Shown: piece by piece, positions 1 to 64,000 of the stretch
How the letters are laid out: each line of letters begins with the position of its first letter
Position numbering within the stretch: position 1 is the stretch's first letter
NCBI RefSeq assembly: GCF_039543225.1
Contig: NZ_BAABJI010000002.1
Location: 1,054,001-1,118,000 of the forward strand
Source of the DNA: Mucilaginibacter defluvii
GTDB lineage: Bacteria; Bacteroidota; Bacteroidia; Sphingobacteriales; Sphingobacteriaceae
DNA: 64,000 nt
Direction of reading: 5' to 3'
Position numbers and translations under genes: made by a program
Notes under the pieces: model-generated
What the model saw: only the letters and a program-made list of their open reading frames with translations
Database searches by the model: none
What the model was told of the DNA's origin: nothing

Positions 1-363
1 GAGTTTGAGATGAGCAAGGCCGATAAGATAGACCTGCTGAACCGCAGCATGAAGTATTTTAAGGAGAAAGAAACGTTTGACCTGGACGAATTTGCGGGCG
101 AAGTTATTGGCAATGAGCAAGCCATCGAGTCATTCAAAAATTATAAACAGCAATACGAAGACGAGTTTGAAACACCCATTGCAGATAGCTTCGAGATATC
201 AACCAACGCAGTAAAAAAACAAGCGCGGGTTTATAAAAGCGTGTTAAAACTCGACCGTAATTTCCATATCTATATTCATGGCGATAAGGATTTGATTGAG
301 AAAGGTTTTGATGATGACAAGGCCATGAACTATTACAAAGTATTTTTTAAGGAAGAGCAATAA
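1..363 (+). CDS. Nucleoid-associated protein (NdpA/YejK-like), C-terminal part
   Basis: The reading frame is open from the first base, so the gene starts outside the window; the ATG at base 10 is internal. The visible 120 residues are acidic and end in a stretch (FHIYIHGDKDLIEKGFDDD, then MNYYKVFFKEE) that I recognise as the conserved C-terminus of the 37-kDa nucleoid-associated protein family. Family members bind the nucleoid; their exact role in Bacteroidota is unclear. A hairpin with a T-run follows the stop. The family call rests on the tail only, since the N-terminal domain is not visible. Confidence 0.7.
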   Translation, partial: EFEMSKADKIDLLNRSMKYFKEKETFDLDEFAGEVIGNEQAIESFKNYKQQYEDEFETPIADSFEISTNAVKKQARVYKSVLKLDRNFHIYIHGDKDLIEKGFDDDKAMNYYKVFFKEEQ

Positions 364-410
364 CGCAGCCCTGCTATTTTTGTTATTGCTGCACAATAAG
401 ATAGTTCTAC

Positions 411-454
411 CCCATAGATCAATGCCGCTGATATGCATTATTATGGGCTTTTTT
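411..454 (+). terminator. Probable rho-independent terminator after the nucleoid-associated gene
   Basis: CCCATA (411-416) pairs with TATGGG (442-447), and AATGC (421-425) pairs with GCATT (435-439) inside it. A C and six Ts follow. The stem is interrupted, so strength is uncertain. Confidence 0.5.
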
Positions 455-488
455 ATTAAGTTTGAGCCTCTAATAATTACTATTAACC

Positions 489-788
489 ATGCCTTCTGAC
501 GAACTGATATCGCACATTCAAACTAAAGCACCTATTGTAAATATCGTGTCAGCCTACCTGCCTTTGCAGGATAGCCGCAAAGCCTTAAAAGGCCGCTGCC
601 CATTCCATCCGGATTCTGGCGCATCGCTCATGGTATCGCAGGATAAAAATACGTTTAAATGCTTCGGCTGTGGTAAAGAAGGTGGCCCCATTGAATTTTT
701 AATGGCCATTGAGGGCAAAAGCCGAAGCGAAATTGCAGGCAGATTAGCCGTAAAGCTTGGCCTGGTACACGATTTACGCGCTGTTTAG
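489..788 (+). CDS. Small stand-alone CHC2 zinc-finger protein
   Basis: This 99-residue protein is almost entirely a CHC2-type zinc ribbon, the DNA-binding module at the N-terminus of bacterial DnaG primase. The likely zinc ligands are C37, H40, C58 and C61, in the motifs CPFH and CFGC. The typical primase features around them are present (ISHIQTKAPIVNIVSAYLPL, then KGRCPFH), but there is no TOPRIM catalytic domain and no helicase-binding domain, so it cannot be a primase itself. Small CHC2 proteins occur in Bacteroidota chromosomes and mobile elements, usually without known function. It is flanked by terminators on both sides and so is probably transcribed alone. Confidence 0.8.
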   Translation: MPSDELISHIQTKAPIVNIVSAYLPLQDSRKALKGRCPFHPDSGASLMVSQDKNTFKCFGCGKEGGPIEFLMAIEGKSRSEIAGRLAVKLGLVHDLRAV

Positions 789-803
789 ATACACCGTAAA
801 ATA

Positions 804-835
804 ACAAAGGGAATATCGCTTGATATTCCCTTTGT
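804..835. terminator. Bidirectional terminator between convergent genes
   Basis: ACAAAGGGAATATC (804-817) and GATATTCCCTTTGT (822-835) form a perfect 14-bp stem with a GCTT loop. It sits between the stop codons of the plus-strand CHC2 gene and the minus-strand GH3 gene, so it can end transcription from both sides. Confidence 0.75.
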
Positions 836-852
836 GTTTATACAACCCATTA

Positions 853-3018
853 CTACTTAATAGTAAATGTCGCCGTCAATCTTTCGTCAGCCGAATTATT
901 GCCGATGTTTAATGTGTAAGTGCCTGGATATAATTTCCATTTGTTAGCTTTCAAATCCCACTTTTGCAGATCGCTCACCTGTATTTTAATAGTCGCTGTT
1001 TGCTGTCCGCCTTTAGTAACGGTTACGCGTTTAAAGCCTTTTAATTCTTTCAATGGCATGCGCTCTCCCTGCGGATATTTGATGTAAGCCTGCACCACTT
1101 CATCGCCATCCATAGCGCCGGTGTTGGTTACGTTAACCGATACGGTGATTGAATCCTTAGCGCTGTAGCTTTTTTGTGGCTGCGTTTTCCAGTCGAACTT
1201 AAATGAAGTGTAGCTCATACCGAAGCCGAACGGATATTGTACCGGCCCGGTAAAGAAGCGGTAAGTGCGCCCCTTCATGTTGTAATTATCATACGCAGGC
1301 AAATCGTTAACCGACTTGTAGAAGGTTAATGGCAAGTGGCCGGATGGCGAATATTTACCAAACAGTATATCGGCCAACGCGTTCCCCCCCTGCTCGCCTG
1401 GGTACCAGGCCAATATGATGGCATCGGCATAAGGGGCAATCTCGGCAATATCAACATCACTGCCCGAGGTAACTACCGCTATAATGGGCTTGGTTACCTT
1501 TTTACGCAGTTCCTTTAAAAAAGCGATGTTATCTGCCGGGATGCTTAAAGTCTTTTTGTCGCCACCGCTTTCGGATAAGAATGCGTCGCCTGCCTCACCC
1601 TCTAATACCGGGGTTAAACCTACTACGGCTACTGTTACATCGGCATTACCGGCAGCCCATATTCCGCCAAAATGGGTGGTATCTCTATTACCCGATCCTA
1701 AATCGTACTCCACACGCGTAGCCGGACCAACAGCGGCGGTAATACCCTCAACAAAATTTACCATACGGCTGCTTACGCCATGATAGTTAGCTACCAGCGC
1801 ATCTAACGATGCGGCGCTTGATCCAACCACCATAATACTCGAATAGTCTTGCTTATTTAAAGGGAGAATATTCTTATCGTTTTTAAGCAGTACCATACTT
1901 TGCAGCGCGGCCTTGCGGGCTAAAGCTATGTGATAATCATTGTGTACACTATCAGCACCATAACCGGCATAAGGTGAGCTTTTGGCATCATCGTAAAAAC
2001 CAAGTTTGAACTGTGTACGCAGAATTTGCGATAGCGACTCATTTACCTCTTTTTCGGTGATCAGTTTTTTATTGATCGCATTTACAATATCGCTTTGGAA
2101 AATACTGGAACAGTCCAGGTTAGTACCTGCCTTTATTGCTGCCGCCGCTACAGATACTTTATCGGGTAGTACCTTGTGGGTTAAATAAATATCATCCAAC
2201 GCGCCACAATCGGTTACTACGTGGCCTTTAAAGCCCCATTCGCCGCGCAAAATCTGGGTTATGAGTTTTTTATTGGTGGATGTTGGTACACCGTTAACCC
2301 GGTTATAAGCCGTCATAACCGATTCCACACCGGCATCAACCAGTTTATGAAAAGCGTACAGATAGGTTTCGCGCAGATCTTTTTCGTCTACCTTGGCATC
2401 AAAGTAATCGCGTTGCGCCTCGGGGCCGCTGTGTACCGCGAAGTGTTTTGCTGTGGCTGATGTTTTAAGATGTGCCGGATCATTGCCCTGCATACCTTTT
2501 ATGTAAGCGCTGCCGATGGTACCGGTTAAAAACGGATCCTCACCATAGGTTTCTTGTCCCCGCCCCCAACGCGGGTCACGGAAAATATTGATATTGGGCG
2601 ACCAAAAGGTTAAACCCATATACATTAAACGCCTGTTTTGAGCTATTGATAAATTGTATTTAGCTCGTGCCTCGGTTGAAATGGCACCTGCTATTTCATT
2701 TACCAGGTCATCATTAAACGTTGCCGCCATGGCAATAGCCTGCGGAAAAACCGTGGCCTCACCTGCCCTTGCTACACCATGTAAGCTTTCGTTCCACCAG
2801 TTGTAGGCTGGTATACTCAGGCGTGGTACTTCGGCGCTGCGGTAACCCATTAGCGATGCTTTCTCGGGTAAGGTCAATTCAGAGATCAGCGCGTTAACCC
2901 TGGTGTTAACCGGTAATTTTTCGTCCCTGAACTTGGGCTTGTTTTGCGCCTTAACAACGAAGCTGCAGGTACACGCCGCCGCTAATAAAATGCACTTAAT
3001 GTTTGGCTTAATTATCAT
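853..3018 (-). CDS. Glycoside hydrolase family 3, beta-xylosidase/beta-glucosidase type
   Basis: A 721-residue secreted enzyme that removes beta-linked sugars from non-reducing ends. Residues 1-24 form a signal peptide ending KAQ. The GH3 N-terminal barrel carries the KHFAVHSGPE substrate-binding motif (191-200) and the catalytic nucleophile D270 in VVTDCGA; the TDCGA form is typical of the beta-xylosidase clade. The GH3 C-terminal domain follows, and the last ~110 residues are the fibronectin-III-like domain of this family. It is divergent from the GH20 gene, and a LacI-type palindrome lies 14 bp upstream of the start. In this locus it may remove beta-xylose from glycans, but beta-glucosidase activity cannot be excluded. 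Confidence 0.9.
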   Translation of the reverse strand: MIIKPNIKCILLAAACTCSFVVKAQNKPKFRDEKLPVNTRVNALISELTLPEKASLMGYRSAEVPRLSIPAYNWWNESLHGVARAGEATVFPQAIAMAATFNDDLVNEIAGAISTEARAKYNLSIAQNRRLMYMGLTFWSPNINIFRDPRWGRGQETYGEDPFLTGTIGSAYIKGMQGNDPAHLKTSATAKHFAVHSGPEAQRDYFDAKVDEKDLRETYLYAFHKLVDAGVESVMTAYNRVNGVPTSTNKKLITQILRGEWGFKGHVVTDCGALDDIYLTHKVLPDKVSVAAAAIKAGTNLDCSSIFQSDIVNAINKKLITEKEVNESLSQILRTQFKLGFYDDAKSSPYAGYGADSVHNDYHIALARKAALQSMVLLKNDKNILPLNKQDYSSIMVVGSSAASLDALVANYHGVSSRMVNFVEGITAAVGPATRVEYDLGSGNRDTTHFGGIWAAGNADVTVAVVGLTPVLEGEAGDAFLSESGGDKKTLSIPADNIAFLKELRKKVTKPIIAVVTSGSDVDIAEIAPYADAIILAWYPGEQGGNALADILFGKYSPSGHLPLTFYKSVNDLPAYDNYNMKGRTYRFFTGPVQYPFGFGMSYTSFKFDWKTQPQKSYSAKDSITVSVNVTNTGAMDGDEVVQAYIKYPQGERMPLKELKGFKRVTVTKGGQQTATIKIQVSDLQKWDLKANKWKLYPGTYTLNIGNNSADERLTATFTIK

Positions 3019-3031
3019 AGCTTAAATTTAT

Positions 3032-3045
3032 TGCAATCGGTTGCA
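3032..3045. promoter_or_regulatory. LacI-family-type operator in front of the GH3 gene
   Basis: The 14-bp sequence TGCAATCGGTTGCA has perfect TGCAA/TTGCA arms and a central CG, the classic shape of LacI-family operators (TGCAAnCGnTTGCA). It begins 14 bp upstream of the GH3 start codon, where a repressor would block transcription. No LacI-family gene was found in the window, so the regulator must be encoded elsewhere. Confidence 0.55.
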
Positions 3046-3177
3046 TTGCAAATCACAAGATTATTAATAAATTTCGAAAATCAAATACATTTTAAAATTT
3101 TAATAAAAGTATAAGTGTTTTTATAAATATTTTAATTTGTTTTTAGATATGATTTACTAATTTGGCGATTGATCCGG

Positions 3178-3196
3178 GTCAGTTAATAAGACTGAC
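3178..3196. repeat. Short inverted repeat upstream of GH20
   Basis: GTCAGT (3178-3183) and ACTGAC (3191-3196) are separated by 7 bases, about 50 bp upstream of the GH20 start codon. It could be an operator or a leader hairpin. No promoter box could be placed confidently next to it. Confidence 0.3.
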
Positions 3197-3247
3197 ATTA
3201 ATTTGCTTTAAGGGCGTGTCTGTTAACCCTATAACCACAAATCTGAA

Positions 3248-5560
3248 ATGATAATAAATAAAACATCAAAATTTTTTATAATCGTAACCATTGCGCTGCT
3301 TGGCATAATAGTGAGTATCTCAACGCTTACTGCCCAAACAACTGCTCCGCAAATTAACCTTATACCCTATCCGCAATCGGTAATTAAAGGTACAGGCATT
3401 TTCACTATTAACAGTAAAACTAAAATAGCGCTGCCTGCGGGTAAGAAATTTTTACCGGAAGCTGAGTTGCTTAACGTGCTTATCACCAATGGATCAGGCA
3501 AGTCGCTGGCTTATGCTCCTGCATCTGCAAATGTAATACAGTTTATTACGGATAATACTATTACTGCTGATGAAGGTTATAAACTAACCGTCACCACGCA
3601 AAAAATAACCTTGGCCGCAAAAACGGCGTCAGGTATATTCAGAGGTGTTGAAACCTTACGCCAATTATTGCCCGACGGTGTTGAACAAACCGGTAAGGCA
3701 ATTACCCTTACCGTGCCCGCGGTAATAATTACCGATCAGCCGGCGTATGCGTGGCGTGGTATGCATTTGGATGTATCCCGTCACTTTTTCTCTGTTGAGT
3801 ATTTGAAGAAGTATATCGATCGCCTGGCCCTCTATAAATTCAACAAGCTGCACTTGCACTTAACAGATGACCAGGGCTGGCGCATCGAGATCAAGAAATA
3901 TCCAAAGCTAACGGAGTTTGGCGCATGGCGCACGTTTAATAACCAGGACTCGGCATGTATCGAAAAATCAAAGGATAACCCTGATTTCGCTATCGACCCG
4001 AAACACATCATCAAACGTAATGGCAAAACGCTTTATGGCGGCTTTTACACCCAGGCGCAAATGAAAGATGTGATTGCCTATGCCATGAAAAGACATATCG
4101 ACATCATCCCCGAAATTGATATGCCGGGGCACATGATGGCGGCTATTAACAACTATCCATTCCTGTCGTGCACAGGCGGCAGCAAATGGGGTGAGCTTTT
4201 TACTACCCCGATATGCCCTTGTAACGAAAGCACCTACGAATTTGCCGAAAACGTTTACAAAGAGATATTCGCGCTGTTTCCGAGCAAGTATATTCACATA
4301 GGAGGCGACGAGGTTGACCGTACCAGTTGGGGCGAATCTGAAGCCTGCAAGGCCATGATGGCCAAAGTGGGACTCAAAACATCGGCCGAACTGCAAAGCT
4401 ATTTCATTAACCGAATGGAGAAATTCTTTAACAGGAATGGCAAAAAACTGATCGGTTGGGATGAGATATTGGAGGATGGCATCAGCTCGACCGCTGTGGT
4501 GATGTACTGGCGCAGTTGGGTGCCTAACGCGCCGATCAAGGCTGCTAAGAATGGCAATAAGGTGATCATGACGCCGGGAAACCCGCTGTATTTTGATAAC
4601 GATCCGGATCAGAACTCGGTTTACAATGTTTACCATTTTAACCCGATACCCGAAAAACTGAACAAACAGGAAGCAGCCAACGTCATTGGCGCACAGGCCA
4701 ACCTGTGGAGCGAGCGCATCCCGACAGAAAACCGTGCGGATTACATGATATTTCCACGCATGACCGCCCTTGCCGAGGTTTTATGGACCAATAAAAAGAA
4801 TTACAAAAGCTACCAGCAACGCTTGCTGAAACAATATCCGCGCTTTGATGCATTGAAGATTCACTACCGCTTACCTGATTTTACGGAGCTGGTTGAAAGC
4901 AACGTATTTACTGATGAAGCCACGCTTAACGTAAGCAAACCGCTACCGGGATTAAAAATATTTTATACTTCCGATGGCTTATTGCCAACGCAGCAGTCAA
5001 CCGAATTGACCGGCCCGTTAAAGATTTCGCAATCGCAAAACATTCGTTTGGTGGCTTATACCGCGTCAGGCGTTCGTGGCGATCTGTATAACTTGAAGTA
5101 TGTAAAGCAACCATTGGCAGAACCGGTGAACAAAACAGGCTTACAGGCAGGTTTGGTGGTGCGTTATTTCCCTGCGTTCTACAAAAAGACTACACTGATA
5201 CCTGACACGGCTAAAAATCAGGCGTTAACAGTGAGTACTGTTACAGTGCCTAAAGAAGCCACCGCGCCAAGCTTTGGACTGAAGTACAGGGGCTATCTTG
5301 ATATCCCAACAGATGGCGTATACACTTTTTATCTGACCTGCGATGATGGCGGCATACTTAAAGTAGCCGACCGCCTGGTAGTTGACAATGAGGCTATGCA
5401 CTCGGCTATTGAAAAAAGCGGACAGGTAGCACTTAAAAAAGGCCTGCAACCCTTTGAGATTAACTTTTTGGAAGGCGGCGGCGGTTACGCCCTAAAGCTG
5501 CTTTACAGTAAGGATGGTTCAACCCCGGCCGAAATACCTGCATCATGGTTAAAACATTAG
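3248..5560 (+). CDS. Beta-N-acetylhexosaminidase, glycoside hydrolase family 20, with PA14 domain
   Basis: A 770-residue secreted exo-enzyme that removes terminal GlcNAc or GalNAc by substrate-assisted catalysis. Residues 1-30 are a signal peptide. The GH20b domain covers about 35-165 and the catalytic barrel about 168-520, with the diagnostic HIGGDE motif containing the D354-E355 pair. About 535-625 is a chitobiase-type C-terminal beta domain (FYTSDG then PTQQSTELTGPL), and about 640-768 resembles a PA14 carbohydrate-binding domain (YRGYLDIPTDGVYTFYL, then DDGG). It is followed after 24 bp by a GH29 fucosidase on the same strand, so the two are probably co-transcribed. Confidence 0.94.
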   Translation: MIINKTSKFFIIVTIALLGIIVSISTLTAQTTAPQINLIPYPQSVIKGTGIFTINSKTKIALPAGKKFLPEAELLNVLITNGSGKSLAYAPASANVIQFITDNTITADEGYKLTVTTQKITLAAKTASGIFRGVETLRQLLPDGVEQTGKAITLTVPAVIITDQPAYAWRGMHLDVSRHFFSVEYLKKYIDRLALYKFNKLHLHLTDDQGWRIEIKKYPKLTEFGAWRTFNNQDSACIEKSKDNPDFAIDPKHIIKRNGKTLYGGFYTQAQMKDVIAYAMKRHIDIIPEIDMPGHMMAAINNYPFLSCTGGSKWGELFTTPICPCNESTYEFAENVYKEIFALFPSKYIHIGGDEVDRTSWGESEACKAMMAKVGLKTSAELQSYFINRMEKFFNRNGKKLIGWDEILEDGISSTAVVMYWRSWVPNAPIKAAKNGNKVIMTPGNPLYFDNDPDQNSVYNVYHFNPIPEKLNKQEAANVIGAQANLWSERIPTENRADYMIFPRMTALAEVLWTNKKNYKSYQQRLLKQYPRFDALKIHYRLPDFTELVESNVFTDEATLNVSKPLPGLKIFYTSDGLLPTQQSTELTGPLKISQSQNIRLVAYTASGVRGDLYNLKYVKQPLAEPVNKTGLQAGLVVRYFPAFYKKTTLIPDTAKNQALTVSTVTVPKEATAPSFGLKYRGYLDIPTDGVYTFYLTCDDGGILKVADRLVVDNEAMHSAIEKSGQVALKKGLQPFEINFLEGGGGYALKLLYSKDGSTPAEIPASWLKH

Positions 5561-5584
5561 TCCATTTTTAGACAGACATACAGA

Positions 5585-7690
5585 ATGAAAAAAATAGCCC
5601 TCGCCTCGCTCCTGTTGCAAAGCGCTTTGGCCTTCGGCCAGCCTGCGCCTAAGCCTTACGGTGTAACGCCATCGGCAGCGCAGCTTACCTGGCATAAACT
5701 GGAGATGTATTGTATTGTACATTACGGGGTTGATACGTATACTGATAAAGAATGGGGTTTTGGCAATGAGGACCCGAAGCTGATTAACCCGGCAAAGTTT
5801 GACGCCGTGCAAATAGTACAGGCAGCTAAGGACGGAGGCTTTAAGGGGATTGTTATGGTGGCCAAACACCATGATGGATTGTGCCTGTGGCCTACTAAAA
5901 CCACCGAACACAACATCAGCAAAGCCGCCTGGAAAAATGGCAAGGGCGATATGGTGAAAGAATACCAACTGGCCTGCGAGAAATTGGGTATGCAATTGGG
6001 CTTATACTGCTCGCCCTGGGACAGGAACAATGCCTTTTACGGCAAGCCTGAATACCTGAAGATATACCAGCAGCAGTTGCGCGAGTTATACAGCAACTAT
6101 GGCAAGTTATTTATTTCATGGCATGATGGTGCCAACGGTGGCGACGGCTACTACGGCGGCGCTAACGAGACACGCAAAATAGACCGCACCACTTATTACG
6201 ACTGGCCAAACACCTGGGCCATTACCCGTAAAATGCAGCCCGGAGCAACCTTGTTTGGCGATGTTGGCCCAGATGTGCGTTGGGTAGGCAATGAGGAAGG
6301 CCATGCCGGCGAAACCAGCTGGGCAACCTACACACCAAAACCCTCGCAACCCGGCAAAGAACCGGCTAACGGCGAGGTGCTATATGAATTAGGCATCGAG
6401 GGCACCCGCAACGGCAGATACTGGATGCCTGCAGAGTGTGATGTACCTTTGCGTCCGGGATGGTTTTACCATGCCAGTCAGGATGGGATGGCGAAATCGC
6501 CATATACCCTGCTTGATCTGTATTATAAAAGCGTGGGCCGCGGCGCGGCGCTGGATCTGGGTTTATCGCCAAATCGTGATGGGGTGATAGATGCTGATGA
6601 TGTAGCCAAGCTGAAAGCCTTTGGCGAATTATTGAAACAAACATTCGCGGTTAATCTGGCTAAGGATGCTATAATTACGGCCAGTAATATACGCGGCAAA
6701 AACAGCAAATTGTACGGCACCCAATTCCTGACCGATACTAACCCTTTCTCGTACTGGGCCACGGATGATAAAGTGAATACCCCAATGCTCACCTTGAGCT
6801 TTAAAAAGCTGGTTAGCTTTAATGTGATTCAACTGCGTGAGAATATCAAATTAGGGCAGCGTATTGAAGAAGTGGCTGTTGATGCCTATCAAAATAGTGA
6901 GTGGAAACAGGTAGCTACCGCTACAAGCATAGGCTCAAAACGATTGATACGCTTGCCGCAAAACATTACAGCAAGCAAGGTAAGGCTCCGCATTGTAAAA
7001 TCACCGGTAAGTATTGCGCTAAGCGATTTTGGCTTGTATAAAGAACCCGTGCATGTAACCGCGCCGATTATCAGTAAAACCAGCAGCGGTGAAGTTACCA
7101 TCAGTACCGATGCGCCTGTATCAAACATTTACTACACGCTGGATGGCAGCACCCCAACCAAATCATCCACCCCATACAACAAAACATTTGTTTTGACCAA
7201 GGGCGGCGTTGTTAAGGCTATAGCGGTTGATGGAGGTGTAACCAGCGAAGCCGCTAACGTAAAATTCGGTCTGAATAAAAAAGAATGGAAACTGTTAAAC
7301 GCCGCCAATAACGATGCTGCACAAGCTATAGATGAGAATTACCGCTCGATTTGGAATACTTTACAAAAAGACACTTCGGCAAGCTTCAAACCAACTGAAC
7401 TGGCTGTCGATATGGGCACTGCGCAAACCATCAGCATATTCACTTATCTGACACGACAGGACAAGAAAACTGAGGGTATTGTTGACCGCTATACTTTTTA
7501 TGTGAGCGATAATGGTACCGACTGGAAAGAAGCTGCAAAAGGTGAATTCTCCAACATAAAAGCCAACCCTGTTGAGCAGGAAGTGAAGCTAAGTGCACCT
7601 ATTAAAGCACGTTATTTTAAGTTTCAAGCCGATCATGTGGTCAGCGGGAATGGTGTAGCGATTGCCGAGGTTGGCGTTAGCTCAAAATAA
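5585..7690 (+). CDS. Alpha-L-fucosidase, glycoside hydrolase family 29, multidomain
   Basis: A 701-residue secreted enzyme that removes alpha-L-fucose. Residues 1-19 form a signal peptide ending FGQ. The catalytic barrel (about 25-345) has the family motif AKHHDGLCLWPT (93-104) and the likely nucleophile D181 in SWHDGANG. The WHDGANG context and the overall layout resemble the alpha-1,3/1,4-preferring GH29-B group. Two discoidin-like (F5/8 type C) modules flank a chitobiase-C-like segment (YYTLDGSTPT) in the second half. The last 9 bases overlap the end of the convergent DoxX-like gene. Subfamily and linkage preference are inferred, not shown. Confidence 0.9.
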   Translation: MKKIALASLLLQSALAFGQPAPKPYGVTPSAAQLTWHKLEMYCIVHYGVDTYTDKEWGFGNEDPKLINPAKFDAVQIVQAAKDGGFKGIVMVAKHHDGLCLWPTKTTEHNISKAAWKNGKGDMVKEYQLACEKLGMQLGLYCSPWDRNNAFYGKPEYLKIYQQQLRELYSNYGKLFISWHDGANGGDGYYGGANETRKIDRTTYYDWPNTWAITRKMQPGATLFGDVGPDVRWVGNEEGHAGETSWATYTPKPSQPGKEPANGEVLYELGIEGTRNGRYWMPAECDVPLRPGWFYHASQDGMAKSPYTLLDLYYKSVGRGAALDLGLSPNRDGVIDADDVAKLKAFGELLKQTFAVNLAKDAIITASNIRGKNSKLYGTQFLTDTNPFSYWATDDKVNTPMLTLSFKKLVSFNVIQLRENIKLGQRIEEVAVDAYQNSEWKQVATATSIGSKRLIRLPQNITASKVRLRIVKSPVSIALSDFGLYKEPVHVTAPIISKTSSGEVTISTDAPVSNIYYTLDGSTPTKSSTPYNKTFVLTKGGVVKAIAVDGGVTSEAANVKFGLNKKEWKLLNAANNDAAQAIDENYRSIWNTLQKDTSASFKPTELAVDMGTAQTISIFTYLTRQDKKTEGIVDRYTFYVSDNGTDWKEAAKGEFSNIKANPVEQEVKLSAPIKARYFKFQADHVVSGNGVAIAEVGVSSK

Positions 7691-8524
7691 TTCATCAAGA
7701 TGTAATGACTGTTTTTGTGCGCCGTGTGCTGTTTTGGTATGCGGCGCGCAAATAAACCATAAGGCCAATAAAACACCGTAACTTCCGCCCCTTTCAATCC
7801 ACTCCAAAGCGGCATATTGCGGGTACAAAAGTTCGGTTGCTACTTTCCATATAAAAAACACCAGTAGCAAAGTACGGTTCGGTCTAACTGAAATAAACAC
7901 GGCCGCCGCAATTTCAACAATGCCATTTACCAAAGCCACATTTTCTGCCTGGCGGAAACCCAGCGCATTATATTGCCCAATTAATCCTTTTTTGTGGATC
8001 AGGTTTAACCAACCGTGCCCGGTAAGCAGTAAAAACGCCGCTATGCGTAAAGCTGATTGCACCATCTGCAAACGAGCTACACTAACAGTTACCGGCTGTT
8101 TCATCTTACTAAATAATGATTCAACAGACGGCTCAAATCCGCACAATAAAAGCAATGCCAGCGGCGCGCCGTAATTACCGGCACGTTCAATCATCTCGGC
8201 AAAAGGCTCGCCAGATAATGGGCGCATGGATGCGGTAATTAAACCCCATACAACCAACCAAAGTGTAACTGCACGTGTAGGATAGATCAGTATGCTGATG
8301 CCCATTAAAATATCAACCATACCTACCACAGGCATCAGTTTGTATGCCGTCGCCTCTCCTATCCCGGCTACGGCAAAATAGTTACACCAGATGGGTTTGG
8401 TTATAATGCCAAATGCGCCGTGGCCAATAAAACACATGGCTACGGCGCATTGCAAAATAATATATACCGGCTTTACAGCGCCAGTATTTAAAGCAGGTTT
8501 AAATATGGTTGCCTTTAGCGGCAT
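7682..8524 (-). CDS. DoxX-like integral membrane protein with internal duplication
   Basis: A 280-residue, very hydrophobic protein with about eight predicted membrane segments and no signal for export. It contains two copies of one unit: GHGAFGI (34-40) and IERAGNYGAPLALLLL (112-127) reappear as GHGWLNL (169-175) and IERGGSYGVLLALWFI (243-258), about 131-135 residues later. The unit resembles four-helix DoxX-type proteins, which are often of unknown function. It is the last gene of the minus-strand glycan locus, 16 bp behind the GH92 gene, so it is probably co-expressed with it. Its role there is unknown. Confidence 0.6.
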   Translation of the reverse strand: MPLKATIFKPALNTGAVKPVYIILQCAVAMCFIGHGAFGIITKPIWCNYFAVAGIGEATAYKLMPVVGMVDILMGISILIYPTRAVTLWLVVWGLITASMRPLSGEPFAEMIERAGNYGAPLALLLLCGFEPSVESLFSKMKQPVTVSVARLQMVQSALRIAAFLLLTGHGWLNLIHKKGLIGQYNALGFRQAENVALVNGIVEIAAAVFISVRPNRTLLLVFFIWKVATELLYPQYAALEWIERGGSYGVLLALWFICAPHTKTAHGAQKQSLHLDELF

Positions 8525-8540
8525 CTCTCAATCAAATAGT

Positions 8541-10793
8541 TTACTTCTTGGAATACGGACGATCTGCCGGTTTTGTACCCCATTTAAAGTTGGGTTTGTT
8601 GCCCATTACAAAAACCAGTTCGCCGCCCTTCATTAATTCGGTATGGCTAATATAAGCTTTTGTGTATGGTTTTCCGTTTAAGGTAACGCGCTGTATGTAT
8701 TTATTTTCATCGCTGTTATTAAGTGCGGTAAGTTTGAATTTTTTGCCCTCCGGCAGGTTGATCAGCGCTTCGTTAAACAGCGGACTACCAAACACATAGT
8801 TACCATTAGCCGGGTTAACCGGGTAAAAACCTAATGATGATAAAACATACCAGGCCGACATTTGCCCTACGTCCTCATTACCGATGATGCCATCAGTTTT
8901 GGTGGTATAAAAATCCTTCATGATGTAGCGTACCTTTTCGGCTGTTTTCCAGGGCTGCCCAGCGTAAGTGTATAAGTAGGTAATATGGTGGCTCGGCTCG
9001 TTACCGTGCGCGTACTGGCCTATCAAACCTGAAATATCGTTTGATGCTTCGGCACCCATATCGCCTTTGGCAACAAAAAAGGTATCCAGTTTAGCGGTAA
9101 ACTTTTTATCGCCACCCAATAATTTTATCAAGCCCTCCACATCCTGCGGCACCAGCCATTGGTATTGCCAGGCGTTGCCCTCGGTATAATCGCCACGCTC
9201 GTGTATGGAGCGGAACGGATCAAACGGCTCTTTAAACTTACCATCAGCCAGTTTAGCACGAAAGAAACCGGTTTTGCTATCGAAATAGTTTTTGTAGTAA
9301 TTACCCCGTTTACTAAAGTACTCGTAATCGGCCATGTTACCCATCTTCTTCGCCATTTGCGCAGCACTCCAATCGGCCAAAGCATACTCTAAGCCCATTG
9401 ATACGGATTCGGCTGTACTATCCGCAGGTACATAACCCATTAATTTTACGAATTTGATGCCGCGCTCATCACCCATGGCAGTAGCTTTTACCGCTTCCCA
9501 GGCTAATTTTTCGTCAAAGCCTTTGTAACCTTTCAGGTAGGCATCAACCACTACCGGTATAGCGCTGTAACCCACCATACAGTTAGTTTCATTAGCCATC
9601 AGGTGCCATACAGGCAGCTTGCCTTGTTGCTTGTAAATGGCCAGCATGGTGTTTATCATATCGCTTACACGCTCAGGGTGCAACAGTGTGTACATTGGGT
9701 CGGCAGCACGATAGGTATCCCATAACGAAAAGGTGGTCAGGTTATTAAAACCCTCGTTTTTATGCACCTTTTTATCAGTTCCCCAATAATCGCCGTTAAC
9801 ATCATTAAATGCTGATGGTGCTATCATGGTGTGGTACATGGCTGTGTAAAATACCTTTTTCTTGTCCTCATCGGGCGTGGTAATGGCTACTTTGCTCAGT
9901 GCTTTATCCCAAGCGGCTTGCGCCTTGGTTACAGTGCCTGCAAAATCCCAGCCCGGTAATTCGGTTTTCATGTTAAGGGCTGCATTCTCAACACTTACCG
10001 GAGAGATGCCAACTTTTACATAAACCTTTTCGCCGTCTTTAGTAGCGAACGTAATTACCCCTTTAGCCTTAACCGCCTCGATTGATGTACCGGTTTTAAC
10101 AGTGGTGCTGTCATAAACCGTTAGCGTTTTGACAGGTTTTGACAGGATCATGGTAAAAAATATCCGCTGATCAACCGCCCAGCCTTGTGAGTAACGGTAG
10201 CCTGTGATGGTGGTATCGTTCACCAGGGTAAGCGATGTTTTCATCGGCCTGTCCCAGCCTATGCCCTGCTGCAGGTCGATCACGATGTGTGATTGATCGT
10301 TTTTAGGGAAGGTATATTCATGAAAACCTACGCGTGGCGTGGTGGTTAATTTAACACCAATATTATAACGATTTAGCTTTACAGCATAAAAACCGGCCTG
10401 CGCAGTTTCTGACGAACGGTTGAATGTTGATATAAAACCCGATTCCGGATTTTCAAGGCTGCCTTTAGCAACCTTGATCGGGCCAGTGGTTGGCATCAGG
10501 GCAATATCACCCAGATCGCCGATACCCGTACCACTCAGGCGGGTATGGCTAAAGCCAACAATGGTGGTATCGCTGATATGATAGCCCGAACACCAATCCC
10601 AACCTTCAGATACATTTACCGGACCTAATTGTACCGCGCCAAAGGGAACGTTGGCGCCCATGAACACGTGACCATGAAAGCCCGTACCAATGTACGGATC
10701 AACATATTTTGAAAGGCCCGTTGGTTTGCCCTGCCCGAATGCCCCTCCGCACAATGCCGCCAGTGCAAACAGCGAGAAAATACTTTTTTTCAT
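8541..10793 (-). CDS. Alpha-mannosidase, glycoside hydrolase family 92
   Basis: A 750-residue secreted calcium-dependent exo-alpha-mannosidase. I place the start at the ATG at 10793 because it opens directly into a signal peptide (MKKSIFSLFALAALCGGAFGQ); an upstream in-frame start would add 12 residues that spoil it. The GH92 N-terminal domain begins YVDPYIGTGFHGHVF. The catalytic alpha/alpha barrel carries the family motifs GNEPSHH, which holds the proposed acid, and GNEDVGQMSAW, which holds the proposed bases. The family acts on alpha-1,2, -1,3, -1,4 and -1,6 mannosides, chiefly of N-glycans. It follows the GH2 gene by 50 bp. Linkage preference cannot be read from the sequence. Confidence 0.93.
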   Translation of the reverse strand: MKKSIFSLFALAALCGGAFGQGKPTGLSKYVDPYIGTGFHGHVFMGANVPFGAVQLGPVNVSEGWDWCSGYHISDTTIVGFSHTRLSGTGIGDLGDIALMPTTGPIKVAKGSLENPESGFISTFNRSSETAQAGFYAVKLNRYNIGVKLTTTPRVGFHEYTFPKNDQSHIVIDLQQGIGWDRPMKTSLTLVNDTTITGYRYSQGWAVDQRIFFTMILSKPVKTLTVYDSTTVKTGTSIEAVKAKGVITFATKDGEKVYVKVGISPVSVENAALNMKTELPGWDFAGTVTKAQAAWDKALSKVAITTPDEDKKKVFYTAMYHTMIAPSAFNDVNGDYWGTDKKVHKNEGFNNLTTFSLWDTYRAADPMYTLLHPERVSDMINTMLAIYKQQGKLPVWHLMANETNCMVGYSAIPVVVDAYLKGYKGFDEKLAWEAVKATAMGDERGIKFVKLMGYVPADSTAESVSMGLEYALADWSAAQMAKKMGNMADYEYFSKRGNYYKNYFDSKTGFFRAKLADGKFKEPFDPFRSIHERGDYTEGNAWQYQWLVPQDVEGLIKLLGGDKKFTAKLDTFFVAKGDMGAEASNDISGLIGQYAHGNEPSHHITYLYTYAGQPWKTAEKVRYIMKDFYTTKTDGIIGNEDVGQMSAWYVLSSLGFYPVNPANGNYVFGSPLFNEALINLPEGKKFKLTALNNSDENKYIQRVTLNGKPYTKAYISHTELMKGGELVFVMGNKPNFKWGTKPADRPYSKK

Positions 10794-10843
10794 TTGTTTT
10801 GTTTTGTAGACTATTAAATAGCCCGCCAATTTAGCCCTAATTC

Positions 10844-13513
10844 TTAATTAACAGCGATGCTTATTTCCTTTAAGTTCCATCCGCTAACGGTTACTGCCGG
10901 TGTGGCGGTATGCAGTTTCGGATCGTAATCAACAGTCACCGTTTTGCTGGTGCCCGGCAATACCGATACATAGTTGTCACTATAAAAAACAGGTAACATG
11001 CGCTCTTTTGTAGTGCTGTTTAATAATGATACACGGTTAAAGAATGCCAGTGGCGTGTTAGCCGGGTTAGTTAATGTTACTTCAACCTTGCCGTTAGCTG
11101 CCTTTTTAGCCGTAGCGGTTACTTTTGAAGCGGCCATGTTTTTCAGGCCTGAATACTCGCCCTTAGCATCGGCAACCCAATAAATATTTTCGCTGATTAT
11201 TTTTTGGGTATGATCCTGTAGTTGCAATACCAGGAAGGCGCCTTTATCCTTTGCTACTTCATCTAATTGCTTTTTTACTGACAGGTACCTCTTGGTGGTG
11301 GTTGGCGTAACATCCGCGAATACTTGTGTTATCGGTGTCTCCTTACCGTCCAAATCAAGTATCTTGGCAACGATCATCAGGTTGGTATGCGTTTTAAAGG
11401 TATTATTGGCAACCATCACCATACCATCGCCAGGGTTGTACATAATGTGCAGCGGCTGGCTGCCGTTGGTTAAGCCGTACAGGCAAGCATTTGGGTCGAG
11501 GTAATAATCATACATCTGGCCGCGCATGGCCGTCCACGGGTTTTGTGTTTTCCAGATGATGACACCGGTATACCAATCCCACATGTGCGAGCTAAAGCCT
11601 TCCATCAGGGCACGATACTGATCATAATTTATCAATTGTGCTTTTTCGGCAAAATCCTCGGCATCCTGAGGCTTACCGTACTTGTCAATAAAGCCATCGT
11701 AACCGATATACTTATGATAATCCCATACCGAATCAACCTTTGATTTACCGGTTGACGCGTCAAACTCCGGCGCAACCATATTTTCTTTAGGGATGAATCT
11801 TTTTAACGAGGTATAATCGCTTACCCCTACCGAGCCTACCTCGGAGTTGAAAGGGTACGTTTTAAAATCCCAGAAAACAGATAACGGTTGGATGCCGTAC
11901 GGGCCATCGCCATTACCACCTAATACGTTGCGCGACATGAGCTCTGAATTGGAGTAGGATACGAACCAGCGGGTTGGATCAAGCTTAGGGAAAACGGTAT
12001 CCTGCAATGCAGCCAGGATATCCTGCGGAGGCGTGATCTCGTTACCGCCGCACCATAAGGCCAGCGACGGATAGTTACGTACCATCTTCACCTGGTCAGA
12101 TACTGAACGCATGTACAGGTCATGATCATCCGGATATTTACGGCGCGTCCACTGATCTTCAGCCTTCATCGGGTCAACCCAACGACCGTTACAATCGCCT
12201 GATCCCCATAGATCCTGGAATACCAGCAAACCATATCTATCGCAAGCCTTGTAAAACTCAGGGCGCTCAACAATAGCGCCACCCCAAATGCGGATTAGGT
12301 TCAGGTTCATATCACGGTGATAGCGAACCTCGGCATCATAACGCATATCCGAGAAGCGCAACATCGCGTCGGATATGATCCAGTTACCGCCTTTGATGAA
12401 TATCTTTTGACCGTTAACATTAACCTGGCGGCTTTCGGTTTTCTCGTTCCAGTTGGTGGTAATTTGCCTTACGCCTACCTCAACATCTTCTTTTGACGAT
12501 ACCTTATTATCGGCAGTTAAAAACTCAATACGCAAGTTGTAAAGGTTTTGCTCGCCGTAACCATTAGGCCACCACAGTTTCGGGTTTTTAAGCACGTAAT
12601 CATCCAACTGAACATCCTGAGATGATGATGGCTTTAGGATGATCTTTTTTGAAACCGAACCACCTGCAATCGTGTAACGCAGCGTACCGGTTACCGGTTG
12701 CGCCGTAGGGTTTTGTACGGTTGCAGCCACCTTAATAGTAGCCGGAGCTTGCGGACCTTCAGGCTGGCGCACACCCGGAACTAAAGTAATTACATGTGGA
12801 TTTAAGATAGCAACAGCGCCGGTTTTTTCAATGATTACCTTATCCCATATACCGGTATTTCGGTCGCGCATGGGTTGTATCCAGTCCCATCCTGCGGTGT
12901 ACTGCAGACCTACGCCCTTGGCAATGGTACCATCACCACCCTGGCCACCGTTAGGATTGCCCACCACATCGGGCGGGTGAACGATGATAGCCAAGCGGTT
13001 GCTGCCATTTTTAGCCAGCCACTTGGTAATATTATAACGCTGACGAAGGAACATGCCCTTATGCAGGTTTGCATTCAGTTTATGGCCGTTCAAATAGATA
13101 TCTGAGCTGTAATTAACGCCACGCAGGTTCAAATAAACCTGGTTATTACCTTGTGGAGCGGCTTCCTTAAAATCCTTTACAAACCAGTAGGTATAGTAAT
13201 CGCGGCCAATCTTGTAAATATCAGGTATACGCTGGTTGTTCATGCCGTAAAACGGATCAGGCACCTGCTTGTTATTGAGCTGGGTAGTTAAAACCGTACC
13301 CGGTACGGTAGCCTTTTCCCAATCTGTGGTAGCGAATGAGGCTTGCGACATTTTTACGCCACCAGCCTGTACTGTTGATGCCTTTTTGCATAACCAGCCT
13401 TCATTTAACTCGTATGTGGTTTGTGCCTTTGCGGCAGATAAGCTAAGGGCCATGAGTAAACCCGAGCCTAAACCGATATGTGCTTTTAAAATACTTTTAC
13501 TGTTGATCTTCAA
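10844..13513 (-). CDS. Glycoside hydrolase family 2, beta-mannosidase / exo-beta-glucosaminidase type
   Basis: An 889-residue secreted retaining exo-glycosidase. The only workable start is a TTG at 13513: no in-frame ATG lies between it and the upstream gene, and the next ATG (13453) would leave almost no signal peptide. Residues 1-30 are the signal peptide ending AKA. A sugar-binding domain (about 35-230) and an immunoglobulin-like domain (about 235-345) precede the catalytic barrel. The acid/base is E492 in CGGNE and the likely nucleophile E558 in FNSEVG. C-terminal beta domains follow. The closest groups I recognise are exo-beta-D-glucosaminidases and mannosylglycoprotein endo-beta-mannosidases. 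The neighbouring N-glycan-type enzymes favour cleavage of the Man-beta-1,4-GlcNAc core. Confidence 0.85.
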   Translation of the reverse strand: MKINSKSILKAHIGLGSGLLMALSLSAAKAQTTYELNEGWLCKKASTVQAGGVKMSQASFATTDWEKATVPGTVLTTQLNNKQVPDPFYGMNNQRIPDIYKIGRDYYTYWFVKDFKEAAPQGNNQVYLNLRGVNYSSDIYLNGHKLNANLHKGMFLRQRYNITKWLAKNGSNRLAIIVHPPDVVGNPNGGQGGDGTIAKGVGLQYTAGWDWIQPMRDRNTGIWDKVIIEKTGAVAILNPHVITLVPGVRQPEGPQAPATIKVAATVQNPTAQPVTGTLRYTIAGGSVSKKIILKPSSSQDVQLDDYVLKNPKLWWPNGYGEQNLYNLRIEFLTADNKVSSKEDVEVGVRQITTNWNEKTESRQVNVNGQKIFIKGGNWIISDAMLRFSDMRYDAEVRYHRDMNLNLIRIWGGAIVERPEFYKACDRYGLLVFQDLWGSGDCNGRWVDPMKAEDQWTRRKYPDDHDLYMRSVSDQVKMVRNYPSLALWCGGNEITPPQDILAALQDTVFPKLDPTRWFVSYSNSELMSRNVLGGNGDGPYGIQPLSVFWDFKTYPFNSEVGSVGVSDYTSLKRFIPKENMVAPEFDASTGKSKVDSVWDYHKYIGYDGFIDKYGKPQDAEDFAEKAQLINYDQYRALMEGFSSHMWDWYTGVIIWKTQNPWTAMRGQMYDYYLDPNACLYGLTNGSQPLHIMYNPGDGMVMVANNTFKTHTNLMIVAKILDLDGKETPITQVFADVTPTTTKRYLSVKKQLDEVAKDKGAFLVLQLQDHTQKIISENIYWVADAKGEYSGLKNMAASKVTATAKKAANGKVEVTLTNPANTPLAFFNRVSLLNSTTKERMLPVFYSDNYVSVLPGTSKTVTVDYDPKLHTATPAVTVSGWNLKEISIAVN

Positions 13514-13537
13514 AACGATAAATGATTTATATAAAAT

Positions 13538-14983
13538 TTAGTAGACGATTTTAAAACCGGCGGCCTCTTTTAAACCTGCCTGCTGATAAAGCGCTTTGTA
13601 ATTGCTCACCACTATACCATCGGCACCGGCCTTCCATTTTACCTTTTGTTTGCCGCCCATTAGCAATACCTGCTTAGGCTTACCCATACCCTCAATGTTA
13701 ATGGTTACGTTATCGCCTTGTTCACCCTCAGGTAATACAAAGGCATAGGCCACTTTTTTATCTTTCGATTTGGTATAGAATACATTACCATTTGAATATG
13801 GCGCAACGGCCCGTGAGTTATATATACCCTCACCATTGATTTTGATCCACGCTCCAATCGATTTCAAACGATCGTAAGCAACGGGGTCCCAATCGCCGTC
13901 AGGACCCGGGCCGATATTCATCAGCAGGTTACCGCCGCGCGATACTATTTTAACCAAAAGGTCAATAACATCATGTGCCGATTTGTATTTATCGCCCGGC
14001 ACATAGCTCCATGAGTTACCCATGGTAATACAGCTCTCCCACGGATAGCTTAACGGTTTTTCGGGTACTTCCTGTTCAGGGGTGGTATAATTTTCGTATT
14101 GGCCGGCAACGGTACGGTCAACCACCATTAAACCCGGCTGGTGCTGCCTTGCCATTGCGGCTATCTTCGGCATGTCAATATCCTGGTTAAATTTGATGCC
14201 GCGCTGCCAGTCAACCGCCGTATCAATGGTTTCCTTGGGCCTAACCCAGCCGCCATCCAGCCATAAAATATCTACCTTGCCGTAGCCGGTCATTAATTCC
14301 TCTATCTGGTTGTAAGTGAATTTTTTGAAAGCATCCCAGCGCTCCGGGTATTTAGCCGGGTCATAATTCACATTACGATCCTTGGGCGGGAAGTATGGCC
14401 ACCAGTAATCCTTTGAATGCCAATCGGGTTTTGAAAAGTATGCGCCGATCATGAAGTTCTGTTTCCTGAAGGCGTTAAATATCTCCTTGGTAACGTTAGC
14501 CCTTGGATTAGTTGAGAAGGGCGTTTTTTTATCCGTTATCTTATAGTCTGTCTGCTTAGTATCAAACATACTAAAGCCATCATGGTGCTTGGTGGTGAAA
14601 ACCACGTATTTCATACCGGCTTCGTTAGCTGCCTTCACCCATTTTTCGGGATTGAACTTTACCGGGTTAAAGGTTGTTTGCAGGTTTTCGTACGCCTTAA
14701 GGTAATTATTGTAAGTATCTGAATACGGGCCTTTTCGCTGCGTCCAGCCTTCATCTTCAGGGCAAATGCTCCAGCTTTCAACCACGCCCCACTGGCTGTA
14801 AGTACCCCAGTGCATAAACAGGCCGAATTTCAGGTCCTGCCATTGGGCAAGTTTGGCCACCACCAGCGGGTCGGTCGGTTTTTCGTACTTTTTAGACAAG
14901 TTGTGTGCCTGCCCTAAAACGCCCGTACTGTACAGCATAGCTGCCGCAGCAAAGGCTTTACATATAGTAGATTTACTTATCAT
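13538..14983 (-). CDS. Alpha-L-fucosidase, glycoside hydrolase family 29 (type A-like)
   Basis: A 481-residue secreted fucosidase. The ATG at 14983 is preferred to an in-frame TTG one codon upstream. A signal peptide ends near GVLGQ. The catalytic barrel begins LKFGLFMHWGTYSQWG and contains FTTKHHDGFSMFDT and the nucleophile D243 in LWLDGGWV. This layout is closer to the broad-specificity GH29-A group than the fucosidase at 5585. A short C-terminal beta domain follows. The first 11 bases overlap the end of the ROK regulator gene, so translation is probably coupled, and the GH2 gene follows after 24 bp. Confidence 0.92.
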   Translation of the reverse strand: MISKSTICKAFAAAAMLYSTGVLGQAHNLSKKYEKPTDPLVVAKLAQWQDLKFGLFMHWGTYSQWGVVESWSICPEDEGWTQRKGPYSDTYNNYLKAYENLQTTFNPVKFNPEKWVKAANEAGMKYVVFTTKHHDGFSMFDTKQTDYKITDKKTPFSTNPRANVTKEIFNAFRKQNFMIGAYFSKPDWHSKDYWWPYFPPKDRNVNYDPAKYPERWDAFKKFTYNQIEELMTGYGKVDILWLDGGWVRPKETIDTAVDWQRGIKFNQDIDMPKIAAMARQHQPGLMVVDRTVAGQYENYTTPEQEVPEKPLSYPWESCITMGNSWSYVPGDKYKSAHDVIDLLVKIVSRGGNLLMNIGPGPDGDWDPVAYDRLKSIGAWIKINGEGIYNSRAVAPYSNGNVFYTKSKDKKVAYAFVLPEGEQGDNVTINIEGMGKPKQVLLMGGKQKVKWKAGADGIVVSNYKALYQQAGLKEAAGFKIVY

Positions 14984-16196
14984 CAATGGTAACCGCTTTA
15001 TTTTGTAATGCGTTTATCTTATTAATTAACGGCTGGCCCAAATGCTCAATAACCAGTACCGAGCCACCCAGCAACTGTGCTTTAACGTTAAGCTTTGATA
15101 TAACCAGTTCGGTGTCGTTAGCCAATTGCGGTATGCAATGCTCATAAATGGCCTGCTGTATGGGCGACAGCCATAACTTACCAATAACACTGCCCTTGCC
15201 GCTCAAAACAATCGTGGATGGGTTCATGATGTGGATCAGCATAGCCAGTCCGCGCCCCACATTGTAAGCCGCTTCTGATATTAATTTTACCGACAGCATA
15301 TCCCCTTTAATTGCCTCGTTAATAATAGCATTTGCATCAACCACGTCGTAGTTTTTCAGGCTGCTTTTTTGGCCGTTCTGCATTTCAAGCACGGCATTTT
15401 CAGTAATCGCTATTAAGGATGAATCCGTTTCCAGGCATCCGCGCTTACCGCACTTACATATTTTACCGTTGTTAACCAGCGATATATGGCTAAACTCGCC
15501 CGCCAGGCCACTATGCCCGCGAAATACCTTGTTATCGAGTATCATGCCCAGACCTATGCCCCAGCCCAGGTTAAGTATCATAGCATCGTTCTGTTCAACG
15601 GCAGCCCCAAACTTTTGCTCGCCCAAGGCTATCGCGGTTGAGTCATTTTCGATAAATACAGGCAAACCTAAACCCTGCTGTAGCTTTTCGGCCAGCGTAG
15701 TATCTGCATCAACATGCAAATAGCTTAAGTTTATGCCCCGCTCCGTGGCAATAAAACCAGGCATAGTAATGCCTACGCTCAAAAACCTGTCGGCACTTAT
15801 ACCCGTACTTCTAATATACTGATCAATACGGGCTACAAGCTCATCAGCCTGCATATCGTAAATTACAATTTTTTCCTTTACAATATCCTTTACAAACTGG
15901 TTGTTAAGGTTGAGCACCGCGTATTCAATATCATACTGGCTCATGGCTACAGATACGATAAAAAATGTATCAGGCACAAGTGAATACTTCAATGGCTTGC
16001 GGCCACCGTTTGAGTCGGCATATCCTTTTTTCTCAATAACACCTGCCTTTATCAGTCCGTTTATTACCTTAACGGTATAAGGTATACTTTTATTGATATA
16101 ATTACTTATTTCGGTGCCCGATAACGCGTTATGATAGCACAAGCATTGTATAATGTTGGCATTATCATTCAATACAGACAGATCAGGTTGTAACAT
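14973..16196 (-). CDS. ROK-family transcriptional regulator
   Basis: A 407-residue NagC/XylR-type protein. Residues 12-70 are a winged helix-turn-helix (GTEISNYINKSIPYTVKVI), and the rest is a ROK sugar-kinase fold. It has the sugar/phosphate loop VGITMPG (141-147), the ENDSTA segment (183-188) with the catalytic-type aspartate D185, and the zinc site formed by H237 and C247, C249, C254 (CKCGKRGCLE). Because the sugar site and catalytic aspartate are intact, it may bind or even phosphorylate a monosaccharide. It lies inside the susCD-glycosidase gene run, 17 bp after the PAP2 gene, and overlaps the fucosidase gene. It is the only specific regulator in this locus and the obvious candidate for its control. 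Confidence 0.9.
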   Translation of the reverse strand: MLQPDLSVLNDNANIIQCLCYHNALSGTEISNYINKSIPYTVKVINGLIKAGVIEKKGYADSNGGRKPLKYSLVPDTFFIVSVAMSQYDIEYAVLNLNNQFVKDIVKEKIVIYDMQADELVARIDQYIRSTGISADRFLSVGITMPGFIATERGINLSYLHVDADTTLAEKLQQGLGLPVFIENDSTAIALGEQKFGAAVEQNDAMILNLGWGIGLGMILDNKVFRGHSGLAGEFSHISLVNNGKICKCGKRGCLETDSSLIAITENAVLEMQNGQKSSLKNYDVVDANAIINEAIKGDMLSVKLISEAAYNVGRGLAMLIHIMNPSTIVLSGKGSVIGKLWLSPIQQAIYEHCIPQLANDTELVISKLNVKAQLLGGSVLVIEHLGQPLINKINALQNKAVTIDDK

Positions 16197-16213
16197 ATTC
16201 CCTCGCTTACTTA

Positions 16214-17569
16214 TTATTTACCTTGTTTAATACATGGCTTAACGCCTGCTTCCTTCATCCTGGCTATGATATAGCCGGCTACATTTTTTCCTTGTGTACT
16301 GCCTGTTTCTATACTTTCTATATAATGTATTCCTCCGTAAAATCTCGACATTCCGGCTTCATCAGCTGCCTGGCGGAATGAGTTGAATGATCGTTTTCCG
16401 CTTCCGAAAGGTAGTTCGGTATCATCCTCGTATTTAAAATTATCGCCCAACATATAGGTAAGTACCTCAGCCGATGCTGCTGATACTACCGAATGCCCGC
16501 TGGTATATTCGGGGAATGGCGGCGTTTGTAAAATCGGCTGCCATTTTACATCCATATACCGGTTAATGAATGTTTCGGGCCGGATGCGGTTAGTAGCGAA
16601 TTTTTCTTCCCAACAGGCAATGAACGAGTCCATAAGGGTTAAGCCTTCCAAAGTCAGCAAGCATATTGTTTCATCAAACGTAAGCTTTGCCTGTTTTGAT
16701 ACCAGCGCGGTAATATGCATCCAATGCCCGCCCGGACTTATCTTTTTATACCCGATAGACATATGGCCTGAAGTGGTTATTGCAAACGGGTTACAATCCC
16801 AAAAAAGCGCCTGGTTAATCTGGTCATCAGTCAGTTTTTTTGATACCTGGTAAACCTCTTTCACCTGCTTGTAAAAAGCCGAAGTTGAATCTTTACTAAA
16901 CGGTGTAAGCGGAGCCGGTTTACATTGCGTGGCCGTATCAAGCACCATTGTGCGTATAGTTCGCCAGTTAGGTTCAACCGCCTCAAAATATCCCGGCGGG
17001 GTTGGGTACCAGTAGCCTTCGCCTTGTAACGGCGTATAGCGTTTCAGGGCGCTAAGTTTGTTGTACCTGTCGCCTTTTGAAAAATTAACCGCATCAATTG
17101 CTGCCTGCTGCCCTACCTTTATCGAATTATCGATAACTTCCTGCTTGATACCGGTTTTCTTCACCTGTGTGATGAAAGCGTCCTGATCATCCTTAATCAA
17201 AAATCCTGATGGCAGCATGAGCTTAGCGGTTTCAAGAATACTGTAATAGCTGGCTATGCGGTAATCATAAGCCATTTTTACAGTATCTATACCATGCGTA
17301 GGCGAATAGCTTTTGATCAGTTTATTAAGCAGTGGCACATTATTATCATGCGCGTTAACAATATTATACGCGCCCAGCATACAGTAAGCGTAATAGCGCG
17401 CGGCTACGGGCGGACTAACCACATCGTGTACCATTACCATGCTCACGTTATGCAGCGCGTGCCCCGGCCACATATAATCCGGGAAACTTTTGGCGCGTTG
17501 CTGTGCAAGTCCCGCTACGGCATTAAATAACAGGATAACAAATACTAACCTTTGTAAAATTCTCTTCAT
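16214..17569 (-). CDS. Vanadium-dependent haloperoxidase / PAP2-type acid phosphatase
   Basis: A 451-residue secreted protein with a signal peptide (1-23, ending AGLAQQ). The C-terminal part has all three parts of the vanadate/phosphate-binding signature of the haloperoxidase-PAP2 superfamily: KFATNRIRP (K-x6-RP), YTSGHSVVS and SRFYGGIHY (SR-x5-H). This is an intact active site, for either vanadate-dependent halide oxidation or phosphate-ester hydrolysis; the sequence alone does not decide. It shares one base with the preceding FG-GAP gene (TGATG), so translation is coupled. Such pairs recur next to SusCD systems in Bacteroidota, to my knowledge without an assigned function. Confidence 0.85.
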   Translation of the reverse strand: MKRILQRLVFVILLFNAVAGLAQQRAKSFPDYMWPGHALHNVSMVMVHDVVSPPVAARYYAYCMLGAYNIVNAHDNNVPLLNKLIKSYSPTHGIDTVKMAYDYRIASYYSILETAKLMLPSGFLIKDDQDAFITQVKKTGIKQEVIDNSIKVGQQAAIDAVNFSKGDRYNKLSALKRYTPLQGEGYWYPTPPGYFEAVEPNWRTIRTMVLDTATQCKPAPLTPFSKDSTSAFYKQVKEVYQVSKKLTDDQINQALFWDCNPFAITTSGHMSIGYKKISPGGHWMHITALVSKQAKLTFDETICLLTLEGLTLMDSFIACWEEKFATNRIRPETFINRYMDVKWQPILQTPPFPEYTSGHSVVSAASAEVLTYMLGDNFKYEDDTELPFGSGKRSFNSFRQAADEAGMSRFYGGIHYIESIETGSTQGKNVAGYIIARMKEAGVKPCIKQGK

Positions 17570-20500
17570 CAGTATTTATAAAATTGCAATGGCCCTTCAG
17601 CCGCACCCACCACTAAATATTTATCCTTGCCTGCCTTTATTTGAATAGCCGATTTAACATCGCCGGTTACTGATAAGCCCGACAGCGGTTGTGGTACATA
17701 GCTAAATTTACCCTTGCCGTCGCCTTTCAACAAGGTACCATACCCGGCATCAATACTTCCAAATTTCAGGCGGTTGTTTGAGTGATTACCAAGCAGTAAC
17801 AGGTCGGTATTTTTATCGTTATCGAAATCGCCGGTTAAAATTTGCGTTGTTACCGTAAATTGCGCCTGCACAGGTAAAGCAACAGCCTCAAACTTGCCGC
17901 CGTTGTTTACGAAACAAGTGGTTTCGGTTGTGTTGATGCTGAGCATACTCGCCTTTGATAGTTCCTCAGGCGTGAATATCTCCTTCATTGTAGCATCGGA
18001 GTAGGCGCTATAGGATGCAAACCTGCGGCGCATAGGGTAGATCTGCTCGTTAAGCTCATCACGGCTCACAAACGGATAGCTTTTACCCTGCACGTAGAAA
18101 TTCAGGAAAGGATCAATGGAACCGTTGCCATCAAAGTCAGCATAGTATAATTCAGATGGTTGCTTGTCCGACGCGTTTAGCGGCGAATTAATTCCCATAT
18201 TACCTGCTATGATATCAGGCTTGCCATCACTATTTGCATCGGCAATGGTTAACGACATCCACACACCTTTTTTCGGGGTAGCGAAGTAATCAGCTGTTTT
18301 ATCAACAAAACCACCTGTGGTATTCAGGTACACCATTATCGGCATAAACTCACCGCAAACAACCAGGTCGGCACGTTTATCATTGTTAAGGTCGATCCAT
18401 TGCGCATCTGTTACCATGCCCGGCTTTGCTGATGATGCTACGGTAAATTTACCTTTGCCATCATTTAATAGCCAAAAACTATCCGGCGCGGTTGGATATT
18501 TACCGGGTACTACCCTGCCGCCTACAAACAGGTCAAGGTCGCCATCGTTATCAAAATCATACGGACGAACGCACGATTTGCTGTTTGCCCCGGTTTGCGA
18601 TGGCAATGCGGTTGGCGCCCATGTGAGGCTGCCTTTACCATCGTTAATATAAAGTTCATCCTCCAGGTTACCTGTGTTTGCCTCATAAGTAGCGTAACCG
18701 CCCTTGGCCAGGTATAGGTCAGGGAATTTATCACCATTGGCATCAAAAAAAGCAGCAGCGGCTACTGTACCTATATTTTGATCGTTACCACGTTTTAAAT
18801 CAGTTTCCTTAAACGTACCGCCCTGCTGTTGCAGGTATACTTTGCCTACTGTTGTATTATCGGCACTGCTGATGTAAATATCCTGTAAGCCATCGCCATT
18901 AATATCGGCAGTAACCATAACCGGCGATGTTTTCGAGTACATGAACATCATCAGCAACTGGCGTTTAAAATCATTAATAACCAATGCCTGCTGATTAAAA
19001 TCGACCAGTGGTTTTTGCTTGGTGAATATTGTTTTGGTACTGGTTAATGCTTCTTTAAATGACGCAGTTGAATTCTGCTCAACCTGCAAACGTTGATTAA
19101 CGGCCGGGTTACCAATAACCTGCACCATTTGATCGGGCCAGATAATTTTTATTGAATCCACTTTTTTAGTATCGCCCAAACCAAAATTCAGTATGGTTGA
19201 TGTACTGCTTAAATAGCCCCGGTTAGGATTTACTTCCTGGTATTGGGCGCCTGTTGTACCGTACAAATAAACCTTTGCCCCTACCGCATTTGGGTTTGGC
19301 TTTTTGCCATTGAGTTTAATGGCCAGGTAATTGTTATTCGCAGCGTTACGGGTGTTTTCGTAAATTGATGCTGGCTGATTGATATTGTTTATGATCAGAT
19401 CCAGATCACCATCATTATCCAAATCAGCATAAATAGCTCCGCTTGATATGCTCGTCTCTGTTAAGCCCCATTCCGTTTGCTTATTGCTGAAAGTGAGGTT
19501 GTGGTTATTGCTGAAAATGTAATTAGGCAATTTGGTTGAAGGCATAGCCTTGATCAGCTCCATTAGCAGGAACGGCTCTTTGTTCATGGCTTTTTTGATC
19601 TTGTAATCGCCCCAATAGCGTAAAAAATCCTTGTTGGTGTAATCGCGCAGGTAACCGTTGCTGATGAAGATGTCCTTATAACCATCATTATCAAAATCAG
19701 CTATCAGCGGGCACCAGCTCCAATCGGTAGCGGCCACTCCCGCCATGTTAGCTATTTCACTGAACGTGCCATCGCCATTATTGAGCTGCAGCATGTTGCG
19801 CATATATTGTTTGTAGAGATCCTGCTTAAGCATTAGCTCAAAAGACTCATAATTTTCTTCGAGTTGTAATGATTTTTGCCTGTGGTTATCCTCGGGCAAC
19901 ATATCAAGGGTCAGGATGTCGGGTAAACCATCGTTGTTATAGTCGGCAATATCAACCCCCATCGAGAAATGCGACATATGCCTCAGCATTTTCTTCGATG
20001 CATCGGTAAATGTTTTGTTGTGATTGTTAATGTAAATGTAATCAGGCTCGTTGTAATCATTGGTAACATAAACATCCTGCCAGCCGTCCATATTAATATC
20101 GGCAATGGCAATGCCCAAACCAAACGTCAGCGGATTTTGGATGATACCCGCCTTCGTAGATACATCAGTAAATTTATTGTTATTGTTCTCGAACAGTTTG
20201 TTGCCCGCCAGCATATCCGTTTCGTTTTTATAACGGGCCAGCTCCATGTTATCAATTTTTTTGATATTATGGTTCAGCAAAAACATGTCGAGGTCACCGT
20301 CGTTATCATAGTCAAAAAACGCGGCTTGCGTACTGTAACCCGGGTCGTCGAGGCCGTAAGCGGCTGCTTCTTCCTTAAACTTATTATTGCCCTGGTTGAT
20401 GAAGAGTTGATTACGGCGCTGGTTATTTTCAACCTTGCCTGAGTAGCATACGTAAATATCTAATAGTCCGTCGCCGTTAACATCGGCCATGGTAACGCCT

Positions 20501-20850
20501 GTTTTCCATGAGCCCGACCGGCCGGCCAGTTCCTTGCAGGCATCTTTGGTGATGTCCTTAAATTTCAGTCCGCCTAAATTAAGGTATAATTTATTAGGTT
20601 GCATATTGGCGGTAAACATCAGGTCAGTTAAACCATCGTTGTTGATGTCCCCCGCGGCTACGCCGCCGCCATTGTAAAAGTATTCGTACGAGAGTACGTT
20701 AAGCGATTCTGTTTCATTTATGGCATTTGAAAAAGTAATGCCCGTTTGTTTTGCATCAAGCTGCCTGAATAAAGGCTGCTGCGCAAACACATTAAAAGGT
20801 ACAGCAAATGCCGCCGTAACACACAAAGCGAACGATCTCCACCCGGCCAT
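17569..20850 (-). CDS. FG-GAP (VCBS) repeat protein with ASPIC/UnbV domain, CRTAC1-like
   Basis: A 1093-residue secreted protein (signal peptide 1-23, FNVFAQ). It is built of beta-propeller repeats with calcium-binding loops of the form DxNxDGxxD, such as GDINNDGLTDLMF, ADVNGDGLLDIYV and FDYDNDGDLDMFL; I count about seven before and seven after the middle. An ASPIC/UnbV module lies near residues 510-590 (NPNAVGAKVYLYG, then IKIIWPD). The architecture suggests two propellers for protein-protein or glycan contact outside the cell. It follows susD after a strong hairpin and overlaps the haloperoxidase-like gene by one base. No enzymatic activity is known for the family. Confidence 0.88.
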   Translation of the reverse strand: MAGWRSFALCVTAAFAVPFNVFAQQPLFRQLDAKQTGITFSNAINETESLNVLSYEYFYNGGGVAAGDINNDGLTDLMFTANMQPNKLYLNLGGLKFKDITKDACKELAGRSGSWKTGVTMADVNGDGLLDIYVCYSGKVENNQRRNQLFINQGNNKFKEEAAAYGLDDPGYSTQAAFFDYDNDGDLDMFLLNHNIKKIDNMELARYKNETDMLAGNKLFENNNNKFTDVSTKAGIIQNPLTFGLGIAIADINMDGWQDVYVTNDYNEPDYIYINNHNKTFTDASKKMLRHMSHFSMGVDIADYNNDGLPDILTLDMLPEDNHRQKSLQLEENYESFELMLKQDLYKQYMRNMLQLNNGDGTFSEIANMAGVAATDWSWCPLIADFDNDGYKDIFISNGYLRDYTNKDFLRYWGDYKIKKAMNKEPFLLMELIKAMPSTKLPNYIFSNNHNLTFSNKQTEWGLTETSISSGAIYADLDNDGDLDLIINNINQPASIYENTRNAANNNYLAIKLNGKKPNPNAVGAKVYLYGTTGAQYQEVNPNRGYLSSTSTILNFGLGDTKKVDSIKIIWPDQMVQVIGNPAVNQRLQVEQNSTASFKEALTSTKTIFTKQKPLVDFNQQALVINDFKRQLLMMFMYSKTSPVMVTADINGDGLQDIYISSADNTTVGKVYLQQQGGTFKETDLKRGNDQNIGTVAAAAFFDANGDKFPDLYLAKGGYATYEANTGNLEDELYINDGKGSLTWAPTALPSQTGANSKSCVRPYDFDNDGDLDLFVGGRVVPGKYPTAPDSFWLLNDGKGKFTVASSAKPGMVTDAQWIDLNNDKRADLVVCGEFMPIMVYLNTTGGFVDKTADYFATPKKGVWMSLTIADANSDGKPDIIAGNMGINSPLNASDKQPSELYYADFDGNGSIDPFLNFYVQGKSYPFVSRDELNEQIYPMRRRFASYSAYSDATMKEIFTPEELSKASMLSINTTETTCFVNNGGKFEAVALPVQAQFTVTTQILTGDFDNDKNTDLLLLGNHSNNRLKFGSIDAGYGTLLKGDGKGKFSYVPQPLSGLSVTGDVKSAIQIKAGKDKYLVVGAAEGPLQFYKY

Positions 20851-20880
20851 AATAAACTGAATCGGAAGAAAAAATAAATG

Positions 20881-20936
20881 AGAAAAAAGAATAATTAATA
20901 ATTACAACCCATTTCCGGGTTGTAATTATTAATTAT
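20881..20936 (-). terminator. Strong hairpin with U-tract after susCD
   Basis: A perfect 20-bp stem (20891-20910 with 20917-20936; core GGGTTGTAATTATTAAT) and a 6-base loop lie between susD and the FG-GAP gene. On the minus strand it is followed by TCTTTTTTCT, giving a textbook intrinsic terminator. Since the downstream genes have the same direction, it may act as a partial terminator that keeps susCD transcripts more abundant, or as a 3-prime stabiliser. Confidence 0.85.
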
Positions 20937-20946
20937 AAAAGAAAAG

Positions 20947-22542
20947 TTATTGCTTATCCCACCAAACACGGGTAGCAAAATTATCAGGGCCCTGGCGTTG
21001 AACCGCTGCCTGGTAATTAGCACCATTAGTTTGCAATAATGTGGTTGGGTAAGGCATTCTGCGCGGAACCTGACCTGTGATAAACTGACCTGCATAAGTT
21101 ATCGGCGTTAATACAGGGAAACCTGATCTTCTCCAATTAGCAAATGTTTCGTTGAAGTTGAAGGTAGTTGATGTAACTACATAATATTCCATGTTTATTT
21201 GCTCTAAAGCAGTTGCCGAAACTAACGGGTGCGCAGCAACATACGTTGCGATAGCAGCACTATTAACAGCAGCAGCTCCTGAAGTGTTATATTGAGCAAG
21301 TGAAGCCATGTCCGCAGTTAATGCGTTAGCATAATGTGTAGCTGCAGAACCTGTACTCCAACCCCTTGTGGCAGCCTCGGCTAACAATAGCTCAGATTCG
21401 CCATAAGTATAGATGAAGTTAGCGCTGGTTCTCTCAGCATAAACCTGTAAGCGCGGGCGAGAATATTTGCCTAGGGGTGCAGGAGCATCAGTAGCTGAAG
21501 CGGCCGGAGTAGCACCAGGATAACCGGGAGCATTTGAAATGTCTCTCGAACCACCGGTAGTTACATAGCCATTAGGCATACCCATTTGCAGGCTGTAAGT
21601 AGTTATACCCGGTTTGGTACGGTCCTCATTAGCTGCCTTACCATTACCATCAGTAATTTCGGCAATAGCAGATACACGAGGGTCATTGCTTGATTTCATA
21701 AAATCAATCAATGTTTTACCCCAGCGCACTTCCCTGAAATCATCAGTAACCAATAAAGCGTCAGAATTACTGCTGGTGTTACCATTGGCATCGGTCATTA
21801 CCTTAGCGTTATCAGCAATAGAGCTCATGGTACCGCCTGCATAGGCTTTTTCAGCATATGTTTTAGCAGTAGCAGCGTCAACCTTAGTTAAACGCATTGC
21901 AGCTTTCAACATCAGCGAGTAACCCAAACGTTTCCACTGCGCGATGTTACCGCCGTAGAAAAGATCCGCTGTAGGTGTTGCTTTTGACGCGTCGAGTGCT
22001 GCAGTAGCTTGCTCTAATTGCGACAGGATAGCTCTGTAGATATCTTCTTGCTTGTCAAATACAGGCTCAAAAATGCCATTTTTTGCTTGTGAAGCCTGTG
22101 AATATGGCGCGTCACCATGTAAGTCGGTAACACGTTGTATAAACATTGCCTGTAAGATAGTGGCACAAGCCTCAAGGTTAGCATACTCAGGTTTGTCTTT
22201 TATCAGATTTTTCATCTCATATACCAATGACAATGCCTGATAGCTACGGTTCCAGGTGCGGTTAAAATAACCGGTACCACCACCACCGTATACATATTTA
22301 TCGCCATTGCTGTAGTAGCTGAATGTTGACGCTAATGACTGCATCCACATGCTTTGAAACAGCAACTGATCATATCCGGTTTGTGAAAACGTAATCTGGG
22401 CCTGCGACATCAGGTAATTGGGGTTGATCAACTCATCCGTAAGTTTGTCTGGCTGCGTATTTACCTCTTCAAAATTTTTGGTACAACTTGTTACGAGAGA
22501 AGCTCCCGCTAACAAAAACCCAATAATATATCGTTTTTTCAT
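20947..22542 (-). CDS. SusD/RagB-type outer-membrane glycan-binding lipoprotein
   Basis: A 531-residue surface lipoprotein. The signal peptide ends in a lipobox with the lipidated cysteine C20 (SLVTSC). The text NFEEVNTQPDKLTDELINPNYL and the Trp/Tyr-rich helices around 60-100 match the SusD-like group often annotated as nutrient-binding outer-membrane lipoprotein; TPR-like helices follow. SusD proteins cap the SusC barrel and capture oligosaccharides. The gene follows susC after 4 bp and ends at a strong hairpin. The ligand is inferred only from the neighbouring hydrolases. Confidence 0.93.
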   Translation of the reverse strand: MKKRYIIGFLLAGASLVTSCTKNFEEVNTQPDKLTDELINPNYLMSQAQITFSQTGYDQLLFQSMWMQSLASTFSYYSNGDKYVYGGGGTGYFNRTWNRSYQALSLVYEMKNLIKDKPEYANLEACATILQAMFIQRVTDLHGDAPYSQASQAKNGIFEPVFDKQEDIYRAILSQLEQATAALDASKATPTADLFYGGNIAQWKRLGYSLMLKAAMRLTKVDAATAKTYAEKAYAGGTMSSIADNAKVMTDANGNTSSNSDALLVTDDFREVRWGKTLIDFMKSSNDPRVSAIAEITDGNGKAANEDRTKPGITTYSLQMGMPNGYVTTGGSRDISNAPGYPGATPAASATDAPAPLGKYSRPRLQVYAERTSANFIYTYGESELLLAEAATRGWSTGSAATHYANALTADMASLAQYNTSGAAAVNSAAIATYVAAHPLVSATALEQINMEYYVVTSTTFNFNETFANWRRSGFPVLTPITYAGQFITGQVPRRMPYPTTLLQTNGANYQAAVQRQGPDNFATRVWWDKQ

Positions 22543-22546
22543 CTCG

Positions 22547-25500
22547 TTAGTTTTTGAATTTAAAGTTTACGTTTAAACCATAAGTTCTGGTGAAAGGTAA
22601 GCTGGTACCTTCAATACCGGCATATCTTGGATCAGCAGAGAAGCCTGACTCAGGATCGATGTTTTTGGTCTTTCTCATGATCGTCCAAAGGTTACGGCCT
22701 ACTGCAGAAACACCAATGCTGCTGAACGGAGTACCTCTCAGGAATGCAGCATTAAAGGTATAACCTAAAGTTATCTGGCGCAATTTGATAAAGCTACCAT
22801 CTAATACGGATACCGCACCTACGTTACGTGATAATGCCTGATAGTAAGTTTGTGCAGGAGCAGCCGTGGTGTTTGTAGCACCTGATTCAGTAACACCCTG
22901 ACCAACCACACCGCCTTCACGGCCTTCCAACGTAAGTTTATTTAAACCTCTGAAAATACTTCCGTTTTCAGTAGCTGAAAGCACTTTGTTACCAAAACGG
23001 TAATCAACCAGGAAGCTTAAGTTAAATTGTTTATAGTTGAATGTGTTGTTAAAACCACCGTAAATTTTAGGGATGGTTGAGCCCATAGCTTTCAACTCGC
23101 CGCGTTGTGGCAATCCGTCACCATCATATACGATGTTACCGGCAGCATCACGTTTGTAATCACTGGCCAGAATTTGCGGACCAGCTAAACCAACTACAAG
23201 CGCTGTAATAGCGGTACCTGAACTTGCCGCAGGACGGTAAGTACCAAAGTTTACGTTATTTTCCAAATCATCAGTTGACAGGATCTTGTTCTTAACAAAA
23301 GTAAAGTTGAATGACGGCGTCCAGCTGAAGTCTGATTTTCTTACCGGTGTACCATGAATTTCGACCTCTAAACCACGGTTTTGAGTTGAGCCTGTACCGA
23401 TGTAACGGTTGGTGTAACCGGCCGTCCAGTCAGTTTGAGCATTGATGATCTCATCCTTGGTTTTACGTGAGAAATAAGTAATGTCAAAACCCAATCTGTC
23501 ACCCCAGAATTTCATCTCTAAACCAGCCTCAAGCTCTTGCAATCTGTATGGTTTCAAAAACAAGTTGGGCAACTGGCTGCTGAAACCCGCAGCAGGTATG
23601 CCGTTAATTGAATTGTTCAGATCATAATAAACTGTGTTAGCGTATGGCTTCGCATCAGCGCTTGTTTGCGCATATGATAAACGTACTTTACCTAAATCAA
23701 GGCCATTTATCTGATATAATTCAGAGAAGATAAAGCTACCTGCAACAGATGGCGAGAATATACCGGGACCAACTGATTTAGAAATCGAGCTGTAATAGTC
23801 ATAACGGCCGGTTGTACTCAATACAAAGAAATTCTTGAATGAAAAATCAGCTGAGTAGTACGCAGAATTTACTTGATTAGCAGATAGATCATTATACGGT
23901 CCTGAATCTCTCGTTCTAAAGTTTCTTAAACTATAAAAATATGGGATGATAAATCCATTTTGACCGTTGATATAAGTACCGGTAAGATTTGACTTACGAA
24001 TGTTACCACCAACGCTTAAGTCTAAATCCAACAAGTCTTTAACTAAGTTACGCTTAGCGTTAATTAATACGTCCGCGTTAAACTCTGTAGTTTGCAGGTT
24101 GGTTTGATTCATAGTACCGTTATCGTTACGGTAAGCAGTACCTGTTGGCTCAATATCAACCCTTAAATCGTTACTGTTATCATAACCTAAACGGCCTTGA
24201 ACATATAACCAGTTGGTTAAATCGTACTTTGCAGAAAGTGAAGATATTAAACGATTACGTTTAACATTTTTCTGGAAAAAGTTAGCAGCGAAATATGGGT
24301 TAGTAACATAAGTATCATCCGTAAAGGTTAGCTCCTTACCTCCGGTTGTAGTGCCTGGCGAAAGGGTCTTGATATCTTGATTCGGCGCCAGGAAAAGACC
24401 GTTGTTCGGGTTACCCGGGCCATCGCTCAAACCCGACCTGTTCTTAGAATTCTCGAGTACATAATTAGCTACCACACTAATATTCAACCTTTTGGTAACT
24501 TGCTGGCTACCGTTAAAGTTAAAGGTTTTCCTGTCTAAATAACTGTTTGGTACAATTGAATTGGCACGCAGGTTTGACAGCGATAAACGGAAAGCACCTG
24601 TTTCGTTACCACCGGTAAACGAAGCGGTGTTGGTAAAGCTTGGTGCAGTACGGTAAAAATCAATGTAATTAGATACCGGAGAATACGGATGCATTTTACC
24701 GTCGATCTGCATTACATCAGATCCATCCATTCTGGTACCCCAGGCAAGGCTACCTGATAAACGGGCCGCATCAAGTGTAGTAGGTTTTACTCCTTGTATA
24801 CCCTGACCATAAACTTGCTGGAAATCGGTATTATCAACCGCTTTATCAAACTGAACGTTGCTATTAAATTCAATACCAAACTGAGAGTTCTTTTTACCCG
24901 ATTTGGTAGTAATTAAAATTACACCGTTGGATGCACGTGTACCATATAGAGCCGAAGCGGTCTGTCCTTTCAATACAGTCATTGATTCGATATCGTCAGA
25001 GTTGATGTTTGAGATACCATCGCCATAGTCGGCACCGCCCCACTCGCCAGACTGGCCTCTTTGTGTATTATCCATCGGCACACCGTTGATAACATAAAGC
25101 GGGCCGCCTGCGGTAAAGCTGGTTAAACCGCGCAATAATACCCTCGCTGATGAACCCGGACCACCGTTTGAACCGCCTACACTTAAACCGGCAACGCGGC
25201 CTTGTAATGATAAAGCAACGTTGGTTTCCTTAGCTTTGTTTAAAGCCTCGCCATTTACCGTTGTTACAGCGTAACCCAGTTTCTTTTGTTCTTTAGTGAT
25301 ACCTAAAGCGGTTACAACAACCTCTTTAAGGTCTGTTTGCGATGGCTGTAAAGTTACATTAATAACTGTTTTACCTGCTACGGCTACCTCTTGAGATTGG
25401 TAACCTATAAATGAGAATACCAGCGTACCGTTATCTGGCGCGTTGATAGAGAATTTACCTGAAGCATCAGTAACGGTGCCTGCGGTTGAGCCTTTAACGG

Positions 25501-25717
25501 CTACAGATACACCCGGAAGCGGAGCTCCTTTTTCATCAACCACCCTACCGGTAACGGCTACAGGGGCTATTGTTTTTTTAACTGATACCGGCGCCGCTGC
25601 AACAGTGTTGCTGAAATTGGTTGCGGCCACGGCTAACATAGAGAACTTAAAAATTAATGAGGCTTTTTTTAGCCAGTACTTATCCCTTACACCCGATGGA
25701 TGTTCAAAATATTTCAT
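22547..25717 (-). CDS. SusC/RagA-type TonB-dependent outer-membrane transporter
   Basis: A 1056-residue TonB-dependent transporter. After an N-terminal signal region (to about 43, VAAAP) comes a carboxypeptidase-regulatory-like domain (about 55-135, GRVVDEKGAPLPGVSVAVKG), then a TonB box-like segment (DLKEVVVTALG), the plug (about 145-260) and a C-terminal barrel ending in FKFKN. There is no STN domain, so it should not signal to an anti-sigma factor; regulation is more likely by the ROK protein. It imports oligosaccharides captured by the SusD protein. It is the first gene of the minus-strand run that reaches to 7.7 kb. Confidence 0.95.
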   Translation of the reverse strand: MKYFEHPSGVRDKYWLKKASLIFKFSMLAVAATNFSNTVAAAPVSVKKTIAPVAVTGRVVDEKGAPLPGVSVAVKGSTAGTVTDASGKFSINAPDNGTLVFSFIGYQSQEVAVAGKTVINVTLQPSQTDLKEVVVTALGITKEQKKLGYAVTTVNGEALNKAKETNVALSLQGRVAGLSVGGSNGGPGSSARVLLRGLTSFTAGGPLYVINGVPMDNTQRGQSGEWGGADYGDGISNINSDDIESMTVLKGQTASALYGTRASNGVILITTKSGKKNSQFGIEFNSNVQFDKAVDNTDFQQVYGQGIQGVKPTTLDAARLSGSLAWGTRMDGSDVMQIDGKMHPYSPVSNYIDFYRTAPSFTNTASFTGGNETGAFRLSLSNLRANSIVPNSYLDRKTFNFNGSQQVTKRLNISVVANYVLENSKNRSGLSDGPGNPNNGLFLAPNQDIKTLSPGTTTGGKELTFTDDTYVTNPYFAANFFQKNVKRNRLISSLSAKYDLTNWLYVQGRLGYDNSNDLRVDIEPTGTAYRNDNGTMNQTNLQTTEFNADVLINAKRNLVKDLLDLDLSVGGNIRKSNLTGTYINGQNGFIIPYFYSLRNFRTRDSGPYNDLSANQVNSAYYSADFSFKNFFVLSTTGRYDYYSSISKSVGPGIFSPSVAGSFIFSELYQINGLDLGKVRLSYAQTSADAKPYANTVYYDLNNSINGIPAAGFSSQLPNLFLKPYRLQELEAGLEMKFWGDRLGFDITYFSRKTKDEIINAQTDWTAGYTNRYIGTGSTQNRGLEVEIHGTPVRKSDFSWTPSFNFTFVKNKILSTDDLENNVNFGTYRPAASSGTAITALVVGLAGPQILASDYKRDAAGNIVYDGDGLPQRGELKAMGSTIPKIYGGFNNTFNYKQFNLSFLVDYRFGNKVLSATENGSIFRGLNKLTLEGREGGVVGQGVTESGATNTTAAPAQTYYQALSRNVGAVSVLDGSFIKLRQITLGYTFNAAFLRGTPFSSIGVSAVGRNLWTIMRKTKNIDPESGFSADPRYAGIEGTSLPFTRTYGLNVNFKFKN

Positions 25718-25797
25718 AATTTTACTCGGTTAAAGTGACTTGATTATCAGGCAATAACAGCTGCCACTGGCATTGCCCTTAGTTAATTAGTTTCTTG

Positions 25798-25830
25798 CAG
25801 GAATTATTGATTATAATTCCTGTTTTTTTT
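25798..25830 (+). terminator. Perfect hairpin with T8 tail in the susC leader region
   Basis: CAGGAATTAT (25798-25807) and ATAATTCCTG (25813-25822) form a perfect 10-bp stem with a 5-base loop, followed by eight Ts on the plus strand. Oriented as a terminator it would stop plus-strand transcription, although no plus-strand gene lies before it. On the minus strand it would form a hairpin in the susC 5-prime leader, 81 bases before the start codon. Confidence 0.5.
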
Positions 25831-26457
25831 GCGGAGTACCGTTTATCTCATATTATATATCTTGTTTTAAGGTTAATAATCAATTAATAACATACATGTC
25901 TTTTTTAGCGTTGCAACAGGCCGCGCGGAATAGAACCCATAGGATATAGAACGGGTACCGCAAACCTTGATTTATATTGGAAAATTGATAGCGGGATGAT
26001 ATGCTCGATATCGATTGCAGAACTCAGAAAAAACTTGGCGGACCGATTGCCCACATTAGCTTTTTTTGATTTTTGATTAATGTACCAGGTAAAAATTTTA
26101 TACATATTATACCAGCTGCAATTAATATTTAAATGTATTGGCAATTTAACATTAATGTTACAAATGCAAAACAATTTTTAATTTTTTTTTCTAAACACAA
26201 ATCAAAATATTAAAAAACTGTAATCTTGACAATACTTTTTAAATATTTTAATTATTCACGAATATATAGTTTATTATTTCATTTAAAAAAGCCCTGATTT
26301 GAATTTTTTAATTGACCGTTTGACAGTTAAATTTAACATTAATCTACCAGTTTATGATTTTTGCAAGGTAAAACGTTATAACATTTTAATATTGTTAACA
26401 ATAATGCTGACTTATTAAAGGTTCAGCTAAAATGGTTTACCACTTGTAAAATAAAAT

Positions 26458-26465
26458 TAGCTTTG
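26458..26465 (+). promoter_or_regulatory. Possible -7 box for the acyl-CoA ligase gene
   Basis: TAGCTTTG fits the Bacteroidota -7 consensus TAnnTTTG and lies 30 bases before the start codon. No TTG element stands at the usual distance upstream; the nearest is only 11 bases away, so the call is tentative. Confidence 0.4.
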
Positions 26466-26494
26466 CTTTTTTTACAACAATCAATTGTACCTTA

Positions 26495-28411
26495 ATGAAT
26501 TTAGCCAGCAAACCGGCGACAGTACCGGCCTTTATACAAAACATCATCAAAAATATTCATCCTGTGGATCAGCCCTTTTTAAGCCACAAAGTAAAAAACG
26601 AATGGATTGACATTACATACAATCAGGCGCTCGAAAAGATTAACGCTTTATCAGCCTGGATGCTGCACATCGGGGTAAAAAAAGGCGATCATCTCGCACT
26701 GATGATTGAGAACGGGCCCGACTATATTTACTATGACCAGGCTTTACAACAAATTGGCGCAGTCAATACATCTATATATCCAACGCTTAGCGAGGCCGAT
26801 GTGGAGTATATACTGAACGATTCGCAATCGCGCACTATATTAGTAGGCAACCCCTTCCTTTTTCGCAAAATTCAAAAGGCTGCCAACAACTGCCCTTCGC
26901 TCATCCACATCATACCTGCTTTTGATGAATTTGAAAAACATATATCAGGCCAAGCGTTAAACGTCGGTATCATTGGCCTTAAACAGGTTATTGCTGAAGG
27001 CACTTCGCTGCTTGGCCAGTATAAGGCAGATATCAATATAGCCCGCGAAGCAATTTTACCTACCGATATTTCATGCCTTATATATACATCAGGCACAACG
27101 GGTACACCTAAAGGCGCGATGCTTACGCATCAAAACCTTACCGCCAATGTTTGGGCGAGCCTCGAGCAGATAACCGTAGTTGAAAAAACGGATGTATTTT
27201 TATCGTTCCTGCCGCTATCGCATGTATTTGAGCGCACAGCCACTTACCACATTTGCCTGGCAATGGGTTGTAAAATAGTTTTCGCCCAAAGCCTTGAACT
27301 ACTGGCAAAAAATATGGGTGAGGTCAGACCTACCATTATGAACTGCGTGCCCCGACTGTTGGAACGTATACAGGACCGTGCCATGAAAACAGGCACTGAA
27401 GCTGGCGGCATCAAAGCCAAGATATTTTTATGGGCGTTGAGCGTTGGCCGTAAATACCGCTACGCGTTAGAAGCCGGGAAATTGCCGGGGTTAATATTAA
27501 ATACCCAAAACAAGCTTGCCGATAAATTAGTGTTCAGCAAAATTAAAGAGAAAACCGGCGGCCGCCTGAAGTTCATGATATCGGGGGGAGGTGCGTTGCC
27601 TAAAAATGTAGGCGAGTTTTTTGGCGATCTGGGCATTAAGGTGCTGGAGGGATATGGGCTGACGGAAACATCTCCGGTGATGAGTGTTAATGAGCAGGAC
27701 AGGCAGGTTTATGGCACTGCCGGCCGGGTGATACCGGGTATTGAGGTGGCCATACAGAATATTGATACCAAGCAGATATATACCATCCAAACCCATAAAA
27801 GCTTTAAGCCCGATTTTGAATCAGACGAAGGTGAGATTATTGTGCGTGGCCATTGCGTGATGAAGGGCTACTGGAACAAACCGGAAGACACTGCCGCCGC
27901 AATTGATAAGGATGGATGGTTTCATACAGGTGATATTGGCCGCTTTTTTAAAGGTAACATTCAAATAACCGACCGGTTGAAAAATATGCTGGTAAATGCC
28001 TATGGTAAAAACGTTTACCCAACACCGGTTGAAAACACTTACCTGAAAAGCCCGCGAATTGAAGGTGTATTTTTAATTGGCGACAGGCGCGAATACATAA
28101 CCGCTATAATTACCCCGTCGAAAGATGCGCTGCAAACCAAATTCGGGTTGCCCGAAAGTTTTTTTGAGCAGGAAGCAACCTTTATTGATGATGCCGAAAT
28201 TGTTAAATGGATGGCGGAGGATATCCGCAAATACTCAAACGAGTTAGCTAAGTTTGAGCGTATCAAAAACTTCAAAGTTAAACGCAAACCGTTCAGCATG
28301 GAAGAGGGAGAGATCACCCCTACCATGAAAACCAAACGCCGCGTTATCGAACAAAAATATGCCGAGGCTATTGAAGACCTGTATGCTGCCGACGCAGACG
28401 ACGCATTATAA
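26495..28411 (+). CDS. Long-chain acyl-CoA synthetase (AMP-binding)
   Basis: A 638-residue cytoplasmic or membrane-associated ligase of the ANL superfamily that activates fatty acids to acyl-CoA through an acyl-adenylate. The P-loop-like motif YTSGTTGTPKG is at 197-207, followed by the LPLSHVFER segment typical of long-chain enzymes, then ISGGGALP, EGYGLTETSP, and the adenylate-binding GWFHTGDIG. The catalytic lysine region TPTMKTKRR is near the C-terminus, and length fits the family. It is a single gene, convergent with the next one and separated from it by only 6 bases. Confidence 0.93.
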   Translation: MNLASKPATVPAFIQNIIKNIHPVDQPFLSHKVKNEWIDITYNQALEKINALSAWMLHIGVKKGDHLALMIENGPDYIYYDQALQQIGAVNTSIYPTLSEADVEYILNDSQSRTILVGNPFLFRKIQKAANNCPSLIHIIPAFDEFEKHISGQALNVGIIGLKQVIAEGTSLLGQYKADINIAREAILPTDISCLIYTSGTTGTPKGAMLTHQNLTANVWASLEQITVVEKTDVFLSFLPLSHVFERTATYHICLAMGCKIVFAQSLELLAKNMGEVRPTIMNCVPRLLERIQDRAMKTGTEAGGIKAKIFLWALSVGRKYRYALEAGKLPGLILNTQNKLADKLVFSKIKEKTGGRLKFMISGGGALPKNVGEFFGDLGIKVLEGYGLTETSPVMSVNEQDRQVYGTAGRVIPGIEVAIQNIDTKQIYTIQTHKSFKPDFESDEGEIIVRGHCVMKGYWNKPEDTAAAIDKDGWFHTGDIGRFFKGNIQITDRLKNMLVNAYGKNVYPTPVENTYLKSPRIEGVFLIGDRREYITAIITPSKDALQTKFGLPESFFEQEATFIDDAEIVKWMAEDIRKYSNELAKFERIKNFKVKRKPFSMEEGEITPTMKTKRRVIEQKYAEAIEDLYAADADDAL

Positions 28412-28417
28412 TAATAA

Positions 28418-30319
28418 TTACTGCGCAACAATTTTGAATTCGGTACGCCGGTTTAACTGGCGGCCGTTTTCGGTATTATTGTCGGCAATAGGCTGCGTTT
28501 CGCCGTAACCTTTAAATATTAACCGCGCTGAGGATATTTTGGCGGCCATTAAATAATCATACACTTCCCTTGCCCTATTTTGTGATAGCACCAGATTCTG
28601 ATCGTCATTACCTACGTTATCGGTATGGCCTGATATTTCAACTTTAACTGTTGCATTTTCACTTAAAAACTGAATCAGTTTGGCAAGTTCGGCTTTTGAT
28701 TCAGGCCGTAGGTTAAACTTGTTTGTATCGAAAAATATATTACGCAGCACCACCTTCTTCCCTATTTCAATCGGCGACAGTTCTACATTTATAATAAACG
28801 GAGATTTTGGCTCACGGCCTGCCAGTGAAAAATTCTCGGAATAAAACAAATAACCACTTTTAGAGATATTCAACCCATAGTTTTTACCGGAAGTGAGTGT
28901 GGCCAAAAAGCCGCCATCGTCTTCGCTGCTGTAATCCTGGTAAACAATATGGTTTCGCTCGAGATCAATGATCTCCACATCCGCTTCAATAGGCTTTTTA
29001 GTTTTAGCATCAGTTACTTTTCCTTTTACATAGGTAACCAGCTTTGGCCGTGCCTTAACCGGCATTTCGAACGTATAGATATCAAACCCGCCGCTACCCT
29101 GTAATTTATTTGAAGAAAAAAATGCGTAATCGCCCTGAGCGGTCAGTGTCAACCCGTTCTCATCTCCGCTTGAATTAATGGGATAGCCCAAATTCTCAGG
29201 CTTTTGCCATTTTCCGTTAGCATCAAGCCGGCTTACAAACAGATCCTTATTGCCTAAACCCGGCCAGCCGTTCGAACTGAAATAAAGTGTATTATCATCG
29301 GGGTGGATAAAGGGAGATTGCTCATCATATGGCGTATTAATACCTGGGCCAAGATTTTCAGGTTGGCTCCAGCCTTTATCAGTAAGCGTAGTTTTCCATA
29401 TATCGTAACCGCCCAGTCCGCCGGCTTTGTTGCTTACAAAATATAACGTCCGCCCATCAGCACTTATCGAAGGTTGCGATTCCCAGGCTCCTGTATTAAC
29501 GGGCGGATTTATACCTACCGGTTTACCCCAACCCTCGCCATGCTTTTGCGCAATATAGATATCGCATTTGCCTCTGCCATCAGGACGGTTACAACCTGTA
29601 AAAAACAAATAACGACCATCCTGCGATATAGACTGAGCGCCCTCATTGTATTGAGCAGTATTAATATTAGAGCTTAAATATGCCGCAGGCTGCCAGTTAC
29701 TATCCTTTTTTTCGCTTTTATAAAAATCCTCATTATTATTTATTTTACGGGTGAAGATCAGCATACTCTCGTCGGCGGTGGCAACAGGCATGTACTCGTC
29801 ATCAACGGAGTTTACACCTGTGCCGAGATTTATTGGCTTAAACGCTACCGGATTTTTCACAGCTTGTATGGAGAAATCGCAATCGGCTATCAGCTTTTGC
29901 GCGTAAGCCATATTTTGCAGCGTGATGTTACCGAAGGCGAGATACTTTTGTAAGTGTAATTTTGCTTCCGCGTACTGCGCTTCGGTAATTTCTGCCTCGC
30001 CTGCTTTTAAATAGACAGCACGGTTAAACTCGGGGTTTGCTGTAATGGCTTTGCGATAGTAGTTAACGGCTTTACCAAATTCGCGCTTTCTTCGCCATAG
30101 ATCGCCTAACTGAATATGCGCCTCAACAAACTTGTCATCCTCAGCAACAGCTTTGGTTAATTCGGCAATAGCCTCGTCGAACATCCTGTCGTCCATTAAA
30201 TGATTGGCCGCTACAAAATGCTTGATAGCCTGCTTGTTGTTACTGGTATATTGGCCGTTTTGACCAAAAGAAACTGATGCCGCTAATGTAAAACATAGCA
30301 GAAGAAAAACGTATCGCAT
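28418..30319 (-). CDS. OmpA-family protein with TPR, beta-propeller and regulatory domains (PorE-like)
   Basis: A 633-residue exported protein (signal peptide 1-19, SVSFGQ). Domains in order: TPR repeats (about 25-140), a PD40/WD40-like propeller with repeated blades such as SISQDGRYLFF and SISADGRTLYFVS (about 170-420), a carboxypeptidase-regulatory-like domain (about 430-520), and a C-terminal OmpA peptidoglycan-binding domain (about 530-633) with ISGHTDNVGNDDQNLVLSQNRA. This order is that of PorE, an OmpA component of the type IX secretion machinery, but Bacteroidota carry several paralogues and I cannot tell which this is. It follows queE by 41 bp in the same direction. Confidence 0.85.
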   Translation of the reverse strand: MRYVFLLLCFTLAASVSFGQNGQYTSNNKQAIKHFVAANHLMDDRMFDEAIAELTKAVAEDDKFVEAHIQLGDLWRRKREFGKAVNYYRKAITANPEFNRAVYLKAGEAEITEAQYAEAKLHLQKYLAFGNITLQNMAYAQKLIADCDFSIQAVKNPVAFKPINLGTGVNSVDDEYMPVATADESMLIFTRKINNNEDFYKSEKKDSNWQPAAYLSSNINTAQYNEGAQSISQDGRYLFFTGCNRPDGRGKCDIYIAQKHGEGWGKPVGINPPVNTGAWESQPSISADGRTLYFVSNKAGGLGGYDIWKTTLTDKGWSQPENLGPGINTPYDEQSPFIHPDDNTLYFSSNGWPGLGNKDLFVSRLDANGKWQKPENLGYPINSSGDENGLTLTAQGDYAFFSSNKLQGSGGFDIYTFEMPVKARPKLVTYVKGKVTDAKTKKPIEADVEIIDLERNHIVYQDYSSEDDGGFLATLTSGKNYGLNISKSGYLFYSENFSLAGREPKSPFIINVELSPIEIGKKVVLRNIFFDTNKFNLRPESKAELAKLIQFLSENATVKVEISGHTDNVGNDDQNLVLSQNRAREVYDYLMAAKISSARLIFKGYGETQPIADNNTENGRQLNRRTEFKIVAQ

Positions 30320-30320
30320 A

Positions 30321-30359
30321 GGTTACAATAACGATGGTTAGTAACCCAAGTTACAATAA
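30321..30359. promoter_or_regulatory. Cluster of GTTAC repeats before the OmpA gene
   Basis: GTTACAATAA occurs twice as a direct repeat (30322-30331 and 30350-30359), and the perfect palindrome GGTTAGTAACC (30336-30346) lies between. All are within the 41 bases between the queE stop and the OmpA-gene start codon. This could be an operator or mRNA structure. Confidence 0.3.
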
Positions 30360-30360
30360 A

Positions 30361-30984
30361 TCAAGGGATATTTAAAAACTTGTGCGTTTGCAACGAAATT
30401 TCCCACTGCGGATTGTTCATCACATAATCTACAATTAATGGGGTCATTTCCTTGGCTTTTGACCATTCCGGCTGCAAAAACAGCTTGCAATCAGGCGAAA
30501 CGGTTTTGGCATGCTGTTCGGCAAACTCAAAATCTGACTTATTAAATATGATGACTTTAAGCTCATTAGCCATTACAGCCACATCAGGCGATGGCGCCTT
30601 GAACTTTTTTGGAGAAAGGCAAATCCAATCCCAGTTGCCGGATAGCGGGTACGCACCGGAGGTTTCGATAAATGTGCGGATACCGTTTATTTTTAATTGC
30701 GCAGTAAGGTAATCCAAGTTGTATATCAAAGGCTCACCACCTGTAACCACCACATTTTTTGCCGGGTGTTGTGCAGCGTGTTCAACTATCGTATCAGCCG
30801 ATGTAAGCGCATGCAGTTCAGCATCCCAGCTCTCTTTTACATCACACCAATGGCAGCCCACATCGCATCCGCCTAAACGAATAAAATATGCCGCCTTGCC
30901 GGTGTTGTATCCCTCGCCCTGTATCGTGTAAAACTCCTCCATTAAAGGAAGCAATGTGCCGTCGTCCGGTATTTGATGTGCCAT
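30361..30984 (-). CDS. queE: 7-carboxy-7-deazaguanine synthase, radical SAM
   Basis: A 207-residue enzyme that makes 7-carboxy-7-deazaguanine from 6-carboxy-tetrahydropterin, the ring-forming step of queuosine biosynthesis. The [4Fe-4S] cluster cysteines are in GGCDVGCHWCDVKESW (C-x3-C-x2-C), and the glycine-rich TGGEPL motif follows. The first residues PLMEEFYTIQGEGYNTGKAA are typical of QueE. I use the ATG at 30984: the upstream in-frame ATG at 31008 lies on the far side of a good -7 box (30998-31005) and would not be transcribed. No other queuosine genes are nearby. Confidence 0.93.
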   Translation of the reverse strand: MAHQIPDDGTLLPLMEEFYTIQGEGYNTGKAAYFIRLGGCDVGCHWCDVKESWDAELHALTSADTIVEHAAQHPAKNVVVTGGEPLIYNLDYLTAQLKINGIRTFIETSGAYPLSGNWDWICLSPKKFKAPSPDVAVMANELKVIIFNKSDFEFAEQHAKTVSPDCKLFLQPEWSKAKEMTPLIVDYVMNNPQWEISLQTHKFLNIP

Positions 30985-30997
30985 ACTAATTAATCGG

Positions 30998-31025
30998 CAA
31001 ATATACACATTAACGGCATAGCCAA
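30998..31025 (-). promoter_or_regulatory. Promoter of queE
   Basis: On the minus strand TATATTTG (31005 to 30998) matches the -7 consensus TAnnTTTG, and TTG (31025 to 31023) lies 17 bases upstream as the -33 element. The box stands 13 bases before the ATG at 30984. Confidence 0.6.
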
Positions 31026-31083
31026 TTTTTTACGGCTTTTTTATTTTATTGAATATTAGTTATTTTACTTTAAATTTACCTTG

Positions 31084-31848
31084 ATGAAAAAAACCTGCCT
31101 TCCTATCACCCTAATAGTCATGCTCTTACTATCATCATGTGTTGATATTGAGGAGCGCTATAGCTTTGCAGCCGATGGATCGTGCAAGGTAGTTTATGGT
31201 TTTGATATGAGCCGGGCTATATCGGTATTGCAAAACCTCATGACCGACTCGTTGCGCACCACACCGCAATTCTCCATGAAAAAGGATACCGTACTTAACT
31301 TTTACAGCGCAATACCGGATAGCATCCAGCGTACCATGACGGCTGAGGACATTAAGCTTGCTCAAACCAGCGACCTGGCCGTTAAAATGGATCTGCAAAA
31401 AAGCATGATGAATGTCAAGGTCAGCCATTATGCAAAAAATACAGCCGATCTTGAATACTATCTGAAAAACATCTCGAAAATATCGCAAAACAGTCAGTTG
31501 AGCGCACTTACAAAAGGACAAAGCCGTAATACCGAGGCCGACTCAAAATCATTAATAGGCAGCCAGGATTATTACACGTACGAAATTACCCCCACCCGCT
31601 TCAGGCGTATTGTAGACAAAATGAAGTTCAACGCGTTTTTAAAACGCACGCAATCAACCCTGGTAATGGCCAAGGCCATGTTAATTGATATGCCTTACAA
31701 AGTGGTGCTTAATTTTGCCAAGCCGGTAAAAAAGGTGAATAACCCTAAAGCGGTATTATCAGCCGACAGGCGAAGTGTTACACTGGTTACCGACATGGAC
31801 GAAATTACACGCAACCCGGCAGTAATGAATTTGCAGGTAGATTTTTAA
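31084..31848 (+). CDS. Uncharacterised lipoprotein
   Basis: A 254-residue lipoprotein with a lipobox LLLSSC near residue 19 and no recognised domain. I take the ATG at 31084 rather than the TTG one codon before. The text after the signal (VDIEERYSFAADGSCKVVYGFDMSRA) looks like an LppM-type or other periplasmic beta-rich lipoprotein start, but I would not assign a function. The stop codon touches the start codon of the Rieske protein gene, so the two are certainly co-transcribed. A weak promoter-like TAAATTTA lies just upstream. Confidence 0.6.
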   Translation: MKKTCLPITLIVMLLLSSCVDIEERYSFAADGSCKVVYGFDMSRAISVLQNLMTDSLRTTPQFSMKKDTVLNFYSAIPDSIQRTMTAEDIKLAQTSDLAVKMDLQKSMMNVKVSHYAKNTADLEYYLKNISKISQNSQLSALTKGQSRNTEADSKSLIGSQDYYTYEITPTRFRRIVDKMKFNAFLKRTQSTLVMAKAMLIDMPYKVVLNFAKPVKKVNNPKAVLSADRRSVTLVTDMDEITRNPAVMNLQVDF

Positions 31849-32202
31849 ATGGAGTGGTTTAAAATTGATGATGTGCAGCCTGCTGATACCTTTATTAAAA
31901 AGGTAAAAGCTGATGGCAAAAGTATATGTGTGGTTGGTTATGAAGGTAATATCTACGCGCTATCAGCACGTTGCCCGCATGCCGGCGAAGATTTAAGTCG
32001 CGGCTGGTGTAAAGAAGGCAAACTGGTATGCCCGGTACACCGTTTCTCCTACTCGCTTGAAAACGGAAGGGGAAGCGCCGGGCAAAATGATTATGTGCGC
32101 ACCTATCCGGTTAAAATAGTAAAAGGCGAAGTGTTCGTTTGTGTGAGTTCTTTCTGGCAAAAAATCAAAAGCCTATTCAGCCGCAGGAAGCCCTTTTTTT
32201 GA
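31849..32202 (+). CDS. Rieske [2Fe-2S] ferredoxin-like protein
   Basis: A 117-residue soluble protein that is a single Rieske domain. The cluster ligands are C42 and H44 (CPHAGEDL) and C61 and H64 (CPVHRFSY). No signal or membrane segment is seen, so it should be a cytoplasmic electron carrier like the ferredoxins of dioxygenase systems or NirD-like small subunits; the partner oxygenase is not nearby. Its start codon follows the stop of the lipoprotein gene directly. The final 26 bases overlap the end of the convergent rsmD gene. Confidence 0.9.
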   Translation: MEWFKIDDVQPADTFIKKVKADGKSICVVGYEGNIYALSARCPHAGEDLSRGWCKEGKLVCPVHRFSYSLENGRGSAGQNDYVRTYPVKIVKGEVFVCVSSFWQKIKSLFSRRKPFF

Positions 32203-32725
32203 AGAATGAGAACGAAGAGTGGCCGTATTTGCGCTGCTCAACAAAGGCGGGATGATTGCTTAAGTTTTGCATGGATTGATGCTCAATAATCAGCATACCG
32301 TCAGGCAATAACAAATCTTTCTCGAAAATCACCTTGGCAATTTCAGGAATGCGGTTCAGATCGTACGGCGGATCAGCAAAAATCAAATTATATTGCTCGG
32401 TTTCCATCGCCAGGTATTTAAACACATCGGCACGGTAAGTTTCAATACCTTCCAGCCCGTGTTTTTTAGCCATATCCTTCAAAAAGTTCAGGCCGTTTAT
32501 ATTACGGTCTACTGCGGTAACTACGCTTGCTCCTCTTGATGAAAACTCCAATGATAAATTACCGGTACCACTAAACAGATCGAGCACCCTGATTTCTTCC
32601 AACTCAATTTGGTTTTGCAGGATGTTGAACAAAGCTTCCTTGGCCAGATCGGTAGTGGGGCGCGCCGGAAGATTATTTGGCGGGTTAAGCCTTAATCCGC
32701 GCAGCTTACCCCCTATAATGCGCAT
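32177..32725 (-). CDS. rsmD: 16S rRNA (guanine(966)-N(2))-methyltransferase
   Basis: A 182-residue SAM-dependent methyltransferase of the small ribosomal subunit RNA. The start MRIIGGKLRG and the ARPTTDLAKEALFNIL segment are family hallmarks. The SAM site is LDLFSGTGNLSLEFSSRG and the catalytic motif IV is DPPY. It overlaps the upstream DUF3822 gene by 13 bases and the convergent Rieske gene by 26. The DUF3822-rsmD order is a conserved arrangement in Bacteroidota. Confidence 0.94.
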   Translation of the reverse strand: MRIIGGKLRGLRLNPPNNLPARPTTDLAKEALFNILQNQIELEEIRVLDLFSGTGNLSLEFSSRGASVVTAVDRNINGLNFLKDMAKKHGLEGIETYRADVFKYLAMETEQYNLIFADPPYDLNRIPEIAKVIFEKDLLLPDGMLIIEHQSMQNLSNHPAFVEQRKYGHSSFSFFKKRASCG

Positions 32726-33516
32726 AATGATAACGCGGTAAGTGACAATATCTGCTGCGCTTCTATCTCTCTCGGTAAAGCAAACAAGCTTAGGGTATTT
32801 AATTCAGCCGCCTTAAAAAACGCTGCTGCCTTGCTTAATAATTCATCGTCGCTTTCAATGGCTCCGCTAATGCTGAGATGCAGGTCGGCAGGCTCCATGT
32901 TAATGGCTTTAGCCGCCAATGCCGAGAAATACAAAACATCATCCGCAGTAGCGCATTCAAAGCTGTTGTAGTAGCGTATTTTACCGTATCTGAAGTAAAG
33001 CAAATCAATACGACCGTCCAGTAAATTCAAATAAAGCGTGTCGTCCGCCGGGTGATTGGCTCCGATAGCGTTTACGCAACCCTTAGCATTAAACACTGTA
33101 TTTTCGAGCCCGAAACGCTGCTCTGCCAGGTCGGCGTGTTTAACGGGCACCTTGTAGATGACCATGTTCTCGCTATCGAGTTGCTGAACAAATAGTTTAT
33201 CTGATGATTGCACATTCAGCAACCGGCCATAACCGGTAATATCGGCTTCATTATAAACCGCATTGGGCAACAAGGTAAAACCTGTTGCCGGTAAACCGAT
33301 AACCAGTTGCTTGTAATCCGCTTCAAACAGGTCGGCAAGTTCTTCAGGAGTCGATAACTCTTCAAGCGGATGCCCGCTTTCGCAAACCAAAAGATTATTG
33401 CCTGCAGTTACCGCGTATGTAAAACTATTACTGTGCAGTTGTACCAGCAACGTATAATCAGCCGCAGCATCAAGGCCGAAAGCCTGGTCATGATAGTTAA
33501 ATGTCGGTTCGTTCAT
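32713..33516 (-). CDS. DUF3822 family protein
   Basis: A 267-residue protein without signal or membrane segments. I recognise it as the DUF3822 family by its sequence (ending KAAELNTLSLFALPREIE) and by its place directly before rsmD, which it overlaps by 13 bases. The fold is probably of the actin/Hsp70 ATPase kind (paired segments around GLPATGFTLLPNAVYNE and DTLYLNLLDGRIDLLYFRYG), as in PilM- or CinA-like proteins, but this is only an impression. No function is known. Confidence 0.85.
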   Translation of the reverse strand: MNEPTFNYHDQAFGLDAAADYTLLVQLHSNSFTYAVTAGNNLLVCESGHPLEELSTPEELADLFEADYKQLVIGLPATGFTLLPNAVYNEADITGYGRLLNVQSSDKLFVQQLDSENMVIYKVPVKHADLAEQRFGLENTVFNAKGCVNAIGANHPADDTLYLNLLDGRIDLLYFRYGKIRYYNSFECATADDVLYFSALAAKAINMEPADLHLSISGAIESDDELLSKAAAFFKAAELNTLSLFALPREIEAQQILSLTALSLCAL

Positions 33517-33575
33517 GTATCAGTAGCGGCAAAAGTAATATTTTTTTATTGCTAAGGGTAAAGCTTGTTAACGGG

Positions 33576-34088
33576 CTACCTGATAATACTGTAAAGCTGT
33601 AGCAACTGGGTATCGCCATCCATGTAAAACTCTTTTTCTAAAGTAAAGCCCAGCTTCAGTAGCAAGGCCCCGGAGCGGGTATTCTCAGGGATGGTAATGG
33701 CTACAATCCGTTTAAAATCAAAATCATTCCAACCCTTGTTTAAAACGGCTTCAGCGGCTTCGAGCGCGTAACCGTTGCCCGTATATTCTTTAAACAAAGC
33801 ATATCCGATATCAATATCTTCAAGCTCGTTGCGTTTAATCAGCCCGCACAAACCAATGGGCGTATTATCGGATTTTAAGATAACCGCCCATAAACCCAGG
33901 CCATGCTCTGCATAGCTTTTTATCGGCCCTTGCAGGTACCTTTCCGCATGGGCTAGGTTGTGCACGTTGCGGTCGCCTACATTGGTTAGCCATTCGGGTG
34001 TGTTTACTAATGCCAGTATAAATTCGGCATCAGCTAAGGTAAGTTCACGCAAAATAAGGCGCTCAGTCTCAATAATTATATTGGCCAT
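33576..34088 (-). CDS. GNAT-family N-acetyltransferase (RimJ/RimL type)
   Basis: A 170-residue acetyltransferase with the typical start IIETERLILRELTLADAEFIL, the segment DIGYALFKEYTGNGYALEAAEAVL carrying the acetyl-CoA loop, and IPENTRSGALLLKLGF near the end. Such proteins acetylate amines of proteins, antibiotics or small molecules; the substrate is unknown. The first five codons after the ATG form one arm of a perfect 15-bp inverted repeat whose other arm is in the leader, so translation may be controlled by this hairpin. Confidence 0.88.
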   Translation of the reverse strand: MANIIIETERLILRELTLADAEFILALVNTPEWLTNVGDRNVHNLAHAERYLQGPIKSYAEHGLGLWAVILKSDNTPIGLCGLIKRNELEDIDIGYALFKEYTGNGYALEAAEAVLNKGWNDFDFKRIVAITIPENTRSGALLLKLGFTLEKEFYMDGDTQLLQLYSIIR

Positions 34089-34109
34089 TATACAGCCAAT
34101 ATAATTATT
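34071..34109 (-). promoter_or_regulatory. Perfect hairpin with the GNAT start codon in its loop
   Basis: AATAATTATATTGGC (34071-34085) and GCCAATATAATTATT (34095-34109) are exact inverted repeats of 15 bp with a 9-base loop. In the minus-strand mRNA the loop is UGUAUAAUG, where AUG is the start codon of the acetyltransferase; codons 2-6 form the downstream arm. The structure would hide the initiation region. Confidence 0.65.
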
Positions 34110-34123
34110 ATAAACTTAACAAG

Positions 34124-34900
34124 TTACGCACCCTGCCCTAAATTTATCATCAGGCCGCCATCCATAGCATAGGTTGAGCCGGTAACATAATTTGCCGCCG
34201 GCGATGCCAGGAACAAGGCTACCTGCGCAATTTCTTCCGGCTTTCCGGCGCGCTTGGCCGGTATATGCGATGTGGCTTCTTTCAGTTGCTCCGGGTCATC
34301 CATAGCCTTTTGGTTCATCGGCGTAAGTATCATGCCAGGCGCAATGTTGTTAACCGTGGTACCGCTTTCAGCAAGTTCGAGCGCAAGCGAACGGGTAAAG
34401 TTACGCAGGGCACCCTTTGAGGCATTGTAATCTGCATTGCCGGGGGTCGCTATTTCCTCGTGGATGGAGGATATATTGATGATTTTACCCTTAATATTAC
34501 TTTTTTGCAGATGCTGCACAAACTTACGGCTGGTAAAAAACGGACCGTAAACATTGGTACGAATACAGGTGTCAAACGTTTTGGTATCCATTTCCGCTAC
34601 CTTGATATTTGAGCCGTTCACCGCAGCGTTATTCACTAATATATCAAGGCCACCAAGCTCTGCAATAATCCGGTCTATAACCTCATTTACCTTTTCTTCT
34701 TCCGTTACGTCGAGTTTTACCGACAGCGCTTTAACGCCGTGCTCTTCAATGCGTGCTTTAGTTTCTTTTGCACCCTCTTCGTCAGACCTGTAGCAGATAG
34801 CTACCGACGCGCCTTCTTTGGCAAAAGCGATGGCCGTTGCCCGACCGATACCTGAATCGGCACCCGTTATGAAAGCTACTTTTGATTGTAATATGCCCAT
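34124..34900 (-). CDS. Short-chain dehydrogenase/reductase
   Basis: A 258-residue classical SDR oxidoreductase. It has the cofactor motif TGADSGIG near the N-terminus, NNAAV, the catalytic serine in INISSIHEE and the YNASK motif. The C-terminal MDGG sequence is typical of glucose 1-dehydrogenase-like and 3-oxoacyl-reductase-like members. An arginine after the second strand (CYRSDEEG) suggests NADP may be accepted. The substrate cannot be named. It stands 36 bp upstream of the GNAT gene, on the same strand. Confidence 0.88.
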   Translation of the reverse strand: MGILQSKVAFITGADSGIGRATAIAFAKEGASVAICYRSDEEGAKETKARIEEHGVKALSVKLDVTEEEKVNEVIDRIIAELGGLDILVNNAAVNGSNIKVAEMDTKTFDTCIRTNVYGPFFTSRKFVQHLQKSNIKGKIINISSIHEEIATPGNADYNASKGALRNFTRSLALELAESGTTVNNIAPGMILTPMNQKAMDDPEQLKEATSHIPAKRAGKPEEIAQVALFLASPAANYVTGSTYAMDGGLMINLGQGA

Positions 34901-34977
34901 GTCTTTTCTTGGTTGATGTTTTAAACAAAAACCTCGCCGGGCAAAAATGTTTTGAGTAATAATTAAATTAACACCGA

Positions 34978-36198
34978 TCAGCTATTGTGCGGCGTATAAA
35001 ACGGTGTGCGTTTCCAAACCATCATATACAACAACGCCAACAATGCAATTGCCGCGCAAACGAATAAGCTTATCGGAATACGCGCCAGCACATCCTGGTA
35101 ATAGGTGCCAGCGAGTAAGGCGCCTAAACCTATCCCTGCCTCTAATGAGATATACATCGTTGCAACGGCCTTGCCCCGAAATTTCGGGTCGCTCAGGTCA
35201 ACCGTCCAGGCGTTAATAGCCGGCGATGCGATGCCCGAACCGATGCCGAATAACACTGCGCCCGTCAACAGCATAAACGGTGTATTGCCAAATCCGGATA
35301 CCAGGAGCGAAACAGCTATGATAGCTATACCCGCGCGTATAACGTTGACACGGCCATGCCTGTCAGACACCTTGCCGGCAACAAAACGGATCAGCAGCGA
35401 GGCAATAGTAAATACCATGAAGAACATACCCTTATTGGCTATGCCGATATGCTGCGACCAATCCGGAATTACAGTTAATATCGCGCCGTATGGCATGTAG
35501 GATATCAGGGTTACCACACCTGCCGGTATCACTCTACGGTCTATAATGTCATCTTTAGAGATACGGAAAAGCGAAAAGCTGAATGGCTTTTTGTCCTTAA
35601 GCGTTTCCTTCATGTTCGTCAGAATAATAATTGACATTAGCGCCAGGGCCGATGAACAGTAAAACAAAATGTCTATCGAAAAATGTAAAGTTATAGCGCT
35701 GCCTATTGCCGGGCCAATAGCCATACCTGTACTAAAGCATAACCCGTGTATGCCCAGCGCTTCGCCCCAACGGCTTTGCGGTATTACGTCGGCCACGTAA
35801 GCAGCTGTAGCCGTTGGCTTAAAACCGGTAGAAAACCCGTGGATTAAACGCAGAAACAGGAAACCGCTTACACTTGCCAGTAAGGGGTACAAAAAACCGC
35901 AAACAAAACATACTATAGAGCCCACCGCCATTATGGGCACGCGGCCTATGGTATCGGTAAATTTACCGCTAAAGGGACGGGATATGCCTGCGGTTAGCGT
36001 AAATAACGCTATGATAAGTCCTTTATATTTGGCTCCACCCAAACTGCTCAGATAGGCCGGCAGCTCAGGTATCAGCATATTAAAACTTGCCGAGAACAGC
36101 AGGGAGCTTAGGCAAAGCAAGCAAAATTGTAGGGTGTAAATACTTTTGGCAGGCTTGGTATCGGCATTCGCAGGTACCGTTTCCGTATCATCATTCAT
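34978..36198 (-). CDS. MFS efflux-type transporter
   Basis: A 406-residue protein with about 12 membrane helices. The loop GKFTDTIGRVP between helices 2 and 3 and its counterpart GKVSDRHGRVNV in the second half are the major facilitator signatures. It resembles drug/proton antiporters of the YfcJ/arabinose-efflux type. I use the ATG at 36198: the upstream TTG (36210) falls within a -7-like box, TATCTTTG. The substrate is unknown, and it is not linked to sugar genes. Confidence 0.87.
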   Translation of the reverse strand: MNDDTETVPANADTKPAKSIYTLQFCLLCLSSLLFSASFNMLIPELPAYLSSLGGAKYKGLIIALFTLTAGISRPFSGKFTDTIGRVPIMAVGSIVCFVCGFLYPLLASVSGFLFLRLIHGFSTGFKPTATAAYVADVIPQSRWGEALGIHGLCFSTGMAIGPAIGSAITLHFSIDILFYCSSALALMSIIILTNMKETLKDKKPFSFSLFRISKDDIIDRRVIPAGVVTLISYMPYGAILTVIPDWSQHIGIANKGMFFMVFTIASLLIRFVAGKVSDRHGRVNVIRAGIAIIAVSLLVSGFGNTPFMLLTGAVLFGIGSGIASPAINAWTVDLSDPKFRGKAVATMYISLEAGIGLGALLAGTYYQDVLARIPISLFVCAAIALLALLYMMVWKRTPFYTPHNS

Positions 36199-36207
36199 CT
36201 TCGGCGG

Positions 36208-36215
36208 CAAAGATA
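36208..36215 (-). promoter_or_regulatory. -7 box for the MFS transporter gene
   Basis: TATCTTTG on the minus strand fits TAnnTTTG and ends 9 bases before the ATG at 36198. No TTG lies at the usual spacing; the nearest is 26 bases up. It decides the start choice. Confidence 0.45.
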
Positions 36216-36328
36216 GGCCTTTTTGAATAACGTAAATGTAACAAGCCGGCTGTATTAATTATTATGCGAAAAACCAAACTGTTAAGCCGAATATTACGTA
36301 ATTGTTAATATCCAATAAAACCTATTTT

Positions 36329-36544
36329 ATGTTTTCAGTAAACCAAATGATATCGGCCAACATCCGGAAGGTACGTAAGGCGCGTAATTTTTCGCAGGAT
36401 TACGTAGCCATGAAGGCCAGGATATCGCAAAATGCCTACAGTAAAATCGAGCTTGGCTATTCAAAAATCAGCCTCGAACGTTTTTTTCTGATAGCTGACG
36501 CGCTCGGGGTTGATTACACACAACTTATTCAGCCGAACGATTAA
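36329..36544 (+). CDS. Small XRE-type helix-turn-helix regulator
   Basis: A 71-residue protein that is little more than one Cro/C1-type helix-turn-helix (ISANIRKVRKARNFSQDYVAMKARISQNAYSKIELG). The ATG at 36329 is chosen over a TTG nine codons upstream. Such minimal XRE proteins are common in Bacteroidota, sometimes as antitoxins, but there is no toxin-like gene next to it. The following intrinsic terminator shows that it forms its own transcript. Confidence 0.85.
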   Translation: MFSVNQMISANIRKVRKARNFSQDYVAMKARISQNAYSKIELGYSKISLERFFLIADALGVDYTQLIQPND

Positions 36545-36558
36545 AATTAACCCCTTAC

Positions 36559-36601
36559 CGTGTAAGTAAGTTTCACATGTAACTTGCTTACACGTTTTTT
36601 T
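36559..36601 (+). terminator. Intrinsic terminator of the XRE gene
   Basis: CGTGTAAGTAAGTT (36559-36572) pairs with AACTTGCTTACACG (36581-36594) with one T-G wobble, loop of 8, followed by seven Ts. Confidence 0.85.
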
Positions 36602-36606
36602 CAAAA

Positions 36607-36640
36607 CAAAAAACCGGCTGCACAATTAAGTGCAAACCGG
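36607..36640 (-). terminator. Probable terminator of the efflux operon
   Basis: CCGG (36614-36617) and CCGG (36637-36640) flank an inner GCAC/GTGC stem; on the minus strand the hairpin is followed by TTTTTTG. It lies just beyond the stop of the outer-membrane factor gene. Confidence 0.55.
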
Positions 36641-36670
36641 CTTTCACTAAATACTCAATATATCTAAAAA

Positions 36671-38086
36671 TTATTGCCAGCCGCCGCCCAGTGAGCGGTA
36701 AAGCTCAACAACGGCGCCTAATTGCTGCCGCTGTATTGATGCCAGGTTAAGCTGAGCTTGCAAGGCATTGGTTTGCGCGGTAATTACCTCAAGGTAATTA
36801 GCCATATCGCTTTTAAACAGCAAGCGGGCATTTTTAACCGCCTGGTTTAAAGTATCAACCTGGCCGGTAGCAATTTGCCTTTGTTGCTGCAATTTTTGGT
36901 TTTGCACCAGGGCATTGCTTACCTCGCCTACCGCGTTCAATACCGATTGCCTGAATTGCAGCACCGCTTGCTCACGCTGAATTTTAGCAACCTCGTATTG
37001 TGTTTTCAGGGTACGATTTCGGAAGATAGGCTGTAACACCGTACCGGTAGCCAAACCAAATAATGAACCCGGGATATTAAACCAGTTGCTTGATTTAAAT
37101 GACTGCAAGCCACCTTGCGCCGTAATGGTTAATGATGGGTACATGTTAGCCTGCGCCACCCCTACCTGCGCGTTTGAAGCCACCAGCGCCATCTCGCTTG
37201 AGCGAACATCCGGCCTGCGGCTCAGTAGTGCGGCAGGTAAACCGGTGTTAAGCGAGGTGGGCAACTCTGCCGCTTCAATACCTTTGTTGCGGGCAATAGC
37301 GCCGGGTAGCTGCCCTGTCAATATCTGCAAGGCATTTTCCTGTATGGTGATGCTTTGCTCCAACTGAGGAATAAGCAGCGCCGTAGTTTGGCGTTGCGCA
37401 TCAGCTTGCTGAACAGCCAGCAGGTTAACCTCGCCTGCATTTTTCAGCAGGCGGGTTAGGTTAACCGTACTGTCGCTAAGTGTCAGGTTTTGTTTGGCGA
37501 TGGTCAACTGCCTGTCCAGCATCAGCAGGTTGTAGTAACCCTGTGCTATATCGGCAACCAGTTGGGTTTGCACCGCCTTTGTAGCTTCGTACGTTTGCAG
37601 GTATTGTGCCATAACGGATTCTTGTTGTCTGCGGATCTTACCCCAGGTATCCAGTTCCCATGACAGCAGCAGGCTGGCGTTGTAATCCTCAATGTGCTTG
37701 CTACCTAAAAAGCTGCTCGCGCTCAGGCCGTTCAAGCTATTGTCTGACGGGCGGTTGTATTGCCCGGTTACCTGCAAATTCAATTGCGGCAATAACGATA
37801 ACTTGGCTTGTTTTACCTGTTGCTGGGCAATATCAATACGTTTAACCGCAATTTGCAGGTTGTAGTTGTATTTGATACCCCTATCAATCAAACCCTGCAA
37901 GGTGGTATCGGTAAAAAATTGTTTCCATTGTATGTTAGCAATACTGCTGGTATCGGCATAGCTTACCCCGGCAAACTTTTCGGGTAACTGCACCGTTGGC
38001 CGCTGGTAATTTTTTCCTGCCTTACAAGCGTTCAGAGTTAACGCTATCAGCAATGCGGCATATATAATTAAACTATTCTTTTTCAT
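36671..38086 (-). CDS. RND efflux outer-membrane factor (OprM/NodT family lipoprotein)
   Basis: A 471-residue outer-membrane channel subunit of a tripartite efflux pump. The ATG at 38086 opens into a lipoprotein signal (MKKNSLIIYAALLIALTLNAC); a longer frame would overlap the upstream permease gene. The two TolC-type repeat halves are seen as long helical segments (QLVADIAQGYYNLLMLDRQL and the matching region NAVGEVSNALVQNQKL), with ALLSRRPDVRSSEMAL, a family landmark. It is the last gene of the operon, 16 bp after the permease. Confidence 0.93.
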   Translation of the reverse strand: MKKNSLIIYAALLIALTLNACKAGKNYQRPTVQLPEKFAGVSYADTSSIANIQWKQFFTDTTLQGLIDRGIKYNYNLQIAVKRIDIAQQQVKQAKLSLLPQLNLQVTGQYNRPSDNSLNGLSASSFLGSKHIEDYNASLLLSWELDTWGKIRRQQESVMAQYLQTYEATKAVQTQLVADIAQGYYNLLMLDRQLTIAKQNLTLSDSTVNLTRLLKNAGEVNLLAVQQADAQRQTTALLIPQLEQSITIQENALQILTGQLPGAIARNKGIEAAELPTSLNTGLPAALLSRRPDVRSSEMALVASNAQVGVAQANMYPSLTITAQGGLQSFKSSNWFNIPGSLFGLATGTVLQPIFRNRTLKTQYEVAKIQREQAVLQFRQSVLNAVGEVSNALVQNQKLQQQRQIATGQVDTLNQAVKNARLLFKSDMANYLEVITAQTNALQAQLNLASIQRQQLGAVVELYRSLGGGWQ

Positions 38087-38102
38087 GATAATATATGATG
38101 GA

Positions 38103-41100
38103 TCAGGCATTTTCAAGTTGTACTTGTTGATTGGCTTTTACTTCGGTTTTCTTTTTACCACCGCTCAATTTTTCCTGCAAGGCCTGGAAGATGACGAACA
38201 ATACCGGGATAACAAATACACCCAGTATTACACCGGTAAGCATCCCGCCTACAGCGCCAGCACCAATACTATGGTTACCCAGAGCTGATGCACCTTTTGC
38301 CCTCATCAACGGAATCAAACCTACGATGAACGCGAATGAGGTCATCAATATCGGGCGAAGCCTTAATTGAGATGCTTCAAGCGCAGCCTCAACCAAGCCC
38401 ATGCCTGCCTTGCGGCGTTGTACCGCGTACTCTACAATCAGAATGGCATTCTTGGCCAGCAATCCGATGAGCATGATCAAACACACCTGTACGTAGATAT
38501 TGTTATCGATACCCAGCATGTTAATAAACAGCATAACACCGAATATACCCAGCGGTATAGTCAGAATAACCGCCAGCGGCAGTATATAACTCTCGTACTG
38601 CGCAGCCAGCAGGAAGTAAACGAATATCATACTCATCACAAAGATGAGCAGTATTTGTGAGCCCGCGTTGATCTCCTCACGGGTCATGCCGGTCCACTCA
38701 TAACCAAAACCGCGTGGCAATGCTTGTTTGGCTGTTTCTTCAACGGCTTTAATAGCGTCGCCTGTACTGTAACCCGGTTTAGGCACACCGTTAATGGTTA
38801 CGGCGTTAAACAGGTTGTTACGTGTTACCGTTTCGGGTCCGTAAACGCGTTTAAGCTTTACTACCGAGTTAACCGGCACCATTTCGCCCTGGTTATTTTT
38901 TACAAATATGTTGTTGAGTGATTGCGGGTTAGTACGGTAAGTAGCATCCGCCTGCACCATTACACGGTAATATTTACCAAAGCGGTTAAAGTCGCTTACG
39001 AAGCTACTACCGTAGTACACTTGCAGCGTTTGCAGCAAGTCCTTAACCTGCACGCCTAACTGGCGGGCCTTGGCATTATCAACATCCAGTTGATATTGCG
39101 GGTTACCGGCAGCAAATGTGGTAAAGGCATAAGCGATCTCTTTACGCTGCATAAGCGCACCTAAAAATGCTTTGGTAGTTGAATCCAGCTTACCCATAGT
39201 ACCGTTGGTTCTGTCCTGCAACATCATTTCAAAACCGTTTACGTTACCAAAACCCTGTACGGTTGGGAAGGTAAAGAAGAACGCGCTTGCACCTTTTACC
39301 TGGGCGGCAACCTTTTGGGTCATCATGGCAGTGATCTGGTTCAGATCCTTCACCTCACCACGATCATCCTCACCCTTCATGCGGATGAAACCGGCACCGT
39401 ATGACGAAGCGTTTGCGTTGGTGATAAAGTTCAAACCTTCTACCTGGTAATGGTTCTGCGTGATCGGATCTTTCTTTACAATATCATCTATCTCCTTCAT
39501 TGCCTTACGGGTTTGCTCCAATGAGTTACCCGGAGGGGTGTTTACCGCATAAAGCAGGAAGCCCTGATCCTCAGTTGGAATAAAGCCTGATGGTGTACGT
39601 TTGATCATGACAAAAGTAACCGCGGCTACCAATGCCAAACCTGATACAGCTACCCATTTGCGTTTTATCAGGAATTGGATAGACCTGATATACTTACCTG
39701 TAAGCGCGTTAAAACCAGTGTTGAATGCAGCGAAGAAGCGACCAACAAAGCCTTTACGCTCCGTATGGCCATGTTCGCCTTGGGCATGCGGGTTTTTTAG
39801 GAATAAGGCCGTAAGTGCCGGACTAAGCGTTAAGGCATTCAGTGCCGAAATCAAAATCGCAATAGCTAATGTAAACGCAAACTGACGGTAGAATACACCT
39901 GCCGGGCCCTGCATAAAGCCTACCGGAACGAATACCGCCGCCATAACCAGTGTTATGGATACGATAGCGCCTGATATTTCACTCATGGACTCGATGGTAG
40001 CCGTTTTGGCGTCCTGCCCCGTATGTTCCATTTTGGCGTGTACCGCCTCGACCACCACAATGGCATCATCCACCACAATACCGATAGCCAGTACCAGCGC
40101 GAACAAAGTAAGCAGGTTGATACTAAAGCCAAACAGCCCCATGAAGAAGAAAGTACCCACAATAGCCACCGGAACGGCGATAGCCGGAATCAAGGTAGAA
40201 CGGAAATCCTGCAAGAAAATGAATACAACGATGAATACCAGCACAAATGCTTCAATCAGCGTATGTTGTACCTGCTCAATAGAGGCATCTAAAAACTCCT
40301 TGGTGTTATACATTACTACCGGCTCAATACCTTTTGGTAAGGTGGTAGAGAATTCATCTAACAAACGTTTTGCTTCTGTCAAGATGTCGTTAGCGTTTGA
40401 TCCGGCTGTTTGGAAGATAGCCACACCTGATGTAGCGCTGCCGTTAAGTACACTGTTTGATGAATAGGTATATGAACCGAATTCTACACGGGCAACATCC
40501 TGCAAACGGATAGTTGAACCATCGGCATTTGCCTTGATCACGATGTTCTCGTAATCTTTAACCTTGTTGAGCTTGCCTTTATACTTTAACACGTATTCAA
40601 ATACTTCCTTACTGCTCTCGCCCATACGGCCCGGAGCGGCTTCCAAGCTTTGATCCTGGATAGCATTTGTTACATCAGCCGGTGCCAGGTTATAGGCTGT
40701 TAAGCGATCAGGCTTTAACCATATACGCATCGAATAATCGTGCGTACCAAATGGCTGCGCCTGGCCTACGCCTGGGATACGTTGCAACTGGGGTATAAGG
40801 TTGATCTTGATATAGTTCTGTAAAAAGGTTTCGTTATATGATGTATCCTTACTGGCCAGCGCCACGAACATAATGATACTGTTTTGTACCTTCTGTGTTG
40901 ATACACCGGTTTGTACAGCTTCCTGCGGTATCTGGCTCAATGCCTTTGATACACGGTTTTGTACGTTCACCGCGGCAATATCCGGGTCGGTACCCTGTTT
41001 AAAATAAACGTTCAGGGTCATGGATCCGTCGTTGCTGGAGTTTGAGGTCATGTAGGTCATGTTCTCCACACCGTTAACGGCTTCCTCAATAGGCGTAGCT

Positions 41101-41282
41101 ACCGAACGGGCAACCACCTCGGCATTTGCACCCGGATAAGAGGCCGTAACCTGTACCGTTGGCGGCGCAATATCAGGAAACTGCGTGATAGGTAAACCTA
41201 ACAGCGATACGATCCCCAATAAGAGCAGAAGTATGGAGATCACTGTTGAAAGGACGGGCCTTTCTATAAACTTTTTAAGCAT
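38103..41282 (-). CDS. RND multidrug efflux permease, HAE1 family (AcrB/MexB-like)
   Basis: A 1059-residue inner-membrane proton-driven pump. The start FIERPVLSTVISILLLLLGI and LPITQFPDIAPPTVQVTASYPGA are classical for HAE1 permeases. In helix 4 the sequence LVLAIGIVVDDAIVVVEAV holds the proton-relay aspartates, and helix 10 has LIGLLAKNAILIVEYA with the relay lysine. Two large periplasmic porter loops are present and the length is normal. It lies between the adaptor and outer-membrane factor genes, as in acrAB-type operons. The substrate range cannot be predicted. Confidence 0.95.
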   Translation of the reverse strand: MLKKFIERPVLSTVISILLLLLGIVSLLGLPITQFPDIAPPTVQVTASYPGANAEVVARSVATPIEEAVNGVENMTYMTSNSSNDGSMTLNVYFKQGTDPDIAAVNVQNRVSKALSQIPQEAVQTGVSTQKVQNSIIMFVALASKDTSYNETFLQNYIKINLIPQLQRIPGVGQAQPFGTHDYSMRIWLKPDRLTAYNLAPADVTNAIQDQSLEAAPGRMGESSKEVFEYVLKYKGKLNKVKDYENIVIKANADGSTIRLQDVARVEFGSYTYSSNSVLNGSATSGVAIFQTAGSNANDILTEAKRLLDEFSTTLPKGIEPVVMYNTKEFLDASIEQVQHTLIEAFVLVFIVVFIFLQDFRSTLIPAIAVPVAIVGTFFFMGLFGFSINLLTLFALVLAIGIVVDDAIVVVEAVHAKMEHTGQDAKTATIESMSEISGAIVSITLVMAAVFVPVGFMQGPAGVFYRQFAFTLAIAILISALNALTLSPALTALFLKNPHAQGEHGHTERKGFVGRFFAAFNTGFNALTGKYIRSIQFLIKRKWVAVSGLALVAAVTFVMIKRTPSGFIPTEDQGFLLYAVNTPPGNSLEQTRKAMKEIDDIVKKDPITQNHYQVEGLNFITNANASSYGAGFIRMKGEDDRGEVKDLNQITAMMTQKVAAQVKGASAFFFTFPTVQGFGNVNGFEMMLQDRTNGTMGKLDSTTKAFLGALMQRKEIAYAFTTFAAGNPQYQLDVDNAKARQLGVQVKDLLQTLQVYYGSSFVSDFNRFGKYYRVMVQADATYRTNPQSLNNIFVKNNQGEMVPVNSVVKLKRVYGPETVTRNNLFNAVTINGVPKPGYSTGDAIKAVEETAKQALPRGFGYEWTGMTREEINAGSQILLIFVMSMIFVYFLLAAQYESYILPLAVILTIPLGIFGVMLFINMLGIDNNIYVQVCLIMLIGLLAKNAILIVEYAVQRRKAGMGLVEAALEASQLRLRPILMTSFAFIVGLIPLMRAKGASALGNHSIGAGAVGGMLTGVILGVFVIPVLFVIFQALQEKLSGGKKKTEVKANQQVQLENA

Positions 41283-41300
41283 GATTGTGGTATTAAGTAC

Positions 41301-41320
41301 CTCCCGGCGCTTACCGGGGG
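41301..41320 (-). repeat. GC-rich hairpin between adaptor and permease genes
   Basis: CTCCCGG (41301-41307) pairs with CCGGGGG (41314-41320), loop CGCTTA. It has no T-run on either side. It may be an RNA processing or stabilising element within the efflux transcript. Confidence 0.35.
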
Positions 41321-41364
41321 ATACAGTTAATAAGGTATTATGTATTTAGAATGAACTATTTAGC

Positions 41365-42546
41365 TTACAGCGCTGCTGTTTTCAGTACACTGTCGGCAGG
41401 CAATACCTGTGGTTTGATCTGTACGCCATCGCGCAGCCTGTCAATCCCCTTGTAAACAATCTTGTCGCCTGCCTTAAGGCCTTTTGATACCAGGTAAAAA
41501 TGACCGCTTGTACCGGTAACCGTTAGTGGCGTACCAACTACTTTGTTGCTATCGGTAAGCGCGTAAACAAACACCTTGTCCTGCAATTCAAATGTAGCCT
41601 CCTGCGGCACCAGTAATGAGTTGCTCGTTACACTTGGGATACGTATTTTACCGGTATTACCTGAACGTAAAAGCCCGTTGTTGTTGGCAAACGTAGCCCT
41701 GAAGCTGATGGTACCATTTGTTTTATCAAACTGCCCTTTAGCCAGTTCAACCTTGCCTTTTTGCGGATAGATGTTGTTATCGGCCAATAATAATTCTACT
41801 TCAGGCAAATGCTTGATCTTGTCTTCAATAGTATTACCGGCGTAGTGCTCCTTAAAGTTGATAAAGTCAACCTCGCTCATGGTAAAGTAAGCGTGAACGG
41901 CTTTATTTTCTGACAGTACGGTAAGCGGCTCGGTTTGAACTTTGCCTACCAGGCTACCTGTTTTGAAAGGGATACTGCCTACATAACCATCGGCCGGAGC
42001 GGTAACATTAGTATAGTTAAGGTTGATCTTAGCTGATTCAACTTGCGCCTGTGCCTGGGCAACATTCGCTTTAGCAGCATTATAAGCAGCCTTTGCCGAA
42101 CGTAACTGCACATCAGACACTACATTATTTTCAACCAGCGGAGTTAGCTTGCTTACGTTGATAGAGGCGGTTTCAAGCGATGCCTGTGCGGAAAGCAACA
42201 TGGCCTTAGCCGTGTTCAGTTGTTCGCGGAACGGGCGTGCATCAATTTTAAAGAGCGTTTGGCCTTTATGCACCTGCGCGCCTTCGTCAACGTAAATGGC
42301 TTCGAGGTAGCCATCCACCTGTGGGCGGATCTCAATATCGCGGTTGCCTTCAAGTGATGCGGTGTACTCGCTGTAAGTGGTAACCGGTTTGCTTTCAACG
42401 GCTATTACCGGAAGCTCCTGTGGTGGCGGGGCACCTGCCCCCGGCGTTGATGAACTGCAACTGCTATATAAAACCAAGGCGGCGATGGACACGAAGAGTG
42501 GCACATTTTGCCTGATTGAAAGGATAGAATTACTTAGCGTTTTCAT
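41365..42546 (-). CDS. RND efflux periplasmic adaptor (AcrA/MexA family lipoprotein)
   Basis: A 393-residue membrane fusion protein. A signal with lipobox-like LYSSC near residue 30 precedes the lipoyl/barrel-sandwich half-domain (GYLEAIYVDEGAQVHKGQTLFKID), a helical hairpin (about 100-165), the second lipoyl half (INLNYTNVTAPADGYVGSIPF) and the beta-barrel and membrane-proximal domains. It bridges the permease and the outer-membrane factor. It starts 119 bases after the tetR gene, with a perfect inverted-repeat operator in between. Confidence 0.94.
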   Translation of the reverse strand: MKTLSNSILSIRQNVPLFVSIAALVLYSSCSSSTPGAGAPPPQELPVIAVESKPVTTYSEYTASLEGNRDIEIRPQVDGYLEAIYVDEGAQVHKGQTLFKIDARPFREQLNTAKAMLLSAQASLETASINVSKLTPLVENNVVSDVQLRSAKAAYNAAKANVAQAQAQVESAKINLNYTNVTAPADGYVGSIPFKTGSLVGKVQTEPLTVLSENKAVHAYFTMSEVDFINFKEHYAGNTIEDKIKHLPEVELLLADNNIYPQKGKVELAKGQFDKTNGTISFRATFANNNGLLRSGNTGKIRIPSVTSNSLLVPQEATFELQDKVFVYALTDSNKVVGTPLTVTGTSGHFYLVSKGLKAGDKIVYKGIDRLRDGVQIKPQVLPADSVLKTAAL

Positions 42547-42599
42547 GAATTTATATGTTTAGCGTGTATGATTACTTGTTTATAAAGTACTATTAATTA

Positions 42600-42613
42600 A
42601 ATGTTTAAACATT
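42600..42613. repeat. 14-bp perfect palindrome upstream of the adaptor gene
   Basis: AATGTTTAAACATT is a perfect palindrome 54 bp upstream of the adaptor start codon and close to the TetR-type operator. The core TGTTTAAACA also occurs upstream of the uronate operon at 50927-50936. Confidence 0.3.
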
Positions 42614-42619
42614 GTTATA

Positions 42620-42640
42620 TTTCCTAACACCGTTAGGAAA
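42620..42640. promoter_or_regulatory. TetR operator in front of the efflux operon
   Basis: TTTCCTAAC (42620-42628) and GTTAGGAAA (42632-42640) are perfect 9-bp inverted repeats with a 3-base spacer. The core CCTAACAnnGTTAG recurs at the tetR promoter (43282-43295), which makes it the likely binding site of the TetR-family protein. Confidence 0.7.
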
Positions 42641-42664
42641 TGACCGAAAAAATTTTAGACTACG

Positions 42665-43264
42665 CTACAGCATATTTTTTGTGAAGCCTGCTATGGCATC
42701 ATCCAAAACCATTTTGTTAAGCTCATCGTCAATAGGGGAATTGCCGGTGATCTTGATCGATATTAAGCCGTGCATTACAGACCAGAACGTGTGGTACTTT
42801 AAACAGGAATTAATATCAGTACGTTTACTTTTTTTAATGAGCGCCTCTATCGGCTCCATCACTAAGGCCCTGAATTTTTCCTGCTCGGGCATTGCCTTGC
42901 TTATTTCGCAGCATTGCATGCCTATTCCAAACATTAACTGGTAAAGCTGCATGTTATTAATGCCGAAGTCCCAGTATGCATCAGCCATCGCCCTTATTTG
43001 TTCAGCCGGATCATCGTGCGCGTCTTTCGCATCGATCATCTTTTTGGAGAGTTTACGAAAACCCTTTTTTGCAAATTCAAGGTATATGGCTTCCTTGTTT
43101 TCAAAATGGTCATAAATAACAGGCACGCTATATTCAATGGCATCAGCTATTTTACGGATAGACAAAGCGTTCCATCCGTCTTTTTCAACCATTTGCCATG
43201 CAGCACAAATTATATCATGCTTCACTTCTTCCTTCTGCCGCTGCCTGCGCTCTAATATTCCCAT
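42665..43264 (-). CDS. TetR/AcrR-family repressor
   Basis: A 199-residue regulator. Residues 12-60 are the TetR helix-turn-helix (DIICAAWQMVEKDGWNALSI then VPVIYDHFENKEAIYLEFAKKGF). The C-terminal ligand-binding part (with AMADAYWDFGINNMQLYQLMFG) belongs to the WHG/TetR_C_33-like group. It is directly upstream of the RND efflux genes and on the same strand. Matching inverted repeats at its own start site and in front of the adaptor gene indicate autorepression and control of the pump, relieved by an unknown ligand. Confidence 0.9.
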   Translation of the reverse strand: MGILERRQRQKEEVKHDIICAAWQMVEKDGWNALSIRKIADAIEYSVPVIYDHFENKEAIYLEFAKKGFRKLSKKMIDAKDAHDDPAEQIRAMADAYWDFGINNMQLYQLMFGIGMQCCEISKAMPEQEKFRALVMEPIEALIKKSKRTDINSCLKYHTFWSVMHGLISIKITGNSPIDDELNKMVLDDAIAGFTKNML

Positions 43265-43282
43265 TGTGTTATAATGTACAAC

Positions 43283-43327
43283 CTAACAGTGTTAGCAAAG
43301 GTAACATTGTTTTAATTGATTATGCAA
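43283..43327 (-). promoter_or_regulatory. tetR promoter with overlapping operator
   Basis: On the minus strand TACCTTTG (43303 to 43296) is a perfect -7 box, with TTG (43327 to 43325) 21 bases upstream. CTAAC-AGT-GTTAG (43283-43295) follows at once and covers the expected transcription start. This is the same inverted repeat as before the efflux genes. Confidence 0.65.
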
Positions 43328-43477
43328 GAGTTTACAATGGCCAAGGTATAGTTATTATAATCGCGTGACAAATGCGCATCTATTTTTGCCACATTCACAG
43401 CAATTACGGAGTATTTGTTAACATATCTATAAAATCAATCGCCAACCGCTATATTGCATCTCTATTTAATTGACTTC

Positions 43478-44788
43478 ATGAAACGATTTTTACCCGCTGT
43501 TGTGATGGCCATCAGTTCATTTGCTTTTGGGCAAAGCAAACCGGCCGATGTGAACACCTTTACCCTTGCCAACGGCATGAAATTTTTGGTGATGGAAGAC
43601 AGCTCCATCCCCAATGCTAACATGTACCTGTTTTACCGTGTAGGCTCGCGCAACGAGTACCCGGGCATTACCGGCCTCTCCCACTTTTTTGAGCACATGA
43701 TGTTTAACGGCTCTAAAAAATTCGGCCCTAAACAGTTTGATAACACCATGGAGTTTAACGGTGGCGCCAACAATGCCTATACCACACAAAACGTTACGGT
43801 TTATACCGACTGGTTCCCGGCATCGGCTATGGAGACCATGTTCGACCTGGAGAGCGACCGCATTGCCAACCTCACCATCGATCCGAAAATGGTACAAAGC
43901 GAGCGCGGTGTAGTATCGTCTGAAAAAAGTACAGGTTTGGAGAACAGTCCGTGGGAGCAATTGAGCGAACTCATTTATTCAACCGCCTTTACCGAGCACT
44001 CATACCACTGGCCGGTTATCGGTTATCAAACCGACATTGACAACTGGACGAAAGAAGACCTGGAACGTTACTTCCGCACCTATTACGCCCCCAATAACTG
44101 CGTAGTAGTTATTTGCGGCAACGTTAAAACCGCCGACGTAAAAAAACTGGCAGATAAATATATGGCCTCCATTCCGGCACAACCCGCGCCGCCGGTAGTT
44201 CACCTGAAAGAGCCGGAGCAATTGGGCGAGCGCCGCGTAGAATTTAAAAAAGACCTGCCCGTGCCTTACCTGCTGATGGGCTACCACACCCCTGCCGCGC
44301 GCGACAGCGATTACTATGCCCTGAGCATTTTGAGCGATATTTTATCAAGCGGTAATTCATCCAGATTATATTCGGCCCTGGTGGATAAAAAGCAACTGGC
44401 TACCAGCATTTCATCCAGCTTTGATGAGAGCTTCGATCCGGGCTTGTTTATGATATATGGCGTAGTTGCCAAAACATCAAACGAAACAGCGGTTGAAAAG
44501 GCTATTGACGAAGAGATCGGCAAGATCATTACGCAGGGTGTTACTGACCGCGAGCTGCAAAAAGTAAAAAACCAGAAACTGGTACAGCTTTACAAGCAAC
44601 TGGAAACCATTAACGGCAAAGCAAATTCGCTGGGTACTTATGAGTTATTTTTTGGCGATTATAAAAAGCTGTTTGATGCACCTGCCGAATTTAACAAGGT
44701 TACAGCCGCCGATATTAAACGCGTGGCAGCCAAGTATCTTAAACAAACCAACCGTACCATCGGCGTAGCCAAATCAACCGTAAAATAA
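43478..44788 (+). CDS. M16 zinc metallopeptidase, catalytic subunit
   Basis: A 436-residue exported peptidase (start ATG at 43478, followed by a signal MKRFLPAVVMAISSFAFG). The inverted zinc motif HFFEH of the M16 (insulinase/processing peptidase) family is present, with the distal glutamate in QSERGVVSSEKS. The C-terminal M16 domain is inactive, as usual. Two-subunit M16B enzymes form a clam shell and degrade peptides. The gene is followed after 4 bp by a related protein that lacks the zinc motif, so they presumably work as a heterodimer. Confidence 0.92.
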   Translation: MKRFLPAVVMAISSFAFGQSKPADVNTFTLANGMKFLVMEDSSIPNANMYLFYRVGSRNEYPGITGLSHFFEHMMFNGSKKFGPKQFDNTMEFNGGANNAYTTQNVTVYTDWFPASAMETMFDLESDRIANLTIDPKMVQSERGVVSSEKSTGLENSPWEQLSELIYSTAFTEHSYHWPVIGYQTDIDNWTKEDLERYFRTYYAPNNCVVVICGNVKTADVKKLADKYMASIPAQPAPPVVHLKEPEQLGERRVEFKKDLPVPYLLMGYHTPAARDSDYYALSILSDILSSGNSSRLYSALVDKKQLATSISSSFDESFDPGLFMIYGVVAKTSNETAVEKAIDEEIGKIITQGVTDRELQKVKNQKLVQLYKQLETINGKANSLGTYELFFGDYKKLFDAPAEFNKVTAADIKRVAAKYLKQTNRTIGVAKSTVK

Positions 44789-44792
44789 CCTT

Positions 44793-46184
44793 ATGAGAAC
44801 GATATTTAAACATACTATATGCGCGCTGCTATTGCTGGCAGTAACTATTACCGCCCATGCGCAATCGGCATTTAAGGTGCCGCCCTACCAAAAATTTACG
44901 CTGCCTAACGGCCTCACCGTTTACCTGATGGAGCAGCACGAGATACCGTTGATCAGTGTATCAGCCGTATTGCCTGCGGGTGCTATTTATGATGGCGATA
45001 AGCATGGCCTGGCTTCCCTTACCGCTGCGGGTTTGCAATATGGCACCAAAAGTTTTACCAAGAACCAGATAGAAGAGGAACTTGACTTTGTGGGGGCTGA
45101 CCTGAACAGCTATGCCACCAAAGAGTATGCCTCACTAAGCGCTAAATTCGCTGCTAAAAATACCGATAAGGTTTTGGCCATTGTAAGCGAGGTGTTGACC
45201 GCGCCAACCTTCCCGGCTGTTGAATTTGACAAGGAAAAAGAACGCGTACTGGCCCGTTTAGACCAGGCTAAGCAAAGCCCAAGACAGGTGATCAACGCCT
45301 ATTGGGATAATTTTATTTATGGCGCACATGTGTACAGCAACAGCACAAGCGGCAGCCCGGCAACGGTGGGTAAACTTACCGCTGCCGATCTGAAAGCTTT
45401 TTACAACAACAACTACATTCCGCAACGTTCGGCTATTGCGGTGGTTGGTGACTTCAAGGCTGCTGATATGAAACAAAAGCTAACCAGATACTTCGGCAAA
45501 TGGAACAACAAAGGCGCTGCACAGATCAGCGTACCGGCAACCGTTACCGCCCCAACCGAAGCCCGTGTTTTACTGGTTAACAAGGAAGATGCACGCGAAA
45601 CCACCTTTTTAATCGGCGGCCTTGGCATTAAGCGCGATAACCCGGATTACGTAGCGATTGACGTTGTAAATACCCTGTTTGGCGCGCGCTTTACCTCGAT
45701 GCTAAACGACGAACTGCGGGTAAACTCCGGTTTAACCTACGGCGCACGCAGCAGCTTTAACCCGCTGAAAAACTCAGGTACCTTTTATATTTCGACATTT
45801 ACGGCTACCAAAACAACCGAGGCGGCCATTGATAAGGCTCTTGAAGTGTTGAACCGTCTGCATGAAAAAGGACTGGATGAAAAATCGCTTACCTCTGCAA
45901 AAAATTATGTAAAAGGACTGTTCCCGCCGAAATATGAAACCTCGGGGCAGTTGGCCGACCTGCTGACGCAGATGTTTTGGTACGGCTTCACTGAATCATA
46001 CATTAATGATTTTCAGGCCAATGTTGACAAGCTCGACCTTGCCCGCTCAAAGGAGATCATTGCCAAATACTTCCCGAAGGATAAGCTGCAGTTTGTGCTG
46101 GTAGGCAAATCAGCCGATATTAAGAAGATTTCCGAAAAGTACGGTAAAGTCACCGAAAAGCAAATTAAGGCAGATGGTTTTTAA
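44793..46184 (+). CDS. M16 peptidase-like protein, non-catalytic subunit
   Basis: A 463-residue exported protein (signal peptide 1-24, ITAHAQS) of the same M16 family. At the place of the HxxEH zinc motif it has HGLASLTA, so it cannot bind catalytic zinc. It keeps the substrate-binding features of the partner subunit, for example the NSGLTYGARSSF segment with the Arg/Tyr pair used in M16B enzymes. It lies 4 bp behind the catalytic subunit gene. Confidence 0.9.
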   Translation: MRTIFKHTICALLLLAVTITAHAQSAFKVPPYQKFTLPNGLTVYLMEQHEIPLISVSAVLPAGAIYDGDKHGLASLTAAGLQYGTKSFTKNQIEEELDFVGADLNSYATKEYASLSAKFAAKNTDKVLAIVSEVLTAPTFPAVEFDKEKERVLARLDQAKQSPRQVINAYWDNFIYGAHVYSNSTSGSPATVGKLTAADLKAFYNNNYIPQRSAIAVVGDFKAADMKQKLTRYFGKWNNKGAAQISVPATVTAPTEARVLLVNKEDARETTFLIGGLGIKRDNPDYVAIDVVNTLFGARFTSMLNDELRVNSGLTYGARSSFNPLKNSGTFYISTFTATKTTEAAIDKALEVLNRLHEKGLDEKSLTSAKNYVKGLFPPKYETSGQLADLLTQMFWYGFTESYINDFQANVDKLDLARSKEIIAKYFPKDKLQFVLVGKSADIKKISEKYGKVTEKQIKADGF

Positions 46185-46213
46185 CATTGCCTTTAATTTT
46201 AAGAAATAAATCG

Positions 46214-46221
46214 TTTATTTG
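46214..46221 (+). promoter_or_regulatory. Possible -7 box of the tRNA-Lys gene
   Basis: TTTATTTG differs from TAnnTTTG in one base and lies 30 bases before the tRNA. A 7-bp hairpin (GGTGCCC 46223-46229 with GGGCACC 46236-46242) lies in the presumed leader. Confidence 0.3.
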
Positions 46222-46250
46222 CGGTGCCCAAAAACGGGCACCCTTATAAC

Positions 46251-46323
46251 GACTCCGTAGCTCAGTTGGTAGAGCAACAGACTCTTAATCTGTGGGTCCT
46301 GAGTTCGAGCCTCAGCGGGGTCA
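46251..46323 (+). tRNA. tRNA-Lys (anticodon CTT)
   Basis: A 73-base cloverleaf: acceptor GACTCCG/CGGGGTC, D arm GCTC/GAGC, anticodon stem ACAGA/TCTGT with loop CTCTTAA (anticodon CTT at 46284-46286), and T arm CTGAG/CTCAG with loop TTCGAGC. The 3-prime CCA is not encoded (ACCG follows) and must be added. A perfect terminator hairpin follows 5 bases later. Confidence 0.97.
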
Positions 46324-46328
46324 CCGGT

Positions 46329-46360
46329 AAGGCCTTTCAGAATTACCTGAAAGGCCTTTA
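46329..46360 (+). terminator. Terminator after tRNA-Lys
   Basis: AAGGCCTTTCAG (46329-46340) and CTGAAAGGCCTT (46347-46358) form a perfect 12-bp stem with a 6-base loop, followed by a short T-rich stretch. Confidence 0.75.
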
Positions 46361-46391
46361 TTGTGTTGATCGGATTTTATATAATCAGTGT

Positions 46392-47014
46392 ATGAAATAT
46401 ATAAACATAATATTTTTAAGCTATCTGTTAGTTTGTTGTTCTTGCAATGAAAACCCCTCTAATAAGCTAAATCCCGACTGCATTAATATAAATACTAAAG
46501 GCACAGAATATCTTACCAATTATCAAAACGGTGATACACTGGCACTGGATAAAGCAATATATTTTTACGAAAAAGCCATAAAATGTGATTCGACATATTT
46601 GTTAGGATACAGAAATTTGGCATTAGCTTATGATTATAAAAAAAGTTATAAAGAAGAACTGAACGTATTCCAGAAGGTGTCTTATCTAACAAATAACGCT
46701 CCTGCAATATTGGTAGAAAAGGCCATCGTTTTTGAGAAGTTAGGTTTAACCGGTTCTGCAAATTATACCTATAAAGCGGCTCAATCAAATTTAAAACTTA
46801 TCTTACTAAAAACCCTCAAAATACAAATTTAATCAGAGGGTATTTATTATTGCTGGCGCTTACACGAGGAAAAGAAGCGGCATTAAAAGAGCTTGATGCA
46901 AGGATATCGACAAATCCGGCAATTTCTTCCGGATTGGCATCTGAGCGTTATTTCTATCAAAACTTTAAGAAGCAAAGCTATATTTATAACCTAAGCGAAA
47001 CAGTAACGAAATAA
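46392..47014 (+). pseudogene. TPR-like lipoprotein gene with a frameshift
   Basis: From the ATG at 46392 a 146-residue frame reads as a lipoprotein (lipobox-like LLVCCSC) with TPR-like helices (ALDKAIYFYEKAIKCDSTYLLGYRNLA). It ends at 46832 in a poor tail. In another frame from about 46785 to 47014 there is a good continuation (YLTKNPQNTNLIRGYLLLLA, then LTRGKEAALKELDARI, then SERYFYQNFKKQSYIYN). So a one-base indel, probably around 46780-46800, splits one gene. It could be a sequencing error or a real lesion. The longer frame reaching back to 46224 through the tRNA is not genuine. Confidence 0.65.
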
Positions 47015-47068
47015 TCTAATATTTTGTACGAAAGGGTCGAACTAATTTCATAACAAGCGTTAAATAAT

Positions 47069-47554
47069 TTAATTCAGAAAAGATTTAATATATAAATTCT
47101 TAGCAGTTGGGTTTCCCAATGCCTGCTGTAACAAAATTAATATTTCCGTTTTGTAATTAGCCCTGTCAAATAACCTTAGGAAGAAAAACGGCACAACACT
47201 TTTATCGCTGTAGTTTTCTATAATATTTTTGCATTCTTGCTCTGTAAAATCGTCATGATATAATCTGTGTTTAAAATAACGTCGCCAAAAGTGTACCTCA
47301 ACACTATCAGGATAAAGCGATATACCTTTTGCAATTATTTCAAAGCACCTTTTACTACCTACTGTTCCCCATTCATCCGGGATACTATTAGGAATATTAA
47401 ATTCTATGTGCTCGCAAGCAAATGCCCAATAAAGAAAAGCGAGATTAATATAACAATCTAATGGTGTTAATACATCTGCAGATATACATTTCTCATATGC
47501 CGTTACCGCAGCAATGTACTCCTTATTTATGTCCTTGCTAACTGCTTCTAACAT
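47069..47554 (-). CDS. Hypothetical TPR-like protein
   Basis: A 161-residue protein without signal or membrane segment that I do not recognise. It is helical, with TPR-like spacing (IAAVTAYEKCISADVLTPLDCYINLAFLYWAF, written here only as the region 13-44). It has a conserved-looking tail IILLQQALGNPTAKNLYIKSF-like near the end. The gene is visibly more AT-rich than its neighbours and faces the frameshifted TPR-like lipoprotein gene. Proteins of this sort are sometimes immunity proteins, but nothing here shows that. Confidence 0.55.
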   Translation of the reverse strand: MLEAVSKDINKEYIAAVTAYEKCISADVLTPLDCYINLAFLYWAFACEHIEFNIPNSIPDEWGTVGSKRCFEIIAKGISLYPDSVEVHFWRRYFKHRLYHDDFTEQECKNIIENYSDKSVVPFFFLRLFDRANYKTEILILLQQALGNPTAKNLYIKSFLN

Positions 47555-47565
47555 AATGATAAACT

Positions 47566-48321
47566 TTACACCAACCCCAACCCCTTAGTCGCTTTCAACC
47601 ATTCCCTTGCCATTAGCTCGTGGCCGGCGGGCATGGGGTGTACACCGTCCCATATCCAGTAATCGGCCGGGGCTTTTTTAAGGGCATTGTTAAAGGCTTG
47701 CTGATAAGGCACAAATACGGCGTTGAACTCACTGGCGAGTTGTTTAGCAACTTCGGCGCGCTTGCCGGTTTCGGTACGCCATTGATCCCACATTTTATTT
47801 ACTTTGGCTACGTGTAATACAAAGGGCTCGCCTATTACCAGCTTAACGTTGGGCAGGGCTTCGGTAGTTTGTTTCAGCAGGTTGCGGTAATCAGTTTCAA
47901 AGTTATCGGCGGTAAAGCCCTCGTGTCCGCGCAGCATGGCCAGCACATCGTTAACGCCAACCAGTATGCTCAGTACATCGGATTCAATGTCCAGCGTATC
48001 GGTTTGCCAGCGTTTGGCCAGGTCAACCACCTTATTGCCGCTCACGCCACGGTTAAAAAAATGAAACTTGCGCTCCGGGTTGTCAAACCATAAACGGCTT
48101 GATATTAAATAAGCATAACCATGCCCCATAATATGGTTCCAGTCGTTATCGCGGGTGCGGTTTCCGTCGGTTATGGAGTCGCCCTGAAAAAGTATTTTCA
48201 GATCGGTAGGTGTCTTATTATCGGCAGGTCCTGCCCCTGCTTTTACGAAAGTTGGTATTTCGGCTGCCACTCCTAATAGAGCGGCACTTTTCAAAAATGA
48301 TCGACGTGTTGCAGCACACAT
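47566..48321 (-). CDS. Secreted SGNH/GDSL-type hydrolase (acetyl-esterase-like)
   Basis: A 251-residue esterase of the SGNH fold. The N-terminus carries a twin-arginine-type signal (TRRSFLKSAALLGVAA). Block I is GDSIT with the nucleophile S49, block II has the oxyanion glycine (NRGVSGN), block III is GVND and block V is DGVHP, with the catalytic D and H. Members deacetylate polysaccharides or oligosaccharides such as rhamnogalacturonan or xylan, or act as arylesterases. No glycan genes adjoin directly, so the substrate is unknown. Confidence 0.9.
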   Translation of the reverse strand: MCAATRRSFLKSAALLGVAAEIPTFVKAGAGPADNKTPTDLKILFQGDSITDGNRTRDNDWNHIMGHGYAYLISSRLWFDNPERKFHFFNRGVSGNKVVDLAKRWQTDTLDIESDVLSILVGVNDVLAMLRGHEGFTADNFETDYRNLLKQTTEALPNVKLVIGEPFVLHVAKVNKMWDQWRTETGKRAEVAKQLASEFNAVFVPYQQAFNNALKKAPADYWIWDGVHPMPAGHELMAREWLKATKGLGLV

Positions 48322-48431
48322 ATCAGGAAAAATTTATTTATAGTAGTTCCCGGAAAGATACGTTTTATATTGACAATGCTTTTTATACCAGCGTTATGAT
48401 TTAATTAACCATTAATAAGTGTATTGCCAAT

Positions 48432-49952
48432 TTAAAATATGCTCAGCCCCATATTAAAACATAGATGGTAAAATAAACCGTAAACCAACGCAAACGGTAA
48501 CGACCATGCCAGGTAGCCCGGCCATATGCGGCTGCGCTTGCCAAACGGATAAAACAGCAGCGCGTAAATCAAAAAACAAACTACGGCCAATGCAAGGTTT
48601 ACCTGTATTAAGGTTGTTAAAAAGGCCATTGCAGCCAGTCCCGGCCGTATGGGTAGCCCGCTGATCAGGCCGTAAAGCGTCCCCATCAATACGGTAAGCC
48701 CTATAAAAAGCAAGGCATATTTAAATCCTCTTTTTAAACGAAAGGTAAACGATGTTCGCTTCTCCATGTCATCATCTGTTGACGTTTCTGATACGACAAC
48801 AACACGTAACGCGTTTTTTTGCACCTGTTTACCGCCCTGCTTTTTAAACCGTGGCCACCAAATAACAACACCGCTTATAAATAAAACCAGCGGCATTGAT
48901 CCACCCAATAAAGCCAGTATTTGAGTTGGCAAACCGCCAAACGTACCATAGTGCAGCGGCGTGAGCCAACTCAGATAAGCGTTGCCAACTTCCGGAAAAT
49001 CAGTACGGCTATTGAGTAACAGCTTGCCTGTATATTGATCGAGCAGGGCCATCTCGCGTTTACCGCTGTGGGGTAAACCGGAACTCATCATATCAAACCG
49101 GTAACTGGCGGTTGTATCTTTAGGTACGGCATAGCCTAAAACTTTAGCGCCAGGCATTGCGGCTTCTGCCTTCTTAACCAATTCGGTAAGCGGTATCGGC
49201 TTAACGCCTGCCTGGTAGTGCGATTTTGCACCTAACAATTGCTGAACGCCTTGCGGACTTTTACCCGAGCACAAAAATAACATCGGGATAACAACAACCG
49301 AAAATGTAATGCAAACGCCGGTCAGCGCCAGCACAAACACCACCGGCGAACTGTATAGGCCAACCACCCGGTGCAGATCATAATTCCGCCGTTTAAAACT
49401 TGCCCGCTGTTTAATCAAAAGCGCGGCTTTAAGTTGTTTTAACTTTTGAGGCACCCACAGCCTTAACCCGCTTGCTGTAAGTATAAGCAAACAAATAGCT
49501 GCCATGCCAACTATATACCTGCCGGCCACGGGTATAAGCAAAGTTCGGTGCAATTCTGTCACCACACCCACAAAGCCGGAATCGTGCTTTCTGACACCGC
49601 GAACGCTGCCTGTGTATGGGTTGATGAATATCTCCAGCCCAGTAGCCGCGTCATACGCTTCGTAAGTGGCTGTAGCGCTGGTGTCATCTGCAGCTAAATA
49701 ACTTATTTTATAGGCAGGATGTGCTTGCTGAAAACTTGGAAGTAAAACGGCAGGCGGAATTTTATTGCCGGTTGGTTTTACGATGAACAATTGCGGATTG
49801 AGCGCTGCATCTATCTCTTCCCTGAAAACCAATATGCTGCCTGTCAGGCCAACAAAAGCGATGATAAAACCGGCAATGATGCCCAGATAAACATGCCACT
49901 TACCAAACCAACGTTTTTGATGTGATGCCCAGGAAGTTTTTTTACCGCTCAT
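48432..49952 (-). CDS. PepSY-associated membrane protein (iron-regulated type)
   Basis: A 506-residue inner-membrane protein with about six membrane helices. The beginning WASHQKRWFGKWHVYLGIIAG and the following PepSY-like periplasmic domains are typical of the PepSY-associated TM family (PiuB-like), which is often linked to TonB-dependent siderophore receptors. Histidines in the helices (WHVYLG, ELHRTLL, YDLHRVVGLY, PLHYGTFGG) could bind haem, so it may act as a ferric-siderophore reductase. No siderophore receptor is in the window. Confidence 0.82.
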   Translation of the reverse strand: MSGKKTSWASHQKRWFGKWHVYLGIIAGFIIAFVGLTGSILVFREEIDAALNPQLFIVKPTGNKIPPAVLLPSFQQAHPAYKISYLAADDTSATATYEAYDAATGLEIFINPYTGSVRGVRKHDSGFVGVVTELHRTLLIPVAGRYIVGMAAICLLILTASGLRLWVPQKLKQLKAALLIKQRASFKRRNYDLHRVVGLYSSPVVFVLALTGVCITFSVVVIPMLFLCSGKSPQGVQQLLGAKSHYQAGVKPIPLTELVKKAEAAMPGAKVLGYAVPKDTTASYRFDMMSSGLPHSGKREMALLDQYTGKLLLNSRTDFPEVGNAYLSWLTPLHYGTFGGLPTQILALLGGSMPLVLFISGVVIWWPRFKKQGGKQVQKNALRVVVVSETSTDDDMEKRTSFTFRLKRGFKYALLFIGLTVLMGTLYGLISGLPIRPGLAAMAFLTTLIQVNLALAVVCFLIYALLFYPFGKRSRIWPGYLAWSLPFALVYGLFYHLCFNMGLSIF

Positions 49953-50049
49953 TTAAATTGACAGGAAGTTAACACTATTTAGACTTAATAAAAATTAAGT
50001 GCAAATAAAGCATTTATACTTCTACTTATCAATAACCTGAGTATAAATA

Positions 50050-50757
50050 TTATCCGGCAATAGCCAGCAGGTAATCCATATCCATGTTTGCTGCAGGTAA
50101 TGTATTTTGCGCAGCATAGGGCTTACCCGCTAAACGTACTTGCTGACCATGCGGAACGCCTTGTAAACGAACAGTTTGCTGATCAAACTTAACATCAGCG
50201 GTTTCCAAGTGGGCAAAGGCATCTTCAGATATCAGCATATCGTTGTTCAATTCCTTGGTTTTAGCTTGCAGCCGGGCGGCTATGTTCACAGGCAAGCCCA
50301 TTACTGATAATTGTGCAGGAGCATCAAGGCCAAACTCGCCTACGAAGACCTTACCCGAATGTATGCCCACCCCTACCTCTAACGGATTGCCGTAATAGGG
50401 TATCGCATAAGCGTCATTAAATAATTCAATAGTTTGAAACATGGTACGCGCGGCTTGGTATGCATTATTTACAGCTTCGCGCAAGTTGGTTTGCAAGCCA
50501 AATACAGCATACAGGTTATCGCCTGCAACTTCAACTACCTTACCGCTAAAATTTTTGATGATCTGATTGAAACCGGTGAACAGCCTGCGCACCACTTGTA
50601 TCACCGACTGTGTGCTTTGCGACTCCATTAAGCCGGTAAAGTTGCGGATATCTAAAAACAAGATAGCCAGTTCCTGCTCTGTGTCAACTACATTAGTTAA
50701 AGTGGGGATAATTGCCGGGCAGCAGCCTTGCAGCGCTAAGTTCAGATCGTTTTTCAT
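50050..50757 (-). CDS. Class III nucleotide cyclase domain protein
   Basis: A 235-residue soluble protein that is almost only a class III adenylate/guanylate cyclase domain. I take the ATG at 50757 because the longer frame has no family similarity. Metal ligands are D36 (LFLDIRNFT) and D80 (VEVAGDNLYAVFG). The transition-state pair N158 and R162 (VNIAARL) is intact, so it should be active. The positions that set the base preference have E76 and S151, not the Lys/Asp pair of adenylate cyclases. No sensor domain is fused. The next plus-strand gene is divergent. Confidence 0.85.
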   Translation of the reverse strand: MKNDLNLALQGCCPAIIPTLTNVVDTEQELAILFLDIRNFTGLMESQSTQSVIQVVRRLFTGFNQIIKNFSGKVVEVAGDNLYAVFGLQTNLREAVNNAYQAARTMFQTIELFNDAYAIPYYGNPLEVGVGIHSGKVFVGEFGLDAPAQLSVMGLPVNIAARLQAKTKELNNDMLISEDAFAHLETADVKFDQQTVRLQGVPHGQQVRLAGKPYAAQNTLPAANMDMDYLLAIAG

Positions 50758-50925
50758 AACCGTTTTGTTTGCTGTATACCTGTGATGACGCAAACCTCCG
50801 CAAAACATTTTAAACAAAACGCACTATTTACAAAGCCTGATACCCGGCTGACGCAAAACAGACAATGCGATGGCAAAGCGCTTTAAACCTTTTATTAAAC
50901 GTTCGAGCAAACTAAAAATAAAGTG

Positions 50926-50937
50926 TTGTTTAAACAA
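50926..50937. repeat. Perfect palindrome upstream of the uronate operon
   Basis: TTGTTTAAACAA is a perfect 12-bp palindrome 87 bp upstream of the DUF2264 start codon. It could be the operator of the operon. No regulator gene lies next to it. Confidence 0.35.
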
Positions 50938-51023
50938 TTATGAAGATTTAAGTTTAACTTGCCTTTGCATTTTAACCAATAGATAAGCTTTGCTTTAGCC
51001 TGATCTTTCAATCTGAATAATTT

Positions 51024-52250
51024 ATGCGTGGCTTTTTGTATCTCATAATAATTTTATACGCTTTATGTCATACTGCTCTGGCACAGTCAAAAAGCGGTGT
51101 TGCTGACCGTGAATTATGGCTCCGATATATGGATAAAGTGGCACGGCCTGTTATGGAAAACCTTGCTGCCGACCGCTTAAAGGAAGTCATGCCGGTTGAA
51201 TTTGCCGACAAGATCGACAACCGCGAATCGAGGCAAAAGGTCGCTTACCTGGAAGCCTTTGGCCGCGCATTATGTGGCATATCCCCCTGGTTACAAACAG
51301 AAGGCGGCAGCATTACAGAACAAAAACTCCGCAGCCAACATCGCGACTGGGCGCTTAAAGCGATGGCTAATGCGGTTAATCCGCGAGCTCAGGATTATAT
51401 GCAATGGCGCGGCGGGCAACCATTGGTTGACGCCTCTTTTGTAGCTTACGCGCTGATACGCTGCCCCTGGCTTTGGCAAAACAGCAGCGAGCAGGTAAAG
51501 CAGCAAATTAAAGACGCTTTTACCCTTACACGTGAAACCGTGCCGGTTTACAGCAACTGGATATTATTTAGCGGTATGATCGAGGCGTTCTTTTACAAAT
51601 ACGGTTTAAGTTACGATGCCGTACGGCTGGAATATGCCATCCGCGAGTTTACGCAACACTGGTACGTTGGGGATGGCATGTATTCAGACGGTATGCAGTT
51701 TAATATGGATTATTATAACAGCATCGTGATCCATCCGTTTTTGAGTACAATTTTGGAGGTGTTGAATACCAATGATAAACGCTATCAAAAAGAACAGCAA
51801 TTTGAGCTTGCAGCCGGCCGGCGTTACGCACAGATACAGGAACGCCTGATTAATACTGACGGCACCTACCCCACGTTAGGCCGTTCGATTGTTTACCGAA
51901 GCGGTGTGTTTCATCACCTGGCTAATATTTCGCTTGCAAAACAATTGCCTGAAAATTTAAAACCGGCACAAGTAAGATGCGCGCTTACAGCAGTTATTAA
52001 AAAAACGCTTGCCGAGCGCAGTTTTAATAAGAGCGGCTGGCTTAACATAGGCTTACATGGCCAACAGCCGGGCCTCGCCGACTTTTACATTACCACCGGC
52101 AGCTTGTACATATCGTCCGCTATTTTTTTACCGCTGGGCTTACCTGCCGATGATGAATTCTGGACATCACCTGCCCAACCGTGGACATCAGTTAAAATTT
52201 GGACAGGCCAAAACGCGGATGCAGACCATGCGCTTGATCTTAAAAAATAA
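51024..52250 (+). CDS. DUF2264 family secreted protein
   Basis: A 408-residue secreted protein (signal peptide 1-20, HTALAQ) belonging to the DUF2264 family; I recognise MDKVARPVMENLAADRLKEVMPVEF-type text and FGRALCGISPWL near the N-terminus. The helical repeats suggest an (alpha/alpha) barrel as in glycan-active enzymes. Its function is not established, but it is common in pectin, ulvan and glycosaminoglycan loci. It is the first gene of the seven-gene operon, and the next gene follows after 3 bp. It may be a polysaccharide hydrolase or lyase. Confidence 0.82.
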   Translation: MRGFLYLIIILYALCHTALAQSKSGVADRELWLRYMDKVARPVMENLAADRLKEVMPVEFADKIDNRESRQKVAYLEAFGRALCGISPWLQTEGGSITEQKLRSQHRDWALKAMANAVNPRAQDYMQWRGGQPLVDASFVAYALIRCPWLWQNSSEQVKQQIKDAFTLTRETVPVYSNWILFSGMIEAFFYKYGLSYDAVRLEYAIREFTQHWYVGDGMYSDGMQFNMDYYNSIVIHPFLSTILEVLNTNDKRYQKEQQFELAAGRRYAQIQERLINTDGTYPTLGRSIVYRSGVFHHLANISLAKQLPENLKPAQVRCALTAVIKKTLAERSFNKSGWLNIGLHGQQPGLADFYITTGSLYISSAIFLPLGLPADDEFWTSPAQPWTSVKIWTGQNADADHALDLKK

Positions 52251-52253
52251 TTT

Positions 52254-53576
52254 ATGAACAAGTCTTCCACTAAATTTAAATACCTATTTACAACTCTAAT
52301 ATTTAGCTTGATATGCGTTTTATGCCAGGCACAAACCAGTACTGTAGCTTTTGATGGCTGGGCAAATAACTCTATCAATACTGTCATCTTCCGCAAAAAT
52401 TCGCTGGTGAGTTTTAAGGGCGAACAATTTGCCGCTTATTATGATACCAGCCAGCATGTAGTGTTGGCAAAGAGAAAACTTGGGTCGGCAAAATGGCAAA
52501 CCTTGCGTACGCAATACACCGGAGACGCGGCCGATGCGCATAAAAGCATCAGTATAATGGTTGATGGCGAAGGTTACCTGCATGTAACATGGGGCCATCA
52601 TGACGGACCATTAAATTATTGCATCAGCAAAAAACCGGGCGGGCTTGCACTGGGCGAGAAAAGGCCAATGACCGGTACAAATGAAAACCTGGTAAGCTAT
52701 CCTGAATTTTACCGCCTGCCGGGCGGCGATCTTTTATTTCTTTTCCGCAACGGCCATTCGGGTAATGGTAGCCTGGTCATCAATAAATACGACTTGAAAG
52801 GTAAACGCTGGTTGCGCGTACAAAACAACCTGATTGATGGTGAGGGAAAACGTAGCGCTTACTGGCAAACTTTTGTTGATGAGCATGGCGTGATCCATGT
52901 ATCATGGGTATGGCGCGAAAGCCCTGATGTGGCCAGTAACCACGATATGTGTTATACGCGATCCGAAGATGGCGGACTAACCTGGCAGCGCTCCACGGGC
53001 GAAAAATATAAGTTGCCCATCACCGCTGCGTCTGCTGAATATACCTGCCGCATTCCGCAGCAAAGCCAGCTTATAAATCAAACCAGCATGTTTGCTGATT
53101 ATAAAAGCAATCCGTACATTGCCACCTATTATTGTGAAAAAGGCGATTCTGTACCGCAATACCATATTATTTACCTGAACAATGGCCGCTGGTTGGTTGC
53201 AAACCTCGGCTTCAGAAAAACGGCTTTTAGCCTCAACGGCTTCGGTACAAAGAGCATCCCGATATCACGGCCACAGATTGTTGCCTGGCGATCAAAGGGC
53301 AAACTTTCGGCCGCGCTGATATTCAGGGATGACGAACGGGGCAGCAAAGCATCCATCGCGGTAACTGATAATATAGCCGGTAATAAATGGCTCATTAAAG
53401 ATGTTACCCCGGCAGCTGTTGGCTCCTGGGAACCTACTTACGATACTGAACTATGGAAAACTGAAAAACAACTACATCTATTTGTACAAAATAACATTCA
53501 GGTTGATGGTGAGGGTAAAGCAAACGCGGCGACGCAGCCTGTAAATGTTATCGAAATAAACAATCTTCTGCAATGA
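52254..53576 (+). CDS. BNR-4 repeat beta-propeller protein, candidate polysaccharide lyase
   Basis: A 440-residue secreted protein (signal peptide 1-26) of the BNR-4 family. Propeller blades carry sialidase-type Asp-box motifs such as TRSEDGGLTWQRS. The same fold is used by the PL24/PL25 ulvan lyases, which rely on histidines and a tyrosine. This protein has H96 (ADAHKS), H110 (GYLHV) and H115-H116 (WGHHD) in comparable early blades. The following GH88 enzyme needs unsaturated ends produced by a lyase, so this is the best lyase candidate in the operon. The match is by family, not by residue-level alignment. Confidence 0.72.
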   Translation: MNKSSTKFKYLFTTLIFSLICVLCQAQTSTVAFDGWANNSINTVIFRKNSLVSFKGEQFAAYYDTSQHVVLAKRKLGSAKWQTLRTQYTGDAADAHKSISIMVDGEGYLHVTWGHHDGPLNYCISKKPGGLALGEKRPMTGTNENLVSYPEFYRLPGGDLLFLFRNGHSGNGSLVINKYDLKGKRWLRVQNNLIDGEGKRSAYWQTFVDEHGVIHVSWVWRESPDVASNHDMCYTRSEDGGLTWQRSTGEKYKLPITAASAEYTCRIPQQSQLINQTSMFADYKSNPYIATYYCEKGDSVPQYHIIYLNNGRWLVANLGFRKTAFSLNGFGTKSIPISRPQIVAWRSKGKLSAALIFRDDERGSKASIAVTDNIAGNKWLIKDVTPAAVGSWEPTYDTELWKTEKQLHLFVQNNIQVDGEGKANAATQPVNVIEINNLLQ

Positions 53577-54766
53577 TAAAACACCTGTATGTTACCGCGC
53601 TATCCATCGCAACTACTGTGACGGGTTACGCGCAAAATAACCCGGTTAAAAACGCCGATGTCATATTCAATGCCTCGGTAAAGCAATATCAGTTATTAAG
53701 CGAAAAGGTGAAACCCGGGCAATACCCTAAAACCTATCATGCAAACGGCGATAAGCTCGAAACCAGCGGATCTGACTGGTGGTGCAGTGGCTTTTACCCC
53801 GGCACTTTACTCTACCTAGATGAGGCGGCCGGTGCACCCGCACTTAAGGCTGAAGCCCTGGCATTTTTAGAGGATCTGAAGAAGGAACAATACAATAAAT
53901 CAACCCATGACCTGGGGTTTATGATGTATTGCAGTTTTGGGAATGCGGAGCGGTTAAGCCCTAAAAAGGAATACGAAGACGTATTGATGCAGAGTGCGAA
54001 ATCATTAATTACACGGTATAATGCGGCGGCTAAGTGCATACGCTCATGGGACAGCTCTCCGTGGAATCATGCCGGGGCCGATGAAATGCCGGTGATTATA
54101 GATAACATGATGAACCTGGAACTACTGTTTTGGGCAAGCAGGTTTAGTGGTGATGCTACCTATAAAAACATTGCCATTAACCATGCTAATACAACTATGG
54201 CCAATCACTTCAGGCCCGATTACAGCTCGTACCACGAAGTGGTTTACAACACTACCACCGGCAAGGTTACCAAACGCATCACCAATCAGGGCGCAGCCGA
54301 CAACTCATCATGGGCCCGCGGGCAGGCATGGGGGCTGTACGGCTATACCGCTACTTATCGCGATACAAAAGACAAAAAATATTTGCAGCAAGCCAACCGC
54401 ATTGCCAACTATATACTCTCCCACCCTAAGATGCCCAAAAACCTGATACCATACTGGGATTACCAGGCGCCGGGCATCCCGAATGCATTGCATGATTCTT
54501 CGGCAGGCGCAATAACCGCGTCGGCACTTTTGGAGTTAAGCGGCTATGTAGACAAGAAACTGGCAAACAAATACATCGCGGCAGCAAAAACCATTTTAAC
54601 AGCTTTATCAGGTAAAGAATATTTTGCCGAACCGGGCACCAACGGTGGATTTTTATTAAAGCACGGAGTGGGTAATATGCCGAACAAAACGGAGATTGAC
54701 GTGCCGCTTAGCTATGGCGATTTTTATTTTATTGAAGCGCTTATGCGTTTAAAAAAGCTAAAATAA
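53573..54766 (+). CDS. Unsaturated glucuronyl hydrolase, glycoside hydrolase family 88
   Basis: A 397-residue secreted enzyme (signal peptide 1-20) that releases 4,5-unsaturated uronate from lyase products by hydration and hydrolysis. The (alpha/alpha) barrel has the two catalytic aspartates of the family: D113 in STHDLGFMMY and D177 in PVIIDNMMN. SSWARGQAWGLYGYTATYR and HDSSAGAITASALLEL are family landmarks. Its ATG overlaps the BNR-4 stop codon (ATGA), so translation is coupled. A close relative, GH105, would show a different layout. Confidence 0.93.
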   Translation: MIKHLYVTALSIATTVTGYAQNNPVKNADVIFNASVKQYQLLSEKVKPGQYPKTYHANGDKLETSGSDWWCSGFYPGTLLYLDEAAGAPALKAEALAFLEDLKKEQYNKSTHDLGFMMYCSFGNAERLSPKKEYEDVLMQSAKSLITRYNAAAKCIRSWDSSPWNHAGADEMPVIIDNMMNLELLFWASRFSGDATYKNIAINHANTTMANHFRPDYSSYHEVVYNTTTGKVTKRITNQGAADNSSWARGQAWGLYGYTATYRDTKDKKYLQQANRIANYILSHPKMPKNLIPYWDYQAPGIPNALHDSSAGAITASALLELSGYVDKKLANKYIAAAKTILTALSGKEYFAEPGTNGGFLLKHGVGNMPNKTEIDVPLSYGDFYFIEALMRLKKLK

Positions 54767-54770
54767 GCCC

Positions 54771-55949
54771 ATGAGATTAACCAAGTACCTGCTGGTTGCC
54801 GCCACAATTTTTTTGTATAAGTCTGCCTGCGCTCAACAAGTATTAAACGTATCGGTTAGCAATACCCTTGGTTTTGACAGGACTGAAGTGGTTAGCATTG
54901 ATGTAATAAAACTCTCCGGCTTTTTGAAAAGAAAGCAGCTACAGCATATCCGCATTAAAAATAAACAAACCGGCAAACCTGAACCCGTTCAATGGGTAGA
55001 CAACGACAGCGATGGTAAGCCTGATGAGCTATTGTTTTTAGCCAATGTTAACGCCAACGGCAAAGCGGATTTTGTTTTGTTTGCAGATAAAAACCTGGCC
55101 CTGCCAAAAAGCCAATTGATTGCTTACTCGCGTTTTGTACCCGAACGTACAGATGATTACGCCTGGGAGAACGACCGTGTAGCCTTCAGAACTTATGGTC
55201 CGGATGCTCAAAGGCGTACAGAGCAGCATTTGGAAAATGGCACGCTGAGCAGCGGTGTTGATCTTTGGCTAAAACGTACCACGACGCCAGTGATCAATAA
55301 ATGGTATAATGGCTATCTCACCGATCCGGGCTTTTATCATACCGACCATGGCGAAGGTTACGACCCCTACCATGTGGGTGCAAGCCGTGGCACCGGCGGA
55401 ACCGGTGTTTGGGTTAATGACAGCCTGCTGGTTTCAAAAAATTTCGTCACACATAAAACCGTAGCCGAAGGGCCATTGCGCACTATTTTTGAACTTACGT
55501 ATGCACCATACGGTCCGTATTTGGTCGTCGAAAACAAGCGTATATCTCTTGATGTGGGTAGTAACTTCAGTAAATTCGTCATCGCTTACCGGTCTAAAAA
55601 GCCGTTGCCCAATTATACCGTCGGCATCACCTTGCATAGAAATGAGGGACAAACCGGTATCGATGAAAAAGCAGGCATTTTTAGTCACCACGAGCAGATT
55701 GATGGCGTTTATATTGGCCAAGGGATTGTTATTGATCCTAAAGTTATTCAAAAAGCATTCGCCAATAAAACTAAAACGCCGGATCAAAGCAACCTGCTGG
55801 TACTAACCAAACCATCGGGCAAGGTAACTTACTACGCCGGCTTTGCCTGGCAAAAAAGCGGCCATGTACAAAACCGCTCCGATTGGGAGAATATGCTTAA
55901 GAAACAAGCTGAAATTGTGGCGCATCCGCTAATCGTAACAACCAAATAA
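54771..55949 (+). CDS. DUF4861 family secreted protein
   Basis: A 392-residue protein with a signal peptide (1-21, SACAQQ). It belongs to the DUF4861 family, recognised by VQWVDNDSDGKPDELLFL, by the acidic FG-GAP-like loop and by HTDHGEGYDPYHVGASRGTGG. The family is widely found next to GH88, GH105 and KduI genes in Bacteroidota and is of unknown function. Fold similarity to galactose-mutarotase-like beta-sandwich enzymes is plausible but unproven. It lies 4 bp behind the GH88 gene. Confidence 0.85.
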   Translation: MRLTKYLLVAATIFLYKSACAQQVLNVSVSNTLGFDRTEVVSIDVIKLSGFLKRKQLQHIRIKNKQTGKPEPVQWVDNDSDGKPDELLFLANVNANGKADFVLFADKNLALPKSQLIAYSRFVPERTDDYAWENDRVAFRTYGPDAQRRTEQHLENGTLSSGVDLWLKRTTTPVINKWYNGYLTDPGFYHTDHGEGYDPYHVGASRGTGGTGVWVNDSLLVSKNFVTHKTVAEGPLRTIFELTYAPYGPYLVVENKRISLDVGSNFSKFVIAYRSKKPLPNYTVGITLHRNEGQTGIDEKAGIFSHHEQIDGVYIGQGIVIDPKVIQKAFANKTKTPDQSNLLVLTKPSGKVTYYAGFAWQKSGHVQNRSDWENMLKKQAEIVAHPLIVTTK

Positions 55950-55980
55950 TCCTAATATATCCACATATAATAACAGCATA

Positions 55981-56817
55981 ATGACTAAATCAGAATTCAG
56001 ATACGCGCATCACCCGGAAGATGCAAAAGCATATACAACCGAAGAACTGCGCGAACATTTTTTGATTCCCACCCTTTTTGAAGATGATACCATACACCTG
56101 GTTTACACCATGTATGACAGGTATATAGTTGGCGGCGCTTTTCCGGTTACCAAAGCCGTTGCTCTTGAAACCATTGACGAACTTAAGGCCGATTACTTTT
56201 TGGAACGCAGAGAGTTGGGCATCATTAACGTTGGTGGCAAAGGCGTGGTAAAGGTAGATGGTACAGCTTATGAACTATCAAAAAAAGAAGCACTGTATAT
56301 AGGCCGTGGTGTAAAAGAAGTAATATTCGAGCGCCCTGGTGATGAGCAACCTTATTTTTATATCAACTCGGCACCGGCACACCATGCCTATCCCACCCAA
56401 AAAGTAAACAGGGATAACGCAGAAATTATTGAATTGGGTGAGCAAAAAACAGCTAACCGCCGCACCTTAAATAAGCTTATAGTAAACAGTATAGTAAAAA
56501 CCTGCCAACTACAGATGGGGCTGACCGAACTGCACGAGGGCAATGTTTGGAATACCATGCCATCGCACACCCACACCCGCCGCATGGAAGCCTACTTTTA
56601 TTTTGACCTGGCTGAGGGGCAAACCGTAAGCCATTTTATGGGGCAACCGCAGGAAACCCGCCATATTTTTATGCAGAACCAACAGGCGGTAATTAGTCCG
56701 GAGTGGAGTATACACTCAGGTTGCGGCACCAGCAATTACTCCTTTATATGGGGCATGGCCGGCGAAAACCTGGACTATGGCGATATGGATGGCGTAGCGC
56801 CTAATGAACTTAAATAA
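55981..56817 (+). CDS. kduI: 5-dehydro-4-deoxy-D-glucuronate isomerase
   Basis: A 278-residue cytoplasmic cupin that converts 5-keto-4-deoxyuronate into 2,5-diketo-3-deoxygluconate. The four zinc ligands are all present: H196 and H198 (SHTHT), E203 (RMEAYFYF) and H245 (EWSIHSGCGT). The length and the start RYAHHPEDAKAYTTEELREHFL match the enzyme family. The substrate arises spontaneously from the sugar released by GH88. The kduD gene follows after 12 bp. Confidence 0.97.
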   Translation: MTKSEFRYAHHPEDAKAYTTEELREHFLIPTLFEDDTIHLVYTMYDRYIVGGAFPVTKAVALETIDELKADYFLERRELGIINVGGKGVVKVDGTAYELSKKEALYIGRGVKEVIFERPGDEQPYFYINSAPAHHAYPTQKVNRDNAEIIELGEQKTANRRTLNKLIVNSIVKTCQLQMGLTELHEGNVWNTMPSHTHTRRMEAYFYFDLAEGQTVSHFMGQPQETRHIFMQNQQAVISPEWSIHSGCGTSNYSFIWGMAGENLDYGDMDGVAPNELK

Positions 56818-56829
56818 TAACGGCATTGC

Positions 56830-57612
56830 ATGGAACTATTTAGCTTAAAAGGTAAAACAGCCGTAATAACCGGCGGCACACATGGCTTAGGTATGGCTAT
56901 GGCTGAAGGGCTGGCACAGGCAGGGGCAAAATTGATTATTACCAGTACAACGCCTGCTAAACTTACTGATGCACTGGCTCATTATAAAGCACAAGGTTTT
57001 GAAGCATCGGGCTACGTGTTTGATGTGACAGATGAAGCTGCAGCTATTGAGCATGTGGCCAAAATGGAAGCCGAACACGGCGCCATTGACATACTTGTGA
57101 ACAATGCAGGCATTATAAAGCGCGTTTTAGCAGTTGATATGCCGGTAGAAGATTTTAGGCGGGTGATAGATGTTGACCTTGTGGGTGCCTTTATCATGAG
57201 CCGGTTGGTGGCCAAGGGTATGATTATCCGCCGCAGCGGTAAGATAATTAATATATGCTCCATGATGAGCGAGCTTGGGCGCACCAATGTTACCGCTTAT
57301 GCAGCGGCAAAGGGTGGTCTTAAAATGCTGACAAAGAACCTGGCAACAGAATGGGCACCCTACAACATACAAGTTAACGGGATTGGCCCCGGCTATTATG
57401 CCACGAGCCAAACAGCGCCCATACGTGTTGATGGTAACCCGTTTAACGAGTTTATCATCAGCCGGACACCGGCAGGTCGTTGGGGCAATCCGCAGGATTT
57501 GGCCGGAACGGCGATCTTTTTAGCATCAGACGCGAGCAACTTTATAAACGGTCAAATTATTTATGTTGATGGCGGATTATTAGCTACTATAGGAAAACCT
57601 TCTAACGAATAA
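56830..57612 (+). CDS. kduD: 2-dehydro-3-deoxy-D-gluconate 5-dehydrogenase
   Basis: A 260-residue SDR enzyme that reduces 2,5-diketo-3-deoxygluconate to 2-keto-3-deoxygluconate. The cofactor motif TGGTHGLGMAMA, NNAGI, the catalytic serine in NICSMMSELG and YAAAKGG are in place. GNPFNEFIISRTPAGRWGNPQDLAG is typical of KduD. It follows kduI, as in most genomes. The next steps (KdgK and KdgA) are not in the window. Confidence 0.95.
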   Translation: MELFSLKGKTAVITGGTHGLGMAMAEGLAQAGAKLIITSTTPAKLTDALAHYKAQGFEASGYVFDVTDEAAAIEHVAKMEAEHGAIDILVNNAGIIKRVLAVDMPVEDFRRVIDVDLVGAFIMSRLVAKGMIIRRSGKIINICSMMSELGRTNVTAYAAAKGGLKMLTKNLATEWAPYNIQVNGIGPGYYATSQTAPIRVDGNPFNEFIISRTPAGRWGNPQDLAGTAIFLASDASNFINGQIIYVDGGLLATIGKPSNE

Positions 57613-57663
57613 GCTATACTACCATGTAAGCATAACCAATTAACCAAAACCGCCAATAAACCT

Positions 57664-59049
57664 ATGTACCAAAAAGATATTAAACCAGCAGGTAACTACC
57701 GCTGGACGATATGCGCACTATTATTTGTAGCTACTACTATCAATTACCTCGACCGGCAGGTACTCAGCTTACTACAGCCTTATCTGGAGGAAAAGTTTGG
57801 CTGGACAAATAGCGACTACGCCAATATTACAGCCGTTTTTCAGTTTGCTTACGCACTTAGTATGTTGTTTGCCGGCCGTATAGTAGATTGGCTGGACACT
57901 AAATGGGGTTATGGTTGGGCAATCGTCATCTGGTCGGTAGCAGCCATGATCCATGCGCTTTCCATCCCGATTGGCGAAGCATTTAATTCATTGCTTGGTT
58001 TGGCCGGGATATCCATTTTCTCGGTTTCAGTTGCAGGCTTTATAGTAAGCCGTACGCTACTAGCTTTTGGCGAGGCGGGCAACTTTCCGGCGGCGATAAA
58101 AGCTGTGGCAGAATACTTTCCCAAAAAGGAACGGTCATTCGCAACAGGTATTTTTAACTCGGGCGCCAACATTGGCGCTGTACTTGCACCGCTAACCATT
58201 CCCTGGATATACGCAAACTGGGGATGGGAGTCGGCATTTATATTGGTGGGCGCGTTCGGTTTTTTATGGTTGATATTCTGGCTTGTATTTTATGAGAAAC
58301 CGGAGAAGCAAAAACGACTAAGCAAAGAGGAGCTGGTATATATCACCAATGACCGGGAAGACGCTGCACAAGCCGAAAAACAGCTAACCGACGTATTAGA
58401 AAGTAAGATATCATGGTTCAAGCTATTGGGTTATAAACAAACCTGGGCATTTATATCCGGCAAGCTGCTTACCGATGGCGTATTCTGGTTCTTTTTATTC
58501 TGGCTGCCGGCCTATCTAAAAGCGCAATACAATATAGTGGGCGAAGGCGTTATGATACCCCTGGCAGCAGTTTATACGCTAAGTATGGCCGGTAGCGTTG
58601 CCGGCGGATGGCTACCGATGTACTTCATTAAAAAAGGGCATAACGTTTTTGAAGGACGGGTTAAGGCAATGCTCGTTATCGCAATATTCCCGCTGGCAAT
58701 TTTGGCAGCACAGCCATTGGGCCATATCTCCTACTGGATACCTATTGTACTCATCGGCATTGGCGCGGCGGCTCACCAGGCCTGGAGCGCGAACATTTTT
58801 ACAACGGTAAGCGATATGTTTCCTAAGAGGGCCATCGGCTCGGTAGTAGGTATGGGCGGTATGGCAGGCGGCTTGGGTGGTGTTGTGGTATCGAAAATCA
58901 GCGGAGCCCTATTCGATCATTATAAAGCGCTTGGCCACATAGAAACCGGCTACACCATTGTTTTCACCGCTTCGGCTGTAGCTTACCTGATAGCGTGGAG
59001 CGTAATAAAAACATTGGTGCCTAAATATAACCCTGTTGTATTGGATTAA
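57664..59049 (+). CDS. MFS hexuronate transporter (ExuT-like, anion:cation symporter)
   Basis: A 461-residue inner-membrane protein with about 12 helices. RWTICALLFVATTINYLDRQVLS, then GEAGNFPAAIKAVAEYFPKKERSFATGIFNSGANIGA are the hallmarks of the anion:cation symporter group, which includes ExuT. It probably imports the unsaturated or free uronates released in the periplasm. It is the last gene of the operon, 51 bp behind kduD. The region to 59171 has no clear terminator. Confidence 0.9.
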   Translation: MYQKDIKPAGNYRWTICALLFVATTINYLDRQVLSLLQPYLEEKFGWTNSDYANITAVFQFAYALSMLFAGRIVDWLDTKWGYGWAIVIWSVAAMIHALSIPIGEAFNSLLGLAGISIFSVSVAGFIVSRTLLAFGEAGNFPAAIKAVAEYFPKKERSFATGIFNSGANIGAVLAPLTIPWIYANWGWESAFILVGAFGFLWLIFWLVFYEKPEKQKRLSKEELVYITNDREDAAQAEKQLTDVLESKISWFKLLGYKQTWAFISGKLLTDGVFWFFLFWLPAYLKAQYNIVGEGVMIPLAAVYTLSMAGSVAGGWLPMYFIKKGHNVFEGRVKAMLVIAIFPLAILAAQPLGHISYWIPIVLIGIGAAAHQAWSANIFTTVSDMFPKRAIGSVVGMGGMAGGLGGVVVSKISGALFDHYKALGHIETGYTIVFTASAVAYLIAWSVIKTLVPKYNPVVLD

Positions 59050-59170
59050 AGTACATCGGCGCGGCCACCTAACTGAAAATGCGGACAGGAGCCTATAGCT
59101 ATGGCATTTTATTAGCTACGAACCGTTTGTACGGATGATTCGAGGTTTAAATAAACCGCTCCGATATTAC

Positions 59171-59995
59171 TTACCATTTTATAAACCGTTTAACAAACCA
59201 CTTTACTATATACACAACTAACACTATGGACGCTGGCCAAAGCATGCCCCATTCAACACTAAATACATAAGATGACGTCGCTAAAAGTAACAACGTGAGG
59301 AAAAGTATAATGGCGTAAACAACGTTTTCTGCCGTTATACTTTTTGAATTCTCCTCCCATTGCTCCCCAATTGAAGTGGCAACGGCATCAGCAGAAATGC
59401 CGTTTTCCGAAATTATACTTTTTGAATATCCCTCCCACTGCTTTCTTATGGCGGCAGCATTGACTTCGGTGGCCTTAATCGTTAATACAGTTTCAACCTC
59501 AACGTTAATCTTGGTCCACTCAAGATAATTATCCAGCGTAAACGGATCGTATTCCTTTAAAAAGTTGATGATTTCAACCTCCAATAGTGCTGCATCGTTT
59601 AAATAAAACAGGTCGAAATCGCCAAACTGGTATAGGTAATTGGTTTCAAAACTCGTGAGCAAATCAAAACTTGTAAACGATTCGAGCAGCCTGGCGGTTT
59701 TTTCAACTGATGAAGGAGAATTTTCACTTATAAATTTCCTGTACAATAATCCCAACAAAACACGGACGCAAATAGGGCTATTTATCTCTGCGGTGTACTT
59801 ACTTATAATTTCGATCATGTTGTTTTTATCGCGGCTCAACGATACATCGATAAAAAAATAATCAGGTTCATCCGTATTCCTGATAATATCATCAGCCCAC
59901 GATATTACATCGTTGACTGTAATTATATTCAGGATGAGCCCCTCTCGAAAGACATCAAGCAGTAATACAAATTCTTCAGGTTTTGGCGATAGCAT
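59171..59995 (-). CDS. Uncharacterised protein with C-terminal membrane anchor and tandem repeat
   Basis: A 274-residue protein I do not recognise. The N-terminal 160 residues look soluble and acidic. Residues 183-199 (IRKQWEGYSKSIISENG) and 209-225 (IGEQWEENSKSITAENV) are a tandem repeat with a 26-residue period; the DNA shows it too (59335-59364 and 59413-59442 are nearly identical). Two membrane helices follow (about 226-245 and 250-267), so the protein is probably tail-anchored. It is divergent from the WYL regulator. The repeat suggests a recent duplication. Confidence 0.65.
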   Translation of the reverse strand: MLSPKPEEFVLLLDVFREGLILNIITVNDVISWADDIIRNTDEPDYFFIDVSLSRDKNNMIEIISKYTAEINSPICVRVLLGLLYRKFISENSPSSVEKTARLLESFTSFDLLTSFETNYLYQFGDFDLFYLNDAALLEVEIINFLKEYDPFTLDNYLEWTKINVEVETVLTIKATEVNAAAIRKQWEGYSKSIISENGISADAVATSIGEQWEENSKSITAENVVYAIILFLTLLLLATSSYVFSVEWGMLWPASIVLVVYIVKWFVKRFIKW

Positions 59996-60050
59996 TTAAG
60001 TTCAATATTATATAGTAACCCATTGTTAATGACACAAATAAAAAATGCTT

Positions 60051-60072
60051 CTGCGCAGTGTATTTGCGCAGT
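60051..60072. repeat. Repeated TGCGCAGT sites upstream of the WYL gene
   Basis: TGCGCAGT occurs at 60052-60059 and 60065-60072, and CTGCGCA/TGCGCAG (60051-60057 and 60065-60071) also form a 7-bp inverted repeat. It lies 37 bp before the WYL start codon, in the divergent promoter region, and could be an operator. Confidence 0.35.
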
Positions 60073-60108
60073 AAAAAGTATTTTCAATATTTATAAAAAT
60101 ATTCTGCC

Positions 60109-61158
60109 ATGCCTGTTAACCGTAATGCGCTTATCCGTTACCGTACCATTGACAACTGCCTGCAAAACCGCCACCGCAAATGGACGCTCGACGATTTGAT
60201 TGACGCCTGCAGCGATGCTATTTACGAGTACCAGGGCATTGATACCGGCGTTAGCCGCAGAACCATACAGGCTGATATTGAGATGATGCGCAGCAACAAA
60301 TTGGGCTACGAAGCGCCGATTATTGTTACTGATAAAAAGTATTACACCTATGCCGACAAAAGTTACAGCATCACGAACAGCCCGATCAGTTCGCAGGATA
60401 TGCAGGTGCTCAGCGAGGTATCCGGCCTGCTCAGGCAGTTTAAGGGCTTTAACCATTTTAGCGACCTCAATGAAATGGTAAGCAAGCTGGAAGATAAAAT
60501 ATACGCGCAGAAAACCCATAGTCCGCCGGTTATTGATTTTGAAAAGAACGATAACCTGAAGGGGTTGGAATGGATAGAGGTTATCCGCAAGGCTATTGTG
60601 GCCAAAAAAACACTTTGTATAACCTATCAGTCGTTTAAAGCCAGGGCGGCAAATACCTTTTGCTTTAGCGGATATCTTTTAAAGGAATACCGTAACCGCT
60701 GGTTTGTACTTGGCCAGCGCCATGGCCGCGGCGGTGCATTGCTAAACCTTGCGCTTGACCGTATCCAAACCATTGAAATACACAACGAAGCCTACGTTAA
60801 GAACAACCTTATTGACCTGGCTACTTATTATAACGACGTAATAGGTGTAACCAAAACGCCCAGACAGCGCGATTGCGACGTTATTTTCTGGATAGATAAT
60901 GACAACGCTCCGTATGTGATCACCAAGCCCCTGCACCACACCCAAAAACTACTAAAGGAGAAAGATGGCGGCAAAATATTCAGCATTAAAGTAATACTCA
61001 ATTTTGAACTTGAACGCGAACTCCTCGGCTTTGGCAACAGGATACGGGTGCTCGGCCCGCGTGTATTGGTCAAGCAAATTAAATCCAACCTAAAAAAAGC
61101 ATTGGCGCGTTATGAAAATGTACCGGCAGTCAGCTCTATTGAAGATGATATGGATTAG
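60109..61158 (+). CDS. WYL-domain transcriptional regulator
   Basis: A 349-residue regulator. The N-terminal winged helix (about 1-65, with SRRTIQADIEMMRS) binds DNA, and the WYL domain (about 150-235, with LCITYQSFKA, SGYLLKEYRNRWFVLGQ and the LALDRIQTIEI strand) senses ligands such as nucleic acid or nucleotides. A WCX-type C-terminal region follows (to about 340). Such proteins often control DNA-damage or defence genes; the target here is unknown. It is divergent from the membrane-anchored protein. Confidence 0.9.
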   Translation: MPVNRNALIRYRTIDNCLQNRHRKWTLDDLIDACSDAIYEYQGIDTGVSRRTIQADIEMMRSNKLGYEAPIIVTDKKYYTYADKSYSITNSPISSQDMQVLSEVSGLLRQFKGFNHFSDLNEMVSKLEDKIYAQKTHSPPVIDFEKNDNLKGLEWIEVIRKAIVAKKTLCITYQSFKARAANTFCFSGYLLKEYRNRWFVLGQRHGRGGALLNLALDRIQTIEIHNEAYVKNNLIDLATYYNDVIGVTKTPRQRDCDVIFWIDNDNAPYVITKPLHHTQKLLKEKDGGKIFSIKVILNFELERELLGFGNRIRVLGPRVLVKQIKSNLKKALARYENVPAVSSIEDDMD

Positions 61159-61211
61159 GTAGTTTATATTTTTGATAAGAAGCAGCTTAAGCCGCTACGA
61201 TGTAATTTTCA

Positions 61212-61243
61212 ATTTGGTTACAAGTCTCCTTGATTTGGTTACA
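61212..61243 (+). promoter_or_regulatory. Direct-repeat operator, AraC type, before the SDR gene
   Basis: ATTTGGTTACA occurs exactly twice, at 61212-61222 and 61233-61243, with a 21-bp period (two helical turns). This is the usual arrangement of AraC-family sites. A one-mismatch -7 box (GACATTTG at 61264-61271) follows at the right distance for activation. An AraC gene lies just downstream. Confidence 0.5.
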
Positions 61244-61293
61244 GCGCTATATACCGGTATGCTGACATTTGTTTTCATAAAATTTTTAATCTT

Positions 61294-62064
61294 ATGGAAA
61301 ATCAAATAGCATCATCAAACAAACAGCTTATTGCACTGGTAACCGGTGCTAACCAGGGTGTAGGTAACGAAATAGCCAAGGCTTTGGCCGCTAACGGCTA
61401 TATTGTTTACGTGGGTTCGCGTAAACTTGAAAACGGCGAAAAGGCAGCCGCCAAAATCGGCGAAAAGGCAAAGGCCGTACAACTGGACGTAACCCGGCAA
61501 CAAAGTGTTGACGCCGCTATAAAACAAATTGAAACAGCATACGGCAGGCTGGATTTGCTGGTTAATAACGCAGGTATCTCTCATGCCGGGACAGCACCCA
61601 AAAATCCTGAAGAACTGATGAGTACCGGAAGAGCGGTTAACGTATCGCTCGATGAAGTGCGTACCGTTTGGGAAACTAATGTTTTTGGCGTGATAGCCGT
61701 AACCCAGGCGGCTTTGCCCTTGCTGCGTAAATCAGAAGCCGCCCGCATTGTAAATGTTTCCAGCGGATTAGGCTCGCTCACCTGGATATCTGATCCGGCT
61801 TGCTGGGCACGTGAACATTTTGGTATTGTTTACGCCGCCTCTAAAACCGCGCTTAACGCCGTTACGGTAGCTTTCGCGCTCGAACTGGAAAAAGAGAACA
61901 TCAAGGTGAACGCCACCAGCCCGGGCTATACCGCTACCGCTTTAAACAATTTTCAGGGAACAGACAGCCTGGAAGTTGGCTCACGCGAGCCGATACGTGT
62001 GGCTTTAGAAACCGACGGACCGACCGGCACCTTTACCGGTCCCGAAGGCCAGCTCCCCTGGTAA
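61294..62064 (+). CDS. Short-chain dehydrogenase/reductase
   Basis: A 256-residue classical SDR. It has TGANQGVGNEIAKAL, an SRKLENGEKAA segment with an NADP-favouring arginine, NNAGIS, VNVSSGLGS and the catalytic YAASK. The look is that of carbonyl reductase/menthol-dehydrogenase-like SDRs. The substrate is unknown. It is followed by its own terminator and by an AraC regulator that may control it through the direct repeats upstream. Confidence 0.88.
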   Translation: MENQIASSNKQLIALVTGANQGVGNEIAKALAANGYIVYVGSRKLENGEKAAAKIGEKAKAVQLDVTRQQSVDAAIKQIETAYGRLDLLVNNAGISHAGTAPKNPEELMSTGRAVNVSLDEVRTVWETNVFGVIAVTQAALPLLRKSEAARIVNVSSGLGSLTWISDPACWAREHFGIVYAASKTALNAVTVAFALELEKENIKVNATSPGYTATALNNFQGTDSLEVGSREPIRVALETDGPTGTFTGPEGQLPW

Positions 62065-62097
62065 TTAATTGCAAATTTCTCAATCCATTTTAAATAT

Positions 62098-62131
62098 GAC
62101 CGGCGGCTGAAAAGCTACCGGTCGTATTTTT
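62098..62131 (+). terminator. Intrinsic terminator of the SDR gene
   Basis: GACCGG (62098-62103) pairs with CCGGTC (62118-62123), with an inner GCT-GAAA-AGC stem-loop, followed by GTATTTTTA. Confidence 0.65.
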
Positions 62132-62145
62132 ATTATCATTACATC

Positions 62146-63063
62146 ATGAAACTTGAGTCGCCCAAGATACTGAAACTGGAATCTATAAAGGAGATACACC
62201 GGATGCTCGATATTCCCGGACCGGTTCACCCGCTGATTTCTTTGCTTGATACACGGGATGAACGAATAAACCTGAGCAAGCTGCCGGTTACATACGTTAC
62301 CACGCTTTATAAAATCTCGTTTATTGAAAAGCTTGGCGGTAAATTCAGATACGGCCAGGGATATTATGATTTTGACGAAGGAAGCATGGTCTTCACCGCG
62401 CCTAACCAGGTGGTTGGCAGTACAGCGGTTTACAAAGGCAACGAGGGGTATTCGCTCATTTTCCACCGCGATTTTTTGCAGGGTTATCCGCTTGCGGCTA
62501 AAATAAAGCAATATGGGTTTTTTACTTACGCATCTAACGAGGCGTTGCACCTCTCTGAAAAGGAAAGGGGAACCATATCGTCAATTTTCAATATCATCCG
62601 CGAGGAACTCGACAGCCGTATCGATGATTTTAGTCAGGAGGTAGTAATAGCGCAGATTGAATTGTTGTTGAGCTACGCGAAGCGGTTTTACAAGCGACAG
62701 TTTTTAACCAGGCAGGCGGCTACTAACAATCTGCTGCAACAGTTTGAAGAGTTGCTTAATGGTTATTTTAATGTCGATAACCCGGCAAACCAAGGTGTGC
62801 CAACGGTACAATACCTTGCCGAGCAGTTAAACTACACGCCAAACTATTTAAGCGACATGCTGCGCTCGCTAACCGGGCTTAACGCGCAGCAGCACATCCA
62901 CGAAAAACTGATAGAAAAAGCGAAAGAGTTGCTCACCACCACTACCCTGACTATTAGCGAGGTTGCTTATCGGATGGGCTTTGAGCATTCGCAATCGTTC
63001 AGCAGGCTTTTTAAGATGAAGACCAGGCTTTCGCCTGTTGAATTCCGGTCAACCTTTAATTAA
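62146..63063 (+). CDS. AraC-family transcriptional regulator
   Basis: A 305-residue regulator with an N-terminal cupin-like AraC ligand domain and a C-terminal double helix-turn-helix (about 210-305): TVQYLAEQLNYTPNYLSDML and LTISEVAYRMGFEHSQSFSRLFK. The FEHSQSFSRLFK text is the second helix-turn-helix signature. It is located between the SDR and NTF2-like genes, all on the plus strand. Its likely binding site is the pair of 11-bp direct repeats at 61212-61243. Confidence 0.92.
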   Translation: MKLESPKILKLESIKEIHRMLDIPGPVHPLISLLDTRDERINLSKLPVTYVTTLYKISFIEKLGGKFRYGQGYYDFDEGSMVFTAPNQVVGSTAVYKGNEGYSLIFHRDFLQGYPLAAKIKQYGFFTYASNEALHLSEKERGTISSIFNIIREELDSRIDDFSQEVVIAQIELLLSYAKRFYKRQFLTRQAATNNLLQQFEELLNGYFNVDNPANQGVPTVQYLAEQLNYTPNYLSDMLRSLTGLNAQQHIHEKLIEKAKELLTTTTLTISEVAYRMGFEHSQSFSRLFKMKTRLSPVEFRSTFN

Positions 63064-63096
63064 AACTTTTTGACCGTAAAGTTTATTTAAAGTACT

Positions 63097-63444
63097 ATGG
63101 AATCAGACAATAAAGCCACATTAACAAAGGCCAACAGTTACGTAACTGCCGGCGATAACGAAGGTTTTTTGACCTATTGTACAGACGACGTGGTATGGGA
63201 ATTTGTAGGCGACCAGGTGCTTAAAGGCAAAGACGCAATACGCGAATACATGAAGGATGCCTATGTGGAACCGCCCAGCTTCGATGTGCAAAATTTAATC
63301 GCCGAGGGCGATTTTGTAACCTCGGTAGGCCTTATCAGCATGAAGGATGAGAAAGGCCAGTTGATTAACTACTCGTATTGCGATGTATGGGAGTTTCGTG
63401 ATGGCCAGATGGCTGCCTTAAAAGCATTCGTTATCGCGATATGA
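63097..63444 (+). CDS. NTF2-like / SnoaL-like protein
   Basis: A 115-residue protein of the NTF2-like fold. The pattern (ANSYVTAGDNEGFLTYCTDDVVWEFVGDQ region, then LKGKDAIREYM and YCDVWEFRDGQMAALKAFV) matches SnoaL-like cone-shaped proteins that bind small hydrophobic compounds or catalyse isomerisations. It is 33 bp behind the AraC gene and probably co-transcribed. The substrate is unknown. Confidence 0.85.
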   Translation: MESDNKATLTKANSYVTAGDNEGFLTYCTDDVVWEFVGDQVLKGKDAIREYMKDAYVEPPSFDVQNLIAEGDFVTSVGLISMKDEKGQLINYSYCDVWEFRDGQMAALKAFVIAI

Positions 63445-63451
63445 AATGCTT

Positions 63452-63494
63452 AAAAAAAAACAAAACGCCCGTTAAATTTTTAACAGGCGTTTTG
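63452..63494 (-). terminator. Terminator between convergent NTF2 and GH10 genes
   Basis: CAAAACGCC (63461-63469) pairs with GGCGTTTTG (63486-63494), with an inner GTTAA/TTAAC stem. The minus strand continues into a run of nine Ts (63460 to 63452), so it serves the GH10 gene best. Confidence 0.75.
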
Positions 63495-63513
63495 CTCATA
63501 CATCAGGTTTAAA

Positions 63514-64000
63514 TTACTTCTTTTTGAGCCCTTCAACTACGCCAACGTAAGCGGGTTTACGCACATAGCCCTCAGTCCATAAGCCAATCGGCTCACCTGC
63601 CCGCCAGAATGAACTTGCCGGACTATCGAGCGGGCTCCATATAGTGATGCCATATTGCTGCGCCTTAGGTATTATTTCAAAATACTTTTGAATAACAAAG
63701 GTGTACATCTCCTTTTGCGCAGCGTAATCTGCAGCTGTAGCCTGCGGCGTTTTTACGCCCGCGGCGATACCCATATCCAATTCTGATACCTTGATCAGTT
63801 TGCCGGTAGCGGCAAGCAGCGTGAACATTTCTACAATCTTTTCACGATCAGCATTAGCGTTAATATGCATTTGAGTACCTATGCCATCAACTTTGGCGCC
63901 CTGGCTTTCTATATATTTTACATAGTTTATTAACCCGCGGCATTTGGCCAGGCTGTACTCCAGGTTATAATCATTAATAAAATGAATATCAGTAGCATTG
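63514..64000 (-). CDS. Endo-1,4-beta-xylanase-type glycoside hydrolase family 10, C-terminal part
   Basis: The frame is open to the end of the window, so the N-terminal part is missing. The visible ~160 residues include INDYNLEYSLAKC, VDGIGTQMHINAN and VSELDMGIA; the glutamate in SELD is the GH10 nucleophile, and the aspartate next to it is also conserved. The end (ITIWSPLDSPASSFWRAGEPIGLWT) is the last strand of the barrel. The enzyme hydrolyses xylan internally. The acid/base glutamate lies outside the window. It is convergent with the NTF2-like gene. Confidence 0.85.
   Translation of the reverse strand, partial: NATDIHFINDYNLEYSLAKCRGLINYVKYIESQGAKVDGIGTQMHINANADREKIVEMFTLLAATGKLIKVSELDMGIAAGVKTPQATAADYAAQKEMYTFVIQKYFEIIPKAQQYGITIWSPLDSPASSFWRAGEPIGLWTEGYVRKPAYVGVVEGLKKK

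Follow-up and report, generated by a model that had tools for sequence, protein, structure and literature searches.

Gene content and organization of the locus

A SusC/SusD pair adjoining CAZyme genes, the arrangement by which a polysaccharide utilization locus is recognized, was found by Pfam search in Mucilaginibacter defluvii. The window analyzed was a 64,000-bp stretch of contig NZ_BAABJI010000002.1, for which a sequence-only reading had proposed a locus directed at plant-type complex N-glycans. The N-glycan target was supported, mainly because glycosylasparaginase genes lie near the GH2 gene in relatives, with additional support from the GH29 and GH92 proteins; the plant type was upheld in part, by the clade of one GH29 (GH29-A) and by GH92 lid residues, while the clade of the GH3 counted against it. 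Judged from sequence, the cluster would be an N-glycan utilization locus, most likely for the plant/invertebrate core carrying alpha-1,3-fucose and perhaps beta-1,2-xylose (probability of roughly 0.7). It probably takes up protein-attached sugar chains, most likely those of plants. The enzyme set resembles a known gut-bacterium system without matching it, being an N-glycan locus without a PNGase, for which we infer the releasing step.

The locus (853 to 25717) forms one block of 12 genes (Table 1). All of the genes previously named there (SusC/SusD, GH92, GH2, GH20, two GH29s, and GH3) were present, each with its Pfam family above the cutoff. Nine minus-strand genes, running from SusC to the DoxX-like gene (25717 to 7682), are separated by gaps of at most 96 bp, a spacing as in an operon. 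Members of this run that the sequence-only reading had omitted were the ROK regulator, the PAP2/haloperoxidase-like gene, and the FG-GAP/UnbV gene.

Table 1. Predicted genes of the locus, with window coordinates
Predicted product	Position	Strand	Evidence and proposed role
SusC-like TonB-dependent transporter	22547-25717	-	PF07715, PF13715
SusD-like protein (SusD-like_2)	20947-22542	-	PF12771; lipoprotein-like start by sight
FG-GAP/UnbV repeat protein	17569-20850	-	PF13517, PF07593; possible surface glycan binder
PAP2/haloperoxidase-like protein	16214-17569	-	PF01569
ROK/NagC-type regulator	14973-16196	-	PF00480; best NCBIfam model NagC, below cutoff
GH29-A (A type)	13538-14986	-	PF01120 (E 1e-99); proposed core alpha-1,3-fucosidase
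GH2 fitting GH2_17 (endo-beta-mannosidase)	10844-13513	-	NE motif, Trp, Ig_GlcNase domain
GH92	8541-10829	-	PF07971 (E 9e-184); proposed xylose-tolerant alpha-1,3-mannosidase
DoxX-like membrane protein, operon end	7682-8524	-	PF13781, below cutoff
GH29-B (B type), Fn3-like and F5/8 C domains	5585-7690	+	Pfam; proposed removal of antennary Lewis-a fucose
GH20 beta-hexosaminidase with PA14	3248-5560	+	PF00728 (E 1e-115); proposed removal of antennary GlcNAc
GH3, Xyl3A-like	853-3018	-	PF00933, PF01915, PF14310; proposed removal of plant beta-1,2-xylose, from neighborhood

Subfamily of the GH2 enzyme

Over its full length, the predicted GH2 protein was most similar to CsxA of GH2_16 (2e-67), with weaker matches to beta-mannosidases, whose best stretch mostly covered the first half only. 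The protein was placed with the GH2_16/GH2_17 pair, rather than with GH2_13, by this comparison with CsxA and beta-mannosidases. Judged by the subfamily rules of PMC12243196, it fits the GH2_17 endo-beta-mannosidase subfamily, with an NE motif and a Trp where CsxA has Glu394. Among 30 relatives, R-x-W-G-G was found in all, and W-x-G-[GN]-N-E, as a strict pattern, was found in 28. Assignment as a GH2_16 exo-beta-glucosaminidase was rejected, and the exo-glucosaminidase type suggested earlier was ruled out with it, since the SD motif and Glu394 are absent and NE and Trp are present.

Plant endo-beta-mannosidases of GH2_17, as described in PMC12243196, have in common with the window protein the NE motif, a Trp where His is usual, and the GH2_16/17-type domains, a likeness drawn from published features; the window protein differs in being bacterial, in its signal-like start, and in lying in an N-glycan locus. 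According to that paper, three GH2_17 enzymes have been characterized; each is a plant protein, and the bacterial members, which make up the large majority, are not represented. For GH2_17, it also describes a pocket that opens toward C6. The locus would provide a bacterial GH2_17-like enzyme for which a probable natural substrate could be assayed.

Conserved neighborhood and possible release from asparagine

Neighborhoods were fetched for 30 of the 40 GH2-bearing genomes, as a rule over 38 kb; those of G061 and G037 were shorter, ending with their contigs, and partial stretches were obtained for G014, G095, and G126. Near the GH2 ortholog, GH92 (at least 56%) was found in 16 of the 30 neighborhoods, GH29-A (at least 48%) in 12, and GH20 in 9, both percentages being ortholog thresholds of our own choice. 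Orthologs of SusC, SusD, and UnbV occurred in 8 each, and the PAP2/haloperoxidase-like gene was kept in 7. Because GH92, GH29-A, GH20, SusC, SusD, and UnbV recur near GH2 orthologs, the gene set recurs more than by chance. In G101, G015, G063, G019, and G052, the GH2 lacked any of these glycan-enzyme partners nearby, which counts against the N-glycan reading. No report tying UnbV to SusC and SusD was found in the open-licence library searched.

Glycosylasparaginase cuts GlcNAc off asparagine. Its gene, together with CutC, lay within the GH2 neighborhood of 6 of the 30 relatives, from five genera (G044, G111, G031, G066, G118, and G055), and was not seen in 24 of the 30, nor in the partly fetched G014, G095, and G126. 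The copy of M. defluvii (near position 1154588 of contig C1) matched solved glycosylasparaginases (5e-126). Like GH125, it is encoded far from the cluster, which, together with the neighborhoods showing no such gene, counts against the N-glycan reading. The open-licence library searched yielded no report pairing CutC with glycosylasparaginase and none tying aspartylglucosaminidase to polysaccharide utilization; for glycosylasparaginase in Bacteroidetes in connection with N-glycans, it listed PMC6960285.

Group 2 PNGase (PF09112) was found in 0 of 19 genomes of the family, that of M. defluvii included, with all three Bacteroidales controls positive and none of the 14 standard control genomes containing it. 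The earlier observation that the window holds no PNGase, GH18, or GH130 was confirmed, and whole-genome searches gave no PNGase; two GH18 places and two GH130 places were located, all outside the window. A 563-residue gene of G035 was rejected as a PNGase candidate, the start of its sequence reading as an S41-type peptidase. A GH18 with a DxxDxDxE-type motif is encoded elsewhere in the M. defluvii genome, near position 285178 of contig C2. Such a GH18 outside the cluster could release the N-glycans instead, which counts against the best explanation. As of 2023, release of N-glycans from glycoproteins had been described only for PNGases, GH18, and GH85, and no GH18 or GH85 acting on plant N-glycans had been described (PMC10154615). 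By its link to glycosylasparaginase and its lack of a PNGase, the locus points to a further route of release.

Proposed roles of the two GH29 fucosidases

In the GH29 tree, GH29-A fell within a 31-row clade (support, 100/100) that also contained GH29s encoded in plant-type GH92 loci of Bacteroidales. The Bacteroidales rows of this clade came from 14 such loci, 9 of which included a PNGase gene within the sequence retrieved, and from Phocaeicola massiliensis L285. Among seven GH29 matches in P. massiliensis, only L285, directly after SusC/SusD, belonged to the clade, and the window GH29-A grouped with it. L285 was tentatively equated with the core alpha-1,3-fucosidase B035DRAFT_02132 from the SusC/SusD-GH29 layout, SusC/SusD neighbors also being present at another GH29, L302. 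As a point against, second GH29s outside the clade were also carried by Bacteroidales PNGase loci (L163, L166, L168, and L169). Dropped from the tree were sequences containing masked letters and those no longer than 380 residues, among them the broken copy from P. vulgatus; the program flagged both this and the GH3 tree for long branches meeting.

Because the clade evidence belongs to GH29-A, this protein is the better candidate for the core fucosidase, and GH29-B was rejected for that role. GH29-B, which we take to be of the B type and presumably alpha-1,3/4 specific, would suit antennary fucose better; its closest chains were 8ayr, 5k9h, 4zrx, and the alpha-1,3/4-fucosidases 3mo4/3ues.

GH3 and the xylose question

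The best NCBIfam match of the GH3 was Xyl3A (752 bits, below the cutoff of 1250). In the tree, it was sister to xylan-context Xyl3A and outside the 19-row clade of the proven beta-1,2-xylosidase, and an ordinary membership in that clade was rejected; it was 34% identical to the clade member B035DRAFT_00995. L278 was taken to be B035DRAFT_00995 from its neighbors (GH2, sulfatase, and AraC) and from an identity of 75.6% with the GH3 of P. vulgatus, given as 75% in PMC9522356. Two distant L283 GH3s, L120 (a near-duplicate), and L281 (a duplicate) were left out of the tree. Five relatives (G004, G029, G031, G066, and G055) have instead a proven-clade GH3 in the GH2 neighborhood (54.5 to 57.3% identity with the GH3 of P. 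vulgatus that serves N-glycans), and the window GH3 may therefore be its substitute. The window type was found in seven other GH2 neighborhoods, and both kinds occurred together in none. The pairing of GH29-B with a GH3 xylosidase, offered previously as the argument for plant glycans, was poorly upheld, the plant-locus GH29 being GH29-A and the GH3 being nearer Xyl3A.

The clade of the GH3 would agree with a target of complex N-glycans that are generic or come from invertebrates (insects, nematodes), with the GH3 serving something else, as would the core alpha-1,3-fucose common to plants and insects (PMC9522356) and the finding that, in 5 of 14 genus genomes with both, the GH3 is distant from the GH2 or lies on a different contig. 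This reading is unlikely, however, given that the window-type GH3 was present in all 14 GH2-bearing genus genomes versus 1 of 5 without GH2 (Fisher, P = 0.0013, uncorrected for ancestry), that it adjoins GH29-B away from the GH2 in G101, G072, and G116, and that in G082 a GH35 beta-galactosidase, which would suit Lewis-a antennae, lies between GH3 and GH20. G126, the nearest relative of G082, is without the GH35, and GH3 and GH29-B are not neighbors in G014, G051, and G084. A plant cell wall (xylan-type) locus with the GH3 as a beta-1,4-xylosidase would suit the nearest characterized type, Xyl3A, and a sister-clade row (L282) sitting between GH43 genes, but it is very improbable in view of the absence of GH43 and GH10 among the locus genes (Pfam), the lack of a known xylan role for GH92, GH20, two GH29s, and a GH2_17-like enzyme, and the glycosylasparaginase linkage in relatives.

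Lid residues of the predicted GH92 mannosidase

The best chains for the window GH92 were 6f8z (BT3130) and 7zgm, a plant N-glycan alpha-1,3-mannosidase. Of the residues that form the +1 lid in B035DRAFT_03340, whose numbering is used here, the window GH92 retains W178, W209, H530, and an aromatic at 72, where Trp replaces Tyr; E532 and S533 are not retained. Among the window protein and 15 orthologs (that of G036, cut by the stretch end, was dropped), aromatic 72, W209, and H530 occurred in 16/16 rows and W178 occurred in 13/16; the residue set was found in none of the seven paralogs of the genome. These lid residues are those of the plant N-glycan mannosidase and in part appear to support a plant-type target.

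The His-Glu stretch of both alpha-1,2-mannosidase chains shown in the alignment is absent from the window GH92, which was rejected as an alpha-1,2-mannosidase; an H-E pair at SIHERGDY sits elsewhere in the alignment. A fungal alpha-mannan or high-mannose N-glycan locus would be consistent with the presence of GH92, with GH125 near the GH2 in 3 of 30 relatives, and with a Salegentibacter GH76 operon carrying GH92, GH2, GH125, and GH43 (PMC10154615), but the missing His-Glu stretch, the absence of GH76 among the locus genes and of near relatives of the GH76 of M. defluvii from all 30 neighborhoods, and two fucosidases and a GH20 that would be useless there make it highly unlikely.

Proposed degradation of N-glycans

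For the preferred plant-type N-glycan target, we infer a model of activities, step order, cellular location, and induction. N-glycopeptides would be imported by SusC/SusD, perhaps with the FG-GAP/UnbV protein, and periplasmic exo-enzymes would strip the antenna, GH29-B removing fucose and GH20 removing GlcNAc. The core would be trimmed by periplasmic GH92 (alpha-1,3-mannose) and GH3 (xylose), after which the GH2_17-like enzyme would cut Man-beta-1,4-GlcNAc, freeing intact Man-alpha-1,6-Man; alternatively, GH125 encoded elsewhere may first remove the alpha-1,6-mannose. The last GlcNAc would leave asparagine via the glycosylasparaginase encoded elsewhere, not via a PNGase. The full combination, a lysosome-like bacterial route for plant N-glycans free of PNGase and endoglycosidase, with exo-stripping, GH2_17 releasing Man-alpha-1,6-Man, glycosylasparaginase last, and a Xyl3A-derived GH3 as beta-1,2-xylosidase, is put forward tentatively and is as a whole rather doubtful. 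Plant N-glycan use would extend to a further bacterial family.

In Xanthomonas campestris, the Nix cluster (Dupoiron 2015) reportedly includes GH3, GH20, and GH2 members, with GH125 also part of it. By the description in PMC10154615, Nix has in common with the locus a GH92 for core alpha-1,3-mannose and a GH29 for core alpha-1,3-fucose, whereas the GH125 of the window genome lies outside the cluster. The plant N-glycan loci of Phocaeicola (Bacteroides) massiliensis/vulgatus (Crouch 2022, PMC9522356) have in common with the window SusC/SusD, a GH3, an alpha-1,3-type GH92 with most lid residues, and probably a GH29 of the same clade. Unlike them, the window is without PNGase, its GH3 is of another clade, and a GH2_17-like enzyme replaces their GH2 beta-1,3-galactosidase. 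The window also adds the ROK regulator, UnbV, and PAP2 genes, and its genes form one block versus three loci in P. massiliensis.

Organization of the locus

The locus would work like the plant N-glycan systems of Phocaeicola massiliensis and, as known from reviews, Xanthomonas; it lacks the PNGase and the GH3 clade of the P. massiliensis system, and its layout was not found in print in searches of an open-licence library. The 12-gene block comprised a minus-strand run of nine genes with gaps of ≤96 bp and two overlaps, a plus-strand pair (GH20 and GH29-B), and a GH3 gene diverging from that pair. The borders proposed in the sequence-only reading look right: upstream, beyond the window, mnmE separates the window edge from another locus (SusC/SusD, GH32, sugar transporter, PfkB kinase, and hybrid two-component sensor), and a gene with an AMP-binding domain lies downstream. 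The upstream locus, which also contains DUF2961, is a probable fructan locus. The function of SusC/SusD here, the periplasmic location of the enzymes, and a Lewis-a role for GH29-B are presumed from established knowledge. The SusC-SusD-UnbV-haloperoxidase-like cassette was kept in 7/30 GH2 neighborhoods; its PAP2/haloperoxidase-like protein is a puzzling member of a glycan locus.

Coordinates of features in the window (G000:C2:1054001-1118000) and in fetched stretches (L numbers)
Feature	Position	Strand
12-gene block	853-25717	
Nine-gene run, SusC to DoxX-like	25717 to 7682	-
SusC-SusD-UnbV-haloperoxidase-like cassette	16214-25717	-
UnbV	17569-20850	-
PAP2/haloperoxidase-like	16214-17569	-
GH29-A	13538-14986	-
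GH29-B	5585-7690	+
Probable fructan locus, just upstream of window	L002:3-13166	
Glycosylasparaginase and CutC, window genome (C1 ~1154588)	L275:663-2466	
GH18 (451 residues) beside GH76, window genome (C2 ~285 kb)	L117:9178-11769	
Perhaps fungal mannan locus (C1 start)	L107:6073-12851	
GHL10-like/CBM9 pair, relative	L056:6293-8526	
GH35, near relative G082	L104:8563-10389	

Conservation of the GH2 neighborhood

Of 151 family genomes, 40, spread over 10 of 25 genera, carry an ortholog of the window GH2 (E ≤ 1e-120). Thirty neighborhoods of these orthologs were compared with the window genes, using identity thresholds chosen for this analysis. Orthologs of GH92 (16/30), GH29-A (12/30), GH20 (9/30), and SusC, SusD, and UnbV (8/30 each) were present, as were GH125 (3/30), NagB (4/30), and a GHL10/CBM9 pair (5/30). 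Glycosylasparaginase, with an adjoining CutC gene, occurred in six neighborhoods from five genera (G044, G111, G031, G066, G118, and G055), against a chance expectation of ~0.24 of 30 (38 kb/~4.8 Mb, an estimate that assumes one copy per genome and ignores ancestry); it was not found in the partly fetched neighborhoods of G014, G095, and G126. GlcNAc-Asn, the known substrate of glycosylasparaginase, derives from N-glycoproteins. Counting against the N-glycan reading, these glycan-enzyme partners were absent near GH2 in G101, G015, G063, G019, and G052. The glycosylasparaginase of the window genome sits outside the cluster, matches solved glycosylasparaginases at 5e-126, and starts with a twin-arginine-like signal (judged by sight).

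CutC, named for copper homeostasis, adjoins glycosylasparaginase in 6/6 such relatives and in the window genome; it may take part in the breakdown of N-glycans. The GHL10-like/CBM9 pair also occurred in five Bacteroidales GH92 loci (L163, L166, L168, L169, and L173), four of which hold PNGase, and is possibly an unrecognised N-glycan module. In G082, a GH35 beta-galactosidase gene lies between GH3 and GH20; the window and G126 are without it.

GH29-A and GH92

P. massiliensis was located via its plant N-glycan GH92 (100% match, L118), which is directly preceded by a PNGase gene. Among seven P. massiliensis GH29 hits, the closest to GH29-A (L285; 47% versus ≤39%) lies right after SusC/SusD, ~11 kb from that GH92. 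GH29-A fell in a 31-row clade (100/100) with L285 and the GH29s of 14 Bacteroidales loci around GH92s like 7zgm, 9 of which had a PNGase gene within the fetched stretch. GH92 neighborhoods were the source of the Bacteroidales rows, so the unbiased control is the set of P. massiliensis GH29s; the remaining six of these fell outside the clade, as did a second GH29 in loci L163, L166, L168, and L169. The core alpha-1,3-fucosidase B035DRAFT_02132 is described from a SusC/SusD-GH29 locus, and B. vulgatus as having no obvious homolog (PMC9522356). L285 can be equated with it only tentatively, because L302 likewise has SusC/SusD neighbors. In Phocaeicola vulgatus ATCC 8482 (L259/L121), the plant N-glycan locus has a GH29 with an in-frame TGA, which would explain the missing homolog.

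The nearest solved chains to the window GH92 overall were BT3130 (6f8z) and the plant N-glycan alpha-1,3-mannosidase (7zgm). At the +1 lid positions of the latter (Y72, W178, W209, and H530), the window enzyme and 15 orthologs had W (16/16), W (13/16, three gaps), W (16/16), and H (16/16). None of the window genome's seven other GH92s had this lid set. YWWHES was read in 64/80 Bacteroidales GH92s; E532 and S533 were not retained in the window GH92.

GH2

CsxA (GH2_16) was the best full-length match of the window GH2, which has NE where GH2_16 has SD and Trp at CsxA Glu394. SD and Glu are given as GH2_16 marks, and Trp as a mark of mannosidase subfamilies GH2_13 and GH2_17; the group is described as two pairs plus GH2_15, with GH2_13 closest to GH2_14 (PMC12243196), which leaves GH2_16 paired with GH2_17. 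By these residues and this pairing, the window GH2 fits GH2_17, the endo-beta-mannosidase subfamily, and its activity is predicted accordingly from sequence. Characterised GH2_17 members are listed from plants only (PMC12243196). The 2022 account of the gut pathway reports no enzyme for alpha-1,6-mannose (PMC9522356), and a 2023 review assigns that role to a B. longum GH38 (PMC10154615); a bacterial endo-beta-mannosidase would bypass this sugar. GH125 is, however, encoded near GH2 in three relatives and elsewhere in the window genome, so the enzyme could equally well act in exo fashion once GH125 has acted.

GH3

GH3 is the weak point of the plant reading. L278, which neighbors GH2, sulfatase, and AraC genes and has 75.6% identity to the P. 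vulgatus GH3, is taken to be B035DRAFT_00995 on these grounds (75% is given in PMC9522356). The window GH3 had 34% identity to this type and is a sister of Xyl3A-type enzymes, one of which (L282) is flanked by GH43 genes. Proven-clade GH3s (54.5 to 57.3% to the P. vulgatus enzyme) occurred in the GH2 neighborhoods of G004, G029, G031, G066, and G055, genomes in which the window type (E ≤ 1e-140) was found in 0/5. The window type was present in 7/30 neighborhoods, and both types together in 0/30. Within the genus, the window type occurred (≥64%) in 14/14 genomes with GH2 versus 1/5 without, within 25 kb of GH2 in 9/14. At six fetched places apart from GH2, it adjoined GH29-B in G101, G072, and G116 (L286, L289, and L294) and not in G014, G051, and G084. 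This pattern suggests that the window GH3 may have replaced the proven-clade beta-1,2-xylosidase in the same role.

Possible release of the glycan

The genome-wide search for PNGase or endoglycosidase genes proposed earlier yielded two GH18 places and no PNGase (PF09112), which was found in 0/19 family genomes, the window genome included, and in 3/3 Bacteroidales controls. One GH18 is part of a glycosyltransferase/deacetylase/GH18 fusion. The other, of 451 residues and adjoining GH76, contains DGIDFDDE, which fits the DxxDxDxE motif, shows weak similarity to the EndoS TIM barrel (below the Pfam cutoff), and is a candidate endo-beta-N-acetylglucosaminidase. Near relatives of this GH18, its GH76 neighbor, and the P. 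massiliensis PNGase were found in none of the 30 GH2 neighborhoods (BLASTP only); synteny therefore favors, short of proof, glycosylasparaginase as the last step of release. A cluster near the start of C1, perhaps a fungal mannan locus, holds GH92, GH125, GH76, and a GH5 with a ricin-B lectin.
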